DNA of 53,769 nucleotides from a virus, in IMG/VR virus record IMGVR_UViG_3300044614_002529, positions 1-53,769 of that record. The stretch is one strand, 5' to 3'. The notes beneath the pieces are model-generated. The model saw nothing but the letters and a program-made list of their open reading frames with translations. It was not told where the DNA came from and did not search any database. Shown piece after piece: positions 1 through 53,769 of this stretch (position 1 is its first letter; each line of letters begins with the position of its first letter). Position numbers and translations under genes: made by a program.

Positions 1-388
1 CGGCTGGGTCGGACAGAAACGCTTCGAATTCGTTAATGCCCAGAGTATCGGATAAGTGATTGTACGCCTGAGCATGAATCTGCTCGAAGAAGCTGAAGGC
101 GCGAGCCATAGCCAGGACTTCTGGCTTTGGAAACTTCCGGCATACCACATCGCCCCAATACTCAGAGATGCCCATCTCCATGACCGTGAACCCCCTAAGC
201 ACCCCCGCAATGAGGTCACGCTCACTCCGGGTAAGGTTTTGTTGCCAGTCAACGACATCAGATCCCATGGCAACTTCTTCCGGGCGCCAGACTGACGCCA
301 CAGCCTTCTTGTAGTATTCGAAGAATTCCGGGTAATCAAATCCACTGGCCTTTTTGTAGACCATTGGGGTATGGGACAGAATCGACAT
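1..388 (-). CDS. nrdB: Ribonucleotide reductase small (beta) subunit, 5' part; continues beyond window
   Basis: Class I ribonucleotide reductase beta subunit, which holds the metal cofactor and radical for making dNDPs from NDPs; lytic phages carry it to feed DNA replication. The visible N-terminal 129 residues start MSILSHTPMVYKK and include WRPEEV, the helix ending TVMEMGISEYWG, and FFEQIHAQAYNH with the metal-binding ExxH followed by the Tyr at the E. coli Tyr122 position. The Glu of MEM lies 31 residues before the ExxH Glu, the same spacing as Asp84 to Glu115 in E. coli, so a Glu replaces that Asp ligand. The ATG at 388 is the natural start, 26 nt after the preceding gene; no good ribosome binding site is seen. 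The C-terminal two thirds lie outside the window. Confidence 0.93.
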   Translation of the reverse strand, partial: MSILSHTPMVYKKASGFDYPEFFEYYKKAVASVWRPEEVAMGSDVVDWQQNLTRSERDLIAGVLRGFTVMEMGISEYWGDVVCRKFPKPEVLAMARAFSFFEQIHAQAYNHLSDTLGINEFEAFLSDPA

Positions 389-413
389 GATGACAGGGGG
401 TCGTTAGTGTATA

Positions 414-599
414 CTAGCAGATTTTCTGACCAATAGCACACTGGTCGTAAGCCCGGTACGCGTGCCCCCGATAGGACATCCAGCGGGTCGCATCGCAATG
501 GATCCAGTTCCACCACCGGAGGTGGTCCGCCTTGTGCTGGTCGGTGTCGTACCTGACGCCACGGTACGTGGCGATGTGTTCATGCTCAGTCGTAGACAT
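414..599 (-). CDS. Small DUF4278-like protein
   Basis: A 61-aa protein with two copies of the YRG signature, TYRGVRYD near residue 12 and SYRGHAYRAY near residue 43, the hallmark of DUF4278, a short family of unknown function found almost only in cyanobacteria and their phages. A longer reading frame exists upstream, but the ATG at 599 is preferred because the protein then begins just before the first YRG repeat. This start overlaps the end of the upstream gene by 14 nt, typical of translational coupling. The gene lies between the 183-aa unknown gene and nrdB on the same strand, so it is probably co-transcribed with them. Function unknown; the family assignment rests on the motif pair. Confidence 0.72.
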   Translation of the reverse strand: MSTTEHEHIATYRGVRYDTDQHKADHLRWWNWIHCDATRWMSYRGHAYRAYDQCAIGQKIC

Positions 600-1137
600 T
601 GGAAAGTGCTGGGGTTTCGGGGTAGCGTTCACGCAGTTGAGCGAGGGCGGAATCGGGCAAGGAGGCGGACAGGGCTCGGAAAATATCTCCAACCGCGCTG
701 GTACGGTCCGGCTTCATCCCTGATTTGTACTGCTTGCCTTCTTTGAAATTAGGTACAACTCCGTAGTACTTTTCAGATTTGATGTCCTGTACTACGTAGT
801 ATTTACGCCCTTGTGCCATGCCATCTTCGGTGACGACGTGACCGACGGGAAGATCGATGGTACCGGTATCGCCCGGATCCTTGTCACCGGCCTCTGGCCG
901 GTAATCGTCCGTGCCACCGTACGAACCTTGGCCACCGTTCACTTTCGCCGGTCCGCGACTACTATCTGCCGCTACAGATTCGGAGTGATATTCATCTTCT
1001 CCACCGGCCGAACCCGTAGGGTTCGGGGGAATATCATTTGGACCCGTGCCAAATTTCGCCTCGCCGAAGGAATAGGTGACCTCGTCAGGGCTAGGGGCCG
1101 TCCACCCATATGGGGGTTGGAAGTTGTTATCGGTCAT
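586..1137 (-). CDS. Hypothetical protein, 183 aa
   Basis: Not recognised. The N-terminal 100 residues are rich in Gly, Pro, Ser and Asp and look disordered. The C-terminal part (about residues 100-183) is more folded-looking, with GRKYYVVQDIKSEKYYGVVPNF and an alpha-helical end containing LRERYPETP. The ATG at 1137 is 20 nt downstream of a CGTTGAAAGC box, and the purine-rich AGAAGATAAGAG between them may serve as ribosome binding site. The same box precedes most virion genes here, so this is probably a late protein, possibly structural. It heads a set with the DUF4278-like gene and nrdB. Confidence 0.75.
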   Translation of the reverse strand: MTDNNFQPPYGWTAPSPDEVTYSFGEAKFGTGPNDIPPNPTGSAGGEDEYHSESVAADSSRGPAKVNGGQGSYGGTDDYRPEAGDKDPGDTGTIDLPVGHVVTEDGMAQGRKYYVVQDIKSEKYYGVVPNFKEGKQYKSGMKPDRTSAVGDIFRALSASLPDSALAQLRERYPETPALSNVYD

Positions 1138-1153
1138 GAACTCTTATCTTCTG

Positions 1154-1167
1154 TATAGCTTTCAACG
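1154..1167 (-). promoter_or_regulatory. Putative late promoter box (copy 1)
   Basis: Reading the minus strand, CGTTGAAAGC (1158-1167) is followed by TATACAGAAG and, 20 nt after the core, by the ATG of the 183-aa gene. It matches the bipartite motif CGTTGAAAGC, 4-5 nt, TAGARG found upstream of most structural genes in the window. Confidence 0.7.
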
Positions 1168-1169
1168 TG

Positions 1170-1200
1170 AAAAAGGCGGAGAGATCCGCATCCCTCCGCC
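1170..1200 (-). terminator. Rho-independent terminator after the SSB-like gene
   Basis: On the minus strand GGCGGAG pairs with CTCCGCC (1194-1200 with 1175-1181) around a 12-nt loop, followed by a run of U (1170-1174). It lies 31 nt past the stop of the 1232-2185 gene and just before the late box of the next gene, so it separates two transcription units. Confidence 0.8.
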
Positions 1201-1231
1201 CGTCAGTTTATTAACTGATCGAAGAAGCCGA

Positions 1232-2185
1232 TCAGAAGTTCAGATCCAGAGCATCATCGCTGATTTCTTCCTGTGCGGAAAGGATCATTGAGCAGCGGAT
1301 GCGAACTTTACCATCCTGCATCACCGTCTTATCCTTGATGTGGATAGTCGCGGGTTTCTCGGCCGAAACCTCGGGCTGGGTAGCCAGAAGCGGACGGAGA
1401 GACGCATGAGCCCAGCACTCGGCGGTTTCACCGGGAACGGGATAGTCAGCCAAAATGATACGGTACGACGCACCGTATTGGGTGTTAACTCCGCGGTAGC
1501 TTACCACCGTGTAGCTCTCACCCTCTTCCAGATCACGAAAATCGATATCGTGGTCGGCGTTTTGGCGGCTACCAGTTCCTTTGGGGGTTGCTTCTTGAAC
1601 TTGGGAGAGGATATCCTCTTCCTTGTTCTTTTTCATCAATGCGTTGAGAGCCTTGATTTCGGGGGGATTTTGCCAATCGACAAAACGTACGGCGATGGGG
1701 AGAACGACCTGCCCAGATCCGTCTTCTTCATCTACCGATACCATCAGCGCTGCGTCGTTGCCACGACCACTGAAATTGAATTCGGCAAACTCAGACTCGA
1801 GAGACACGGGTTGACCGTTGATATCAACAGTTACACCCTCTTTCCCGAGAGAAACCGGGATGTAACGGTTACCCCACTGGATGTAGGCGCGACCGGATTC
1901 GGTACCCTCCACATTGTCCGCACCGACCTTCAGGATCGGACCGAAGAGACGATTGTAAACGCCGTCTTCCGCCTTGATAAGGAAAGTGTTTTCTTCGAGC
2001 GGCAGCTCTTCGCCAGTCAGGGCGAGAAACACTTTATCAAGATCGCGCCGCATTGCTTTTGGCAGGTTGGCGTTAGGAAGAGAGGTATATGCTCCCGTAT
2101 ACTCACGACCTGCCAGAGGTGCGAGATCTGGAGATCCGGTTCCTACTTGGATTGTCTTGACTGTAAACGCTGTAGTTGTTGCCAT
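1232..2185 (-). CDS. Possible single-stranded DNA-binding protein
   Basis: A 317-aa protein starting MATTTAFTVKTIQV; a GTG 15 nt upstream is an alternative. No family is certain. The suggestion of an SSB rests on its beta-rich, soluble character, a central charged linker (MKKNKEEDILSQV), and the acidic C-terminus ending DDALDLNF, which resembles the acidic aromatic tails of bacterial SSB (DDDIPF) and T7 gp2.5. It is a stand-alone transcription unit with its own extended -10 promoter and terminator, and has no late box, consistent with an early replication or recombination protein. It could instead be another early protein with an acidic tail. What is seen is the tail and the gene layout; the function is inferred. 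Confidence 0.4.
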   Translation of the reverse strand: MATTTAFTVKTIQVGTGSPDLAPLAGREYTGAYTSLPNANLPKAMRRDLDKVFLALTGEELPLEENTFLIKAEDGVYNRLFGPILKVGADNVEGTESGRAYIQWGNRYIPVSLGKEGVTVDINGQPVSLESEFAEFNFSGRGNDAALMVSVDEEDGSGQVVLPIAVRFVDWQNPPEIKALNALMKKNKEEDILSQVQEATPKGTGSRQNADHDIDFRDLEEGESYTVVSYRGVNTQYGASYRIILADYPVPGETAECWAHASLRPLLATQPEVSAEKPATIHIKDKTVMQDGKVRIRCSMILSAQEEISDDALDLNF

Positions 2186-2208
2186 TGGGTTAGTTCTCAC
2201 TAGATATG

Positions 2209-2229
2209 GTCGGCTCAGGAGTGGCCGAC
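2209..2229 (-). promoter_or_regulatory. Hairpin at the predicted 5' end of the SSB-like mRNA
   Basis: GTCGGC (2209-2214) and GCCGAC (2224-2229) form a 6-bp stem with a 9-nt loop. From the promoter position the transcript would start at about 2229, so the mRNA would begin with this hairpin. A wider inverted repeat, AGTTCTC (2192-2198) and GAGAACT (2232-2238), brackets it; its outer arm lies in the promoter. Confidence 0.45.
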
Positions 2230-2235
2230 AAGAGA

Positions 2236-2244
2236 ACTATAGCA
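2236..2244 (-). promoter_or_regulatory. Extended -10 promoter, early type
   Basis: The minus strand reads TGCTATAGT, a TGN-TATAGT extended -10 element, about 50 nt before the ATG of the SSB-like gene. No convincing -35 is seen. It shares the TGN-TATRRT pattern with the promoters at 4012, 18602 and 46406. Confidence 0.5.
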
Positions 2245-2268
2245 TGGGATGGAGGGGAGTGCGTGGTT

Positions 2269-2547
2269 TTACTTTTTCTTAAGACTTACCAGGTATGCTT
2301 GCGCCTCAATCCTAATTCTGTACAGTTGGGTCGAGAACGGGTTGAGGGGGCAGAGAGGAGGGATATACAGCACCAGCACACCCCAAACCCTGTACTCCCT
2401 CTCAAACGGGCACTTGGCCGGGATAGCCCGGACCCAACGTTCCGCGAGTTCAGGGGTCCATTTGCGAGGTTCGAGCCACGGCAAATTCCATTTCGGTAGC
2501 GATGCGGTGAAAATTCCCCACCACCGAGGCGGTCGTGTCCGTGTCAT
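2269..2547 (-). CDS. Mo-dependent nitrogenase C-terminal-like (Mo-nitro_C) small protein
   Basis: A 92-aa protein. Residues about 40-85 carry the signature I-P-A-x-C-P-F-E-R-E ... Y-I-P-P-L-C-P-L-N-P-F ... Q-L ... R ... A-x-A-Y-L, which matches the cyanobacterial Mo-dependent nitrogenase C-terminal family (PF06967). Despite the name, most members are small free-standing cyanobacterial proteins of unknown role, so nitrogen fixation should not be assumed. The N-terminal half has several Trp residues (PRWWG, KWNLPWLEPRKW). The start is well supported: AAGGAGG lies just upstream of the ATG, overlapping the end of the glycosyltransferase-like gene, with a 1-nt gap between genes. The two cysteines conserved in the family motif are present. 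Confidence 0.7.
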   Translation of the reverse strand: MTRTRPPRWWGIFTASLPKWNLPWLEPRKWTPELAERWVRAIPAKCPFEREYRVWGVLVLYIPPLCPLNPFSTQLYRIRIEAQAYLVSLKKK

Positions 2548-2548
2548 G

Positions 2549-3262
2549 CTAAAACCTCCTTACTTTTTCATGACCAACCCGTATAGACGGATTGACCCAC
2601 ATGTCTATTTTCGCGTCGCGTAAATTAAACGCGAAAGAAAGATCTTCTGATAGTACCTCGTAATCCTCGGAACGGTTGTAACGAATAATTTTTGGTGCAA
2701 ACCACGGGAATTTGAGTTTTTCCATGACTCCCTTCCGTATCAGCATCCAACCCATACCGCACCAATCAATACGATACGGTTCTTTTCTGTTTACAATGTC
2801 TGTGTCGTTTCGAAACGAATAAATATAGTCGATATCATAGATGGGTAACGGTGGATCATTAGGTTCAGGATAGGGGAACTCAGTTTTATTAAAATAACCG
2901 GTAACAGGTAAACCATTGGATTGATAGTACCAGCCAGTAGCTACTTCAACATTCATAGTAATCAAAGCATCGAAGTCGGAAGGCTTGAAATCGATGTCAG
3001 AGTCTATCCAAAGTAGGTAGTCATACACTAATTGATTAGTGAACGGTCTTTGATAAAGACCGTTGCTGTGGTGACCTCCAGCGACTTGTGCTCGTATTTG
3101 GTGGATTTCAGGCGAGTACCCTTGAGATAAAGTGGCGATTAGTCCGTATTTTCGCAAGTGATTCTCAAGTAGCACAAGATTTTCTACGAACCGGTAGGAA
3201 TACGTATAACCCGGAAGACAGATAACAACTCGAGAACCTGAATACGACGTAATATCGTGCAT
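2549..3262 (-). CDS. Glycosyltransferase-like protein, copy B of a tandem pair
   Basis: A 237-aa GT-A-type glycosyltransferase-like protein, probably adding sugar to a phage or host surface component. It has VVICLPG near the N-terminus, YLLWIDSDIDF (metal-binding DxD), the strongly conserved GMGWMLIRKGVMEK, SEDLSF (xED-like) and a C-terminal GHEK whose His could bind metal. It is clearly paralogous to the next gene along its whole length. I chose the ATG at 3262 rather than one 33 nt upstream, because aligning the two paralogues puts the shared N-terminus there and the start then lies just after the neighbour's stop. Acceptor and donor are unknown. Confidence 0.72.
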   Translation of the reverse strand: MHDITSYSGSRVVICLPGYTYSYRFVENLVLLENHLRKYGLIATLSQGYSPEIHQIRAQVAGGHHSNGLYQRPFTNQLVYDYLLWIDSDIDFKPSDFDALITMNVEVATGWYYQSNGLPVTGYFNKTEFPYPEPNDPPLPIYDIDYIYSFRNDTDIVNRKEPYRIDWCGMGWMLIRKGVMEKLKFPWFAPKIIRYNRSEDYEVLSEDLSFAFNLRDAKIDMWVNPSIRVGHEKVRRF

Positions 3263-3266
3263 GGCA

Positions 3267-3983
3267 TTAGATAACCCGAATCTTCTCATGGCCAACCCGA
3301 ACTTCAGGATTCATGACAATCTCAAAACCTGCATCGCGCAGACTGAGTTGGAACGACAAATCTTCTGACAACGTGTCAATGATCGTTTCAGTTGCTCGGA
3401 CGTTTTTTGGGGCAAACCATGGGTACGGAATTTTTTCCATTACTCCTTTTTTAATAAGCATCCAACCCATTCCAACCCAGTCAACCACATAAGAGTCGGT
3501 TTTATCGGAAATATCTTTATCTGGGCGAAACAAATAGGTGTGACCAGGGTCGTATAGAGGTAGTGACGGATGTGATTTTACCTTTTTACACGCAGACTTG
3601 TCAATGAATCCACAGGCCGGATTTCCATCTGGTTGGTAGTACCAACCTGTCGCGACATTGACACCCATTTCCAAAAGATCTGTGAAATTTTTTCGGTTGA
3701 ACACAATGTCCGAATCGATCCATAGCAGGTAATCGTAGTCGACTTCGGCTTCATCAAACGGTGTTTGAAACGTCCCTCTAGTGACATCTCCACCACCACA
3801 AATATTCCGTAGCCTGTGGATACAGGAAGAGTGAGTCTGGGCTAGGGTTACCTTTATGCCGTGAACAGCCAGCAGACTGTTAAGACCTACGATGTTTGTA
3901 AGAAAAGTCCCGGAGTAGTAGTCTCCAGGAAGGCAAAAAACAAATTTCTTGCCTTCGTATTTTTCGAGTAATGGGTCGGACAC
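3267..3983 (-). CDS. Glycosyltransferase-like protein, copy A of a tandem pair
   Basis: A 238-aa paralogue of the downstream gene. Shared landmarks are FVFCLPG, YDYLLWIDSDI, VATGWYYQPDG, GMGWMLIKKGVMEK, PWFAPKN, SEDLSFQLSLRDAG and a terminal VGHEK. DxD, xED and the C-terminal His are arranged as in GT-A glycosyltransferases. The likely start is a GTG at 3983, with no strong ribosome binding site. An extended -10 promoter at 4012-4020 lies just upstream and no CGTTGAAAGC box is present, so the pair (with the Mo-nitro_C-like gene) looks early rather than late. The family call is by motif; the substrate cannot be told. Confidence 0.72.
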   Translation of the reverse strand: MSDPLLEKYEGKKFVFCLPGDYYSGTFLTNIVGLNSLLAVHGIKVTLAQTHSSCIHRLRNICGGGDVTRGTFQTPFDEAEVDYDYLLWIDSDIVFNRKNFTDLLEMGVNVATGWYYQPDGNPACGFIDKSACKKVKSHPSLPLYDPGHTYLFRPDKDISDKTDSYVVDWVGMGWMLIKKGVMEKIPYPWFAPKNVRATETIIDTLSEDLSFQLSLRDAGFEIVMNPEVRVGHEKIRVI

Positions 3984-4011
3984 AGGGGGAAAGAGGTACT
4001 ATCTCACCCTC

Positions 4012-4020
4012 ATTATAACA
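4012..4020 (-). promoter_or_regulatory. Extended -10 promoter before the glycosyltransferase pair
   Basis: The minus strand reads TGTTATAAT, an ideal TGN-TATAAT extended -10, about 28 nt before the GTG start of the first glycosyltransferase-like gene. No clear -35 is seen. It lies in the 42-nt gap after the 1720-aa fibre gene. Confidence 0.55.
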
Positions 4021-4025
4021 TAAAC

Positions 4026-7000
4026 CTACTGTACGCGCATGATATATGCGAGTGAGTACCAAAGCGGTTCGACAGCGCTGACACCTGATAAAGAGTGAGA
4101 GTGGCCGACGGAGGGATCAGATCCACCTGCCAAACTATTTTGATTACCGGGTGCACAAAGTCCATCCGTTATACATCCACCACCTCCGCCAGTCCAAGAG
4201 TTACCCGTATTGATTACCACGTTGGAGTAGTTTGCTCCATCCGTACCGCCAAGAATATTAATTACGCTGTTGCCATATACTCCATGGACGTGACGAGGGA
4301 TATTTTGCTGCTGAAGAGCAGTTGCCCCAGTTGCTCCAGTAAGGGTAGGTCCACCAGATTGATTATTGTTAGCGGTTGTAGTTGCACCCTTAATGAAACG
4401 GTTTAGCAGGTTGGGTGTCGTGCGACCGTTTTTTGTTTGACCGTCACATATAGCCCAACGGGGATTTGTTGCGATATCTTCTACCGTACCAGACCACATA
4501 ATAATGCCACCGACTGGTACAAAACCTCCATAGCTCGGGTCGACGTTTACGGTATACTGTAAAATGTTGTCGGTTGGGTCGGCAGGGTCACCACCGGGAA
4601 CTTCAACAGACTGGCTAGTAACCAGAATGCCCGTACCCTGCACGAATGCGCTTTCAAACCGGAGATTAAGCTCTTGGGCTAGGTTGAACGCGCTGACCGC
4701 TACTTTGTCACTAATGCCTGTCGACTGACTACCCAGAGCGCCACGGATCATGGATTGATCAGCGAGTTGAATGATGCCGGCTTTAGACGTGCTGGCATAC
4801 ACCTGGGGTGGATTTCTACTGGCGACAATGTCGCCAGTGGTAAGCGACTTAAATATTGTATCGTTGCTGAAGAATACGGTGGTGTTACGACCTAGCACCA
4901 GACTTGAGTCGTCCTGCATTAAAAGGGTGTTGCGGACGATGACATTGTTCAGGATCTGGTTGGTCACGTTGCCCGGTTCGCCTTCGGCTGCCAGCGGAAT
5001 CGCGAATTGCTCGCCGGACCTAAGGTCAAAGACCGTCGTACCAATGTAATAACTGCCTTCCTCGTTCATGCCGGTGGCGTATACTCGGCCGCCGTTTTCC
5101 TCAACGATAATTTTTCCTAGCGCAAAATCCTGCTCTAGCGGATCGCCTTGGAAAGTGGGGAACGCAGTGTCATAGTTCAGGTATCCTGTCCATTCCCAGG
5201 TGTGACCTGAAGCACGGATTACAGATGGACGGCGTAGGCCGATTCGGAAACCGGTGGCTGTTACACTAGCCGACGTCTTAATGGTTATCGGAGTTACCGA
5301 CGGACCCAACGCAGCACTGTAGTGGACACCTGACCGGGCTTGCATTGCCTGCAGGGCGATCTTTGTGATGCTCTCAGCCGGGTCTTCCGTTAGTTCCGGG
5401 TAGTCGTTATCAACTCTAGGATAGTGATCACCTGTAAATACGTTTCGGGCTTGAGAACCCTGAGTAAGGTAAGTTACGTACTGACCAGGGAATCGGATGT
5501 CTTGTTTACCAGGTCTAAAAACCTCATCGTAAGTTCGAACCTGTGTAATAGTTAACGGATCAAGACGCAATTCATTGGAGTCGTTAAGAGGATAACCTGA
5601 TACCCCCTCTTGTTTCTCCATGATATAGTACGGTTGTGGTCTCCTGATACCACGTTCTTTTAGGTAGCCGTCTAAAACAACACGATACACCCTTTCATCC
5701 GCCTTACGTTTATCCGTCGCACGAATAATTTTAACTGCTGAGCGGTCGAAAATAAAATCTAAAGTGGCGAATATAGCATTGGTACCGGTCGGGTTACTAG
5801 TCAGTTTGTATCTGAAAGCGTAGTCGAATCGCTTTAACAGATAACCATCATCATCCAAGTCGGTATCTTCTTCAGCAATAGTTGAGGTCGTAATAGGAAC
5901 ATACCAGCTAGCACTACCGGTTACAGGGTCGCCATTAGAGTCGAGATCTGCTGGACTTTCGTCCCAGACAAAAATCTTAGATCGATCGTCTAAGGCTGTA
6001 AACCCGCTAGTGTTAGGGTCTGGGTCTTTAAGATTGCCAGCGAATAAAATCGAATTACCATTTTCATCAAATCCATTAACATAAATTCGTCGACGGTTCG
6101 CTCTTTCCGGACCACCAGAGAGTTCCCATGCCGTCTCACTAACCTTTTTAGTGTAAGAAAACTGTCCAAACGCAATATTAGATGCGGATGGAGGATTTAC
6201 AATAGAGAACGGGGACGCGGTGTTGGAGTTTTGAATGTAAATTCGGATTGTTGCTGGAGGCTTTCCGTCGACTGTCGGGTTATTTTTTACATACGCTAGG
6301 GTTTTGTTGTAATCAATGGTAATACCAGTATTTATTTCGGTATCTTCAAGAGTAGGAGGACGTCCATCAGGCAATGCACTGTATGAAAGAGGCAGAGGAG
6401 GAATTATTTGGGTAATACGAGTGCCACTATATCCCGATGCTGTGGTTGCTTCGTCTTGACTAAACGACTTTGCTTTGTAGCCAATACCTCGAAGTGAAAT
6501 ATCACCAAAATCAGAGCAGGAATTAGTAATTGATAAGTCGGCTCCAGATTCAGATACGAAGTGGTCGCTATTACCAATAACGAATACTGAGACGATCTGA
6601 ATCGTCGCATCGTTACTACCCCGCATACCAAAACTTCGGTACTTGAATTCGTCAGTCGTACAAATTTTATATTGTTTGCCTTCCCCTGATTGTTTGTTGG
6701 TTGGCGGATCTTGGAAATAAGTAGTAGGTGTGAAACAATTAGGATCGGTTTGTAGGGAGACCTGGGTAAAGTTTGCGGTCACCATTGATTTGAAGCCGGA
6801 TACTCGGCCTCCATCGGCCCATAGACCGTTTAGTCCAAAAATACTCCGAACGGAACAGTTAAAGACGTAAGGAGATGAGGAGCGGGTAGAGTTGATATCG
6901 GGAAGAGGAAGGATACTGCCATCCGTGTCTCGGATTCTTGTTGCACCAGGGTAGGATACAGGAGCACCAGCACGGCTATCACCACCGTCAACCAGCAGGC

Positions 7001-9188
7001 CAGTTTGGTTTTCTTCAATATCCTGCGACCGATTGGCTTTACTACCTGCAATCGGTGCGACAATGGTGGTTTCGGCTGGAATAGCTTCGAGGCCTTCTGA
7101 GCCCCAACCGTCAATATCACGGAAAAGATTATTGAGTCGGCTGTAATATGAAGATTCTGTACCGCTACCGTTGATTTCTGCCTGTGACGCGAACGCGACA
7201 GAGGTTACGGTATTATGGCTGCGGGCGTATTGAGGGTTGTCAGTGAAAGTGAGCAAGGAAACATATGTACCACCAGTAACTTTTAGGATCGCGGTGCGCT
7301 CAGTTTGAGGATCGTTCTGTACTGGGGTTAACTCCGGTACGTACATCGGTCGAATACGTACTTTTCTCAGGTCGGTGCCGTCGATCGAAATACCTCTTGG
7401 AACGATAAGGCCACCGGTTTGTGGGTTAACAGCGGCGAGGTTATCGTAATATAGATCATCGTTAATACTGAACGCACCGTTTACATATTCAAGGGTTACA
7501 ATCCAGTTAGAGTTAGACGGTGAAATTTTTTCTACCCGGACAACATTGCCAACACCACCCGATTCAGAGTACAAAACACGACCGAGGTTTAAGGAGCGGG
7601 GAGGTTGGTTAGAGACCGGATCGCCAACATCGATAGTAAGATGGACAACTCGATCGCCTTGAGCTACGCTGCCAATGCTATAACCAGTCTGGGTTCTTTG
7701 TACAAGGCCGGTATCGTCGGTAATAGTAAGCGTGGCCAGTGAACCGGGAGCATTATCGACATAGTAGTCGCCTGGAGCAAGCTCGATCATCACTCGGTCG
7801 TAACGGTCATTTGCTTGACCAGATCTGCGTGACTCTCGCACCGCCTCGATCAACGCACGCTCAAGTGTACGGAAGGGGCGGTTAGGCTCAAAACCACCAT
7901 TACGGATCGAATCGTCACCGATACTCGGATCGACGAAGATTGTATTACGGGTAGTTGATAATGCAGATGCTTGGCCGGTACGGTCGCAACGCGGTGCAGC
8001 GGCGACACTGATTAAACCGCCAGTCCCATTAGCGTACAGAGCAACGGAGTTATCATAAACACGGTAACACTTGCCCAGAGTCGGATTAGATTGAGATGGT
8101 TCGAAACTATAAATGCCCGCACTAGGTTCTGGATATTGGGTGGGAAGCTTACCTCCATCCGGACACTCAACAGCAGTCCGATCACCGATAAATTCACGAC
8201 CGCCACAAGATAGAAACGCACCGAGGACAGGATTGCACTCAGATCCTGGTGCTTCTTCAAATTTCCACTGGCCGGTACCGGAGTGGTAAAACAACTCCAG
8301 GTGCGCGTCTCGAATGTTAACAATCCAGTCGTCGCTGGAGTTATTGAGCAGTTCGGCAGATACGGAATTCTGGCGAATGATTAGCGGAAACCGGTCAAAC
8401 GTGCCACTGATGTCCACCACAGCGATGCGGTCGGAGTCGTTGGGGGATTCTGGCAGAGTGAGGATGATACTGCCATTGCTAGTGTCGGCAATAACCCGAT
8501 CCCATGCCATCGCGGTATAATCCGCTGACTTAATCACCGTATTGGTGAGGTTCTGTGGGTAGGTATTGAGGTTGCCGACAAACGTATTGGGCCTGAGATC
8601 TACATAGCCGGTGCCTACAACTTCGCCCGTTGTTGGGTTAGTAGCTAAACCATTTCCGGTGGAGTTTAGCGTAATTTTCGCTAGTGGTACATGTGCCTCG
8701 GTTACACTGGGTAACGAGTTACCGATTGATACGGTAACGGGAGCGGTGGCGTTTTCAAGAACATAGAGGTAAGATACGCTATTCGCACCGCCAAGGATTT
8801 GAACGGTCTGTCTTGCCCAAGAAATCGGATTGCCATTACGCTTAACAATGCTACCCGCTTCTACTGTTACACCGATACCACCTGAACCGACAGGGCGGGT
8901 ACTAGGTACACCAGGAACGACTACGGCCGATGTTGTTAGATTCCAACCTAGTACGATGCCATCGTGAGCCGTACGACCTAACGCGGATTCTTGATCGACC
9001 CGGGGATCGGCAATTTCCCAATCTTTGATTCGGTCACGTTGACCAATTTGCCAACCCGCCTCATCGCCAGTTGTCGGGTCGGCGTAGTAGTCGGTTCGAG
9101 TATCGCCGGTAAACTTTTCTCCTTTCTGTACCTCATTCAGGTACGCGCTAGATACGGCTCTGCCGTTTTGAAATACGATACGATCCAC
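4026..9188 (-). CDS. Large tail fibre/baseplate protein with C-terminal tail-collar domain
   Basis: A 1720-aa virion protein. The last ~165 residues form a phage tail collar domain: PVGGIIMWSG, WAICDGQTKNGRTTPNLLNRFIKGA, the HxH-type metal sites PRHVHG and GHSHSL, and a closing LWYSLAYIMRVQ, as in T4 gp12 short tail fibres. Around residue 410, TIFVDPSIGDDS ... PNRPFRTLERALIEA resembles the opening of a right-handed beta-helix, and a long beta-rich region follows. The N-terminus (SSAYLNEVQKGEKF) may be the virion attachment part. The start is GTG at 9188 with AAGGA 14 nt upstream, 26 nt after a CGTTGAAAGC box. Probably a host-contacting fibre or baseplate appendage; the exact position on the particle is inferred. 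Confidence 0.85.
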   Translation of the reverse strand: MDRIVFQNGRAVSSAYLNEVQKGEKFTGDTRTDYYADPTTGDEAGWQIGQRDRIKDWEIADPRVDQESALGRTAHDGIVLGWNLTTSAVVVPGVPSTRPVGSGGIGVTVEAGSIVKRNGNPISWARQTVQILGGANSVSYLYVLENATAPVTVSIGNSLPSVTEAHVPLAKITLNSTGNGLATNPTTGEVVGTGYVDLRPNTFVGNLNTYPQNLTNTVIKSADYTAMAWDRVIADTSNGSIILTLPESPNDSDRIAVVDISGTFDRFPLIIRQNSVSAELLNNSSDDWIVNIRDAHLELFYHSGTGQWKFEEAPGSECNPVLGAFLSCGGREFIGDRTAVECPDGGKLPTQYPEPSAGIYSFEPSQSNPTLGKCYRVYDNSVALYANGTGGLISVAAAPRCDRTGQASALSTTRNTIFVDPSIGDDSIRNGGFEPNRPFRTLERALIEAVRESRRSGQANDRYDRVMIELAPGDYYVDNAPGSLATLTITDDTGLVQRTQTGYSIGSVAQGDRVVHLTIDVGDPVSNQPPRSLNLGRVLYSESGGVGNVVRVEKISPSNSNWIVTLEYVNGAFSINDDLYYDNLAAVNPQTGGLIVPRGISIDGTDLRKVRIRPMYVPELTPVQNDPQTERTAILKVTGGTYVSLLTFTDNPQYARSHNTVTSVAFASQAEINGSGTESSYYSRLNNLFRDIDGWGSEGLEAIPAETTIVAPIAGSKANRSQDIEENQTGLLVDGGDSRAGAPVSYPGATRIRDTDGSILPLPDINSTRSSSPYVFNCSVRSIFGLNGLWADGGRVSGFKSMVTANFTQVSLQTDPNCFTPTTYFQDPPTNKQSGEGKQYKICTTDEFKYRSFGMRGSNDATIQIVSVFVIGNSDHFVSESGADLSITNSCSDFGDISLRGIGYKAKSFSQDEATTASGYSGTRITQIIPPLPLSYSALPDGRPPTLEDTEINTGITIDYNKTLAYVKNNPTVDGKPPATIRIYIQNSNTASPFSIVNPPSASNIAFGQFSYTKKVSETAWELSGGPERANRRRIYVNGFDENGNSILFAGNLKDPDPNTSGFTALDDRSKIFVWDESPADLDSNGDPVTGSASWYVPITTSTIAEEDTDLDDDGYLLKRFDYAFRYKLTSNPTGTNAIFATLDFIFDRSAVKIIRATDKRKADERVYRVVLDGYLKERGIRRPQPYYIMEKQEGVSGYPLNDSNELRLDPLTITQVRTYDEVFRPGKQDIRFPGQYVTYLTQGSQARNVFTGDHYPRVDNDYPELTEDPAESITKIALQAMQARSGVHYSAALGPSVTPITIKTSASVTATGFRIGLRRPSVIRASGHTWEWTGYLNYDTAFPTFQGDPLEQDFALGKIIVEENGGRVYATGMNEEGSYYIGTTVFDLRSGEQFAIPLAAEGEPGNVTNQILNNVIVRNTLLMQDDSSLVLGRNTTVFFSNDTIFKSLTTGDIVASRNPPQVYASTSKAGIIQLADQSMIRGALGSQSTGISDKVAVSAFNLAQELNLRFESAFVQGTGILVTSQSVEVPGGDPADPTDNILQYTVNVDPSYGGFVPVGGIIMWSGTVEDIATNPRWAICDGQTKNGRTTPNLLNRFIKGATTTANNNQSGGPTLTGATGATALQQQNIPRHVHGVYGNSVINILGGTDGANYSNVVINTGNSWTGGGGGCITDGLCAPGNQNSLAGGSDPSVGHSHSLSGVSAVEPLWYSLAYIMRVQ

Positions 9189-9210
9189 AGCGATGAGTTA
9201 AATCCTTCTA

Positions 9211-9224
9211 TTACGCTTTCAACG
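9211..9224 (-). promoter_or_regulatory. Putative late promoter box (copy 2)
   Basis: The minus strand shows CGTTGAAAGC (9215-9224), then GTAATAGAAGG and the GTG start of the 1720-aa fibre 26 nt after the core. It sits 4 nt beyond the stop codon of the 9229-9705 gene. Confidence 0.75.
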
Positions 9225-9228
9225 CAAT

Positions 9229-9705
9229 TTAAGGTACGCGGTGCCAAATAACTCTACCCAACCACTTCGGACTCGGACCGAATGCGCACAGTTCAACAAG
9301 GACTAACGCTCCAGTTTCCGCGTAGGTGCTGGGGTCAATGCCCGCTCCCCAATCGACTTCGTAATCGAAATAAGTTGTAAACGACGTCCCTGGTGTCCCT
9401 ACAAATCGCATCAGAATTCTGAGTTCGCGGTAAAAACTTGCCGGTACATCGCTCGGATTAGGGACAGGTACCGGTAAGTTGTCCGGGTTAGTAACATCAA
9501 GGTCGAGGTAGTTGCCTGAGAACAGGTTGGTGTTGATGGGTCGGTTGACACATGATCCCCCGAGTTCGATCGGATTACCTGAGATATCGGCTACCCACAG
9601 TCGGCCGTCTGCCGTGTTTGTAATAACCTCACCTTCCGTGCCATCGCCAATAAACGGTTCTTCACCCGGCAGCGAAGTCGTCAGTGTCTGTAAAGTTGCT
9701 TCCAC
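9229..9705 (-). CDS. Hypothetical structural protein, 158 aa
   Basis: Not recognised as a family. Beta-rich and acidic, with FIGDGTEGEVITNTADGRLWVADISGNPIEL near the N-terminus, a proline-rich segment (NLPVPVPNPSDVP) and an aromatic C-terminal half. The reading frame is open further upstream, but that stretch contains the late box, so the GTG at 9705 (24 nt after the box, with AGAAGGTAGAG between) is the likely start. It forms one operon direction with the 1720-aa fibre and diverges from the baseplate operon, so it is probably a baseplate or fibre-associated protein. The GDGT...G..W.A-type N-terminus resembles fibre-attachment segments seen in other phage proteins, but that is weak evidence. 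Confidence 0.7.
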   Translation of the reverse strand: MEATLQTLTTSLPGEEPFIGDGTEGEVITNTADGRLWVADISGNPIELGGSCVNRPINTNLFSGNYLDLDVTNPDNLPVPVPNPSDVPASFYRELRILMRFVGTPGTSFTTYFDYEVDWGAGIDPSTYAETGALVLVELCAFGPSPKWLGRVIWHRVP

Positions 9706-9728
9706 GGTAATTTCTCTACCTTCTACTA

Positions 9729-9749
9729 CGCTTTCAACCGTTGAAAGCG
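9729..9749. promoter_or_regulatory. Divergent pair of late promoter boxes fused into a palindrome (copies 3 and 4)
   Basis: A perfect 21-bp inverted repeat (10-bp arms around one base). The minus copy, GGTTGAAAGC (9730-9739), is followed by GTAGTAGAAGG and the 9705 start. The plus copy, CGTTGAAAGC (9739-9748), is followed by GCTTTAGAGGG and the GTG at 9774. It therefore appears to drive the small structural gene leftward and the whole baseplate operon rightward. Confidence 0.78.
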
Positions 9750-9773
9750 CTTTAGAGGGTAATAACATTCCGC

Positions 9774-10784
9774 GTGTCAACGTTTCTCACTGATTCTTGG
9801 TCGACAATTTCCGGACTTGCCGCAGTTGCGTATGGGTCTCCGGGTCGGTACCAGGACGTGGCTAACCAGGTGCGGAGTAAATCAGTACTAGCATTTTTAG
9901 GAACGACTCAGCCGAGCGATATTGTTGAGAATGTTTTAAACCCAGAGCATGTCCTAGTGGCGTTACAAAGTGAATATGAAGCTGGTGAAGGATTTACGAG
10001 GTATGTAGACTCAGGATCTAAGACAATACAAGCGATAGCCAGTGACTTGTATAGCAAAATTCTCCAGGCTTATAATGAATTCGGGACGTACGAATCCTCG
10101 CTAACTGACTCACTGGAATATGTTTCAAACGGATTAGGGATTAATAATCAAAGGGTAAAAGATAAACTACTGGCCACAGTTTCCGATCTCGAGCTTTTTA
10201 GTCGAATGGCGGCTAATATGCCAATCAATAAGCTTGATAAACTTCCTTCCGGAGCAAAGATTAATTTAAACGATAGCGTTAATCTAGATACTGATTCCAA
10301 CGGTGTTGCGTTGACTACCGGGTACTTAACTCCCTCTCAATACTGGAACGGTACTGCGTACCCTGGTGCAGGAAGTACGGCGGATAATTTACCGAACACG
10401 TTTATAACCTCGTTGACCGAAGGCTACAAGGGTTACGCGACCCTTCAACCCCTCGACGACCTGCTCCGCCCCGGTCTTGCCTCACTCGTATCTCTTGCCG
10501 ACATTAACGACCTTCGAAACGTCTCTCGCTCTGTTTCCGGTCTTGGAACCATCAGTACGGCCAAGGATCTTACTGGCCTTGGTCGATTCAGTATAGCGGA
10601 TGAGGCAATGTACAACCTTGACCTGGCGGAGATTATTGTCGAACGAAACGGTTACACGGTTTACGACCCGCTGACTGATTCGAATGGTGATTTTATTGAT
10701 CCGGCGAACGTACCAGATTACGATGGTGTTAATGCCGACTCTGGATTACCTTATTCTTCCCGCATCCGCTCAAGCACATTTTAA
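9774..10784 (+). CDS. Baseplate protein with LysM-like N-terminus (gp53-like?)
   Basis: A 336-aa protein, first gene of the rightward baseplate operon, starting at GTG 9774, 25 nt after the late box with GAGGG between. Residues about 10-40 (ISGLAAVAYGSPGRYQDVANQV) resemble a LysM fold (YGSPxRYxxVAxxN), the type found in T4 gp53 and P2-like gpX baseplate proteins. The remaining ~290 residues are not recognised. Its position directly before the J-like wedge protein supports a baseplate role. The LysM-like stretch is seen; the gp53 parallel is inference, and the protein is much longer than T4 gp53. Confidence 0.6.
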   Translation: MSTFLTDSWSTISGLAAVAYGSPGRYQDVANQVRSKSVLAFLGTTQPSDIVENVLNPEHVLVALQSEYEAGEGFTRYVDSGSKTIQAIASDLYSKILQAYNEFGTYESSLTDSLEYVSNGLGINNQRVKDKLLATVSDLELFSRMAANMPINKLDKLPSGAKINLNDSVNLDTDSNGVALTTGYLTPSQYWNGTAYPGAGSTADNLPNTFITSLTEGYKGYATLQPLDDLLRPGLASLVSLADINDLRNVSRSVSGLGTISTAKDLTGLGRFSIADEAMYNLDLAEIIVERNGYTVYDPLTDSNGDFIDPANVPDYDGVNADSGLPYSSRIRSSTF

Positions 10785-10786
10785 TC

Positions 10787-12079
10787 ATGGCTACAGAAAT
10801 TTTTGGTCCGTTATTACCGTTACAGCTTGATAGTCGGAATGTAAACGACCTTGTCCGAGCGATACAGTCACGGATTCATATTGAATCGGGTGGACAGTTA
10901 ACTGATTTTACGCCCGCCTCTCCTCTAGCCGCTATCAGTGAAGGTCAAGGATTCGCACAAGCGGAATTACTTTATTACCTTAACGCGTTGCCGGAAGCAG
11001 TGACGATTCAATGGCTGAGGAGTCTAGGTATCCAGAGACGTATTGGGTCCAGAGCGACAGTTAATATAACCTTTAACCGTGTACCTGGGTACAGTCGACC
11101 AGTAACAATCCCATCAGGGACTAAGGTGTACGCGAATGGCGGTCAAGTCTACACCCTACTCGACCAAGTTCGGATGACTGGGTCAAGCGCAACTGTCGCC
11201 GCGCAGTCGGAGAGATGGGGAAGCGTCTATAATGTGCCTTCCGGTTCAATCGGTCGCATCGAGCGTAACTTTATGGGTTTGGATACCCTTACGAATAACG
11301 AGCCGGCGGCCGGCGGTACAGACCTTGAAACCGTGGACGAAATGAAGTTCCGCGCGTTTGAACTATTCGGTCGGAGAAACCTGACCTCACGTTCCGATTT
11401 TGAAGGCGAAGTTGCTTCTATCGCTCCCGAAGCAACCCTGGTCAAGGTGATGAACTACGAGGAGAGATTTGGTACCGACTCACGTGGTGTATTTGTTATT
11501 GCCGGTAGAGATGATGGATCGGCTCTGAGCACGACAACACAATCACTATTGCTGACTTCGTTGCGTGATAGAGTACCTTTGGATGTTAAGATCTACCTCG
11601 CTCCGCCGACTGTCATTCCGGTCGAAGCGGTAGTCAGTGTGCTTTGGGATCCCAGAGCTACAACTACATTCACTGATACGCTTGCCGAACAGATCCGCAC
11701 TTTACTTAACGACCTCATATATCCATCCACCATCGGATTAGGCAACGATCTCTCCGTATCTACGGTTTTACGTGAAACCCTTGCGCTCGACTTTGTAAAC
11801 GACGTCTCTATTCTAGACCTCAAGCAAATGGCTCTCGATCCAACTGTTACCGGTGCGACAGACGGGTTGTGTGGCAGATTTTTGGGAACAGAAGACGAAA
11901 CCGCGGGAACATGTACGTACGAGTATTCTCAGGTTGTTGCAAAGACGTCAACCGAACCCTTAAAAATCCCCGATTCGACATCGGGCTTTAGACTTTACCG
12001 TGCAGTCGTATCGCTGACGTCGGTTGTAGATTTTAGCACACTAACGTACACTTACGGGGCTGAATATGATATCGTCTAA
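10787..12079 (+). CDS. Baseplate J-like (gp6-like) wedge protein
   Basis: A 430-aa baseplate wedge component. Features of the Baseplate_J family are an N-terminal helical region, VTIPSGTKVYANGGQVYTL near residue 107, the ETVDEMKFRAFELFGRRNLTSRSDFEGEVASI stretch (residues about 180-212), and a C-terminal beta domain (PVEAVVSVLWDPRATTTF). Wedge proteins of this family form the ring around the hub and trigger sheath contraction. It starts 2 nt after the preceding gene and overlaps the next by 14 nt, so translation is coupled. A C-terminal extension with cysteines (GLCGRF, AGTCTYEYS) goes beyond the usual domain. Confidence 0.88.
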   Translation: MATEIFGPLLPLQLDSRNVNDLVRAIQSRIHIESGGQLTDFTPASPLAAISEGQGFAQAELLYYLNALPEAVTIQWLRSLGIQRRIGSRATVNITFNRVPGYSRPVTIPSGTKVYANGGQVYTLLDQVRMTGSSATVAAQSERWGSVYNVPSGSIGRIERNFMGLDTLTNNEPAAGGTDLETVDEMKFRAFELFGRRNLTSRSDFEGEVASIAPEATLVKVMNYEERFGTDSRGVFVIAGRDDGSALSTTTQSLLLTSLRDRVPLDVKIYLAPPTVIPVEAVVSVLWDPRATTTFTDTLAEQIRTLLNDLIYPSTIGLGNDLSVSTVLRETLALDFVNDVSILDLKQMALDPTVTGATDGLCGRFLGTEDETAGTCTYEYSQVVAKTSTEPLKIPDSTSGFRLYRAVVSLTSVVDFSTLTYTYGAEYDIV

Positions 12080-13988
12080 TAGCACTTGGGACAGAGAAAA
12101 TAGCAAGAAGTCCGTATCGCCAGCATTCATATACGGACGCAGCAAGGTTACCTACGAGTTCCCGAACCGACGTTCGACTAAAATTTTTAGCCATAAGCTA
12201 GGAAACATAACATTCCGAGACGGATTAGCCAACGACTTGGAAACAAGCCGTAACGACCTTATCACGAATCTCTACGGGACTAGAGATGTTGGCGGATATG
12301 TATACAAGTCAGTGTCTCATGTCCATATCGTTTCAACACTCATCGGTAGCGATCTCACCGTTCTCGGCCATGGCGTACCGGTCAAAAGTGGCTGGGAAAA
12401 CTGTGCAATGGTAGGGACAGATTGTGAGGAGGGCGAAAGCGATACTAAATGTGAGGTTGGAAAATGTCGGATAGGGACATTGACAAGGATGTCTGGAGAC
12501 AAGTGGCGTTACGACTCACTTACTGTACCAGGACTGTATTACTTTGTGTTTGGAAAAGAATCAATCACTCTACGCAGCGTAACAAAGGGCAAATTTACAC
12601 TTCCGGCAGGCATAGGAACAGTTAACGTGCCGCGTATTGCAAGCATTCCGGCAACAGTATACTTACCCCCCGCTACCTACTCCACCGAAACATTCACAAG
12701 ACGAGTAATAACAAAGTTGAATAGTGACGGTTCGGTGAGGTCGCTTACAGATTCGGTCGATAACTTTCTCAGGGTGTTATTAGACGGGTATTACGCAGAA
12801 GTCCGGGTAGAGGTAAAAGTTAAAAACAATTTGCTCGAGACTTTAAAATCTCAATTGTCCACTATCTGGCACGAAGCTGCATCTGGTGCTATCGAATCCG
12901 TTTGGTCGCAACGATATGCTGGTACTGATATGACAAATAGGGAGTTTGGTATTCAGGCGTATTCAGCGTTAACGAGCTTGTACGGCCAGGGACTTCAAGT
13001 GATGTTAAGTGGAATTCGAGGTTCAAAGGTGAGTGTCGACGGATCGATCGGGCGTCCGGTATATGGTCGTTTGCCCGGTGTATCAGGGTCGTACAACGAC
13101 GAGTCAAAGGATACAGTTGCAAAGTGGTTAACGGCCGGATCAGACGATTTGTTGTCAGGAACCAAAACGGTACTTGATAATTTTTATCGTACTTATCTTG
13201 ATTCCGAAACATGCTATCCGCTCAATCTTGATTGGCTGGCTCAGCACTTAGGGTTTGTCGGAGGATTATGGAACCTTGAGTGGCCGACGGAAGTAAAGCG
13301 TATTTTGCTTGCTAACGCACACGTAAATAGAGTTACCGGATCAATGTGGACACAAAATCCTGAACTGGATACACTACGTAAAACTGATTTTTCTAAAATT
13401 GAGAGAGTATCAGTGAATACAGGGACTGGCGTGGTATCCACTGCCTACCGGTATGCGTCTAAATCTTTTAACAGTAATACCGATCTCACTTCGTTAACTA
13501 CGTATAGCAATCTTATCATCGATGTAAGTAGATGGCAAGGAATATTTCCTTCCAGGGGAAATTTAACAACACTGCTATTTATGTTCTGGACGTTAGGAAT
13601 CAAAGCCCATAGTCCGGAAGAGCTAAAATACTCTGATAATTCATATTTCGTCCGTAGCGGTCTCAGGGACCGAGAAATTACCGCACCAGTTAATACTCCA
13701 TACATGGTAGATGTTTTACGAGTAGGTGATGACGTCGACGCGGAGACTGGTAATTACCCGAATCAATTGATCGCGGATATTGGAACGTGTCAAGACGAGC
13801 TGTCAGCGAATACTGTTATCGTCCGTATGCCGTTTTACTACAATCGAAATGGGAGAAGCTGGGACGCAGCGAGACAAATCCTGGACAATTATATGCCCAA
13901 TACGGCGATAAATAGGATACAATATGCGTATGCGGTAGCTGATCTACTAGTTGCCGATGATGTGTTTTTTGAACCGGTCAATGCATGA
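12066..13988 (+). CDS. Baseplate protein, tail protein I-like
   Basis: A 640-aa protein. Residues about 383-425 read CYPLNLDWLAQHLGFVGGLWN, then LEWPTEVKRILLANAHVNRVTG; this matches the P2 gpI pattern (a predicted helix, LPxLAW..., a Trp-rich turn, then WxExxKRxLIxxAxxxHRxKGT). gpI homologues sit next to J and complete the wedge. The protein is several times longer than P2 gpI, with an N-terminal beta-rich part containing a cysteine cluster (residues 112-134: C113, C120, C129, C134). It overlaps the preceding gene by 14 nt and the next at ATGA. The order J-I-V is P2-like although the phage otherwise resembles T4-type cyanophages. Confidence 0.65.
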   Translation: MISSNSTWDRENSKKSVSPAFIYGRSKVTYEFPNRRSTKIFSHKLGNITFRDGLANDLETSRNDLITNLYGTRDVGGYVYKSVSHVHIVSTLIGSDLTVLGHGVPVKSGWENCAMVGTDCEEGESDTKCEVGKCRIGTLTRMSGDKWRYDSLTVPGLYYFVFGKESITLRSVTKGKFTLPAGIGTVNVPRIASIPATVYLPPATYSTETFTRRVITKLNSDGSVRSLTDSVDNFLRVLLDGYYAEVRVEVKVKNNLLETLKSQLSTIWHEAASGAIESVWSQRYAGTDMTNREFGIQAYSALTSLYGQGLQVMLSGIRGSKVSVDGSIGRPVYGRLPGVSGSYNDESKDTVAKWLTAGSDDLLSGTKTVLDNFYRTYLDSETCYPLNLDWLAQHLGFVGGLWNLEWPTEVKRILLANAHVNRVTGSMWTQNPELDTLRKTDFSKIERVSVNTGTGVVSTAYRYASKSFNSNTDLTSLTTYSNLIIDVSRWQGIFPSRGNLTTLLFMFWTLGIKAHSPEELKYSDNSYFVRSGLRDREITAPVNTPYMVDVLRVGDDVDAETGNYPNQLIADIGTCQDELSANTVIVRMPFYYNRNGRSWDAARQILDNYMPNTAINRIQYAYAVADLLVADDVFFEPVNA

Positions 13989-16900
13989 AAAAAGATAATC
14001 CGTTTATTCCTATGGCCATATTGGCCGAAGCGCAGAGACGCACGGTCGAAGTTCTAGGAGTACCCTACGCTGACCCGTTTAACGAGGAAGGAGTTATTGT
14101 TGACGTAAACGATCCGAAGAAACTCGGACGTGTCAAAGTAACAACCAACGACGACATCACTTCGGACTGGATACCAGTAAACGGATCGAACAGTGGTGTG
14201 CTAAGTGCGAGATATTTGGGCGCTAAAGTGTTGGTTGGAAAGACTAATGGACGATCAGAAAATATGTATGTTATTGGAGTGTCTCGCACCGACCCGGAGA
14301 TTGGTATTACAGGCAATCCAGTACAGTTACCAATTCTCGACGAGAGTGTTGGCGGAAAGTCGGATGACATCGGCATGAAATGCAATGCTGGAAACAGTGG
14401 CCGGATGTATATCCTGAGCAACGAGATGAATCAAGATGTCGTGGTGTGCTTACGTCGAACCAGTAAGCAGGTGGGAAGTAGTAGCGCCTGGTCATGGAAG
14501 TCGGTGACCAGTGGATTGTGGGTCGAAAAGGGTATAAACCCTGGCAACAGTAGCACTCCGGCGATTAACCAGGCGCAAGTGCGAAACCCTGGTATCCCGG
14601 AGTGTACAGAGGCATCTCTAGGAGAAGTACATGAGTTTACTGAAGATCGGGGATTCCGTACAACTACCATTGTGTGTAGACGAGATGAAAATAAAAATTT
14701 TTCCTGGATGCCATTAAGTGCACCGCCGGTATTCTTTCGTTCAGCGTTGCCAAAGTGTACAGAAACGGTTCATGGCATGGAGGCCGTAATAGATGATGGA
14801 AATAATTCGGAATTTTTGGTATGTCAGAGGTATCAAGGATTATTGCGGTGGGTGCGTCAGGGCAGTCGCATTCCGCATAAATTTTACAGCAAAGAGAAGC
14901 CGCTAAGCCGGATTCAGTTCACTAGCACGTTTAATGACATCAAGGCGTTAGAAGAAAATCAGCAACTTAGTGAGAACGACAAATGGCAACAAGCAGCGGA
15001 CATTATCGACGCTGCTTTGGACGAGACTGTAAAATCTATACCTTTGACTGGCACCGATCCGAAACTCAAAGAGTTGTTGAAGCTTGCCAACCTCGTACCT
15101 GATACGGCATTTGACGGTGCACAGGTCTTAAAACGAGTGGCGAGTGAGAGTCTACGTAAACGGACCGGACTCCCAATCGAATCTATTACAAGGATCATTG
15201 CGGATGACCTGAATAGAGATGGTGAGCTATCGCTTGATAGCCGGCAAGCGTTAACAGCCATAGGGAAAACAGTCGATATTTTGGTAAACGGTACGGCGGA
15301 TGGGAATATCGACGCCGCGTTACTACAAATCGGACGGACTGGTCTCCAAAGTGCGTTGTTGTCGCTTGAGCCCAGAGCCGCCTCTGTTATGACAGCGTTG
15401 ATGGGTAGCGGTATTGGCGGTGCGGTAGATGCGGCGGTGGCGATAGGCCTGGACCAACTACCACCGGAGGTTAATAAGTATGCCGGTCCGGTAATCAATA
15501 TTGCCAAAGACCTGCTAACATCGAAATATCCAGCTAGCTTGGGAAACATCCTTAACTCCGCCGCAGGTGGCGGTCTTCTCAGCGCGGTGAGTGGGACGAT
15601 TAACAATGCAGTGGGAAGTGGAATTGTTTCACCGCAACTGCTTGGGACGTTAGCGACCGGATTAACGGATGGGAGTTTGGGCGATATTCCGAGGCTATTC
15701 GGCTCTCTCAGCAATCTAGACTCGATTGTAAAAACGCCAGCGAGTTTAGGGTCTTTGCCCGTGCTAGCTACTACCGCTCTTGGGTTAGTCGGACAAGCCG
15801 GAGCGATGAAAGACCTGTTAGGTAGTGGAGGTATCGGCCTCGATAATCTTAATGATCTGATCGGGAACGGATTTAATGCCGCGTCGACGATTGTTAGCGG
15901 GGTAAAGGGGTTGGCTTCTGTTTTAGGTGGAGGGGCAAGCGGTCTTGGTTGCCCGTGCGATCCAAAATGCCGTAAAATTGCACATGGGGAGGATAGCGAT
16001 GGGAATAACCTCGTCGAAAAGTGCGGTGCAATGACAGCGAATAATGCGAATTCCTACTCTCCTACCGGTAATCCTCTACAGAATAATTTCGGACCGATTG
16101 CGTTGGATCTTGGCCTAAAGGCGACAGAGGTTGGTGCGGAGTTAATTCCGAAAAACATTCGAGATCTTACCGGTTACATAAAAACCGTAGCGCGGGCTAA
16201 AGATATGGCAGAGAAGTTCTTTAGTTCCCGTAACGCGGACGAAGTTGAGAAAATTTCCGAGCTTGCATATACGCTTGAGGCGGTAGAAAAAGGTCTAAAA
16301 ACTGCCGACAACAACATTACTCGTGTTGAATCAGTTGAAAAGAAACTTATCGACTCGATGTATGATATGCTAGAAGCGATTGTATACAATCGAAAAGGGA
16401 CTGGTCGTGGGACGGCGATTATTCCGAACTTGATACGAGATGTAAGGGAAAATTCTCAAGCAGTAAAGGATTTGTACAAGTTTGTTGAAAAGCTTGATAG
16501 CGTTAAAGACGGAGGTACCGCCGGTGTTACTGTTACCGAGCGTATCGCTCGCGCGTTTCAAAATATTCCAGATCTCCAGGCGCTTAATCGACTAAATCGT
16601 CAAGAGGCATTGAGGGTACTGAGAAAAGGGATTACTCCAGCGTACAGAGAATGGAAGACTATGAATCCGTTAGGTGGTGGTGGCTTGGGGAGTTACGGTC
16701 CTCCCTTACCGGATCCTTACGATAACGAACGGACATTATTCAATCGTGATCGGATTTTGGCGATTTCGCTAGAGTCTAAATTAGCTGATGACAACGGACC
16801 ACCAGATGACGAGACATTGCTCGATTCTGTATTGTCACCTGAGCAAACGCAACTCCTTAAATCGATATCGGGCATGGGTGAGGAGGCTACAAAGGTTGGT

Positions 16901-17020
16901 AGTAACATTCTTAATGGAAACAGTGAACTAGGTAGTATTATCCCAACCGCCGCAAGCGACGGTGAAAGCACGTTATACGATGTGATCGTTGGCAGAGAGG
17001 GGCAAACGAATTGTGAATAA
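13985..17020 (+). CDS. Baseplate spike/hub protein, gp5/gpV-like OB-fold N-terminus
   Basis: A 1011-aa protein. Residues about 30-102 (EGVIVDVNDPKKLGRVKVTT ... SDWIPVNG ... GAKVLVGKTNGRSENMYVIGV) fit the OB-fold that opens VgrG, T4 gp5 and P2 gpV spikes. Three imperfect modules follow, each with a Cys pair 22-24 residues apart (C133/C155, C207/C231, C258/C280) and a Trp-containing end. An EF-hand/dockerin-like loop, DLNRDGELS, lies at 408-416. Then come a Gly/Ala/Leu-rich stretch (about 430-640), a CPCDPKC cluster near 656, and a long helical C-terminus. It overlaps its neighbours by 4 and 8 nt. It probably forms the membrane-puncturing spike or central hub. No lysozyme domain is visible; that activity is in the 20840-23911 protein. 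Confidence 0.75.
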   Translation: MKKDNPFIPMAILAEAQRRTVEVLGVPYADPFNEEGVIVDVNDPKKLGRVKVTTNDDITSDWIPVNGSNSGVLSARYLGAKVLVGKTNGRSENMYVIGVSRTDPEIGITGNPVQLPILDESVGGKSDDIGMKCNAGNSGRMYILSNEMNQDVVVCLRRTSKQVGSSSAWSWKSVTSGLWVEKGINPGNSSTPAINQAQVRNPGIPECTEASLGEVHEFTEDRGFRTTTIVCRRDENKNFSWMPLSAPPVFFRSALPKCTETVHGMEAVIDDGNNSEFLVCQRYQGLLRWVRQGSRIPHKFYSKEKPLSRIQFTSTFNDIKALEENQQLSENDKWQQAADIIDAALDETVKSIPLTGTDPKLKELLKLANLVPDTAFDGAQVLKRVASESLRKRTGLPIESITRIIADDLNRDGELSLDSRQALTAIGKTVDILVNGTADGNIDAALLQIGRTGLQSALLSLEPRAASVMTALMGSGIGGAVDAAVAIGLDQLPPEVNKYAGPVINIAKDLLTSKYPASLGNILNSAAGGGLLSAVSGTINNAVGSGIVSPQLLGTLATGLTDGSLGDIPRLFGSLSNLDSIVKTPASLGSLPVLATTALGLVGQAGAMKDLLGSGGIGLDNLNDLIGNGFNAASTIVSGVKGLASVLGGGASGLGCPCDPKCRKIAHGEDSDGNNLVEKCGAMTANNANSYSPTGNPLQNNFGPIALDLGLKATEVGAELIPKNIRDLTGYIKTVARAKDMAEKFFSSRNADEVEKISELAYTLEAVEKGLKTADNNITRVESVEKKLIDSMYDMLEAIVYNRKGTGRGTAIIPNLIRDVRENSQAVKDLYKFVEKLDSVKDGGTAGVTVTERIARAFQNIPDLQALNRLNRQEALRVLRKGITPAYREWKTMNPLGGGGLGSYGPPLPDPYDNERTLFNRDRILAISLESKLADDNGPPDDETLLDSVLSPEQTQLLKSISGMGEEATKVGSNILNGNSELGSIIPTAASDGESTLYDVIVGREGQTNCE

Positions 17021-18593
17021 AGCGGAGATGGCAAAAGAAAAGGCGTTAGTCTTAAAAATGACGAGCCACATCACCGATCTTAGCCCTGAGGAAAAGAAAG
17101 AATTGCTTCGGCTTCGTTGCCGTACCGAGTTCGTTACATTTGCAAAATACATTACTCGCGAAGTATCTAGCAGCGGGACATTCGTACCGTACAAAGTTCA
17201 CGAGCTTATCTGTCACTACGTGCAGAATATTTGTGATGGCAACGCAGACTACCGAAGAACCGTAATCTCTTTACCTCCAAGAACTGGAAAGTCTATGCTA
17301 CTCAGTAAATTAATGCCGAGTTGGCAGCTAGGCAGATCGCCCACAGCTCAAATGATCATGGCGTCGTACGCGTTGAAACTGTCCCAGGAGAACTCCCGAG
17401 CGATATTAGCATATGCGACTAGTGAAGCGTTTCAATGGATATTTCCGGAGTGCCTTGTATTAGAAAAGAACTCGAATCTAAAGACGATACGGTCAGAGCA
17501 GGGTGGTTTAATCATGTCTGCGTCGGCTGGTGGTGGTGTAACCGGATTCGGGTACGGAGTTATCAGTGAGGATGATCTTCCTGGTATCGGGATCCTCGAC
17601 GACCTTCTAGAAGACGGTAATAGTGCGCAAGTCCTTGAAAGCACTTTTTCCTGGGCCACAACGCAGTTTTTAACTAGAGGTCTCCCCAACAACTGTGTGG
17701 CAAGTATTGGCACAAGATTTCACAAAGAAGATGTGTCTGGGAGGTTAATTTCCAGCGACCCTGATGGGTGGAAACAACTTAACGTTCCGGCCTTGTGTGT
17801 CGACGAGGAGACCGACCCGTTAAGTCGTAAGCTTGGAGAATCTCATTGGCCAGAATTTTTTCCCATTCACGCTCTCGAATCAATTAAAAAACAAGACGAG
17901 AAAACCTTTGAAGTACTGTATCAGGGGAATCCTAAAGGGGAAAGCGGAGCGATTTATAAGGATTTTTGGTTTGAGTATCACGATAAAAATCGGGAGAACT
18001 ACGAGTATGTATATGCAACTGCGGATACAGCATTGAAAAAGGGTCAGGAGAACGATGCGTCGGTAATCTGTGTGTTTGGGGTAGTCAAGAAAACCCGCAA
18101 ACTCCACCTCCTCCATGTGTACCAGGAGCGAATGGAGTTTCCCGAACTCCTCAAGGCGTTGCCGCTATGGATGAAGACTTGGAAGGTGAGAGCGTTGTAT
18201 ATCGAGGCGCGGGCGTCAGGGTTGCCACTTATTCAAATGCTTCGTAAGGAGATCCAGATTCCGGTTAAGGAGGTCATCCCGGTCAAGGATAAGGTTCTCC
18301 GGGCGAACGAGGTTGCTCCGGTAGCTGAGGATGGTAGGGTCTCAATTTACTCAGGTATCCCGGACCTTGGTAGCCTGATGTCCGAATTGACCGCGTTTCC
18401 GTATACCAAACATGACGACTTTGTTGATTCGTTCTGTAGTGGTTTAAAGGTCTATCGCGATGAGATTATGGGGTCGGCTAAGGCTGCACACGGTGGTAGT
18501 CGGATCCACTTACCGACTACTAATTATAGTGGCGGACAGCAACGACTTACCAGCCGGCTTGGTCGCGGATCAGTTAATACGTCGTACTTGTGA
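17013..18593 (+). CDS. terL: Terminase large subunit (DNA-packaging ATPase/nuclease)
   Basis: The packaging motor. With the GTG at 17013 as start (526 aa), Walker A PPRTGKS is at about 88-94, Walker B GILDDLLED at about 193-201, and the coupling motif SIGTRFHKEDVSG near 231-243. The C-terminal nuclease has acidic residues in YATADTALKKG, YIEARASG and HDDFVDSFCSGL. An earlier TTG at 16989 is possible, but GAGAGGGG ends 10 nt before the GTG, which fits better; it overlaps the spike gene by 8 nt. Last gene of the late rightward operon. The small terminase subunit was not recognised in this window. Confidence 0.93.
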   Translation: MNKAEMAKEKALVLKMTSHITDLSPEEKKELLRLRCRTEFVTFAKYITREVSSSGTFVPYKVHELICHYVQNICDGNADYRRTVISLPPRTGKSMLLSKLMPSWQLGRSPTAQMIMASYALKLSQENSRAILAYATSEAFQWIFPECLVLEKNSNLKTIRSEQGGLIMSASAGGGVTGFGYGVISEDDLPGIGILDDLLEDGNSAQVLESTFSWATTQFLTRGLPNNCVASIGTRFHKEDVSGRLISSDPDGWKQLNVPALCVDEETDPLSRKLGESHWPEFFPIHALESIKKQDEKTFEVLYQGNPKGESGAIYKDFWFEYHDKNRENYEYVYATADTALKKGQENDASVICVFGVVKKTRKLHLLHVYQERMEFPELLKALPLWMKTWKVRALYIEARASGLPLIQMLRKEIQIPVKEVIPVKDKVLRANEVAPVAEDGRVSIYSGIPDLGSLMSELTAFPYTKHDDFVDSFCSGLKVYRDEIMGSAKAAHGGSRIHLPTTNYSGGQQRLTSRLGRGSVNTSYL

Positions 18594-18601
18594 CATTTTT
18601 G

Positions 18602-18610
18602 TGCTATAAT
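18602..18610 (+). promoter_or_regulatory. Extended -10 promoter of the sigma-factor operon
   Basis: TGCTATAAT is a perfect TGN-TATAAT, 30 nt before the ATG of the thioredoxin-like gene and just after the terminase stop. No late box is present. It would let the host RNA polymerase transcribe the sigma factor early. Confidence 0.65.
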
Positions 18611-18639
18611 ACATATGTATTCGTTTTTAACGGAGAAAA

Positions 18640-18963
18640 ATGACATCGGAATTTAAGTACCGGACAGTGTTTTTTACGATGCCTGGCTGTGCGGCATGCG
18701 AAGCTATGAAGCCGATTTGGGCTAAAGTGGCTGGTGAAGTAGCCGAAGAGTATCCAGAGCTCCGGGTGGGTTGGGGAGAATACGACGTTCTAGACGATAA
18801 CTGGGAATTTTTAGAGTCGCTTGTCCCTGGGACATCTGGTCAAGGGACCCCGGAGTTCGCCGTCTTTGACGATGAATGTGAACTCATTGCATTTAACGGT
18901 GATGGCATTATGGCCGCTAGCCAACTCAAAGACTTTATTATCTCATCCATCCATGGAGCTTAA
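18640..18963 (+). CDS. Thioredoxin-fold protein
   Basis: A 107-aa protein with the active-site motif MPGCAACEAMKP (CxxC, residues 18-21) at the end of the first strand and GTPEFAVF, the cis-proline loop typical of thioredoxins, about residue 70. It may supply electrons to ribonucleotide reductase, whose small subunit is encoded at the start of the window, or act as a redox chaperone. The ATG at 18640 has GGAG a few bases upstream. It overlaps the sigma-factor gene by 11 nt, so the two are made together. Thioredoxin versus glutaredoxin type is not settled; CAAC is not the classical WCGPC. Confidence 0.85.
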   Translation: MTSEFKYRTVFFTMPGCAACEAMKPIWAKVAGEVAEEYPELRVGWGEYDVLDDNWEFLESLVPGTSGQGTPEFAVFDDECELIAFNGDGIMAASQLKDFIISSIHGA

Positions 18964-19648
18964 TTCGAGACGGAGGGGCAAGAGATCGGAGTACGAGGTT
19001 ACTCGCGATCGGCATATTCGTGAGAATATGTGGAAAGCGGCTCATGCGGCGAGAAAAGTCGCAACGTTTAGTGGTTTACCGTTTGAAGAGTTGAGATCGG
19101 TAGCGTTAGAGGCGATGGTGAAACTGTATGACAAATGGGATCCGAGCAAGGCGAATTTTAGTACTTGGCTCAATCGGTCTATGACGTTTCAGATTCTTAA
19201 TTATCTTCGTGACAGTTCACGAATGATCAAGATGCCGAGATCATATGCTGACGCATATATGAAGATTCGGAAAATCATTGGCGCGAATCCGGAAATCAGC
19301 GATGACGACGTTGCCGAACAAACTGGTCTTGATCCGATTCTGATCCGTGAAACCCGTAACGCGTATCAGGTTACGTATCAGGAGGTAAACGAAGACACCG
19401 AGATGCCGATTGATGATGATGACCCGGATCCTGATAGTATTAAGAAGATGCTAACGGATTACAGCGGGACGCTAGAACGGTTATCTGATTTACCAGAAAA
19501 GGAATACAACTTCCTAGTCGATGTATATATCCATAAACGTGCATTATCGACTATCGCGAAGAAGAATCCGGGAGTTTGTACTCATGAAAAGATTCGAGAA
19601 CGTACGGATGAAATACTACGTAAGGTTCTGAGCGACGATGAGTACTAG
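18953..19648 (+). CDS. Phage-encoded sigma-70-like factor (gp55-like late sigma)
   Basis: A 231-aa RNA polymerase sigma factor. Region 2 is at about 41-98 (LPFEELRSVALEAMVKLYDKW, DPSKANFSTWLNRSM, LRDSSRMIKMPRS). A region-3-like helical segment, NPEISDDDVAEQTGLDPILIRE, spans about 112-133, then an acidic linker (145-161), and a degenerate region-4 helix-turn-helix at 174-227 (LSDLPEKEYNFLVDVYIHKR ... THEKIRERTDEILRKVL). The start ATG at 18953 gives MELNSRRRGKR, with a basic N-terminus. By position and size it corresponds to T4 gp55, which directs late transcription; the CGTTGAAAGC boxes in front of virion genes are the obvious candidate target. The sigma call is firm; the target is inferred. 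Confidence 0.88.
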   Translation: MELNSRRRGKRSEYEVTRDRHIRENMWKAAHAARKVATFSGLPFEELRSVALEAMVKLYDKWDPSKANFSTWLNRSMTFQILNYLRDSSRMIKMPRSYADAYMKIRKIIGANPEISDDDVAEQTGLDPILIRETRNAYQVTYQEVNEDTEMPIDDDDPDPDSIKKMLTDYSGTLERLSDLPEKEYNFLVDVYIHKRALSTIAKKNPGVCTHEKIRERTDEILRKVLSDDEY

Positions 19649-20357
19649 ACGTTATGTGACCGTATGCGGTCAAGAGTATAACAAAAAAGGGTTCGCGGCT
19701 AAGTGGAGTGCGATGGTGGCTGGCTATGAGGCTGGTGTCACCTTGATCCCTGCCGACACCTCTTTCGTTAACGACATCTTGCTTCGGATTCCTCGCTTCG
19801 CTAGGGTGTTGGCCCGAGGACGAGTATCGTACAAGGTTGTCAACCAGACGTTTAACGGGAAACGGGTCAAAGGTATCGTACTTGTGACACCGAATTCTGG
19901 CTACGAGGTGTGGGTGGGTAAGCAGGTAGTGGTGAAGGCGATGTTTCCGCCGATTAATGCGCCCGATCCGTCGAAGGAAAATCGCAGGAACGTCTTACGT
20001 GCGTTGCGAGGGGTCATTGAACCGCAGATCGCAGAATATCGTAAACGGTTTAAGGGGCAATCGGTTGTCAAATCGTCGTTAACTGGTAAGCCGATATTCG
20101 GCGCTTACCATATCGACCATGTATATCCGTTTATTCGTCTGGTTGAGGAGTGGTGCAGGGAGAAGGGAGTGGACCTGGAGACGTTAAAAGTGAAGTGCAT
20201 AGGCACAATATGCCGACTCGAATCCGTAGACCTCGCCGAATCCTGGTTCGATTACCATGCGTTACACGCGGAGTTTCAAGTCCTCGACGCGGCGGAGAAT
20301 GTATCAAAGGGAGCCCGATATTTCGGGAGACCGAAAAATTCTATCGAAGATTCGTGA
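19638..20357 (+). CDS. DUF3223-like protein with HNH-type histidine motif
   Basis: A 239-aa protein. Residues about 45-105 (VNDILLRIPRFARVLARG ... VLVTPNSGYEVWVGKQVVVKAMF) resemble DUF3223. The C-terminal half contains YHIDHVYPFIRLVEEW (HIDH, about residue 155) and FDYHALHAEFQVLDAAENVSKGARYF, together like an HNH-type nuclease core (paired His, later His and Asn). Phage proteins with this combination occur next to replication and recombination genes; it could act in DNA repair, recombination or host DNA breakdown. It overlaps the sigma gene by 11 nt, and its 3' end overlaps the opposite-strand gene by 54 nt. The catalytic role is inferred from the motif only. Confidence 0.6.
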   Translation: MSTRRYVTVCGQEYNKKGFAAKWSAMVAGYEAGVTLIPADTSFVNDILLRIPRFARVLARGRVSYKVVNQTFNGKRVKGIVLVTPNSGYEVWVGKQVVVKAMFPPINAPDPSKENRRNVLRALRGVIEPQIAEYRKRFKGQSVVKSSLTGKPIFGAYHIDHVYPFIRLVEEWCREKGVDLETLKVKCIGTICRLESVDLAESWFDYHALHAEFQVLDAAENVSKGARYFGRPKNSIEDS

Positions 20358-20840
20358 CGCTTCGATAGCCAAGATTTCGTTGATTTCGGGGGAGTCGGAT
20401 TGAGCCCGGTTCAACCATGGGCGGTTGGGGTCGCGAGCCTTAGTGTACCCCGACACTGTCGCATATACCTGCATCGGTTTTCTGCCCACTAACGATTCCG
20501 ACTGGCCGCCGTAACGAGATTGAAGGTAACGGATAACAGGGGAGTCAGGTCCCTGCCTCTCAAGTTCGACTTCGAGGGATTTTAACGAACTCTGCAGGGA
20601 ATCGAATAGCTGTTCTCCGTAGTTACCGCTATCTATCTCGACTGTCGCTGCTTCAATCGACTTAACGTACTGGGAGATGTTATGGGTGAGTTCGCGACTA
20701 TATCCTTCTGCGACAGTGCGTAGAAACTCTGCCCGGACCGATTCGGCGATTTGAGATACCGCTTCGCGTTTAGCGATTTGCTTAGCGGAATCTTCAATTA
20801 TGTCGCGTATAAACAACCCGAGCAACGACTTAATTATCAT
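20304..20840 (-). CDS. Hypothetical protein, 178 aa
   Basis: Not recognised. The N-terminal ~100 residues are predicted helical and charged (IIEDSAKQIAKREAVSQIAESV); the C-terminal part is Arg- and Tyr-rich (YLQSRYGGQSESLVGRKPMQVYATVSGY). It starts at an ATG that overlaps the stop codon of the hub/lysin gene by one base (TAATG), so it is translationally coupled to it and probably serves the hub, for example as an assembly partner or chaperone. Its last 54 nt overlap the 3' end of the opposite-strand DUF3223-like gene. Confidence 0.72.
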   Translation of the reverse strand: MIIKSLLGLFIRDIIEDSAKQIAKREAVSQIAESVRAEFLRTVAEGYSRELTHNISQYVKSIEAATVEIDSGNYGEQLFDSLQSSLKSLEVELERQGPDSPVIRYLQSRYGGQSESLVGRKPMQVYATVSGYTKARDPNRPWLNRAQSDSPEINEILAIEASRIFDRIFRSPEISGSL

Positions 20841-23800
20841 TAGTCGTTAATTCGCTGGCATTTAAGCCCCGGGTATATCTTTGCTGCTTGCTGTGAACGT
20901 TCAGGGATTGCACCTTTACCTCTTTCATAGTATTCATTCCATAACGATGCAGCTTCCTCCGGAGATTTAGCAGCATTCATTGCTGCAACTATACCAGGCT
21001 TTACATCTTTACCCTCTTTAATTTCTTTTACCATAAACTGCATTTCACAATCTAAAGTGCTCTGGCTTCCACAGGCTTTTCTAATTCCGTCTTTACGTGT
21101 ATAGCACCACTGAGCTATACCATAACCAGGAGTACCATCCTGTGTACAGCCAGCCCCAGGGTTTGGTAGATTATGTCTATTAGCTCGTATTCCAGATTCC
21201 TCCTGAAAATTTCCTAGTACACCAGCATAAGCGTAGGGATTTGTAATACCAACCGACCTTAACGCCCCCATTACCTGATTCATGGTCGATGTAGAAGCTT
21301 TGAGATAATCCCCTTCGTAATTACATTGTGATGCCGGAAAACTCCCGGTTACACTCGCACCGATTCCTGCCCGGTTGAAATACTCCTGGAACCTTTGTGC
21401 TTCAGAACATAGAACTTCACATGACGATTGCGTTTCATTATATTTCCAGCACAAATCTCCCAATGACCGGATATACCCGTAGTAATCGTTTGTTTTTTCA
21501 AATTCGCCCGTGAGTTTAAACGACTGCACGTACTCCTCAAACGTCGGAACTTTAATTTGCGAGGTTATATTACCCCAGTCTGATATACCGGTGATTCCGA
21601 CTCGTAAATCTCCTTGGCTCCAGTTGTATCGTACATTTTTAACAAACCATTTGGAGAACCGGCCAGCTATCCAGATTCCCGGATCGATTTCAGCCGGCCG
21701 CCCTTGCTCCACCCACTCATCGTAGCGGGTAATAAGGGATAAGATCGTACGACCAGGGATGATGCGTAATGCTCGTGGGACGCCACGAAACTCTGTAGAA
21801 ACTTCAGCACCTATTGGTGCCGGTCCACTTTGTACACCACGACCGTAACGGGAACCGTTGCCGACAGTATTGGTCTTTACTTTATTCAAAGCTTCATCTT
21901 GGAGGTGAGCCAGAAGAATATATTTACCGTCCGGTCTTTTTACTTCAACTGCATTACCATAACCCTCGTAACCTGAGCTCCCATTTTGTAATACTTTGGT
22001 GATTACAGCACCTCCGGTAACTGATACCTCTTGCCCATTAATAGATTCACCCGCCGGACCTGGCCCTGAGAAATCTAACCCAGCATGCAGTTTTCCATTT
22101 CTTGGGCCATAGCGCGAGTAAACCCCCCATTTACTGGCAGGAATTCCTCCTATTAAAATATATGGATCGATGTCTGAAATCTCATTCAATGGTTCTCCTT
22201 TGGCTAAAGGTGATGAACGTATTTCAGCATGTAGGTGTGGGCCTGTACTGTCACCGGTGTTTCCTACTCTTCCTGCGAATTGATCTCCGGATTGTCCCGG
22301 AGAAGTCGGTCCACTAGGACTATTGCTTTCCGTTTTGCTAAGGCCGATGTTCTTGAGCTCCTCATCCGTCAGCGCTTTCGCTGGTACCGCATACGACCAA
22401 ACAATGGCGGGAGACACAGTGATAACATCGGAGTTATTGGTATTCAAGATATAAAATCGAACAAACTCCGGCTTATCTGCTGTCGCCGTACCGATCTGCT
22501 CGTTAATTTTTACCTCCGTCCCAACTACGAGTTTGTCTTCTATTTTTGTTAGATTTTGCGTTTCCTGGTAAATCGCTTTGTTCCGACAGTCCTTTTTATC
22601 TTTTTTACAAAAACGAAGAAAATAGTTCGTACCGATAACCACCCTACCACTATCTTTTGATGTTCCTGTCGTTATTCTGCCATCCAGCATCGCAATCGGT
22701 TTCTCACCATTCACACCAATACCATACATATTCGTGCTTTGACGACGCTCGGTCGTAACTTCGGGACCGTTTTCTCTCCAGACAAATCCGCTAGAAGATA
22801 GACTATCGCTGTAACGCTTGGTTAACTGAGTAAATTGGGGATCAAAATCAGTCAGATTCGTCTTCGCGTTCTTCAGTTTTTCTTTACGAGTATTAGGGTA
22901 AATGTTATCAAGAACGTATTTTTCATTTTCTCCCAAGCTCGCCCGATCGTATTCAAATCCAAGACCTAGTTGAGTTTGATATTGGTAGTTTTGATTAAAA
23001 ACGCTCGGATCTACTTGACCGGTGATACTATAGCCCTCGTACAACCCTTTGCCGAGATAGAATACCGAGCAGCCCTGGTTTAAGTTCGCTCGCGTACATA
23101 TGGAGATCTTTTTCGCGTATTCCTTTATCGGAAGAGTCAGCATGTTACCGCCAACACTACTGAGATATTTCCGTATTACCTCTTCCGCCGTTACCCCTTT
23201 CTCCTTAAACGACTTCGGCATAACGTAACGCTTCGTATCCGCCTGAGTCGGATCGTTACAAAACGAGACGTTATAGTCGTAGTCGTTTATAATCTTTTCG
23301 AGGTTTTCTTCGAGCGTTTTGTTTTCCTCGAGTTGATAGTTGACTAGATTCTGGTTGAACGTTACGGTTTGCGGGTCAACACCCATTAACGAAACTCTCG
23401 GATACGAATTTCCATGTTCAATATTGAACGACTGCAGACGAAAATACGTGTCAAGTCCGAATCGAGTTCCCGCCACTTCATACCATAATTTAATCAAGAT
23501 GTGGGCGAAATCTCCGAATCCGCCAGTACGGAGGCGAGGATCGTCAATTTCGAGGAATGGGAAGCATTTACCGGATGATGGATCCTCTCCGTCTTTACAT
23601 GCCGGCAACATGATATGGTTTGCTGCTGCCGCCGACATACTACTATACGCAGCAGCGGAATCAAAAAGGGCTGCCCAGGCGACACCGGTTAAGTACGGAT
23701 CGGTCAGTGTAACATTCGCTGTTGAACCCATCAACGCACTGACGAACTGAGTTGCCTCAGTCGTACCCTGCATGTTTAGGCTTGCAGCGTTTGGTGACCA

Positions 23801-23911
23801 AACTAGGTTTAGCGACGCATTCGCTACCTGCTTTTCGCTAAAAATAATAACGCGCGAACTTCCATACGGCCTGTACCCAACTACGCATTTACAGCGGTAC
23901 AGGCCGGACAT
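20840..23911 (-). CDS. Tail hub protein with permuted M23 peptidase and C-terminal lysozyme domain
   Basis: A 1023-aa virion-associated lysin. The N-terminal ~500 residues look like a tail hub (beta-rich, repeated Tyr/Asn). At 551-567 is GNTGDSTGPHLHAEIRSS with the HxH of M23 peptidases (H559, H561). Downstream are SRYGPRNGKLHAGLDF (H609, D613) and LLAHL (H669), so all five M23 residues are present but the HxH comes first instead of last. Residues about 869-1020 form a phage tail lysozyme (Phage_lysozyme2-like): YAGVLGNFQEESG with likely catalytic Glu904/905, YGIAQWCYTR, and AASLWNEYYERG. Role: cutting peptidoglycan peptides and glycan strands during DNA entry. The gene follows the 23927 gene by 15 nt. 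Confidence 0.82.
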   Translation of the reverse strand: MSGLYRCKCVVGYRPYGSSRVIIFSEKQVANASLNLVWSPNAASLNMQGTTEATQFVSALMGSTANVTLTDPYLTGVAWAALFDSAAAYSSMSAAAANHIMLPACKDGEDPSSGKCFPFLEIDDPRLRTGGFGDFAHILIKLWYEVAGTRFGLDTYFRLQSFNIEHGNSYPRVSLMGVDPQTVTFNQNLVNYQLEENKTLEENLEKIINDYDYNVSFCNDPTQADTKRYVMPKSFKEKGVTAEEVIRKYLSSVGGNMLTLPIKEYAKKISICTRANLNQGCSVFYLGKGLYEGYSITGQVDPSVFNQNYQYQTQLGLGFEYDRASLGENEKYVLDNIYPNTRKEKLKNAKTNLTDFDPQFTQLTKRYSDSLSSSGFVWRENGPEVTTERRQSTNMYGIGVNGEKPIAMLDGRITTGTSKDSGRVVIGTNYFLRFCKKDKKDCRNKAIYQETQNLTKIEDKLVVGTEVKINEQIGTATADKPEFVRFYILNTNNSDVITVSPAIVWSYAVPAKALTDEELKNIGLSKTESNSPSGPTSPGQSGDQFAGRVGNTGDSTGPHLHAEIRSSPLAKGEPLNEISDIDPYILIGGIPASKWGVYSRYGPRNGKLHAGLDFSGPGPAGESINGQEVSVTGGAVITKVLQNGSSGYEGYGNAVEVKRPDGKYILLAHLQDEALNKVKTNTVGNGSRYGRGVQSGPAPIGAEVSTEFRGVPRALRIIPGRTILSLITRYDEWVEQGRPAEIDPGIWIAGRFSKWFVKNVRYNWSQGDLRVGITGISDWGNITSQIKVPTFEEYVQSFKLTGEFEKTNDYYGYIRSLGDLCWKYNETQSSCEVLCSEAQRFQEYFNRAGIGASVTGSFPASQCNYEGDYLKASTSTMNQVMGALRSVGITNPYAYAGVLGNFQEESGIRANRHNLPNPGAGCTQDGTPGYGIAQWCYTRKDGIRKACGSQSTLDCEMQFMVKEIKEGKDVKPGIVAAMNAAKSPEEAASLWNEYYERGKGAIPERSQQAAKIYPGLKCQRIND

Positions 23912-23926
23912 CGGTTTCGTTTGCTA

Positions 23927-24646
23927 TCAACCTACGCTAGTGACAGTCGCAGTGCCACCAGATCCTGTAGAGGACCCCTGACCTGAAACGCTACTGTCGA
24001 TAGTCAAGGTGACCACGTCACCTACGGCAAAGCCGTCACCCGCATCGGTGATCGCCGTAATCGCGGTAATAACGCCACCGGTAATGGTCGCTTCGATAGT
24101 GGCTGCGGCGTATTGAGCGGGATCGGTCCGATCGCCTAGGGCCAGGGTGGCTAGGAATACGACATCAGTTTCGTTGTTATCCGTACCGTCGATAGTGTAA
24201 CCACTACCGCCATTACCCAGTGTCAGGGTTAGAATCGGACCGACTGGGGTGACATTATCAATAATGTCGGATAACGTAACGCTAAGAGCATAAACCGCAA
24301 CCATGAAATGGTACCCTCTTTCGCCAGCGATACCGACATAACGGGTAATATTTACCAGTTGATCGTTTAGTGCGTTAGCGTAGGGGTTAGCGGGTACATC
24401 AGGATTATTGACTAACGCATCGACAACAAGCTCAAGGGTGCCATACGCAAACTTTCTTGATTCAAAGCCCATGCTAGGACCGCAACCGATAAACTGGTTG
24501 AGTAGAGCGGTGCGGGCGGCCGGGGTGTTGGCACCGGTATTGTACTCTAGTACGAGCTTGTTTGCAAGTACGGTGGTTAGAAAAGTCTGCAGCTCAAGCT
24601 TATAATTGAACTGCATTCCAACTAATTTTTTTAGTGTTGCGGACAT
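23927..24646 (-). CDS. Hypothetical virion protein, 239 aa
   Basis: Not recognised. The N-terminal ~130 residues are helical (LKKLVGMQFNYKLELQTFLTTVLANKLV). From about residue 140 the protein is Gly/Thr-rich with GNGGSGYTI and, later, ITDAGDGFAVGDVVTLTI, the GGxGYxxGDxVTL-type beta motif common in phage structural proteins. It has a late box 35 nt upstream and is directly followed by the hub gene, so it is probably a tail or baseplate component of the same assembly. The ATG at 24646 fits the box spacing. Confidence 0.75.
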   Translation of the reverse strand: MSATLKKLVGMQFNYKLELQTFLTTVLANKLVLEYNTGANTPAARTALLNQFIGCGPSMGFESRKFAYGTLELVVDALVNNPDVPANPYANALNDQLVNITRYVGIAGERGYHFMVAVYALSVTLSDIIDNVTPVGPILTLTLGNGGSGYTIDGTDNNETDVVFLATLALGDRTDPAQYAAATIEATITGGVITAITAITDAGDGFAVGDVVTLTIDSSVSGQGSSTGSGGTATVTSVG

Positions 24647-24681
24647 TGGGAATTTACCCGTTAACTATGATCTCTCATATA

Positions 24682-24691
24682 GCTTTCAACG
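24682..24691 (-). promoter_or_regulatory. Putative late promoter box (copy 5)
   Basis: The minus strand reads CGTTGAAAGC followed by TATATGAGAG, 35 nt before the ATG of the 239-aa virion gene. It sits 7 nt past the stop of the homing endonuclease gene. Confidence 0.7.
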
Positions 24692-24698
24692 GGATGGG

Positions 24699-25631
24699 TC
24701 AAGCTGTGCAAGTCCACCCCTTGTGCTGATTACTTTTCAGATTGGCAACTTGGCTCAAACATGACCTCTTTAATTTTTGATCTGGAAACATTTTTGCTAA
24801 CTCGGCACAGGATTTTTGAAGCACTTGCCCATGGACCGGGTGGTGCCAATCTCTAGAAATATTCCCCTTGTGTCTTTTCGAAGAGTTTTTATTTTCTAAA
24901 AGTCTCCAACCCTTATAGTGAAAGAGTTTATGATTAGCGACGAGACTGAGAGCACTAGAAAAAAGTCTTTTTTCTGGAAACATGTTAATTAGATCTGTCA
25001 AAGACTTTTGCAATATGGCTCCGTGAACAGGGTGAAACCAGTCTCTTGGCTTGTAAAACGGACTTTTTTCTCCTCGGCGATTAATTTTTCTTTGAGACTC
25101 AGACATTTTTCTTTTAGAAGAGTCTGTATGCTTTTTACCAGTCATATGGTTTTTCTCTCCTAGCAAAGCTTCAGATATTTTACGTTTATTTTCCTCTGTG
25201 TGTTTTTTCCCATACATTGGGTTGTTTTCCCCAGACAACGCGATTGAAATTCTCTTTCTGTGCTGTTTTGATTTAGTTTTACCTTTACGTGTTTTAGACA
25301 TCTTTTTTCTGGCATCCTCTGAACAGGTTTTCCCTGTAGAATCAAAGTAAAATCCTGTTGAAGTTGCACGAGATTTGTTGGCAAAAATAGGATTTTTAGC
25401 TACATTGTTTACTCTGTGTAACTCTATTTCATTCTGCAAGGCTTCCTCTCTCGATGAATAAACTTCTAGGATTGCTTTACCTATAGGTTTAAAGGATACA
25501 TCTGTATATGATTCCAGATATGGATCTGTTTCAGGGGTCTTATCAGCAGGGCATTTTCTATACCCTATATATAATCTACCAAATGGATCAAAGGATACAT
25601 AGGTATACCAAATACTTTCTTTAGACCGCAT
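24699..25631 (-). CDS. GIY-YIG-type homing endonuclease with NUMOD3 motifs
   Basis: A 310-aa selfish endonuclease. The N-terminus has WYTYVSFDPFGRLYIGYRK, a degenerate GIY-YIG core (YTY...LYIG, then Arg), and later NEIELH with a possible catalytic Glu. Residues about 130-185 contain NUMOD3 DNA-binding motifs (GENNPMYGKKHTEENKRKIS and a second copy with GEKNHMTGKKHT). The C-terminus has two tandem ~50-residue modules, each opening DW.HPVHG and closing HKGW, likely DNA-binding. The DNA is more AT-rich than its neighbours, a sign of lateral arrival. It lies in the gap between the 25637 gene and the next late box, without disrupting either. Confidence 0.85.
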   Translation of the reverse strand: MRSKESIWYTYVSFDPFGRLYIGYRKCPADKTPETDPYLESYTDVSFKPIGKAILEVYSSREEALQNEIELHRVNNVAKNPIFANKSRATSTGFYFDSTGKTCSEDARKKMSKTRKGKTKSKQHRKRISIALSGENNPMYGKKHTEENKRKISEALLGEKNHMTGKKHTDSSKRKMSESQRKINRRGEKSPFYKPRDWFHPVHGAILQKSLTDLINMFPEKRLFSSALSLVANHKLFHYKGWRLLENKNSSKRHKGNISRDWHHPVHGQVLQKSCAELAKMFPDQKLKRSCLSQVANLKSNQHKGWTCTA

Positions 25632-25636
25632 AGTTT

Positions 25637-25966
25637 TTAAATTAGTCGGATCTTTAAAAGATTTCCTGTACGATACATCCCACCCACCGGCACGGCTGGT
25701 GTTGCCGCTGCTGCGGCAGCGTCATCAACAAAATCCCGGAGACCTGTGAAATCGATACGGGAAAACGCCACAGCGGTTGTGCCGTTTACGGTACGGGCGA
25801 TACCATCCGCGCCAACGTAGTAAAGTGATTGAGCCGGTTCGTTAAGAAATAATTCTCCCCGTTTCGCTGCGCTCGCATTGTTGTTGTACAGTCCCTGTAC
25901 GTATTGTTGGTTGTGGGTGACGTCAGCGGTAAACCGGACGCCCCAACGGGGGAGTGGGACAGGCAT
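25637..25966 (-). CDS. Small virion protein, 109 aa
   Basis: Not recognised as a named family. The reading frame runs upstream past the late box, so the start is taken as the ATG at 25966 (MPVPLPRWGVRFTADV), 27 nt after the box. It contains KRGELFLNEPAQSLYYVGADGIARTV and ends with an Ala-rich segment and VGGMYRTGNLLKIRL; a closing GGMYRTGNxLKIRL is seen in other small phage virion proteins. Late-box control and its position near the hub operon support a structural role. Confidence 0.7.
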   Translation of the reverse strand: MPVPLPRWGVRFTADVTHNQQYVQGLYNNNASAAKRGELFLNEPAQSLYYVGADGIARTVNGTTAVAFSRIDFTGLRDFVDDAAAAAATPAVPVGGMYRTGNLLKIRLI

Positions 25967-25991
25967 GGGCGGCAGGGTGGGTACTTCTATC

Positions 25992-26020
25992 TTGCTTTCA
26001 ACGGGCAAAAGTCGTATGAT
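25992..26020 (+). promoter_or_regulatory. Possible sigma-70-like promoter of the nucleotide kinase gene
   Basis: TTGCTT and TATGAT (26015-26020) are separated by 17 nt and lie about 24 nt before the kinase ATG. The -35 overlaps the opposite-strand late box. The match is moderate and the TGN element is missing. Confidence 0.35.
25994..26003 (-). promoter_or_regulatory. Putative late promoter box (copy 6)
   Basis: The minus strand reads CGTTGAAAGC then AAGATAGAAG, 27 nt before the chosen ATG of the small virion protein. Confidence 0.7.
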
Positions 26021-26043
26021 ACGGTTTCTATGCTAACGGATCC

Positions 26044-26634
26044 ATGGAAACGATTATTGTTCTTGGTGCGGACCGGGTTGGTAAAACCACGGTAATAAGA
26101 AATACAAGCGAACAGCTTAAGGGGTACGGATCAACTATTACAATCGCACACTTCGGTGCGGTGAACTCGAAATCCCACTCACCTGTCCAGCAGTTCACTG
26201 ACTTTATCGGGTCGTACGACAACCGTGCATGTGATTTTCTCATTTTTGACCGGTTTGTCTCTGATACATTGTTCTATGAACCGTATCGGTATCAGCTTCC
26301 ACCTATCCCCCATGCCTATGCGAGCGAGGTGGAATCGATGCTGATTGAGGTGTCAGAACGTCTAGATATCGTGCTAATTAACCATGCCTGGAACGATGAC
26401 ATGGTAGAACGACATAGAGATGAAATTGTCGCTGAGAATCCTGGCTGTACAAGTTACTGGATAAATGCGCAACTAGAAAAACGACGTGCTGAGCACGAAG
26501 CGTATTACGAGTTTACACGCAACTATTTAAGCAATACGACAATCGTTCCCCAAAGTTCTGTTCATTACCTTGACGGTGACCTGTACAGTGATGATATCAA
26601 TTTATCATATTGCGACGGACTCGAAATCCCCTAA
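26044..26634 (+). CDS. P-loop deoxynucleotide/thymidylate kinase-like protein
   Basis: A 196-aa P-loop kinase. The Walker A motif GADRVGKTT is at residues 8-16, directly after the first beta strand, and FLIFDRFVSDTLFYEPYR (about 65-82) contains the DR...Y motif of thymidylate and deoxynucleoside kinases. A later Arg-rich stretch (EKRRAEHEAYYEFTRNY) may be the lid/base. It probably phosphorylates deoxynucleotides for phage replication. A preferred substrate cannot be read from the sequence; a polynucleotide kinase is an alternative. It begins at ATG 26044 (GGATCC just upstream) and is not preceded by a plus-strand late box. Confidence 0.68.
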   Translation: METIIVLGADRVGKTTVIRNTSEQLKGYGSTITIAHFGAVNSKSHSPVQQFTDFIGSYDNRACDFLIFDRFVSDTLFYEPYRYQLPPIPHAYASEVESMLIEVSERLDIVLINHAWNDDMVERHRDEIVAENPGCTSYWINAQLEKRRAEHEAYYEFTRNYLSNTTIVPQSSVHYLDGDLYSDDINLSYCDGLEIP

Positions 26635-26637
26635 ATT

Positions 26638-26647
26638 CGTTGAAAGC
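26638..26647 (+). promoter_or_regulatory. Putative late promoter box upstream of a short terminated transcript (copy 7)
   Basis: CGTTGAAAGC is followed by AGTATAGGAAGG. The next recognised gene, phoH, starts 104 nt later, while an intrinsic terminator lies between. This is the only copy not placed 20-35 nt before a convincing gene; a weak GTG frame starts at 26670, 22 nt away. Confidence 0.6.
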
Positions 26648-26695
26648 AGTATAGGAAGGACAGATCAGTGTGATTCACGACCTGCCAAAATTCCC

Positions 26696-26734
26696 ATGGG
26701 CGTACGTACACATTGTGTGCTGCGCCCATTTTTT
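26696..26734 (+). terminator. Intrinsic terminator between the kinase and phoH
   Basis: ATGGGCG (26696-26702) pairs with CGCCCAT (26723-26729), with a further inner pairing of ACAC with GTGT, followed by six T residues (26729-26734). It ends the kinase transcript, and also any transcript starting at the late box at 26638. Confidence 0.82.
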
Positions 26735-26751
26735 GTATCTACACCAATTAC

Positions 26752-27510
26752 ATGGCCAAAGCACGGACGCGGAGAGAAAAGGTAACCGAGGCATCGGTAC
26801 CCGGATACGATGAAATCGCGTATGGGATCCCTGCGACACGGGGTGACGGGCTTCACCCCGTCCACCCTATGAACGATAGCCAAAAGGAAGCGATGGACCA
26901 TTTAAGGAATAAGACTCTAACTATTCTTACCGGCCCACCTGGAACCGCGAAAACGTTGTTATCAGTTTACGTCGCATGTGAACGGCTGCAAAAACGGCAA
27001 ATCGATAAGATTTATTACATTAAGCCGATTGTCGATACGCCAGGTGAGAAGGGCATAGGATATTTGCCCGGATCAGAGATGGAAAAACTTGAACCTCACC
27101 TGGCCTCTTTGCGTGACGCATTGAGTGTGTTTATGGCAAAAGGAAAGGCGGACTATTTGGTTGATAAAAAAGTTATTGAGTTTCTGCCCATCGAACACCT
27201 ACGCGGCCGGTCACTTCATCGTTGTATGATTATTGCCGACGAGATGCAGAATGCGACAAGCCATTCGGTTCTTACCATTCTCTCCCGTCTTGGTGACCAT
27301 AGCACTATCGCGTTACTCGGAGATGTAATCCAACGTGATCTGGCCAACCGGTTTGGTAAAGACGGACTATCAGATGCCGCCCTACGACTATCTCACCTAA
27401 ACGAATTTGTCGGCCATGTTGAATTCGGCATGAACGACATTGTACGGTCTGAATTTGTCCGCAACGTTATTTTGTCATATCGCGACCTTTACGAATCAAA
27501 GGCTGCGTAG
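26752..27510 (+). CDS. phoH: PhoH-like P-loop ATPase
   Basis: A 252-aa PhoH-family protein, a near-universal marker gene in cyanophages, with suggested roles in RNA metabolism or the response to phosphate limitation. Walker A GPPGTAKT is at 61-68; the family signature GIGYLPGSEMEKLEPHL at 101-117; Walker B MIIADEMQNAT at 159-169; GDVIQRD at 190-196; VRSEFVRN at 231-238. The start ATG at 26752 gives MAKARTRREKV; no clear ribosome binding site is seen. A terminator precedes it, so its own promoter is not obvious. The 3' end overlaps the opposite-strand 72-aa gene by 44 nt. Confidence 0.92.
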   Translation: MAKARTRREKVTEASVPGYDEIAYGIPATRGDGLHPVHPMNDSQKEAMDHLRNKTLTILTGPPGTAKTLLSVYVACERLQKRQIDKIYYIKPIVDTPGEKGIGYLPGSEMEKLEPHLASLRDALSVFMAKGKADYLVDKKVIEFLPIEHLRGRSLHRCMIIADEMQNATSHSVLTILSRLGDHSTIALLGDVIQRDLANRFGKDGLSDAALRLSHLNEFVGHVEFGMNDIVRSEFVRNVILSYRDLYESKAA

Positions 27511-27685
27511 CGGCAGAGGGAACGAAAAGGCCAGCCGTGAACATCCATCGGTCTACACACTGATTAGGATCAAACGGCCCCTTTGTCCAGTTTGGGATCT
27601 CACAAGCGGACAAAAATGCTAAACAAAATATAAGTTCTCCGGCCAAAAACCACACGCTCTCAAATATGCTAGTTTTGTTACCCAT
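27467..27685 (-). CDS. Small membrane or lipoprotein-like protein, 72 aa
   Basis: Not a recognised family. The N-terminus SVWFLAGELIFCLAFLSAC is a hydrophobic segment ending in a possible lipobox (LSAC), which suggests membrane anchoring; a simple transmembrane segment is the alternative. The ATG at 27685 lies 20 nt after a late box (with AGAGGGA between), which is the main reason to accept this short gene. It diverges from the 1047-aa virion gene and overlaps the end of phoH by 44 nt. A late small membrane protein might act in lysis (spanin- or holin-related), but nothing proves it. Confidence 0.6.
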   Translation of the reverse strand: MGNKTSIFESVWFLAGELIFCLAFLSACEIPNWTKGPFDPNQCVDRWMFTAGLFVPSAATQPLIRKGRDMTK

Positions 27686-27705
27686 TACGTGTATCCCTCT
27701 ACCCC

Positions 27706-27723
27706 GCTTTCAACGTTGAAAGC
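27706..27723. promoter_or_regulatory. Divergent late promoter boxes fused into an 18-bp palindrome (copies 8 and 9)
   Basis: GCTTTCAACGTTGAAAGC is a perfect palindrome. The minus copy (27706-27715) is followed by GGGGTAGAGGG and the 72-aa gene. The plus copy (27714-27723) is followed by CATATAGAATAG and the 1047-aa gene. The two copies overlap by the central two bases. Confidence 0.78.
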
Positions 27724-27750
27724 CATATAGAATAGTATATTGTCTGTAGC

Positions 27751-30700
27751 ATGGCGACTCGTGTAGATAGGGCTTCTGGTCTTTCAACCCTTAACGAATC
27801 GAGTCTGCTTAGGAGATTTAGACTCCGGTCGCCTAGAAAAGAAGGCGAAGCTAATTTTATTGGCCTAAAACGGTCAGAGGCGTTGGCTGATATCGACGAT
27901 CCGGCTAAAGCCCTGAATAATTTGCTAGGGAAAATCTCTCTGCTCGATGCGGCGGAGCGTAATTTGTACAACGGACCATACGATGCAGTAGATTGGAGTG
28001 TTACTAGGGACTTTATTGATGAGGAAATCGATAAACAGTTTTTACTTCCATTAGCCGGAGCGAGTATTGGTGGAGGGTCTTTAGGTAGTCAGGTATCCAG
28101 AACACCCAGGATCCGAATCGAAGACCGAATCAGTATCGCGAACTCGTTTGTGGGTGAAGGAAGCTACCCAGGTATCCATAGCGGTCCGGACGCCAGATTT
28201 TATCGCAATCCTCAACCTGTTAGACTAGGGTATATTAAGTTCAGTTTTTCTGGCAGTGCGGTAACGGTTAGCGTTTTAAAAAAACCTGATAAGACTACAA
28301 ACCTACTAGTATCAGAAATCTTGGGCCAGTTGTCCAGTGTTGTTGTTGACTTATCCGGGTATGAAGTAACTAATGAGGTAGTAAATCTATCCGGATCAAA
28401 TATTTCACTACGTCTTACGTCTGTCGGATCGGCTTGGGTGGTCGAGGAAGGACTAGAAGCGTTGACGAGTATCAGGAATATCCTGGGTACAACGCAATTC
28501 AACAGTACTTACTTTCTTTTAACTCGGCCGTATTCGATTATTAACTTGCCTGGGTGGTATACAGGAAGTCCAGGATCTAGCGAACCTGATAATATCGATC
28601 AGAATACGTCAGCCATGGTCTTACGGAGCGAGGCGGGTATTACGTATCCGTTTATCTCTCGTGGTTATTGGTATAGTCGTGGATACGTTGAGGGACGCTG
28701 GACGTCAACAGAACAAAGTCTAGTTGGAGGTAACAACGTTACCGAAGACTCTAATATGCGTTGGTTTAACAACCCTTCTCCACTTCGCGGCGAACAGTAT
28801 AATTGGGGGGTTAGATGGGATGGATACTTGCGAATCGGACCTGGGACATATGGATTCCAAGTTCAGACAAATGTCGATGTAAAAATTGACATTGCTACAG
28901 GTGCAGTAAGCCCATACTGGGTAAACGTTTTTGATACAAAAAACAATTCGGCAAAAGAGTCGGAAGAGGTATATATTTCTAGCGCAACTTTTAACACAAA
29001 TGGTGTCGATAGTCGGTTTAAATACATCACCGGTCCTGGAGTAAATGACTGGATAGGGTATGTCCCTATTACCATCCGTATGTTCCGTGGAGGCCCAGAC
29101 AAAGCCGATAAAGGCATTAATATTCCTAACGAGCCAAACTTATTTATCAAAACCACAAATGTACCTAGCGTAGTCAATTACTACGCGGAAGATCACGTAG
29201 TTGTATTGTCTGGCACTGACGGGTCGTGGAATGTTACTGGTTCGACTATTGGTAGATTAATCACCATACTGCAGAACTCTAGTGCTTCTGTAAATTACAA
29301 ATTAATCTCCAAAGGTACGAGTTTTCTGGTTACACCGGTAACCATAGCTTTGTCAACTAACGGGACAACAGTTACCAGTAGTACTACTGGACTTGTGGCA
29401 GATACTTATACCTTACGTATTTCTCCTAATCGTACCGGAGCGTTTACGGATAATTTAGTCGCATTATGGAAAGGACGTATAGCATCTCCTGGTCCTGGTC
29501 AAACGACTTACGCCAGCCTGGTAAACGGGACGTATAGCCCGGATGCACAAAAGCTGAATTTCGACTCGCGTCCGGATTGGTGGAAAATTACTGAAGGCCA
29601 TCCGTTTGATCGTAGCGTGGCACTATCAGATCAAAATACCCCCCTAGACGGTATAGTCGCGAGCGGATTTCGTGGGGTTTTGAAGTCTGATGCTCCAGGA
29701 GTGGGTCTGTACGGGAACGGTGCGGATCCGGTTGTTTACAGTTCTCGTCCTAATATTATTCTTGGAGAGGGGAGGTATGAGGTAGGTGACGAAGTTGGCT
29801 CGAATTATATTGGACTATTACTCGAACCGAACGACTTAGGAGAAGGTGGAAAACTAATCGTTAACGCACTTCCAATCAACAATGCGACGTTTTCTGCTGC
29901 TAATAGGCTTGATGCGAACGATTTAGGAGGTGATCCAAATCACAAAACCGAGGCGTTTGATAATCTTACGCCGAAGGTTGCTAGGTTGTATTTGTGGAAT
30001 CCCGCAACACCTGACGGCAACCAAAATAAATACTACCTGAGCAGCGATCTGACAACTATTTCCGCCTCCGACGATCCTACAACCCTTGGCTTGCCCGCAT
30101 TCTCCTCCCCTGATTGGCTTTCCCCTATTACTGTCACAGCGACTTCTGTCGCAGATAATCTTGCATTTACTACTAATCCGCTTGGATTTGTCGCACCGTT
30201 AACTTTATCGGTAGAGAAAGTAACTGTGAACGTGGGTGGTACGGGTTATAATATCCTGGCGTTCTCAACAACTCTTCAATCGATTCTTATCGGTGGATCT
30301 GAAGTAGCATCGTTTAGTGGTAAATATGTCAAGTTTTACAATGAGACCGATCTGGCATTCCAGTACAGTCTGGTTGATACTGGAGAAAGCCTTTCTTTCT
30401 CCGATGTACTTAAACTTACTTATGATACAAATTTTAATGCGGCATTGAGTGAGATACCAAAACCACCATCAGATCGAGTTACACCGTTTGGCTTTGATCT
30501 ACCAGAATATGGTGGCGGTCTTTGCTACCCGCCCTATGCAATTAATAACCCATTGCTGTCAAGCATAGCAATTAACGACTCGAACCTGTATAACTCAAAG
30601 CCAGTAGGAAACTACGATGTGTTTTGGGGAGACCATACGAAGAGTGACTTAGGGGGATATTCGCTAACTATAACTGAAAAACTCGAGTTCAGTTCAACAA

Positions 30701-30894
30701 ATATTGCAAGTGTGGTCAGTATGTTGACTCCCACCGAACTATTAGATACCGCCCTTAATTCTTCAGACTATAGTCACCGTCTTCGCATTGACATTGCTCT
30801 TGACCCGGACCTGTATGATCCGGATCAGATTGAGCATATAGGCAATGGGGAAAAAGTTAAAGATTCGTACTATGCATATGTGCAGCTCGGTTAA
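27751..30894 (+). CDS. Large virion protein with PA14-like domain
   Basis: A 1047-aa protein, probably a fibre or baseplate appendage. Residues about 290-465 resemble a PA14/GLEYA carbohydrate-binding fold: VRWDGYLRIGPGTYGFQVQTNVDVKIDI is the typical strand pair (...G.L....G.Y.F...SDDG..L.IDG), followed later by VPITIRMFRGG. The N-terminal 100 residues are charged and helical (KRSEALADIDDPAKALNNLLG). Several beta repeats follow, with valine/threonine-rich strands. The start is ATG 27751, 27 nt after the plus late box. Its stop codon overlaps that of the converging 546-aa gene (TTAA shared). PA14 domains bind glycans, so host-surface binding is a reasonable guess. Confidence 0.65.
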   Translation: MATRVDRASGLSTLNESSLLRRFRLRSPRKEGEANFIGLKRSEALADIDDPAKALNNLLGKISLLDAAERNLYNGPYDAVDWSVTRDFIDEEIDKQFLLPLAGASIGGGSLGSQVSRTPRIRIEDRISIANSFVGEGSYPGIHSGPDARFYRNPQPVRLGYIKFSFSGSAVTVSVLKKPDKTTNLLVSEILGQLSSVVVDLSGYEVTNEVVNLSGSNISLRLTSVGSAWVVEEGLEALTSIRNILGTTQFNSTYFLLTRPYSIINLPGWYTGSPGSSEPDNIDQNTSAMVLRSEAGITYPFISRGYWYSRGYVEGRWTSTEQSLVGGNNVTEDSNMRWFNNPSPLRGEQYNWGVRWDGYLRIGPGTYGFQVQTNVDVKIDIATGAVSPYWVNVFDTKNNSAKESEEVYISSATFNTNGVDSRFKYITGPGVNDWIGYVPITIRMFRGGPDKADKGINIPNEPNLFIKTTNVPSVVNYYAEDHVVVLSGTDGSWNVTGSTIGRLITILQNSSASVNYKLISKGTSFLVTPVTIALSTNGTTVTSSTTGLVADTYTLRISPNRTGAFTDNLVALWKGRIASPGPGQTTYASLVNGTYSPDAQKLNFDSRPDWWKITEGHPFDRSVALSDQNTPLDGIVASGFRGVLKSDAPGVGLYGNGADPVVYSSRPNIILGEGRYEVGDEVGSNYIGLLLEPNDLGEGGKLIVNALPINNATFSAANRLDANDLGGDPNHKTEAFDNLTPKVARLYLWNPATPDGNQNKYYLSSDLTTISASDDPTTLGLPAFSSPDWLSPITVTATSVADNLAFTTNPLGFVAPLTLSVEKVTVNVGGTGYNILAFSTTLQSILIGGSEVASFSGKYVKFYNETDLAFQYSLVDTGESLSFSDVLKLTYDTNFNAALSEIPKPPSDRVTPFGFDLPEYGGGLCYPPYAINNPLLSSIAINDSNLYNSKPVGNYDVFWGDHTKSDLGGYSLTITEKLEFSSTNIASVVSMLTPTELLDTALNSSDYSHRLRIDIALDPDLYDPDQIEHIGNGEKVKDSYYAYVQLG

Positions 30895-32531
30895 ATAGTA
30901 AGGATTTTTGCATCTTTAATTACTCCGTTGTCGGAGTAAGAAAATAGAGGCCAGGAGTCTACTATTCCTCGGATGTTGTAAGATACTGTTAGTGTACGGT
31001 GATAAACAAATCCCCCGTTATTGGGGCTTGCGGAGTTTGAAAGATTCTGTACCAGAGTTCCAAGTGTCGTATTAAATCCACGTACCGAATTCGTACTAAC
31101 AGGCGTACCAGGTTTATAATACCCAGCACTAATACTGTACTTGTTATCTCCAGATTCTGAAGCGGATACGACTGAACCTGATGCGAATTTAGTCAGAATC
31201 GGGCTAAGGTAGTTTCGTCCACTTTGGCTAAAAAACGGCTTATCGTCTGTGCTGAATACGCGTTGATACTTTTCACCAGTATATAGCCATATTCCCGGCA
31301 TTGCAACTCCGTCAATACGAACTTGGCCACGTTCATTTGTTTGATCGCGGAGGTCAAAGAATGTAATTGCGGGGTCGTCTATTACTCCGTCCGGGTCACG
31401 GAATATTACTCGGTAGTCGGATTGAACGTTTAGACCTTTAAATCGATTATACGTAAACCCAAGCTCTGTATCTTCTGACTGAATTTTTACGTTCTGTACA
31501 AACCTCGGCAGGCTGTTTTTTATAGCTTCGATAGAGTCAGAAATCGACCGTATGTTGCCAGATAAATTAGCTCCAGGCTCGTAACCACTGCCGTATTGAT
31601 AAAACTGCGAGCGGCCGTCCAACTTATATAGCTGTACAAGGTTTTCGGAAGAGAGCGTGTCAAGGCGGCTAAGGCGAAGCCCGGGAGTAGAAAGGGCTGG
31701 GAAGGATTGAATAGAATCATAGACAGATCCTAAGTAAACCCAGTCGTCGGATTTTTCGTCGTATAGAAAAAATCCATCCTGGTTAGCCGATTTTACAGTG
31801 TATAGGTACCTTTCGTTTAACAGCAATGCGGAGTACCCCAAACTACCAGAGCTGTACGTACTGTGATGTAATGAGTTCGCTGTATACCGTAAACACTTGT
31901 CTTCTTCCGGATTGTCTTCAGGCCCGCATGCAGGGATGGGCTGTAAGTACTCTCCAGGTACGTAGCCAGTACCGCCAGACACTAAGATAACAGTACGGGA
32001 TAACGTCCCATTTGCATTAACCGTGACTTGCGCTGTTGCATTAGACGCACCGGAACTTAACCCGAGCAGGTTAATAGTTACAGTGGCTGGATAGGAGAGT
32101 TCAGTGCCTGCTGGATTCTTGGCTTTGTACTGCGAACCGGAACTCGATACACTAAGGTTTACGATTTTATCCGTATCGGATATAAAAATTGGCGCACCGG
32201 TGGGAGGGTTAATTCCGCGCTGATCGAATAGTATGCCAGATATACGATCAAACCATATTTTATTTTCGCTAGAAAATGTGTAAGAGTCGGTTACAAAACG
32301 GGTCCGGAGTACTTCGTTACCGTTTCCGTCTTTAAATGGTTCGTTTACCAAACCACGTAATTGATTAGCTGAGATTAAACTCGCAGAGGATATGGTCGAC
32401 TCTAGCCGGTTAGCATATGCAAAGAGGTTAATATCCTCCTGAATTTGCGGACCGTATAGTTTCTGTAACGCATCTGTTGCATTTAACCCGTCCTCAGACA
32501 GGTTATATTTAGTGTAAAGACCTGCGGACAT
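30891..32531 (-). CDS. Virion protein, 546 aa
   Basis: Not recognised as a named family. Beta-rich, with an N-terminal helical part (ATDALQKLYGPQIQEDINLFAYANRLESTI) and SGGTGYVPGEYL near residue 185, a Gly-rich strand-turn motif like that in the 239-aa virion protein. It is encoded 4 nt after the leucine-rich-repeat gene on the same strand and shares its late box. Its 3' end converges with and overlaps the 1047-aa gene by 4 nt. Probably a partner of the LRR protein in an adhesion structure. Confidence 0.75.
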   Translation of the reverse strand: MSAGLYTKYNLSEDGLNATDALQKLYGPQIQEDINLFAYANRLESTISSASLISANQLRGLVNEPFKDGNGNEVLRTRFVTDSYTFSSENKIWFDRISGILFDQRGINPPTGAPIFISDTDKIVNLSVSSSGSQYKAKNPAGTELSYPATVTINLLGLSSGASNATAQVTVNANGTLSRTVILVSGGTGYVPGEYLQPIPACGPEDNPEEDKCLRYTANSLHHSTYSSGSLGYSALLLNERYLYTVKSANQDGFFLYDEKSDDWVYLGSVYDSIQSFPALSTPGLRLSRLDTLSSENLVQLYKLDGRSQFYQYGSGYEPGANLSGNIRSISDSIEAIKNSLPRFVQNVKIQSEDTELGFTYNRFKGLNVQSDYRVIFRDPDGVIDDPAITFFDLRDQTNERGQVRIDGVAMPGIWLYTGEKYQRVFSTDDKPFFSQSGRNYLSPILTKFASGSVVSASESGDNKYSISAGYYKPGTPVSTNSVRGFNTTLGTLVQNLSNSASPNNGGFVYHRTLTVSYNIRGIVDSWPLFSYSDNGVIKDAKILTI

Positions 32532-32535
32532 TAGA

Positions 32536-35500
32536 TTAGGGGTTTACTAGGTCAGCCGGATTATATCCGGCATCGATAATAGATTGGTAACGGGTAGTAG
32601 TGCTGCTGTTTACTGTAGCAACTACAGTTGGGTTAGTATTAGGAGACTGGTAGACAAATCCTAAATCAATTAAGATACCGCGTAGATTTTTATACAACAA
32701 CGCGATGGGGTTTTCGGTTATTATTTGCGTTTTTTGGGTACGTATTTTGTAGTACGTTCCGCCGATTAATTCTCCGGGGATACGCACTGTCCTTGTACCA
32801 ACGACGACACGACTGGTTGTTGTAACACCACTAGAACTGGTTGTTGTTTTTTCCTCATACACGTTAAACAGTTCGTCTCGATACAAGGAGGTTATTACAT
32901 CGTTACCAGCAGAAACGGTAACCGGAAAGATTTCGTTTTGTGTGTAGTTAGAATACTTTCCACTAGCATCTAACTTGTTTAACGACAAACGGACTCTGCA
33001 GTTACTGAAACGTTGGGAAGAATCGATAGAGGAGATTTCAGATACTATATCCCGAATTGAATCAGTTGAAAGACTATTGCTTGAAAGGTCTACGGTAATT
33101 TTTCGTGAATTACCAGAAAATACTCTGCCCAACGACCCGATTACATATCCTGATATGCCATTTACGCTTAAGTCTAATGCCGAGTACGAATCGTCGCGAA
33201 TTGAACCGAAACCGTTGCGAATGTTAAGAGTCCCAGATAGTTTACAATTCGATGCTCGGAATAGAAGCAGACTGCTAAATCCATTCTCAAACCACGTAGA
33301 AATATCATTAGTTTGGCGGGAAAAGTACAAGGGGGATGGTAAAGTACCAGAGATGTCCGAGTCAATTACTACACTTGTGTCGTAAACTGATACGACTCTG
33401 GAAACAACCGGACCGTTCGAAGACGTTCGAATTCCATCTCCAACCTGAACAAGCTGCCTAAAATTACTAGTACCAGTAAGGACGTAAACGTTATCGGCTG
33501 GGTCAGGCTGGGTTGAACGTGTAAGAGAGAGACCGGCAACTTCTGTTGGGGCATCAGTAGCACGGACAACTGAATCCCGTAGCCCTGGTACTGACCAGTC
33601 TGAACGGTACGTGGATGGTTGAGAGTTACTAATGTCTACTGTTTGTAAGTTGGTAGTCGAAGTTCCGGAGAAATTAGGCAGTAACGCTCCGCCGCCAGAC
33701 GGATTCTGTGACCACAAGACCAGGTTTCTTACATCTCTCGCAAAGTAAAAATTTGACGTATTGATGCTAAGATTTCTGAGATCGTTAAAACTACAAGCGG
33801 CAGAATAGATATTGATTTCTTTGGTATCTGTTTCGTACTTTAATTTTAAAGGGAATATTGGGAACTTTCCAGTTAATCCGCTATACTGTGAATTAAAGGA
33901 CGACAGGTTTACCAAGTTTACCAGATCTTTTTCTCTAAATCGATACGAGGGAGCGAAGTAACTAACCTCAAAAGAGGAAATTTTATGCTCACTACCCTCC
34001 GGACGAATTGAGGCGAAGTTCTCTGGGAGTAGGTAGTTAACCGTATTTGATACGACTGCACTAATTCCGTTACACGCTCCGATGCTAATTGATTCCAGTG
34101 CCCCAGTATCTAACGTAGTGCCTAGTTGTGGCATCGCCCCAGTTGTACCAGATCCGTATAGAGAGAGGGTGCGAAGTTTTGGAATGCGAAGCGGGGAGGC
34201 AGGAGTAGTAAACTGCGCACCTCCGGAGAAAGCAGCGTCAAGGGTGATTAGGTTTTCCCATGTGGAATTTTGAAGATTTATTGACAATCCGGAGCCGGTG
34301 TACACCATATTAATTCCCACAGTGTTGGTTCGCCATGCCGACCAGTTTTCACTAGGATTACCGATATAACCGGAGATATTGTTTGTTATAAAGTATTGGC
34401 CTCCTACATTAAAGTTTACGAACTTGTATTTAGATACGTGGCCGTTATTTGATGGGTTTGTCGAAGTACCGATATCAAGTAAGCTACCAGACGCACCAGA
34501 AGCTTCTATGTCGTAACTGAGTAAATTACCATTGTTACTCATTTTTGGCAATGAGCCAAAAAGAAATCTGTAAGATCGACCTCCTTTTCTCGACCAAGAC
34601 AGGTTTCTTAGATCTGGAAATACGTCATCGAAACGTGGGCTAAAGCCATAAAACCTGTCTCCGAGCGAAAGAGTATTCAGAGCGGAGAATTGTCGATAGT
34701 CGGTTCCAGCGGTGCGAGACTGATTAAGGACATACTTCTCGAACAATGTATCCGACCAGTCATCCCCATCTTCGTTGACAATCGCACCGGTCTTTGGGAC
34801 CGTCAGGTAGCTGATACCTGTATAGAGGGGGAATGAAAACGATGGTGTTGCCGAGCTATCTCTGTAGTCAAACCACCCCATCGGACCGCTGCGCCATGTA
34901 TCCCCTGAACCAGACAAATCCAAAGTACGGAGTTTGGTTCCAAGGGTTTTAAGCCATAGTGGCAGAACGGTCATCGATCCGCCAGACATTGCAAAGGTCT
35001 CCAGGTTATTGAAACCAATTAGTCCCAGATCTTTTCGGTCGGGGAATTCGCGAACATCGATACCGGAGAATTCGATTCCTTTGACTTTTTCCGGATTAAC
35101 GTAAAGGTACAGGTACAGATCGTAGAGGTTTTGATAACCGGTTGTTGTGATATCAATATTTAACGTGAACGTTGTCGAACCTTCTGTTTGTGTTTGTTGA
35201 GTGACAGGAAGAAATTCAACTAGCGGAGAGTTGGGTCGTTGTTGTGCCGGTTGAATCTGATAACCAAAAAAGTACGGAGCGGTTGAATCAGTAAATGTAA
35301 AACGTATTTGACCTGTTGCTAATCGGCAGTATACCCGTAACGGCGTATTTTTGGTTGCTAATAGTCGTACGGGTACCGTAGCCCCGGTGTTGCCGTTGTC
35401 GATATTTACTGTAATCGCATGAGATGGGTTTTCAACAACCGGTGATTTGGTTAAAAAGGAGGATTTAGGCAGAATAATACGGTTGACGTGGGAACGGCGT

Positions 35501-36054
35501 CGAACCCTAATCGATCCGGGATACAACGCACTTAAAAAATAACCAACATTGTTCGGATCAGTTTCAGCGTTAAATAGACTAGCTCTGGATGTTGACAACG
35601 CGACATTTTTTCTCGACGGATTAGAAAAAAGCAATTCCCCTATCGTATTTGTCCTATACTGTGCGCCCGAACATTGAATGGATCCGTTAAAGATTATAAC
35701 GTTTGGTGTATTTTGACTAGGTGACCCTATACCGCCAAGATGAAACTCCGGACTATAGTATTCCTTGTTGATATAAAGTCGAGTTGGAATACTGTCATTA
35801 TAGACAGTGTGGATCTGATGAAGCGATGGTAAAAGAAGACGAGATAGGCCCGATGCGGATCGTAGATCTTCGCGGGTTATTGGTTCTGAGACACCATATA
35901 GACGATCGAGAATCTCTGGGCGAATTAATATATTCCGTAACGCATCACGTTTATCGGAATCAAAAATTTCCGCAAGATTAGCCGTGCTGTCGGAAACTAA
36001 TCCGATGTCTGGCCGAGAAAACCTGCCAAATCCTGGAAAAAAGGAATCCGCCAT
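32536..36054 (-). CDS. Leucine-rich-repeat virion protein, 1172 aa
   Basis: A large protein whose central and C-terminal parts contain leucine-rich repeats of irregular length: LGLIGFNNLETFAMSGG, TKLRTLDLSGSG, LNTLSLGDRFYGFSPR, LRTLSLYGSGTTGAMPQL, TLDTGALESISIGACNGIS, LLLFRASNCKLSGTL, ALDLSVNGISGYVIGSL and VDLSSNSLSTDSI. The LDLSxNxLSGxxP-like character resembles the plant-type LRR. N- and C-terminal regions are beta-rich and unrecognised. The start is ATG 36054, 29 nt after a late box. LRR proteins bind proteins or glycans, so a host-receptor-binding role is likely; virion location is inferred from the operon. Confidence 0.72.
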   Translation of the reverse strand: MADSFFPGFGRFSRPDIGLVSDSTANLAEIFDSDKRDALRNILIRPEILDRLYGVSEPITREDLRSASGLSRLLLPSLHQIHTVYNDSIPTRLYINKEYYSPEFHLGGIGSPSQNTPNVIIFNGSIQCSGAQYRTNTIGELLFSNPSRKNVALSTSRASLFNAETDPNNVGYFLSALYPGSIRVRRRSHVNRIILPKSSFLTKSPVVENPSHAITVNIDNGNTGATVPVRLLATKNTPLRVYCRLATGQIRFTFTDSTAPYFFGYQIQPAQQRPNSPLVEFLPVTQQTQTEGSTTFTLNIDITTTGYQNLYDLYLYLYVNPEKVKGIEFSGIDVREFPDRKDLGLIGFNNLETFAMSGGSMTVLPLWLKTLGTKLRTLDLSGSGDTWRSGPMGWFDYRDSSATPSFSFPLYTGISYLTVPKTGAIVNEDGDDWSDTLFEKYVLNQSRTAGTDYRQFSALNTLSLGDRFYGFSPRFDDVFPDLRNLSWSRKGGRSYRFLFGSLPKMSNNGNLLSYDIEASGASGSLLDIGTSTNPSNNGHVSKYKFVNFNVGGQYFITNNISGYIGNPSENWSAWRTNTVGINMVYTGSGLSINLQNSTWENLITLDAAFSGGAQFTTPASPLRIPKLRTLSLYGSGTTGAMPQLGTTLDTGALESISIGACNGISAVVSNTVNYLLPENFASIRPEGSEHKISSFEVSYFAPSYRFREKDLVNLVNLSSFNSQYSGLTGKFPIFPLKLKYETDTKEINIYSAACSFNDLRNLSINTSNFYFARDVRNLVLWSQNPSGGGALLPNFSGTSTTNLQTVDISNSQPSTYRSDWSVPGLRDSVVRATDAPTEVAGLSLTRSTQPDPADNVYVLTGTSNFRQLVQVGDGIRTSSNGPVVSRVVSVYDTSVVIDSDISGTLPSPLYFSRQTNDISTWFENGFSSLLLFRASNCKLSGTLNIRNGFGSIRDDSYSALDLSVNGISGYVIGSLGRVFSGNSRKITVDLSSNSLSTDSIRDIVSEISSIDSSQRFSNCRVRLSLNKLDASGKYSNYTQNEIFPVTVSAGNDVITSLYRDELFNVYEEKTTTSSSGVTTTSRVVVGTRTVRIPGELIGGTYYKIRTQKTQIITENPIALLYKNLRGILIDLGFVYQSPNTNPTVVATVNSSTTTRYQSIIDAGYNPADLVNP

Positions 36055-36083
36055 CCACCAACAAATAAGCTACTCTCTATAGA

Positions 36084-36093
36084 GCTTTCAACG
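36084..36093 (-). promoter_or_regulatory. Putative late promoter box (copy 10)
   Basis: The minus strand reads CGTTGAAAGC then TCTATAGAGAG, 29 nt before the LRR protein start. It begins one base past the stop of the upstream 1343-aa gene. Confidence 0.75.
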
Positions 36094-36094
36094 A

Positions 36095-39000
36095 CTATTG
36101 CTCAGTGTAGTTAAGGGACATGTAAATTTCATTACTAGTTTCGTTATGGTTACCGAGTGACCGAGCGATGAAAAATGTTGCGAGATTCCCATCGTCTTCG
36201 TTGACAATGCTCTCAGCGGAGATATTAAACACCGTATTCAAATCAATCTCGGTCGGTGTATTAGCGGAAATGTAATATGTTGCCAGTGGGATAGCTTGAC
36301 TGGGATTAGTTAAGTATCTTAACGGATACTGTGAGTTCGTAAATATTCCGGCTGAGTTAGTCCCTCCAGGGGAGAAGAAGCTGCCGCACTTACGAGGGTT
36401 GGTGTGGATAGACTTATACGTATCTAGGGTCGATTCGCTTGCGTTAATTGTCGGAGCGGTAGATAGGTTAAGAAGATCGGTCTGGGTGTAAGTAGTAATC
36501 GATTTTACTGCGCCGTTAGACTGCGGACTAGCTGACCATTGGCTATGGTAATCGGGAGTTCCAGAATCTGAAATTGATACAGTTGAGCGGTGGGGGGTAA
36601 ATGGTCTAACGTCGACACCATTCATCGTTTTTTGACCGACCCAAAGACCTCCAAGTTTCGCTCCTTGACGTCCTTGTACAAATACACGGATAAACGGGAC
36701 ATTTCCCGGTGCGATTTTAGAGACAAGAATCTGTCTAACCCTAGAACGTTTATCGATATTTGCGATATATACGACATTATAGAATACGGTAACGCTACCA
36801 ACCGCTATACCTCCAGGTAAAGAGTTACCGATGGGTAGCAGGTAAAGAGTGACGCCGTCATCGACAACCCTGGTAATTCCTCCAGTTGTCGAAACATTTG
36901 CGGTCGAACCGCCTTGGACTAAGGTGATTGTGTACGGTTCACCCAAGTTTGGCCAAGGGGAATTGGTGTCGGATACGTAATAGGTTGTTACAGAGGTCTC
37001 TGAGTCAACTTCAGCGATAATGCTGACGTCGCTACGCAATTCACGGCCAGCTTTACAAAACAAACCGCGACAAGGGCCGCCCTCGATACCAGGGACGGAG
37101 ATACGTTGATCGTCAAGGTCGGTTAAACCGGAGTATGAGGTAAATTCACCGGACTCTAGGTTATAAGTATCAACAGATACGAGAGGGTTAGTCTCAATGT
37201 ACAAGATATTGTTTTGATGGTTATTTACAAAGTCATACGGTAATCCTTCGTAAAAATTCTGACCATCCCACACTGCAGTCGGCTCGATTCCCCAGTTGAC
37301 ATCTGGTGTTGTCGCGTAAAGATCGTTGCCGGAGTCAGTTGTTTCAGGCCATACAAATCCGAAACGGAGCGAAGAAGAGTGAGAAGAGTCTAAACCTGTT
37401 TCCGATCCGCCTACCCAGTAAATATAAAACTCATCGCTAAGTACGTCGACAGTACTTAGAAGGATTTGATCACGGCGAAAATAATCAAACTCAATGTCGT
37501 ATCCGGTTTCGTATGGGGCGACAGGAGCGTAAAGGAAAGGAAGATAGACGTTAGACGAAGATGGTAACGTATTTCGGCTAGAAAGATACACGTTTGACGT
37601 TGCGTCTCTTTGTAACTTAATAGTTAAAGATCCGCTACTAAAATCCTTTTGAGTGGCGGGAAATAGTGCATAAAGGTCGTTCCCAATAACTCTTACGACT
37701 TGGTCTCCAATAACGCTCCAGTTACTTGAACTGGCCGGGCTGCGAAATCCTCCAACCGATGCCGTACTATACGCCGCTACCGCACTATAACTCGATGCGT
37801 CGGTACTTGATATTCCGATGGCCGGTCGGTCTAGAGTAAAGTACGGATCGATAGTGAATTTTCCTTTAAGACGTCTGCTTTCCGGTAGTTGTTTCCATTC
37901 ATACCCTTCTTGATGTGTATACGCCCACTCCGGACACCCCCTTTGCCTAACAATCTTGATCTCACAGTCCCTCTGACTGTATACAAATGCGTTTTCTGGG
38001 AATATCTCTTTCTTATTGTAGAGTTCGGATCCGAAGCGATTGACGAGAAACTGTCTAGGTTTGACACCCATTAACGTCGTCCAGTCGATGGCATTAAGCT
38101 GGGTTTTAGACTCAGAGAATCCTGGACTAGGGAGATACTGAACTTTCGATTGTGCGTTTAGACTGTATAACGTACCTTTATCATACCCGTCAATATAGTA
38201 CGACGCACCAAACTTATACACATACTGATCGACACGGATAGTGGAAGAGTCAGAGATCAGTAGGCGATACTTAAAGTAGAAAAACGGATCGGCAAGGCAA
38301 GGTTGGCCGAGCTGGTTTTCGATTACAAGGGTATGCAGAGTTACCCACCGACACTCGTCGTTCTCAACGGGTACGTACGCATAGAATCTTGCCCCAATTG
38401 CACCGTACCAACCGAACTCGATCTTGTACATGGTCACGGTGTCAGGGTTAAGAATATATCCTGTTTCTCCTTCCCCCCCTAACGGATCTCCATTCATGAT
38501 CTTTTGCTCGATCACTGTTTCGTATTGAACTTGGCCATTACGAACAATGGTACGGGTGTTATCCCGGTAATTCGCATTCTGCAGAAATACGGTATCTTCT
38601 AACGGAACGGTGGATCGGCGGACAACAGAAAAATTCGCACCGTTACTAAGGCGGAACATATACGAGTCGGTATCGTTTTCAATACCAAATTCGAGAACGG
38701 TTCCCGGACCGGCTCCGATTTCACTGACTTTGACGCCGTACGTAAATCCGCTGATGCGTCCGGGCTGGTAACGGAATGAGCGGATAGATTTTAAAGTAAT
38801 TTCGCTACGAATACCTTGTACACCGCCGATCCGATTAGTATCAGTAGGCAGATCTATTTGTTCACCAAATGATTCGGACGGCCAGGAGTCCGAAAAGACA
38901 TTGTTTGTCCGGTCAGCGACAACGGGAGTGTCTAGAATGAAGTAGGGTAGTTTAAGATCACGTTCGAGAGCGGTTACGCTGGATTCGTTTGGGTGTACGG

Positions 39001-40126
39001 TGAACTCCCAGTTCTTAAGATCGGTGCGGAGCAGGTTCCAATCTAATCCGAAATACTTTTCCCATAGCTCCGGAGTTGGATTTGTTCGGATACGGTAATG
39101 ACCACGGTCTTCTGGGCGGCCGGAGGGATAGTAAACGCGCGTGCTGCTAAAGAAAAACGAATCCCAGGAGACATTGAGATCTTGAGGCAACCTAGCAGTC
39201 GCTTCAGGAATGATGACTCCGCTCGCACCCCATAACGACTCACTACCACGCCAATCTTCAACCGTCGTCGTATTAAAGTTATAAGCGCGTCCGCTAGGAA
39301 TAATTGGGTAATTGCTTATTGGACCGAAGCGGTTCTGTTTGATGTCTAACCAAATTTTATCCCAGTATAGTTCGTTAAATGTGTAGGTACCGTTACCACC
39401 TATAGTAGGAGGGTATGTGGTAAGCAGGTACCCAAGGTTAAATTGTTCCCATTGTGACTGTGTGAAGTTTTCAACAACATACCGAAAGAGATATAACGCG
39501 ACAATAGAGTTAAGGTATTGCCCCCATCCGGTATAGCGTTCACCTCCTCCTGGGTTAATAAGTTGGTCCTGGATACCTGGACGTGGAGGTTCGAGGAACG
39601 GGGTCGGGTTGGACGATAACACTATCGCCGCGTTTCTTTCGTCTTCGTCGAAACTTGTCGGATAATAGTTCCCAGTTGAACTCGGACGTCGTGTCCACCA
39701 CCACCCTGCTGAGTCACCATCTCCGTAACCGCCACTATCAATACGCCAATCCTTGGGGTCGAGTCCGTATGTCGATACGTTTCCAAACAGGCCTTGTTGT
39801 GTGGTTTCGCGATTGATACCCAGCAATGACCGTGACACCTCGCTTTGCTCCGCAAAGCGTTCGACAATAGGGAGAGCAGCAGGGGAGCCTTTACTAAAAT
39901 TATTCGCTGTGCTTAGGCCGTCGGCCTGATACGAGTCGGAGTTTACTACGACACTCGGAGCTGTATCAGCCCCATACTCACTTAACCGATACTCGTCTTT
40001 CTCTGTAACCAGTGGTGCGCCTTGTTCGGTAGCCAAAGCGAAGCCCCTGATATCGACCATCTGCTTGACACCGCGACTTTTACGAGGTGGTGTCTTGTCT
40101 GCCCGGATTGATTGTTTGCCGGCCAT
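36095..40126 (-). CDS. Cyanophage fibre/virion protein, 1343 aa (paralogue of next)
   Basis: A large virion protein paralogous to the 1018-aa protein encoded upstream. Shared blocks include SFRYQPGRISGFTYGVKVSE, MYKIEFGWYGAIGARFYAYVP, CRWVTLHTLVIENQLGQP and ASYYIDGYDKGTLYSLN. This RYQPGR...GVK...WYGA...ASYYIDG set is typical of large cyanophage fibre proteins. The N-terminus (IRADKTPPRKSRGVKQM) is short and basic. Its stop is 1 nt from a late box of the next operon, and its start lies 4 nt after the upstream gene, so the two paralogues are co-expressed. It probably forms part of long or side tail fibres; exact location unknown. Confidence 0.7.
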   Translation of the reverse strand: MAGKQSIRADKTPPRKSRGVKQMVDIRGFALATEQGAPLVTEKDEYRLSEYGADTAPSVVVNSDSYQADGLSTANNFSKGSPAALPIVERFAEQSEVSRSLLGINRETTQQGLFGNVSTYGLDPKDWRIDSGGYGDGDSAGWWWTRRPSSTGNYYPTSFDEDERNAAIVLSSNPTPFLEPPRPGIQDQLINPGGGERYTGWGQYLNSIVALYLFRYVVENFTQSQWEQFNLGYLLTTYPPTIGGNGTYTFNELYWDKIWLDIKQNRFGPISNYPIIPSGRAYNFNTTTVEDWRGSESLWGASGVIIPEATARLPQDLNVSWDSFFFSSTRVYYPSGRPEDRGHYRIRTNPTPELWEKYFGLDWNLLRTDLKNWEFTVHPNESSVTALERDLKLPYFILDTPVVADRTNNVFSDSWPSESFGEQIDLPTDTNRIGGVQGIRSEITLKSIRSFRYQPGRISGFTYGVKVSEIGAGPGTVLEFGIENDTDSYMFRLSNGANFSVVRRSTVPLEDTVFLQNANYRDNTRTIVRNGQVQYETVIEQKIMNGDPLGGEGETGYILNPDTVTMYKIEFGWYGAIGARFYAYVPVENDECRWVTLHTLVIENQLGQPCLADPFFYFKYRLLISDSSTIRVDQYVYKFGASYYIDGYDKGTLYSLNAQSKVQYLPSPGFSESKTQLNAIDWTTLMGVKPRQFLVNRFGSELYNKKEIFPENAFVYSQRDCEIKIVRQRGCPEWAYTHQEGYEWKQLPESRRLKGKFTIDPYFTLDRPAIGISSTDASSYSAVAAYSTASVGGFRSPASSSNWSVIGDQVVRVIGNDLYALFPATQKDFSSGSLTIKLQRDATSNVYLSSRNTLPSSSNVYLPFLYAPVAPYETGYDIEFDYFRRDQILLSTVDVLSDEFYIYWVGGSETGLDSSHSSSLRFGFVWPETTDSGNDLYATTPDVNWGIEPTAVWDGQNFYEGLPYDFVNNHQNNILYIETNPLVSVDTYNLESGEFTSYSGLTDLDDQRISVPGIEGGPCRGLFCKAGRELRSDVSIIAEVDSETSVTTYYVSDTNSPWPNLGEPYTITLVQGGSTANVSTTGGITRVVDDGVTLYLLPIGNSLPGGIAVGSVTVFYNVVYIANIDKRSRVRQILVSKIAPGNVPFIRVFVQGRQGAKLGGLWVGQKTMNGVDVRPFTPHRSTVSISDSGTPDYHSQWSASPQSNGAVKSITTYTQTDLLNLSTAPTINASESTLDTYKSIHTNPRKCGSFFSPGGTNSAGIFTNSQYPLRYLTNPSQAIPLATYYISANTPTEIDLNTVFNISAESIVNEDDGNLATFFIARSLGNHNETSNEIYMSLNYTEQ

Positions 40127-40129
40127 TGA

Positions 40130-43100
40130 TCACTGCTCCTCCCAGGTTAGAGAGTTGACAATAGAAAGTTGAGTCGATGGTTGGCTGGTCGCCGATGTTG
40201 ATTCCCACATCGCATATGCGCAGAGAATGTCAACTTCGTTAGTAAGAGGGTACGAGATGTATTCTTTGTTGTAGGCAAAGTAGTCGGTTAGGTCGTATTG
40301 TGCGCCGCCGGCATTACTATACAAGGAGAAGATGATACTGCCCGTGTTTGCAACTGGCGCAAGACGGAAGTCTTGAGATACTGACGCACCTGATAGTTGC
40401 GCGATGGATTCAAAACTACCAACCCGCTCTGTCTCGTTCCATTTTTTCTGGTCTTCGTACTTAGTATGAGTAAAATCACCGGTAAACGGGGTGATTGTAC
40501 CTTGGGTATTAAACGTATACATTCTGACTGGAAGCACGGATCCGTATACAGTTACCGGCTCGTTCTGCGCGGTATAGTTTTGAACGTAATACTTAGACCC
40601 TTTACGGAAAAAGCGAACGAGAATTGAAGTTTCGGATACAGAGGGATTGGTGGGGAAACCACCTACCGGCACCGATCCGGTACCAATTCCCCTCATGTAT
40701 GCGTGTAGGTACGAGCCATCAGCACTAAGCAATCCTTGGAGGGTGGTGAAATCACCGCTGGAGATGTTTGTACCGGAGATAATTTCTCTAGGAACAGTAC
40801 CGGATCCGAGATTAAAGCCAAATTGGGGGGAGCCGGAGATACTATAAAGCGTGATAGCGTAGGACTGTGAAAGTGCGGAGTTGTTAAGGTTGTTAGTGAT
40901 CAGTAGGGGATTTTTGATAAAATTGACCGTGACGATATTACTATCAGTGCTGGGGTCGGTAATACCAATGCCGTATTTGATCGGGTAAAGCTGGATTCGG
41001 TTGCGGATCGGTGTACCGGTTGTGTTTGATACTTCGTCCTTGGCCCTCAGCGCAACCATTGCTCGTTGGCGACGTGGTACAATAAGTTCGATTGAACTGC
41101 CGTTGCTTAGGAAAGTTGTTGATTTATTGAAATATAGTCGGACATTGCTACCTCCGTCGTTTTCTACCCAGATTACTCGCATTGTAGTATCGGCCTTTAG
41201 ATACGCACCAACTAGTTGGTCTTTATCCGCTTGGGGTACCGTGCTTGCAAGGATGCTGAAGTAGTTACTGGCTGGTACGGTAGCTACAGAAGTTTTGATA
41301 CCACCATACGACACGGATTTAGCGTAATCGGACGATTTAGACAGCAACTTAACGGTGCCCTTGTCGCCACCGTCAATGTAGTACGATGCACCGTATTTTA
41401 CTAGTGTGCTTTTGTTGTTCGGTAGCCCGTTGCTTAGCCCGGAATGGGTGAGGTAAGTGATGGGAAGTGTCGCATTACCTAACGACGCTACGTCGAGTTG
41501 GTTCGATGCCCGCATGTGGTGTACTCGTACCCACCTCGCTTCACCATTGGCTACAGGGACGTAACAAAGGAACAATGCGCCGACTGCGCCGTACCATGAG
41601 AAATCGATTTTCCACATGGTTACTTTGGTAAAGTCGACATCGTATACAGAGGCATCGGTAAGGGTTTGTCCGTTTAATTCGATTTGGTCGCCAGGACGTT
41701 TGACGCCGATGACTGTCGGGTCGACGTTGGCGGTGGAGACGTCAGACCAACGGACAATGTTGTCGCTACGACCATTGAGTTGGTCGTTGCTGAACATAGC
41801 ACGAACCGGACGCCACTCGTACACTGTGCGGTATTGAGGCGGAACACAAATCTTAAACCACTCCTTTAAGGTGACGTTTCTGGTTCCGGGGTCAGTCGAT
41901 TCGGTATTGTACTCTTTGCCCGCGCTGCGGTGAGAATCGGTATCAAAAGCGGCGTCGAATTCTCCGTTAGAGATCTGTGTTCCACCTTGAACCGTCACCA
42001 GCAGGTTCCAGACTTTAACTCCGCTATTCGCTTCTGAAGGATCGGTATCATACCCGAATCTCGCGTTATTAACCGCAACACTAAGAGCGTCGCCGGACAA
42101 AGCAATTTCGGATGTAAAGTCAGCTCCACCACCTCTACTCAGATTCGTAACAATATCTTCCCATCGACAATGAGCGTCTAGGCGGATGTACTGGGATGCG
42201 GGCTTCAGGAACTGGTTGTTAGTTTTCCAGCCCTCATACTCCAAAGTCGTAAATGTGCTTGGCTCACGTTGATCAAGAGGGAATTGAAACTGACGGCCGG
42301 CTAGGTGTTCGACAAATGCGCCAGCGCTATTTCGATATGCGAGACGGACTGCATAGCCAGAATTCGGCTCGTAGTCGGACAAGGTGTTAGGAGCAGATTC
42401 AACAGCACGGACATTAGACGGGCTGTAGCACAAGCTCGGATCGTAGATAGCGGCGGCGACATAGCATAGCCCGTTACGGTAAATAACTGGATCGACACCA
42501 ACCACTCCCCAGTTGCCACCTTTAATATTGCTTGTACCACTCAACGCTGCGACCTTGTTCCATGCGTCGCCAGTTGACTCGATGCCCGTAGGTTGCGATG
42601 GGGTCAGGGCTTGAGTCCGTCTAATACACCGGAAGTCGTTGTTATCACCACTGTTAACGATTTCGAAATAGTAGCCGTCAAACTTATCAAAGATGCCCCA
42701 TTTTTTAATGGTCGGCGCACCTTTCATGATGTTGCGGTTGGGGGTCGCTTCGTCGTATGTGGATAACGTTCGATTCATTTTGACGCCCATGGTCGAAGAC
42801 GAAACTCGGCCGGGCTGGTAACGGAAGAACCGTTTCGATGTCAGTACGGTCGTCCGGCCTTCGCTCGCGACTAGCTCCGCGCCCGCCTCACGCTCAAGGT
42901 GGTTTACGCCTGTTCCGGTATCCGGATCGTTTTCAAGAGGAATTTGCGACCATTCTGAGGGGTTGACGTCGTAGGTGTTGACGTCAGCGAAGATGCCTAG
43001 CGCGACTTCGGCCCTGGGGATGCCGAGCAGGCTTAACGCCACCTCCGACTGGATCTTGTTCTGTTCTTCAACCGGAATCGGGGGCTGATCCTCCGCGAAT

Positions 43101-43183
43101 ACGACTGGGAGTGAATTGACCGCCTTTTGTTGACCGAGGGGTACCGGGGCGGTTTTACCAATAATCGTTTGTTTGTTAGCCAT
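40130..43183 (-). CDS. Cyanophage fibre/virion protein, ~1018 aa (paralogue of previous)
   Basis: Paralogue of the 1343-aa protein, sharing FFRYQPGRVSSSTMGVKMN, MWKIDFSWYGAVGALFLCYVP, ARWVRVHHMRASNQLDVASL and ASYYIDGGDKGTVKLLSKSS. The start is taken as ATG 43183 (MANKQTIIGK); a TTG 9 nt upstream overlaps the previous stop (TTGA). N-terminal residues 30-60 (QPPIPVEEQNKIQSEVALSLLGIPR) are shared in style with its paralogue. The genes follow the tailspike gene in one operon, so this is probably a tail fibre component. Confidence 0.7.
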   Translation of the reverse strand: MANKQTIIGKTAPVPLGQQKAVNSLPVVFAEDQPPIPVEEQNKIQSEVALSLLGIPRAEVALGIFADVNTYDVNPSEWSQIPLENDPDTGTGVNHLEREAGAELVASEGRTTVLTSKRFFRYQPGRVSSSTMGVKMNRTLSTYDEATPNRNIMKGAPTIKKWGIFDKFDGYYFEIVNSGDNNDFRCIRRTQALTPSQPTGIESTGDAWNKVAALSGTSNIKGGNWGVVGVDPVIYRNGLCYVAAAIYDPSLCYSPSNVRAVESAPNTLSDYEPNSGYAVRLAYRNSAGAFVEHLAGRQFQFPLDQREPSTFTTLEYEGWKTNNQFLKPASQYIRLDAHCRWEDIVTNLSRGGGADFTSEIALSGDALSVAVNNARFGYDTDPSEANSGVKVWNLLVTVQGGTQISNGEFDAAFDTDSHRSAGKEYNTESTDPGTRNVTLKEWFKICVPPQYRTVYEWRPVRAMFSNDQLNGRSDNIVRWSDVSTANVDPTVIGVKRPGDQIELNGQTLTDASVYDVDFTKVTMWKIDFSWYGAVGALFLCYVPVANGEARWVRVHHMRASNQLDVASLGNATLPITYLTHSGLSNGLPNNKSTLVKYGASYYIDGGDKGTVKLLSKSSDYAKSVSYGGIKTSVATVPASNYFSILASTVPQADKDQLVGAYLKADTTMRVIWVENDGGSNVRLYFNKSTTFLSNGSSIELIVPRRQRAMVALRAKDEVSNTTGTPIRNRIQLYPIKYGIGITDPSTDSNIVTVNFIKNPLLITNNLNNSALSQSYAITLYSISGSPQFGFNLGSGTVPREIISGTNISSGDFTTLQGLLSADGSYLHAYMRGIGTGSVPVGGFPTNPSVSETSILVRFFRKGSKYYVQNYTAQNEPVTVYGSVLPVRMYTFNTQGTITPFTGDFTHTKYEDQKKWNETERVGSFESIAQLSGASVSQDFRLAPVANTGSIIFSLYSNAGGAQYDLTDYFAYNKEYISYPLTNEVDILCAYAMWESTSATSQPSTQLSIVNSLTWEEQ

Positions 43184-43188
43184 GGGGA

Positions 43189-45447
43189 TCAAAAGGAGTG
43201 GGCGATTAGGTTGCCGTCAGCGACGAAGTAGTTAGAGCGAACGATAAACAATGAGCCGCCCAGGAATTCGACAGGGGTAGATGACAGTGAGAGGCCGGAG
43301 ATAGGATTTAGAAGGAGGGAATTAGTATCGGAATCGATACCGACTACGGTGTACGCAGAGGTTTGATCCCAAGCATTAAGACCAGAGTTGCTGAAGCCGG
43401 AGATTCGGATCTTATCGTTTTCGGTGCTGGTAGCCGAATATATTTGGAAACTTAACAGATCACTAGGGTTTCGCAGAGCGATAGCGATGTATGGGTTACC
43501 ACCGATTGTCGCGCTGCAGATAGATAGTGGTGAAAATCCTCGAGATCCATTACCAATCAACACGGTCGAGGTGACCTCGTACATGTACCCACTAACGTTA
43601 GTTAGCGTGTTTGTCGCAGGTATGGTTTTACCACCTACCGTTGCGGTTGTGGTGCCGGGAAGAGTCAGGGAAAAAATACCAGCCTCGAGTTGTGCGGCGG
43701 TTTCGAGTACCCGGAAAGATCCGATGGCGGGAGTAGTTTTAATGCCTGCTGCATTTAACGCGAAAATGTCCGCGTTTATCGAGTTCTTGACAATACCGAC
43801 AGACTCGCCACCCAACGTTACAGTCATGTACACAGGGTCAAGAGCAATACCTTGACGAACCTCAATTGCTGCTTTGCTGTATTCGTTGTTGTAGGTATCG
43901 ATGGAACGGATGACGGAGTCATTGTCGCTGTAGGCCAGGTTACCCTGCGCGTTCCATTGGAACGAGTTTTCAAGTTTCAGTCCGGCATCCCCACACGACC
44001 GAATAATGTTACCGTTAATTGTGCTGTACTCGGTACTGACAACTCTGGGTCCGGTGGTTGCGAATTCTAAACGATTGCCTTGCGCGACGATGTTTTCGCT
44101 TGTATCGATTAGTAGTGGTGATACGGTTTGTTCGTAGGCGCGGCCGGTAAACTGTACCGTGTTGTTGGTAATAGCCGCGCCACGTGTGCCGTATAGTGCG
44201 ATTCCGCCTCCACCGCATTCGGCCACCGTGCAGTCGTTAATGATGATGTTATCCCCGTATTTAATTTGTAGTCCTACTTCCGACGTGATCGGTGATACCT
44301 GAGAAAACGATTCGCTTCGGTTACCGTCGATCGCAATTGAACGGATACGGATGCCAGAAACTCTTGGTGATACTGATTCACCGGTAAAGTTTAAAACGCC
44401 AGGGGTTGTCGGATTACTTAACGTGCACGCAAGACGCCTAATGACCGAACCGTCACCAATGCCTCGAAGTGAAAGGTTGGAGAAATCAGACTGTGACGTA
44501 TTAACAAACGACGTATCGGAGATATTGTAAATTCCGGCTGGGAAAAACACCTCTTTGATTGAGCCGGACGCAGCGAGAGACAGTGCGTTACGGACGGATT
44601 CGGTGTCGTCGATGACGAAGCGAGCAGTGTGGCCGGCGGCAAGTTGACTACCGATAGAAATCCCGGTACATTGAATGTAGCTGGGCAAAGAGCCTAGTGG
44701 ATTCGGGATGATCCGTAACCGCTCCCGACCTCGCACTCTCCGGACTTGTGTTACCTCAGATCCGGCAACGGAGAATACGTTGGACAGGTAAGAGGGGAGG
44801 ACGGGGTCGGACTCCCACCCTGGAATTTCAAGTAGACCGAGGTCGCGAAAGACGTTATTCCCCGAACCCGGGTAGCCGACTTTGTTATTTCCGATAACGC
44901 CGAGAAAATCTACTCGGTTGCCCCAGACTCGGTAGATGACTGGCAATGCGTACTGGGTGGTTCGGGAGAAAGTGAGTTGAACGTATTGCTCGGTTCCCCA
45001 AAGGTCCGGATTCAGGACTTTAGTACCGACATTTACAGTCGATCGAAAGAACGGCAAGCGACCGTTTTGTGGATCGAATCCGAAGACGTAATAAGTTAAC
45101 GGGGCTAGGTTGAAGTTAGTGCCAGGTGAATTTGAGAAATCAACACCGACGGAGGTGTGGGCTGATACGGAGAGAATAGGGGTGTCGGCAACAGTTGGGG
45201 AGTCGTATGAAAATACCTGCAGACCCGTGCCAGACTTCAGCACGTCCTGGTACTGAAATAACGAGTTACCTTCTCCGTCATCAATGCTTGAAATAGTAAC
45301 TATGTTATCGCTAATATCTGTTATTGTTCCAGTAAATTCTAGATCACCTCGTCCAGTCGCCCCGAGATTTCGTACATTAACGTACGCGTTCCGATCTTCT
45401 GGAACCTGGACTACAACGTCCCCTGACCTCTCCGGTATGTACCGCAT
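43189..45447 (-). CDS. Tailspike-like protein with right-handed beta-helix
   Basis: A 752-aa protein. From about residue 275, NALSLAASGSIKEVFFPAGIYNIS is the standard opening of phage pectate-lyase-like beta-helices (DT..i..Al..A...g..v.lPaG.Y.i). Coils follow: LSLRGIGDGSVIRRL, SGIRIRSIAIDGNRS, DNIIINDCTVAECGGGGIAL, AAITNNTVQFTG, ENIVAQGNRLEF, STINGNIIRSCGDAGLKLEN. Such spikes bind and often cleave surface polysaccharides; no catalytic residues are assigned here. The start is ATG 45447, 20 nt after a late box with AGAGGAT between. Confidence 0.85.
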   Translation of the reverse strand: MRYIPERSGDVVVQVPEDRNAYVNVRNLGATGRGDLEFTGTITDISDNIVTISSIDDGEGNSLFQYQDVLKSGTGLQVFSYDSPTVADTPILSVSAHTSVGVDFSNSPGTNFNLAPLTYYVFGFDPQNGRLPFFRSTVNVGTKVLNPDLWGTEQYVQLTFSRTTQYALPVIYRVWGNRVDFLGVIGNNKVGYPGSGNNVFRDLGLLEIPGWESDPVLPSYLSNVFSVAGSEVTQVRRVRGRERLRIIPNPLGSLPSYIQCTGISIGSQLAAGHTARFVIDDTESVRNALSLAASGSIKEVFFPAGIYNISDTSFVNTSQSDFSNLSLRGIGDGSVIRRLACTLSNPTTPGVLNFTGESVSPRVSGIRIRSIAIDGNRSESFSQVSPITSEVGLQIKYGDNIIINDCTVAECGGGGIALYGTRGAAITNNTVQFTGRAYEQTVSPLLIDTSENIVAQGNRLEFATTGPRVVSTEYSTINGNIIRSCGDAGLKLENSFQWNAQGNLAYSDNDSVIRSIDTYNNEYSKAAIEVRQGIALDPVYMTVTLGGESVGIVKNSINADIFALNAAGIKTTPAIGSFRVLETAAQLEAGIFSLTLPGTTTATVGGKTIPATNTLTNVSGYMYEVTSTVLIGNGSRGFSPLSICSATIGGNPYIAIALRNPSDLLSFQIYSATSTENDKIRISGFSNSGLNAWDQTSAYTVVGIDSDTNSLLLNPISGLSLSSTPVEFLGGSLFIVRSNYFVADGNLIAHSF

Positions 45448-45464
45448 GCGAAATATCCTCTACT

Positions 45465-45647
45465 TTAGCTTTCAACGAAAAACCGGCCGAGGAGTGGATG
45501 GGAACTGAGGCCAGAATCCGCTAATTCGGATAACGACTGCTTAAGTTCTTTCTCTCGTACCGGGTCATTTTGTAGTGAGTTTAACTCTTGCTCGATTTGA
45601 TATGGGTCGGGGTATTTGCCGTCGACACGGTAAATATTTTCAAGCAT
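45465..45647 (-). CDS. Small protein, 60 aa
   Basis: Not recognised. A charged, helical protein (PDPYQIEQELNSLQNDPVREKELKQSLSELA). It starts at ATG 45647, 1 nt from the stop of the preceding 131-aa gene, and its 3' end spans the next late box (45468-45477). Coupling to the upstream gene and a sensible helical composition argue that it is real. Confidence 0.6.
   Translation of the reverse strand: MLENIYRVDGKYPDPYQIEQELNSLQNDPVREKELKQSLSELADSGLSSHPLLGRFFVES
45468..45477 (-). promoter_or_regulatory. Putative late promoter box (copy 11)
   Basis: The minus strand reads CGTTGAAAGC, TAAAG, then TAGAGGAT, 20 nt before the tailspike ATG. Spacer is 5 nt instead of 4. It lies within the last codons of the 60-aa gene. 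Confidence 0.72.
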
Positions 45648-45648
45648 G

Positions 45649-46044
45649 TCAGATATCGTAGGTGGTTAGGGGACGGTGCAGGGTGTAGGAAAGTACGGTG
45701 TCTAGGGCGTTAGAAGCTGTACTACCATGCCAAACAAACAGTTGATCACCTTCTTTCAACGTGAACTTGTTGCCGTTGATAACATCGTAGGAGGTGTTAG
45801 GGGGTAGATTAAGATTGTTGAGAATGTAGGCGCTGGTGATACCGTTGATGATTTTGGCTGATACGGCCAGGTTAGTGGTAGTTTTGTTACACAACAGTAG
45901 CGAGGTAACTAGCACAAATACCTTCTGGTAATCTTCTGGCGTGCCGGTGGTTGTAGGCACGGTAATCAGCCTGCCGGCTTCTGCACCCTCGACGCTTGTC
46001 GGTGACGCGAATTTATTGGTGGATACGTTGGAAGGGAGTAACAT
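45649..46044 (-). CDS. Small virion protein, 131 aa
   Basis: Not a named family. Beta-rich, with TTNLAVSAKIINGITSAYILNNLNLPPNTSYDVINGNKFTL and LKEGDQLFVWHG; the YILNN...P...YDVI.GNK..LKEGDQL pattern is typical of small virion proteins encoded near fibre genes in cyanophages. It starts 9 nt after the 102-aa gene and shares that late box. Confidence 0.72.
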   Translation of the reverse strand: MLLPSNVSTNKFASPTSVEGAEAGRLITVPTTTGTPEDYQKVFVLVTSLLLCNKTTTNLAVSAKIINGITSAYILNNLNLPPNTSYDVINGNKFTLKEGDQLFVWHGSTASNALDTVLSYTLHRPLTTYDI

Positions 46045-46053
46045 AACGGGGAA

Positions 46054-46362
46054 TTAGCTCCAGATTGCGGTGTTAATAAACTGCGCGGCGTGCATGCCGA
46101 CTGCGTCGGCCCGGCGGATTGGGGAGTACGCGGTTTCAGGGTCTGACTCCACCTCGATGACGTTACGGGCGAGGACGAGAGGAATCTCGGATCCAAATCC
46201 GTCCTGGAGTCGGCCCTGGTTACGGAGAGCAAGGTTGCCAGTTCGTCGGAGGGGTAAGAAAGTGGTCGGTACTCCGTCGGTATCGGGTTGACCGGTAACG
46301 GTTGTAAGAACGACGTTTCTAAAGGTCTTCGAAATATCGAAGTTTTGAATGTCTTGAGCCAC
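46054..46362 (-). CDS. Small virion protein, 102 aa
   Basis: Not recognised. It begins at GTG 46362 (MAQDIQNFDISKTFRN), 25 nt after a late box, and heads a small operon with the 131- and 60-aa genes. Composition is soluble and beta-rich. The late box and neighbours suggest a virion protein associated with the fibre or tailspike. Confidence 0.7.
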   Translation of the reverse strand: MAQDIQNFDISKTFRNVVLTTVTGQPDTDGVPTTFLPLRRTGNLALRNQGRLQDGFGSEIPLVLARNVIEVESDPETAYSPIRRADAVGMHAAQFINTAIWS

Positions 46363-46387
46363 GGAAACGAATTAACTCTACTACTGT

Positions 46388-46397
46388 GCTTTCAACG
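46388..46397 (-). promoter_or_regulatory. Putative late promoter box (copy 12)
   Basis: The minus strand reads CGTTGAAAGC, ACAG, TAGTAGAG, 25 nt before the GTG of the 102-aa gene. It overlaps the region upstream of the opposite-strand extended -10 promoter. Confidence 0.68.
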
Positions 46398-46405
46398 GGT
46401 TTCTG

Positions 46406-46414
46406 TGCTATGAT
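46406..46414 (+). promoter_or_regulatory. Extended -10 promoter for the 55-aa gene
   Basis: TGCTATGAT is a TGN-TATGAT element, 49 nt before the small plus-strand gene. It shares the GTGCTATRAT core with the sigma-operon promoter at 18601-18610. Confidence 0.5.
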
Positions 46415-46462
46415 AACAGTGGTCGGAAATGACCGCTTTACTTTACCTACCCCCCCTTTCTT

Positions 46463-46630
46463 ATGAATAAAAAGGATCTCGCAACACTGATCGACGCCTA
46501 TGCTGATGCGAAAGCGTCGCGAAATCAGCACCTAGTTAATAGTATGGTCGCGCAGCTTGAACAAGCGCTTGACGGTTTGTTCGCAGATAGCGGCGATGAG
46601 CTGGAGGAAGCACCTAGCTCTGAGTTTTGA
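46463..46630 (+). CDS. Small acidic protein, 55 aa
   Basis: Not recognised. A 55-aa frame starts at ATG 46463 (MNKKDLATLIDAYADAKASR) and ends EEAPSSEF with a TGA. It is helical and acidic. It has its own extended -10 promoter and a terminator 8 nt after its stop, so it looks like a one-gene early transcript within a region otherwise transcribed the other way. Small acidic early phage proteins often bind host proteins. Confidence 0.65.
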   Translation: MNKKDLATLIDAYADAKASRNQHLVNSMVAQLEQALDGLFADSGDELEEAPSSEF

Positions 46631-46637
46631 TCGCACG

Positions 46638-46663
46638 CGGGCGGGAAACCGCCCGTTTATTTT
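46638..46663 (+). terminator. Intrinsic terminator after the 55-aa gene
   Basis: CGGGCGG (46638-46644) and CCGCCCG (46649-46655) form a 7-bp stem with a GAAA tetraloop, followed by TTTATTTT. It separates the 55-aa gene from the next plus-strand gene. Confidence 0.85.
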
Positions 46664-46674
46664 CTCCCTTTGCT

Positions 46675-46965
46675 ATGTCCCCCTCCATTTACATTCTTCG
46701 CAACAGTACGGACAAAATTCCCACCGACTGCGAAGTGGGCGATTGCGTCATTTTGCCGAACGGCGATGTTCTGGTTAAGACGCCAACGATATGGAATCTG
46801 TTGCCTGGCAGCCTGATCAGTATCGACGAACTGAAGGAGTTTGTGGGTTATGTTTCATCCGGTTGGCCGGATGATCCAGATGTAGCCCGCGCTGACATGG
46901 ATAAAAAAATTCCGCCCGTATTTCTTGAGCGGATGGTGGAAACGGTTAAGAAATTGACGGTTTAA
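46675..46965 (+). CDS. Hypothetical protein, 96 aa
   Basis: Not recognised. It starts at ATG 46675, 12 nt past the terminator, as MSPSIYILRNSTDKIP, with GDCVILPNGDVLVKTPTIWNLL and a helical C-terminus (PPVFLERMVETVKKLTV). It is on the plus strand among minus-strand virion genes, and no clear promoter is seen, so it may rely on read-through from the 55-aa gene. It could be an early host-interaction protein. Confidence 0.62.
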   Translation: MSPSIYILRNSTDKIPTDCEVGDCVILPNGDVLVKTPTIWNLLPGSLISIDELKEFVGYVSSGWPDDPDVARADMDKKIPPVFLERMVETVKKLTV

Positions 46966-46969
46966 CTTA

Positions 46970-47287
46970 TCACCACGGTACGCCTGAGGCTTTGGTAGGT
47001 TGACGCTGCTCTAGGATTTGCTGTTCCAGAGCGGCGTGAATCTCATCGATTTTTTCCGCACCGCCTAGCTTTTCTTTTACCCAGCCGATTACGATATCGG
47101 AGGTAAGTTCGGAGTACGGGATGACGGTATCTCCTTCTGCCGGGGCTTCGAGGCCGATAGAACCATAGGCGCCGGAACTGTAGACGTTGTCGGTGGCGGA
47201 AACTTGGTAATGCGCTGTGTATACAATGCCATCGGCAGTGTGTCGTTCTAGATTAGCGATGGACCAGGTGAATTGGATGTCAGACAT
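46970..47287 (-). CDS. DUF7936-like cyanophage protein, 105 aa
   Basis: A 105-aa protein of a family common in cyanophages: FTWSIANLERHTADGIVYTAHYQVSATD at the N-terminus, then VIPYSELTSDIVIGWVKEKLG, and a C-terminus LEQQILEQRQPTKASGVPW (Gly-x-Pro-Trp). The usual pattern is W.I..LER...DG.V...HW...A.D, ...LTe..vi.WV...lg, ...P....G.PW. Function unknown; often found near fibre genes. It has a variant late box 26 nt upstream. Confidence 0.75.
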   Translation of the reverse strand: MSDIQFTWSIANLERHTADGIVYTAHYQVSATDNVYSSGAYGSIGLEAPAEGDTVIPYSELTSDIVIGWVKEKLGGAEKIDEIHAALEQQILEQRQPTKASGVPW

Positions 47288-47313
47288 AACAATAATGGGA
47301 GTACCCTATAGTA

Positions 47314-47323
47314 GCTATCAACG
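47314..47323 (-). promoter_or_regulatory. Variant late promoter box (copy 13)
   Basis: The minus strand reads CGTTGATAGC (one mismatch), TACTA, TAGGG, 26 nt before the ATG of the DUF7936-like gene. Confidence 0.6.
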
Positions 47324-47353
47324 GAATTTTAGCAAAACGACAGAAAAGATTAG

Positions 47354-49306
47354 TTAACAAGCCATAAGTACACAAGGCACGCAGTAGCTGCCGTCGCCAT
47401 AGGTGCAGCTCACGTTGGTGCTGGTGACTTTGGCGATGGTTTTACTGCGGATGATGTCGTCGTCTTGGGGTTTGGCGGTACCATCACCTGCGGACATGAG
47501 CAGATCACCCCGCTCGACAGTGACGCCCTGAGCGATCCGGATAATGAAGTCACCCGTCATTGCGCAGTAGAAGTCGTTGGTGTAGGTGTCGTCGTCATCG
47601 TCCCAAGCCTGGAACACACCGGACACGTTCTTATCACCTTCAACGTCGCTCACCTTCATTCGGTTGAGCTGTTCATTGTCCTCTTCGCCCCATTCGCACA
47701 TCTCGTCAATGTTGGAGAGAACAGTGCCACGCAGGATTTCAGTGCGCTCAGCACCAGAAGGAAGTTGAGACCAGCGGCTTAAGTGAGCGCCGTTGTAAGA
47801 AACGGTTGTGCCAGAAACAGAAATAGTACCTTCTTCAATGCCATCTTGACGGAGTGAAACAATTGTACCGTCGTTAGTCGTTCTAGAAAAAGTAACTACC
47901 GTGCCCCCGCCAGTAACAAAAGCTGTTGTTGCATTGCCTTGGCGTATTTGAACACCTTCAGTAGTAAAATCATTTACAGTTTTTCCAATAAATACAGTTC
48001 CATCACTTGTAATCCTCATCCGCTCCGTCGGAGAACTCGCCCCATCCGCAGTAGTGGAGAACACCAGCCTACCTGGGTAGTCATTTGCCCCACTGGTCGC
48101 ATCGGCGGTAGCTGTTATCTGGGCGAATACACCTGAGTTACTGCTTTGGTCAGTAAAACGCAAATAACCAATGTCAGTCCCAGCTCCCAACCCTGCAGAA
48201 GCCAATCCGTTGTAAGAGATCTGCGCAACACCAACAGCAGAACCGTTTGATGCACCTTGAACTACCAGTTTGCTTACACCGCCAGACCCATCAGACGTGC
48301 CCACTAGAAGCCTGCCGGAGCTGTCGATGCGGGCGCGTTCGGTACCATCTGTCCAGAACTTATGTGAGCCGCCTGTTGTGCTTCCTAGATAATAATTAAG
48401 ATCAGGTCTTGTAGTATTTGTGTTTCGATTTAGATACTCTAATACCCCTCCGTTGAAGGTGGTAGTTGCTGGACTAAACTCAAAATTTTCATTGTTGGTT
48501 GATACTACTAGCTTGGCGTTAAGGCTCGTAGTGCCAATCCCTAAACGGCCTGACGTATCCAGCAGCATTCTTGTGGTGCTGTTTGTCATAAACCCACAAT
48601 CATGGTTTGAAAGCGAACCGATTTCTGGACGAGTTGAATAACCAATTCCTCCGTAAATTGTGCCATTTCCAGCACTAATAACACCTCCTTGAACATCAAG
48701 TTTATAACTAGGCGAACTAGTCCCTATGCCCACGAGCCCTGCCTGCGTAATTCGCATACGCTCGGCAATACCTGAACTATTATTAGTACTAAACGTAATC
48801 TGCCCCTGGTCGCTAAATGAACCAGTTAAAAAGCCAATTTGAACAACGTCAAATTGGTTTGCAGAACCAGCAAAAGAACCAATTTTACTGATAAGAGAAT
48901 TGGCAGATGCAAATCCGGCGCCATTAACAAGGCGAATATTGCCACTGGCGTGAATAATTTCTTGAGGGCTTGAAACTCCAATCCCAATATTCCCACTTGC
49001 ATCAACAAACAACCTGCCAGACCCACCAGTGCTGATGGCTACTTGGTCTGCGCCGGGGGAATAAATGCCAGTATTTAAATCACCCGTAAACGACAGACTC
49101 GGTGCCGCTGCGGTGCCGGCTACCAGCGATATCGAACCATCCGCATTTTCCCGTATCTGCGACCAGTCCAATACTCCGTTGCTGTTTTTAAGAATCTGAC
49201 CGGATGAACCAGAACTGGCCGGAAAGGTTATTTTATTATTACCGGCTACAGGTGCGGCCTCGAGTTCGGTATAGCCAGAGGCTGATCCGTTGAGTCGTAA
49301 AGTCAT
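47354..49306 (-). CDS. Tail fibre protein with repetitive shaft and cyanophage C-terminal domain
   Basis: A 650-aa fibre. The N-terminal part has LNTGIYSPGADQVAIS and GRLFVDASGN, shared with the two following fibre genes. The shaft carries repeats such as LGIGT(T/S), ARIDSSGRLLVGTS and RMRITSDG. The C-terminal ~150 residues contain NRMKVSDVEGDKNVSGVFQAW, DDDDDTYTND, GDFIIRIAQGVTVERGDLLMS and end CVPCVLMAC, a conserved C-terminal domain of cyanophage fibres. It has a late box 35 nt upstream. The distal domain probably caps the fibre or binds the host. Confidence 0.82.
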   Translation of the reverse strand: MTLRLNGSASGYTELEAAPVAGNNKITFPASSGSSGQILKNSNGVLDWSQIRENADGSISLVAGTAAAPSLSFTGDLNTGIYSPGADQVAISTGGSGRLFVDASGNIGIGVSSPQEIIHASGNIRLVNGAGFASANSLISKIGSFAGSANQFDVVQIGFLTGSFSDQGQITFSTNNSSGIAERMRITQAGLVGIGTSSPSYKLDVQGGVISAGNGTIYGGIGYSTRPEIGSLSNHDCGFMTNSTTRMLLDTSGRLGIGTTSLNAKLVVSTNNENFEFSPATTTFNGGVLEYLNRNTNTTRPDLNYYLGSTTGGSHKFWTDGTERARIDSSGRLLVGTSDGSGGVSKLVVQGASNGSAVGVAQISYNGLASAGLGAGTDIGYLRFTDQSSNSGVFAQITATADATSGANDYPGRLVFSTTADGASSPTERMRITSDGTVFIGKTVNDFTTEGVQIRQGNATTAFVTGGGTVVTFSRTTNDGTIVSLRQDGIEEGTISVSGTTVSYNGAHLSRWSQLPSGAERTEILRGTVLSNIDEMCEWGEEDNEQLNRMKVSDVEGDKNVSGVFQAWDDDDDTYTNDFYCAMTGDFIIRIAQGVTVERGDLLMSAGDGTAKPQDDDIIRSKTIAKVTSTNVSCTYGDGSYCVPCVLMAC

Positions 49307-49341
49307 GGAAATTTAATACGCGCGTCACCGCCTTCTTAAAG

Positions 49342-49351
49342 GCTTTCAACG
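49342..49351 (-). promoter_or_regulatory. Putative late promoter box (copy 14)
   Basis: The minus strand reads CGTTGAAAGC, CTTT, AAGAAGG, 35 nt before the 650-aa fibre gene. The first T of the TAGARG block is replaced by A. Confidence 0.7.
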
Positions 49352-49427
49352 GGGCGAATGTTAACCGTGCGGGGTTTAGTTTATGCGCTAAAATTTAATG
49401 ACTTTTTGGGTGATTGGTGAAGGGGAC

Positions 49428-50849
49428 TTAGAGGTTTGCCATTCGAGTAACGCTCCAGGTGACTGTTTGTGCCACTCCTGAGCCTTGGGTTGCCTGGACG
49501 TTAGCGCCACTAAGAGAAAGAGTAAGAAGTGATCCGGCTTTTAATGCTTGAATGCTATGGCTGTTTGTCACAACTGATCCGACAATGTAAACAGCATGAT
49601 AAGCGCCTGCATTTGCAGTACCTGTAATTACCGCAGTAACCATGTATGTAGCATTCAGATTTTCTAAAGTAAACAAAGTGGTGGCTGTATTGTGATTGGC
49701 GCTAACTGAACCAGTAAATGAGGCAAAATTTCCAGCTAAAACAGGAGCGGTATTGCTATTCACTCCAGATGCACTAGACGTACCAACCAACAACCTGCCG
49801 GAGCTGTCGATGCGGGCTGCTTCTCCGCCTGTCCCTATGCGGAAAACATGAATACCGGCATAAGCGCTTCGCCCTGCATCGTATGTAAAAGTACCGCTAG
49901 TGTAATCACTGGTGATACTGCCGTAGACATTGGCACTTCCGTTGTTATACCATTCAATTCCGCGAGCACTCCCGTTGGTACTGGAGCTAATTCTGATAAG
50001 AGCGCCTGTGGAGGCGTCGTCTATGTGAAACTTTGCACCAACGCTCGTAGTGCCAATCCCTAGGCGCCCATTTGGAACAAAAACATCTGCCGCAAGACCT
50101 GTGCCAACCTGCAGAGTGCTTGTATTTACGCCATTGACACGAGTTAATATATTCAGGAATCCTCGGTCAGGGTTTCCGTTACTAGGACTGCCTTGTAGAC
50201 GGGCAAATAGTATGCTTGCTCCAGAACTATCATTGCCCGTAAAATCAAGTATTGGTCCTGAGGTTCCAAAGCTATATGCTTGTGTATCCGTCAGTCTTGC
50301 AAAAACACCAGAACCAGAAACGTGGAGTGGTGCTACAGGCGAACTGGTCCCTATGCCTACAAGCCCTGCCGATGTGATGCGCAGGCGTTCTAAATACGAA
50401 CCTGCATTTGCCGTATAAAAAGCCAATGCGCCGGAATTTGTACCTGGACCGGTTGCAAGCGCTCCGATCTTTGCTTGAGTATCTGTTGTAGTTATTCCAA
50501 GAAACTGCATTTCTGCAGCCCAGCCATTGACATTGGCATTTTGTAAAACAAGCGCAGTCCCATAGTTGTTAGTGTTGATTGTTGCGTGAATACCATTCCC
50601 AACCGATGGTGCACTGCCAACACCAACGCGCCCACTCGCATCCACAAACAACCTGCCAGACCCACCAGTGCTAATTGCCACTTGGTCTGCGCCGGGGGAG
50701 TAAATGCCGGTGTTTAAATCACCTGTAAACGATATGCTCGGAACTGTTGCGGTACCGGCCGAAAATAATACGGACCCGTTTGCCTCTAGGACAAGGTTAT
50801 TACCAGGATTGGAGGGGTTTTTTAGGTTTGTGGTGACTAGTGTTGACAT
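49428..50849 (-). CDS. Tail fibre protein, 473 aa
   Basis: A fibre of the same family as its neighbours. N-terminal FTGDLNTGIYSPGADQVAIS and GRLFVDASGRVGVG, then shaft repeats (LRITSAGLVGIGTSSP, ARIDSSGRLLVGTSSAS). The C-terminus differs: a ~80-residue beta-rich end (TATTLFTLENLNATYMVTAV, SLLTLSLSGANVQ, QTVTWSVTRMANL) without S74 or the CVPC domain. No late box precedes it; it starts 13 nt after the S74 fibre gene and so shares that operon. The different tips on a common shaft suggest alternative host-binding specificities. Confidence 0.8.
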   Translation of the reverse strand: MSTLVTTNLKNPSNPGNNLVLEANGSVLFSAGTATVPSISFTGDLNTGIYSPGADQVAISTGGSGRLFVDASGRVGVGSAPSVGNGIHATINTNNYGTALVLQNANVNGWAAEMQFLGITTTDTQAKIGALATGPGTNSGALAFYTANAGSYLERLRITSAGLVGIGTSSPVAPLHVSGSGVFARLTDTQAYSFGTSGPILDFTGNDSSGASILFARLQGSPSNGNPDRGFLNILTRVNGVNTSTLQVGTGLAADVFVPNGRLGIGTTSVGAKFHIDDASTGALIRISSSTNGSARGIEWYNNGSANVYGSITSDYTSGTFTYDAGRSAYAGIHVFRIGTGGEAARIDSSGRLLVGTSSASGVNSNTAPVLAGNFASFTGSVSANHNTATTLFTLENLNATYMVTAVITGTANAGAYHAVYIVGSVVTNSHSIQALKAGSLLTLSLSGANVQATQGSGVAQTVTWSVTRMANL

Positions 50850-50862
50850 GGGTATCTGTTAT

Positions 50863-53769
50863 TTACGCGCCCTCAAGCGCAGAGATTCGGGAAAGGATGT
50901 CAGTTAAAGAGGCTTTTTGGTGCGCGTTTTCGGCTTCAAGGGTTTCAATGCGCTCCATTGCTTCCTGCAGCGCCTTGACGGCTTTCATGTAGAGCACTGA
51001 GTAGTTCACGCTCTTGGTGACGGTGCCAAGGTCGTTGCCATCTGTGTCGCGGTCAGTTGTTTCATAAACAAGACCAGGAGAAACAAGCTCAATTTCCTGC
51101 GCAATCACGCCAATCTGGGTGTGCGCTCCACCTTGCTTAAGATTGTATTTTCTAACGCGAAGGTTTTTGATGTCATTCCATTGCTCAGACGCATCAACAA
51201 TATTTTCTTTCAGTTTTAAATCAGAAATTGCGCCGTAGCTGTTGTTAGTATTTTGGATGTTTCCGTTTGAGAAGATTATGTATCGCTGGATGGACCCGCT
51301 GTCGCTGAAACCAGACGCAAAGCCGGACCCAGTACCGCCGCCTGCTGCTATATATTGCGTTAAAGCATAATTTGTAAATGTTCCGGCTGTGTTATATGTT
51401 TGCAGGCAACGCTCATTAACAGACTGATAGAATTTATGCCAAACAGATCCTCCATCTGGACTGTAAGTACCAGTTTCTGAGCATTGGATATAACCGTTCT
51501 GTCCAATCCTCATCCGCTCCGTCGGAGAACCAAGGGTAGTGCTATTAGTTCCAAGTGTTAAATCGTACCCAGTGCCGTTGTATCTATAACCAATGTCAAC
51601 GCCGTGAATAGCAGCTCCGTCAAAACCAGCTAGTAATGACGAGGTTATATTTATTGTTGAATATGCAATATTTGCAATAAATGCTTTTTTGTCATAAGCC
51701 GGGTTTCCGGCTGAAACGACTGCGGTCTTTGCTTCTACTTGACCGCCAGCAGCACTAGACGTACCAACTAAGAGCCTGCCGGAGCTGTCGATGCGGGCGC
51801 GTTCGCCGGAATTAGCAAAAAACCTTAAAGCATCACTGGCGTGGTCATACCCAACAATGCCGTAAGAACCTGTACTGCCCTTTGAAAATAAAATATCATT
51901 TGATGCTGTAGAAGCAGCTTGAAACTCCCAATAACTGGTTGCGGCATCAGAACTTTCAAATAATGTTTTAGTAGATGAACCTCCGCGAGCCGCTCCTGAA
52001 ACACTGCCTGATTGAACATGAAGAAGTTTGGCAGGGCTCGTAGTGCCAATCCCTACAAGGCCTCCTGCAGTAATACGTAAGCGCTCGTTGCCGTTTGTTT
52101 TGAATAAGATTGGAAACGCGCCTGTATTTTCAAGGGTCGTATTACCAGTTCCACCGTTATACAACTCAAGAATACCTGCAGCAGAGCCACCACCAATTCC
52201 AGAACCCTGTTGAATTACACCGTTATTTGCAATACCAATTTTTCCATCATTCGTAATCCTCATCCGCTCTGTCGGAGAAGACGCCCCATCCGCAGTAGTG
52301 GAGAACACCAGCCTGCCTGGCATGTCGTTAGCACCAGGGGTGCCGTCTACATACGCTTCGATTGTTGCAGCTTCAACAAATTCTGAGCCGTCATTCCCCT
52401 GGAATGTAATAGCGCCAAGACCATCAGCACTAGAAACACTGACGTTTTGTCCTGTGCTTCCTTTTTGTCTGCCCAATATTACATATGGATAGCCTTCAGC
52501 GCCGCCAACTACTGAAATTCTTCGATTTGTATCATTACCTTCTACTTGAATAGCCGAAGACAATGTTGAGTTAAAGAAGTTAGCACGCGCACTAGACGTG
52601 CCCACTAAGAGCCTGCCGGAGCTGTCGATGCGGGCGCGTTCGGTGTTTGCAGTGTAAAGAGACATTGCCCCTGTGGCTGGGCCAACTCTACAAACGCCGC
52701 TTGAAACTCCAGGCGTGATTATAAAATCAGATGTAGAAGCATCTGTAATATCAAAAGCTGGACTATTGGCAGAAGTAACAATAGATAGCTTAGAGCTAGG
52801 GCTCGTGGTGCCAATTCCCACGTTGCCTGCCGAGGTGATGCGGAGGCGTTCTGAGCCAGCGGTCAACCACTGATGAGTTTGAACGGATGCTCCAGATCTT
52901 GTAACGATGTAAGCATTTTCACCGGTTGAGTTTGCGTCATTGATAGCGCGTAGGCGGAAAGTGCCAGCACCAATGCCGGTGCCAGTTTGCCAAGACCAAT
53001 TCTTTTGATCTGTTGCTTCTCCTGGATCGGTAAAACGCAAATCTGCTAGGGCAGATGTAGAAAGATGTAAAAGTGATGTAGGGCTCGTGGTGCCCACCCC
53101 TACGTTACCTCCTAAAGGGTTAATAGATAGTGGAAATGCCGAATTAGTTCCTGTATCTCTTGTTTGTATCCAAGCATTATATGGAGAAGATGGGTTGGTT
53201 CCGAAATTAAGTTGAACGGCTGAAGTACCCGCTAAAGCAAGCGCGGCTCCAGAGTTAGACGAAAGCGACGGCGCAGTGGACGAATAACTGATTTCAGTTT
53301 TTGCACTGGGCGAGCTGGTCCCTATGCCTAATCTGCCGGAGGAATCAATCCTCATGCGCTCAGCGCTAGTGGCCGAGTCTATAAATCTTAAGCCAAAACT
53401 TCCCAAATACTTGTAATAATTACCGCCAACGTCAGATCCCCATTCGTGCATTGGATATGTGGCATTGTATGCCGACCATATAGTTAGAGTTGGGTTGTAA
53501 ATACCGTTTCCTTGTCTGTTGATAGATACATTTATGTTTGAACCATCAGCATAAAAACGTATATCACCACCTGAAACATCTAATCTTTTTCCTGCACTGG
53601 CCACCCCAACCCCGACATTCCCACTCGCATCAACAAACAATCGCCCAGTGCCATTAGTGCTGATGGCTACTTGGTCTGCGCCGGGTGAGTAAATGCCGGT
53701 GTTGGTGTCACTCAAGAAACTCCATACGGGTGCTGCAGCAGTACCAAGAGAGCCAGCTTCGATTTGACC
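50863..53769 (-). CDS. Tail fibre/spike with C-terminal S74 endosialidase chaperone domain; 5' end beyond window
   Basis: At least 968 residues, open to the window edge (visible N-terminal end GQIEAGSLGTAAAPVWSF), so the true start lies outside. Contains the shared LSDTNTGIYSPGADQVAIS and many shaft repeats (GIGTTSP, ARIDSSGRLLVGTSSA, SPTERMRI). The C-terminal ~125 residues are an intramolecular chaperone (Peptidase_S74): AISDLKLKENIVDASEQWNDI, VRKYNLKQ, QIGVIAQEIELVSPGLV, SVNYSVLYMKAVKALQEAMER, then a heptad coiled coil to the end. The S in ISDLKLKEN is the expected self-cleavage site after trimer folding. Likely a trimeric host-binding fibre. Confidence 0.88.
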   Translation of the reverse strand, partial: GQIEAGSLGTAAAPVWSFLSDTNTGIYSPGADQVAISTNGTGRLFVDASGNVGVGVASAGKRLDVSGGDIRFYADGSNINVSINRQGNGIYNPTLTIWSAYNATYPMHEWGSDVGGNYYKYLGSFGLRFIDSATSAERMRIDSSGRLGIGTSSPSAKTEISYSSTAPSLSSNSGAALALAGTSAVQLNFGTNPSSPYNAWIQTRDTGTNSAFPLSINPLGGNVGVGTTSPTSLLHLSTSALADLRFTDPGEATDQKNWSWQTGTGIGAGTFRLRAINDANSTGENAYIVTRSGASVQTHQWLTAGSERLRITSAGNVGIGTTSPSSKLSIVTSANSPAFDITDASTSDFIITPGVSSGVCRVGPATGAMSLYTANTERARIDSSGRLLVGTSSARANFFNSTLSSAIQVEGNDTNRRISVVGGAEGYPYVILGRQKGSTGQNVSVSSADGLGAITFQGNDGSEFVEAATIEAYVDGTPGANDMPGRLVFSTTADGASSPTERMRITNDGKIGIANNGVIQQGSGIGGGSAAGILELYNGGTGNTTLENTGAFPILFKTNGNERLRITAGGLVGIGTTSPAKLLHVQSGSVSGAARGGSSTKTLFESSDAATSYWEFQAASTASNDILFSKGSTGSYGIVGYDHASDALRFFANSGERARIDSSGRLLVGTSSAAGGQVEAKTAVVSAGNPAYDKKAFIANIAYSTINITSSLLAGFDGAAIHGVDIGYRYNGTGYDLTLGTNSTTLGSPTERMRIGQNGYIQCSETGTYSPDGGSVWHKFYQSVNERCLQTYNTAGTFTNYALTQYIAAGGGTGSGFASGFSDSGSIQRYIIFSNGNIQNTNNSYGAISDLKLKENIVDASEQWNDIKNLRVRKYNLKQGGAHTQIGVIAQEIELVSPGLVYETTDRDTDGNDLGTVTKSVNYSVLYMKAVKALQEAMERIETLEAENAHQKASLTDILSRISALEGA

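Follow-up and report, generated by a model that had tools for sequence, protein, structure and literature searches.

A conserved bipartite motif as probable late promoter of the S-TIM5-like cyanophage lineage, and a phage sigma factor that may read it

Cyanophages of the S-TIM5 lineage carry a bipartite element of 19-20 letters, written (C)GTTGAAAGC-NN-TATAGAAR with fixed spacing across the relatives of the phage analysed here, which is very probably a DNA late promoter of this lineage. A sigma factor encoded by the same phages is likely to read it, judging from sequence comparisons, and the best explanation of the whole, in which host RNA polymerase gives rise to the phage sigma factor and the sigma factor to transcription from late promoters, is held with good but incomplete confidence. 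The initial annotation had proposed such a late promoter, with the phage's own sigma factor as its reader, and this proposal is supported by the gene class at which the motif occurs, by its conservation at orthologous sites whose flanks have diverged, by a core switch that tracks sigma phylogeny, by a host-type promoter ahead of the sigma operon, and by the lack of a T7-type RNA polymerase or sigma-54 in the phage genomes searched, from which we infer binding of the motif by the sigma factor.

The window, meaning the whole 53.8-kb stretch of DNA that was analysed, is a virus record encoding myovirus genes (baseplate J, terminase, tail fibres, PhoH and a sigma factor). TIM5-like cyanophages form a separate myovirus lineage, and the window is a member of it: its terminase shares 59% identity with the one from cyanophage S-TIM5, and its genes stand in the order known from this phage. 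Its relatives in IMG/VR include the near-identical strains G001 and G002 and the more distant G003-G007, among others. A scan of IMG/VR for the exact motif returned 77 stretches, 50 of them from the S-TIM5-like lineage, while the other 27 mostly contain one copy each, as by chance.

All 14 cores of the initial annotation were recovered in the window, 12 of them exact (CGTTGAAAGC) and two with a single mismatch (9730, GGTTGAAAGC; 47314, CGTTGATAGC), in line with its claim of at most one mismatch per core. It had also placed 13 copies 20-35 nt before a start codon; with gene starts taken from simple ORF calls, 13 cores do end at this distance from a plausible start, the exception being 26638, which lies 65 nt ahead of the PhoH ORF start used. 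The candidate late-promoter copies, with their matrix scores, are as follows.

1148..1167, minus strand: 20-nt copy (CGTTGAAAGCTATACAGAAG), 26.5 bits, conserved in G003, G004 and G007; ahead of gene 586-1137, with 20 nt between core and gene start
9205..9224, minus strand: copy 26 nt ahead of the gene for a 1720-aa tail fibre (4026-9188), 23.9 bits
9720..9739, minus strand: copy ahead of 9229-9705 (S-TIM5 gp099 homologue), 21.1 bits
9739..9758, plus strand: copy ahead of 9774 (gp100), 23.5 bits
24672..24691, minus strand: copy ahead of 23927-24646 (S-TIM5 gp112 virion homologue), second block TATGAGAG, 22.3 bits
25984..26003, minus strand: copy ahead of 25637-25966, 27.9 bits
26638..26657, plus strand: copy ahead of the PhoH ORF (26713-27510), 26.2 bits
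27696..27715, minus strand: copy ahead of 27467-27685, 22.0 bits
27714..27733, plus strand: copy ahead of 27751-30894 (PA14-like virion protein, S-TIM5 gp116 position), 27.3 bits
36074..36093, minus strand: copy between two co-directional genes, ahead of 32536-36054, 27.4 bits
45458..45477, minus strand: copy ahead of 43189-45447 (tail spike-like, S-TIM5 gp121 homologue), TAG shifted one base farther, 15.9 bits
46378..46397, minus strand: copy ahead of 46054-46362, 24.2 bits
47304..47323, minus strand: copy with a core mismatch (CGTTGATAGC TAC TATAGGG) ahead of 46970-47287
49332..49351, minus strand: copy ahead of 47354-49306 (tail fibre), 23.5 bits

The copies 9720..9739 and 9739..9758 form a divergent pair, as do 27696..27715 and 27714..27733, which have the palindrome GCTTTCAACGTTGAAAGC in common. 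The plus-strand copy at 9739 heads a gp100-baseplate-terminase operon that continues into the sigma operon. Comparison of orthologous sites with relatives supports the copies at 9205, 9720, 9739, 24672, 25984, 27714, 36074, 45458 and 46378, and at the PhoH site the motif is weak or degenerate in relatives.

Dinucleotide shuffles contain 49.7 +/- 7.3 core matches with up to two mismatches, and the window itself contains 67; exact and near-exact copies make up the excess. A 20-position matrix was trained on 87 sites with exact cores from relatives, without any sites from the window or its near-identical strains. At a cut-off of at least 13 bits it gave 14 matches in the window, a mean of 0.54 (maximum 2) in shuffled windows and, when reversed, none. 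These matches are 13 of the 14 copies, 47304..47323 falling under the threshold as a consequence of the training on exact cores, and a plus-strand match at 16961 upstream of the terminase gene, which lies within coding sequence conserved among relatives and was not counted. The motif is real, and its copies occur only in leaders of transcription units, mostly those of virion genes.

A profile of 105 exact-core sites from the lineage reads (C)GTTGAAAGC-NN-T-A/G-T-A-G-A-A-R, with no conservation farther upstream or downstream and no conserved -35 element upstream of the core. Sites selected as exact are uninformative on the conservation of the core; the second block was unselected, and TAG falls 4 nt past the core in 55 of the 105 sites, against 2.6 expected. 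Across ten sets of orthologous sites, identity to the window reaches 92% for the TAG and 84% for position -1, while the flanks on both sides are only about 30% identical, and the motif was recovered among related phages, where the initial annotation had proposed to look for it. The TAGARG-like 3' block described there is present, and is better written NN-T-A/G-T-A-G-A-A-R; of the 4-5 nt spacing, 4 holds as the fixed offset and 5 applies to a minority (45468 and 47314). The two blocks lie about one helical turn apart (10-bp offset) and therefore do not form a standard -35/-10 pair, which this spacing rules out.

With gene classes assigned by homology to annotated S-TIM5 genes, the motif stands ahead of 40 of 78 virion homologues and of none of 32 non-late genes, including those for replication and metabolism, in four relatives pooled, bearing out the view that it belongs mostly to virion genes. 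On the 127-kb contig G004 it precedes homologues of virion genes, among them those for the sheath, portal, tail fibre and head, and is absent ahead of the genes for topoisomerase, DNA polymerase, ribonucleotide reductase, primase, ATPase and sigma. In S-TIM5, GTTTAAAG is found ahead of 17 of 46 virion genes versus 1 of 42 others (p = 3e-5). PhoH is borderline, its copy in the window and in G002 lying 58-65 nt ahead, at or just beyond the edge of the test window. About half of the tested virion genes lack a direct motif, and membership of operons would be expected to account for them. Early-looking genes had been said to lack the motif; this stands for the sigma operon and the glycosyltransferase-like gene as regards a direct copy, but the sigma operon forms the end of a motif-driven late operon.

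The genes of the sigma operon and the host-type promoters associated with it and with one other gene are listed here.

4012..4020, minus strand: host-type extended -10 (TGT TATAAT; first T of the hexamer at 4017) ahead of the glycosyltransferase-like gene 3267-3983
18602..18610, plus strand: extended -10 promoter of host type (TGC TATAAT), located between the terminase gene and the sigma operon, with counterparts in the leaders of relatives
18640..18963, plus strand: thioredoxin-like protein, gene 1 of the sigma operon (weak Pfam Thioredoxin match, E 0.006)
18953..19648, plus strand: phage sigma factor, proposed late-promoter reader (region 2, HTH-like region 3, sigma-4-like C-terminus; homologue of S-TIM5 gp108)
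19638..20357, plus strand: gp109, conserved partner gene overlapping the sigma gene (fold match PDB 2k0m)

The sigma factor matches Sigma70_r2 (E 1e-8) and phrog_351, and shows a full-length fold match to bacterial sigma factors. Its C-terminal part, in which the Pfam model for sigma region 4 finds no match, folds like that region in a moderately confident structure model (pLDDT 66). The thioredoxin-like anchor is conserved in 82 loci. Among 58 distinct sigma-operon leaders, 57 contain a TGN-TATAAT-like sequence (2.9 expected), and the remaining one contains TTGACA and TATAAT as a -35/-10 pair. Of the S-TIM5 genes, 10 of the 42 non-late and 3 of the 46 late ones have an extended -10 site ahead of them. 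Two window genes that lack the late motif, the glycosyltransferase-like one at 3983 and another at 2200, have such a site as well. There are two promoter sets with little overlap, the sigma gene belonging to the host-type set. The sigma operon, devoid of a direct motif, is situated downstream of the proposed late promoter at 9739, a position that would allow positive feedback of the sigma factor.

In the sister clade that contains S-TIM5, GTTTAAAG-N5-6-TAGA occurs at the same genes; S-TIM5 has no GTTGAAAGC at the corresponding places and has GTTTAAAG there instead. Start codons in this clade cluster 24-34 nt past the core, and the spacing between the blocks is variable (N5-6). Relatives of the window's sigma factor are encoded by 80 loci. 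Clade A (30 loci, whose sigma shares at least 55% identity with that of the window) uses GTTGAAAG over GTTTAAAG by 161 copies to 22, and clade B (52 loci, including S-TIM5, sigma about 40% identical) favours GTTTAAAG by 217 to 37. Clade B members with 51-56% G+C also use GTTTAAAG, so composition is not the cause of the core switch, which tracks sigma phylogeny and not G+C. Invariant sigma residues are densest in regions 2.3-2.4, and the fixed clade differences in the region-2.4-like helix include T73Q and Q75H. This covariation of sigma factor and motif is suggestive only, because it amounts to a single evolutionary switch between two clades, not a repeated one.

In the proposed mechanism, TGN-TATAAT promoters would be used early in infection: from them host RNA polymerase, carrying a host sigma factor, would transcribe the replication and metabolism genes and also the thioredoxin-sigma-gp109 operon. 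The phage sigma factor would then join the host core polymerase and direct it to the late motif, (C)GTTGAAAGC-NN-TATAGAAR in the window's clade and GTTTAAAG-N5-6-TAGA in that of S-TIM5, which would drive the virion transcription units late in infection, some of them as divergent overlapping pairs. The core is envisaged as an unusually long, extended -10-like element, because a normal -35/-10 pair is incompatible with the 10-bp offset. Core base A5 would be -11 (the flipped base), the clade-variable core base 4 (G or T) would be -12, and the G of TAG (G16) would be +1, giving leaders of about 14-29 nt that start with GAAR. Sigma-70 region 2.4 reads DNA at -12, and this register is favoured because the clade-variable base falls where region 2.4 reads DNA, the leaders are at least 13 nt long and +1 is a purine; whether A5 is exactly -11 and G16 exactly +1 is an evenly balanced judgement. 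The register predicts a transcription start at the G of TAG and the reading of base 4 by two sigma residues, and the two clades provide a natural specificity swap. More tentatively, the system may represent a new class of sigma-dependent promoter, in which a 9-bp -10-like element (GTTGAAAGC or GTTTAAAG) and a fixed initiator TATAGAAR replace the -35/-10 pair, and region 2.4 has switched its -12 preference (G/T) between clades. The motif offers a way, from sequence alone, of splitting late from early genes in uncultured relatives. Against the main reading, a sigma-4-like domain is present, yet no conserved -35 occurs upstream of the core.

A different division of labour would make TATAGA the -10 element, with the start about 10 nt downstream, and have the GTTGAAAGC core bound by a separate phage activator, similar to T4 MotA but positioned closer. 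This is unlikely: many copies do resemble a -10 hexamer, and sigma is transcribed together with gp109, a conserved partner gene, but the expected -11 A would be position 13, which is A in only 56% of sites compared with 84% for A15, start codons occur down to 19 nt past the core, so that leaders would be a few nt long, and no DNA-binding fold was recognised in gp109.

It is very improbable that the motif acts in the RNA 5' leader, as a translation enhancer, a Shine-Dalgarno sequence or a site of processing, and that transcription starts from other promoters. The distance of 20-35 nt from starts and the likeness of the GARG block to a ribosome-binding site would fit such a role, but AAR is equally conserved at near and far starts, the overlapping copies common to two divergent gene pairs make most sense on DNA, and no other conserved promoter-like signal lies upstream. 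A Shine-Dalgarno site was rejected on this distance test, in agreement with the initial annotation, which had not regarded the 3' block as a plain one.

The layout of the 105-site profile is also that of promoters for single-subunit RNA polymerases of the T7/SP6 kind, with a specificity block at -15 to -7, TATA at -4 to -1 and GAAG from +1. The SP6 promoter consensus ends in TATAGAAG, and T7/SP6 promoters have in common with the motif a contiguous 19-23 bp layout with this ending. Attractive as the layout is, there is scant likelihood of such a promoter: PF00940 has no match in the window, the complete relatives S-TIM5 and S-TIM54 or 15 further contigs (T7 control positive), a purpose-built T7+SP6+Syn5 profile run with filters off matched only the phages' own DNA polymerase (E about 1.4), and the spacing in the S-TIM5 clade is variable.

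A host sigma-70 promoter variant, or a chance or compositional repeat, is barely credible: TTGAAA inside the core resembles a -35 hexamer, but core and TATAG are spaced by one helical turn instead of about 17 bp, the stretch 17 bp downstream has no conserved -10 and already holds start codons, the 105-site profile holds no second element that would place host -35 and -10 hexamers 16-18 bp apart, host-type promoters exist in S-TIM5-like phages ahead of other genes, and motif copies are far above shuffles. A sigma-54 promoter, similar in geometry, was rejected, no RpoN being encoded in the phage genomes searched (control genomes positive), as was a multisubunit phage polymerase, for which the catalytic DxDGD occurs only in tail-fibre, sheath and other apparently non-polymerase ORFs.

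Among known systems, T4-type late promoters are established to combine a phage sigma factor, a short -10-like element and the host core polymerase. The proposed S-TIM5-like system would have in common with the late promoters of T4 and T4-like cyanophages (TATAAATA, sigma gp55) a phage-encoded sigma factor acting with host core polymerase at a short -10-like element that lacks a -35 and precedes virion genes (T4 late review PMC2988020). By contrast, its core is GTTGAAAGC or GTTTAAAG followed by the conserved initiator TATAGAAR, and TATAAATA has no copy in the window, confirming that the motif differs from the T4/cyanophage late box. The sigma factors differ as well: the S-TIM5-like one is of the sigma-70 kind, combining region 2 with an HTH-like region 3 and a sigma-4-like C-terminus, and a host-type promoter lies ahead of its operon. 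Ma-LMM01, likewise a cyanomyovirus, has three expression classes, and its late promoters resemble host sigma-70 sites, with no phage-specific motif found (PMC5780444). The literature searched yielded no described phage promoter matching the motif in sequence and layout, and its open part describes no late transcription programme or late promoter for TIM5-like phages, although an earlier mention is possible. The late promoters of SPO1 (CGTTAGA / GATATT) have a normal -35/-10 spacing of about 18 bp; they are similar to the motif in their upstream letters and use a phage sigma factor, whereas the S-TIM5-like blocks are one helical turn apart.

The sigma factor gene proposed to read the late promoters of this cyanophage S-TIM5-like lineage lies between two operon partners:

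18640-18963 (+), thioredoxin-like protein, first gene of the sigma operon
19638-20357 (+), gp109, overlapping the sigma gene

The thioredoxin-like gene heads the operon in every relative checked, and gp109 is kept together with the sigma gene in all relatives compared, with an invariant YHxDHVYPF motif. No Pfam match was obtained for gp109; its structure model matches PDB 2k0m (TM 0.74 on target), which we take to be a DUF3223/DCL-type domain. gp109 is a putative sigma partner.

At 27706-27723 and at 9730-9748, two late promoters point away from each other and have 1-2 bp in common; the first of these pairs forms an 18-bp palindrome, GCTTTCAACGTTGAAAGC. Several relatives keep this divergent pairing, and their cores either overlap or are separated by a few bp. 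A near match to the late motif, CGGTGAAAGCACGTTATACG, is present at 16961 (+), within the preceding gene and directly before the terminase ORF start; it is conserved in relatives, probably owing to the protein sequence.

Immediately upstream of the late promoter at 24672-24691 (-) lies a further gene:

24699-25631 (-), homing-endonuclease-like gene (phrog_314)

Because the near-identical strain G002 lacks ~1 kb at this locus, the gene looks like a recent insertion next to the late promoter.

Two groups of similar genes were also observed:

2549-3295 (-), glycosyltransferase-like paralogue (phrog_1574)
3267-3983 (-), glycosyltransferase-like paralogue (phrog_1574)
47354-53715 (-), three successive tail-fibre genes with PHROG families in common

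The glycosyltransferase-like paralogues adjoin and overlap. The three tail-fibre genes have repeat segments in common, and the block they form is not the same in G001, a near-identical strain.
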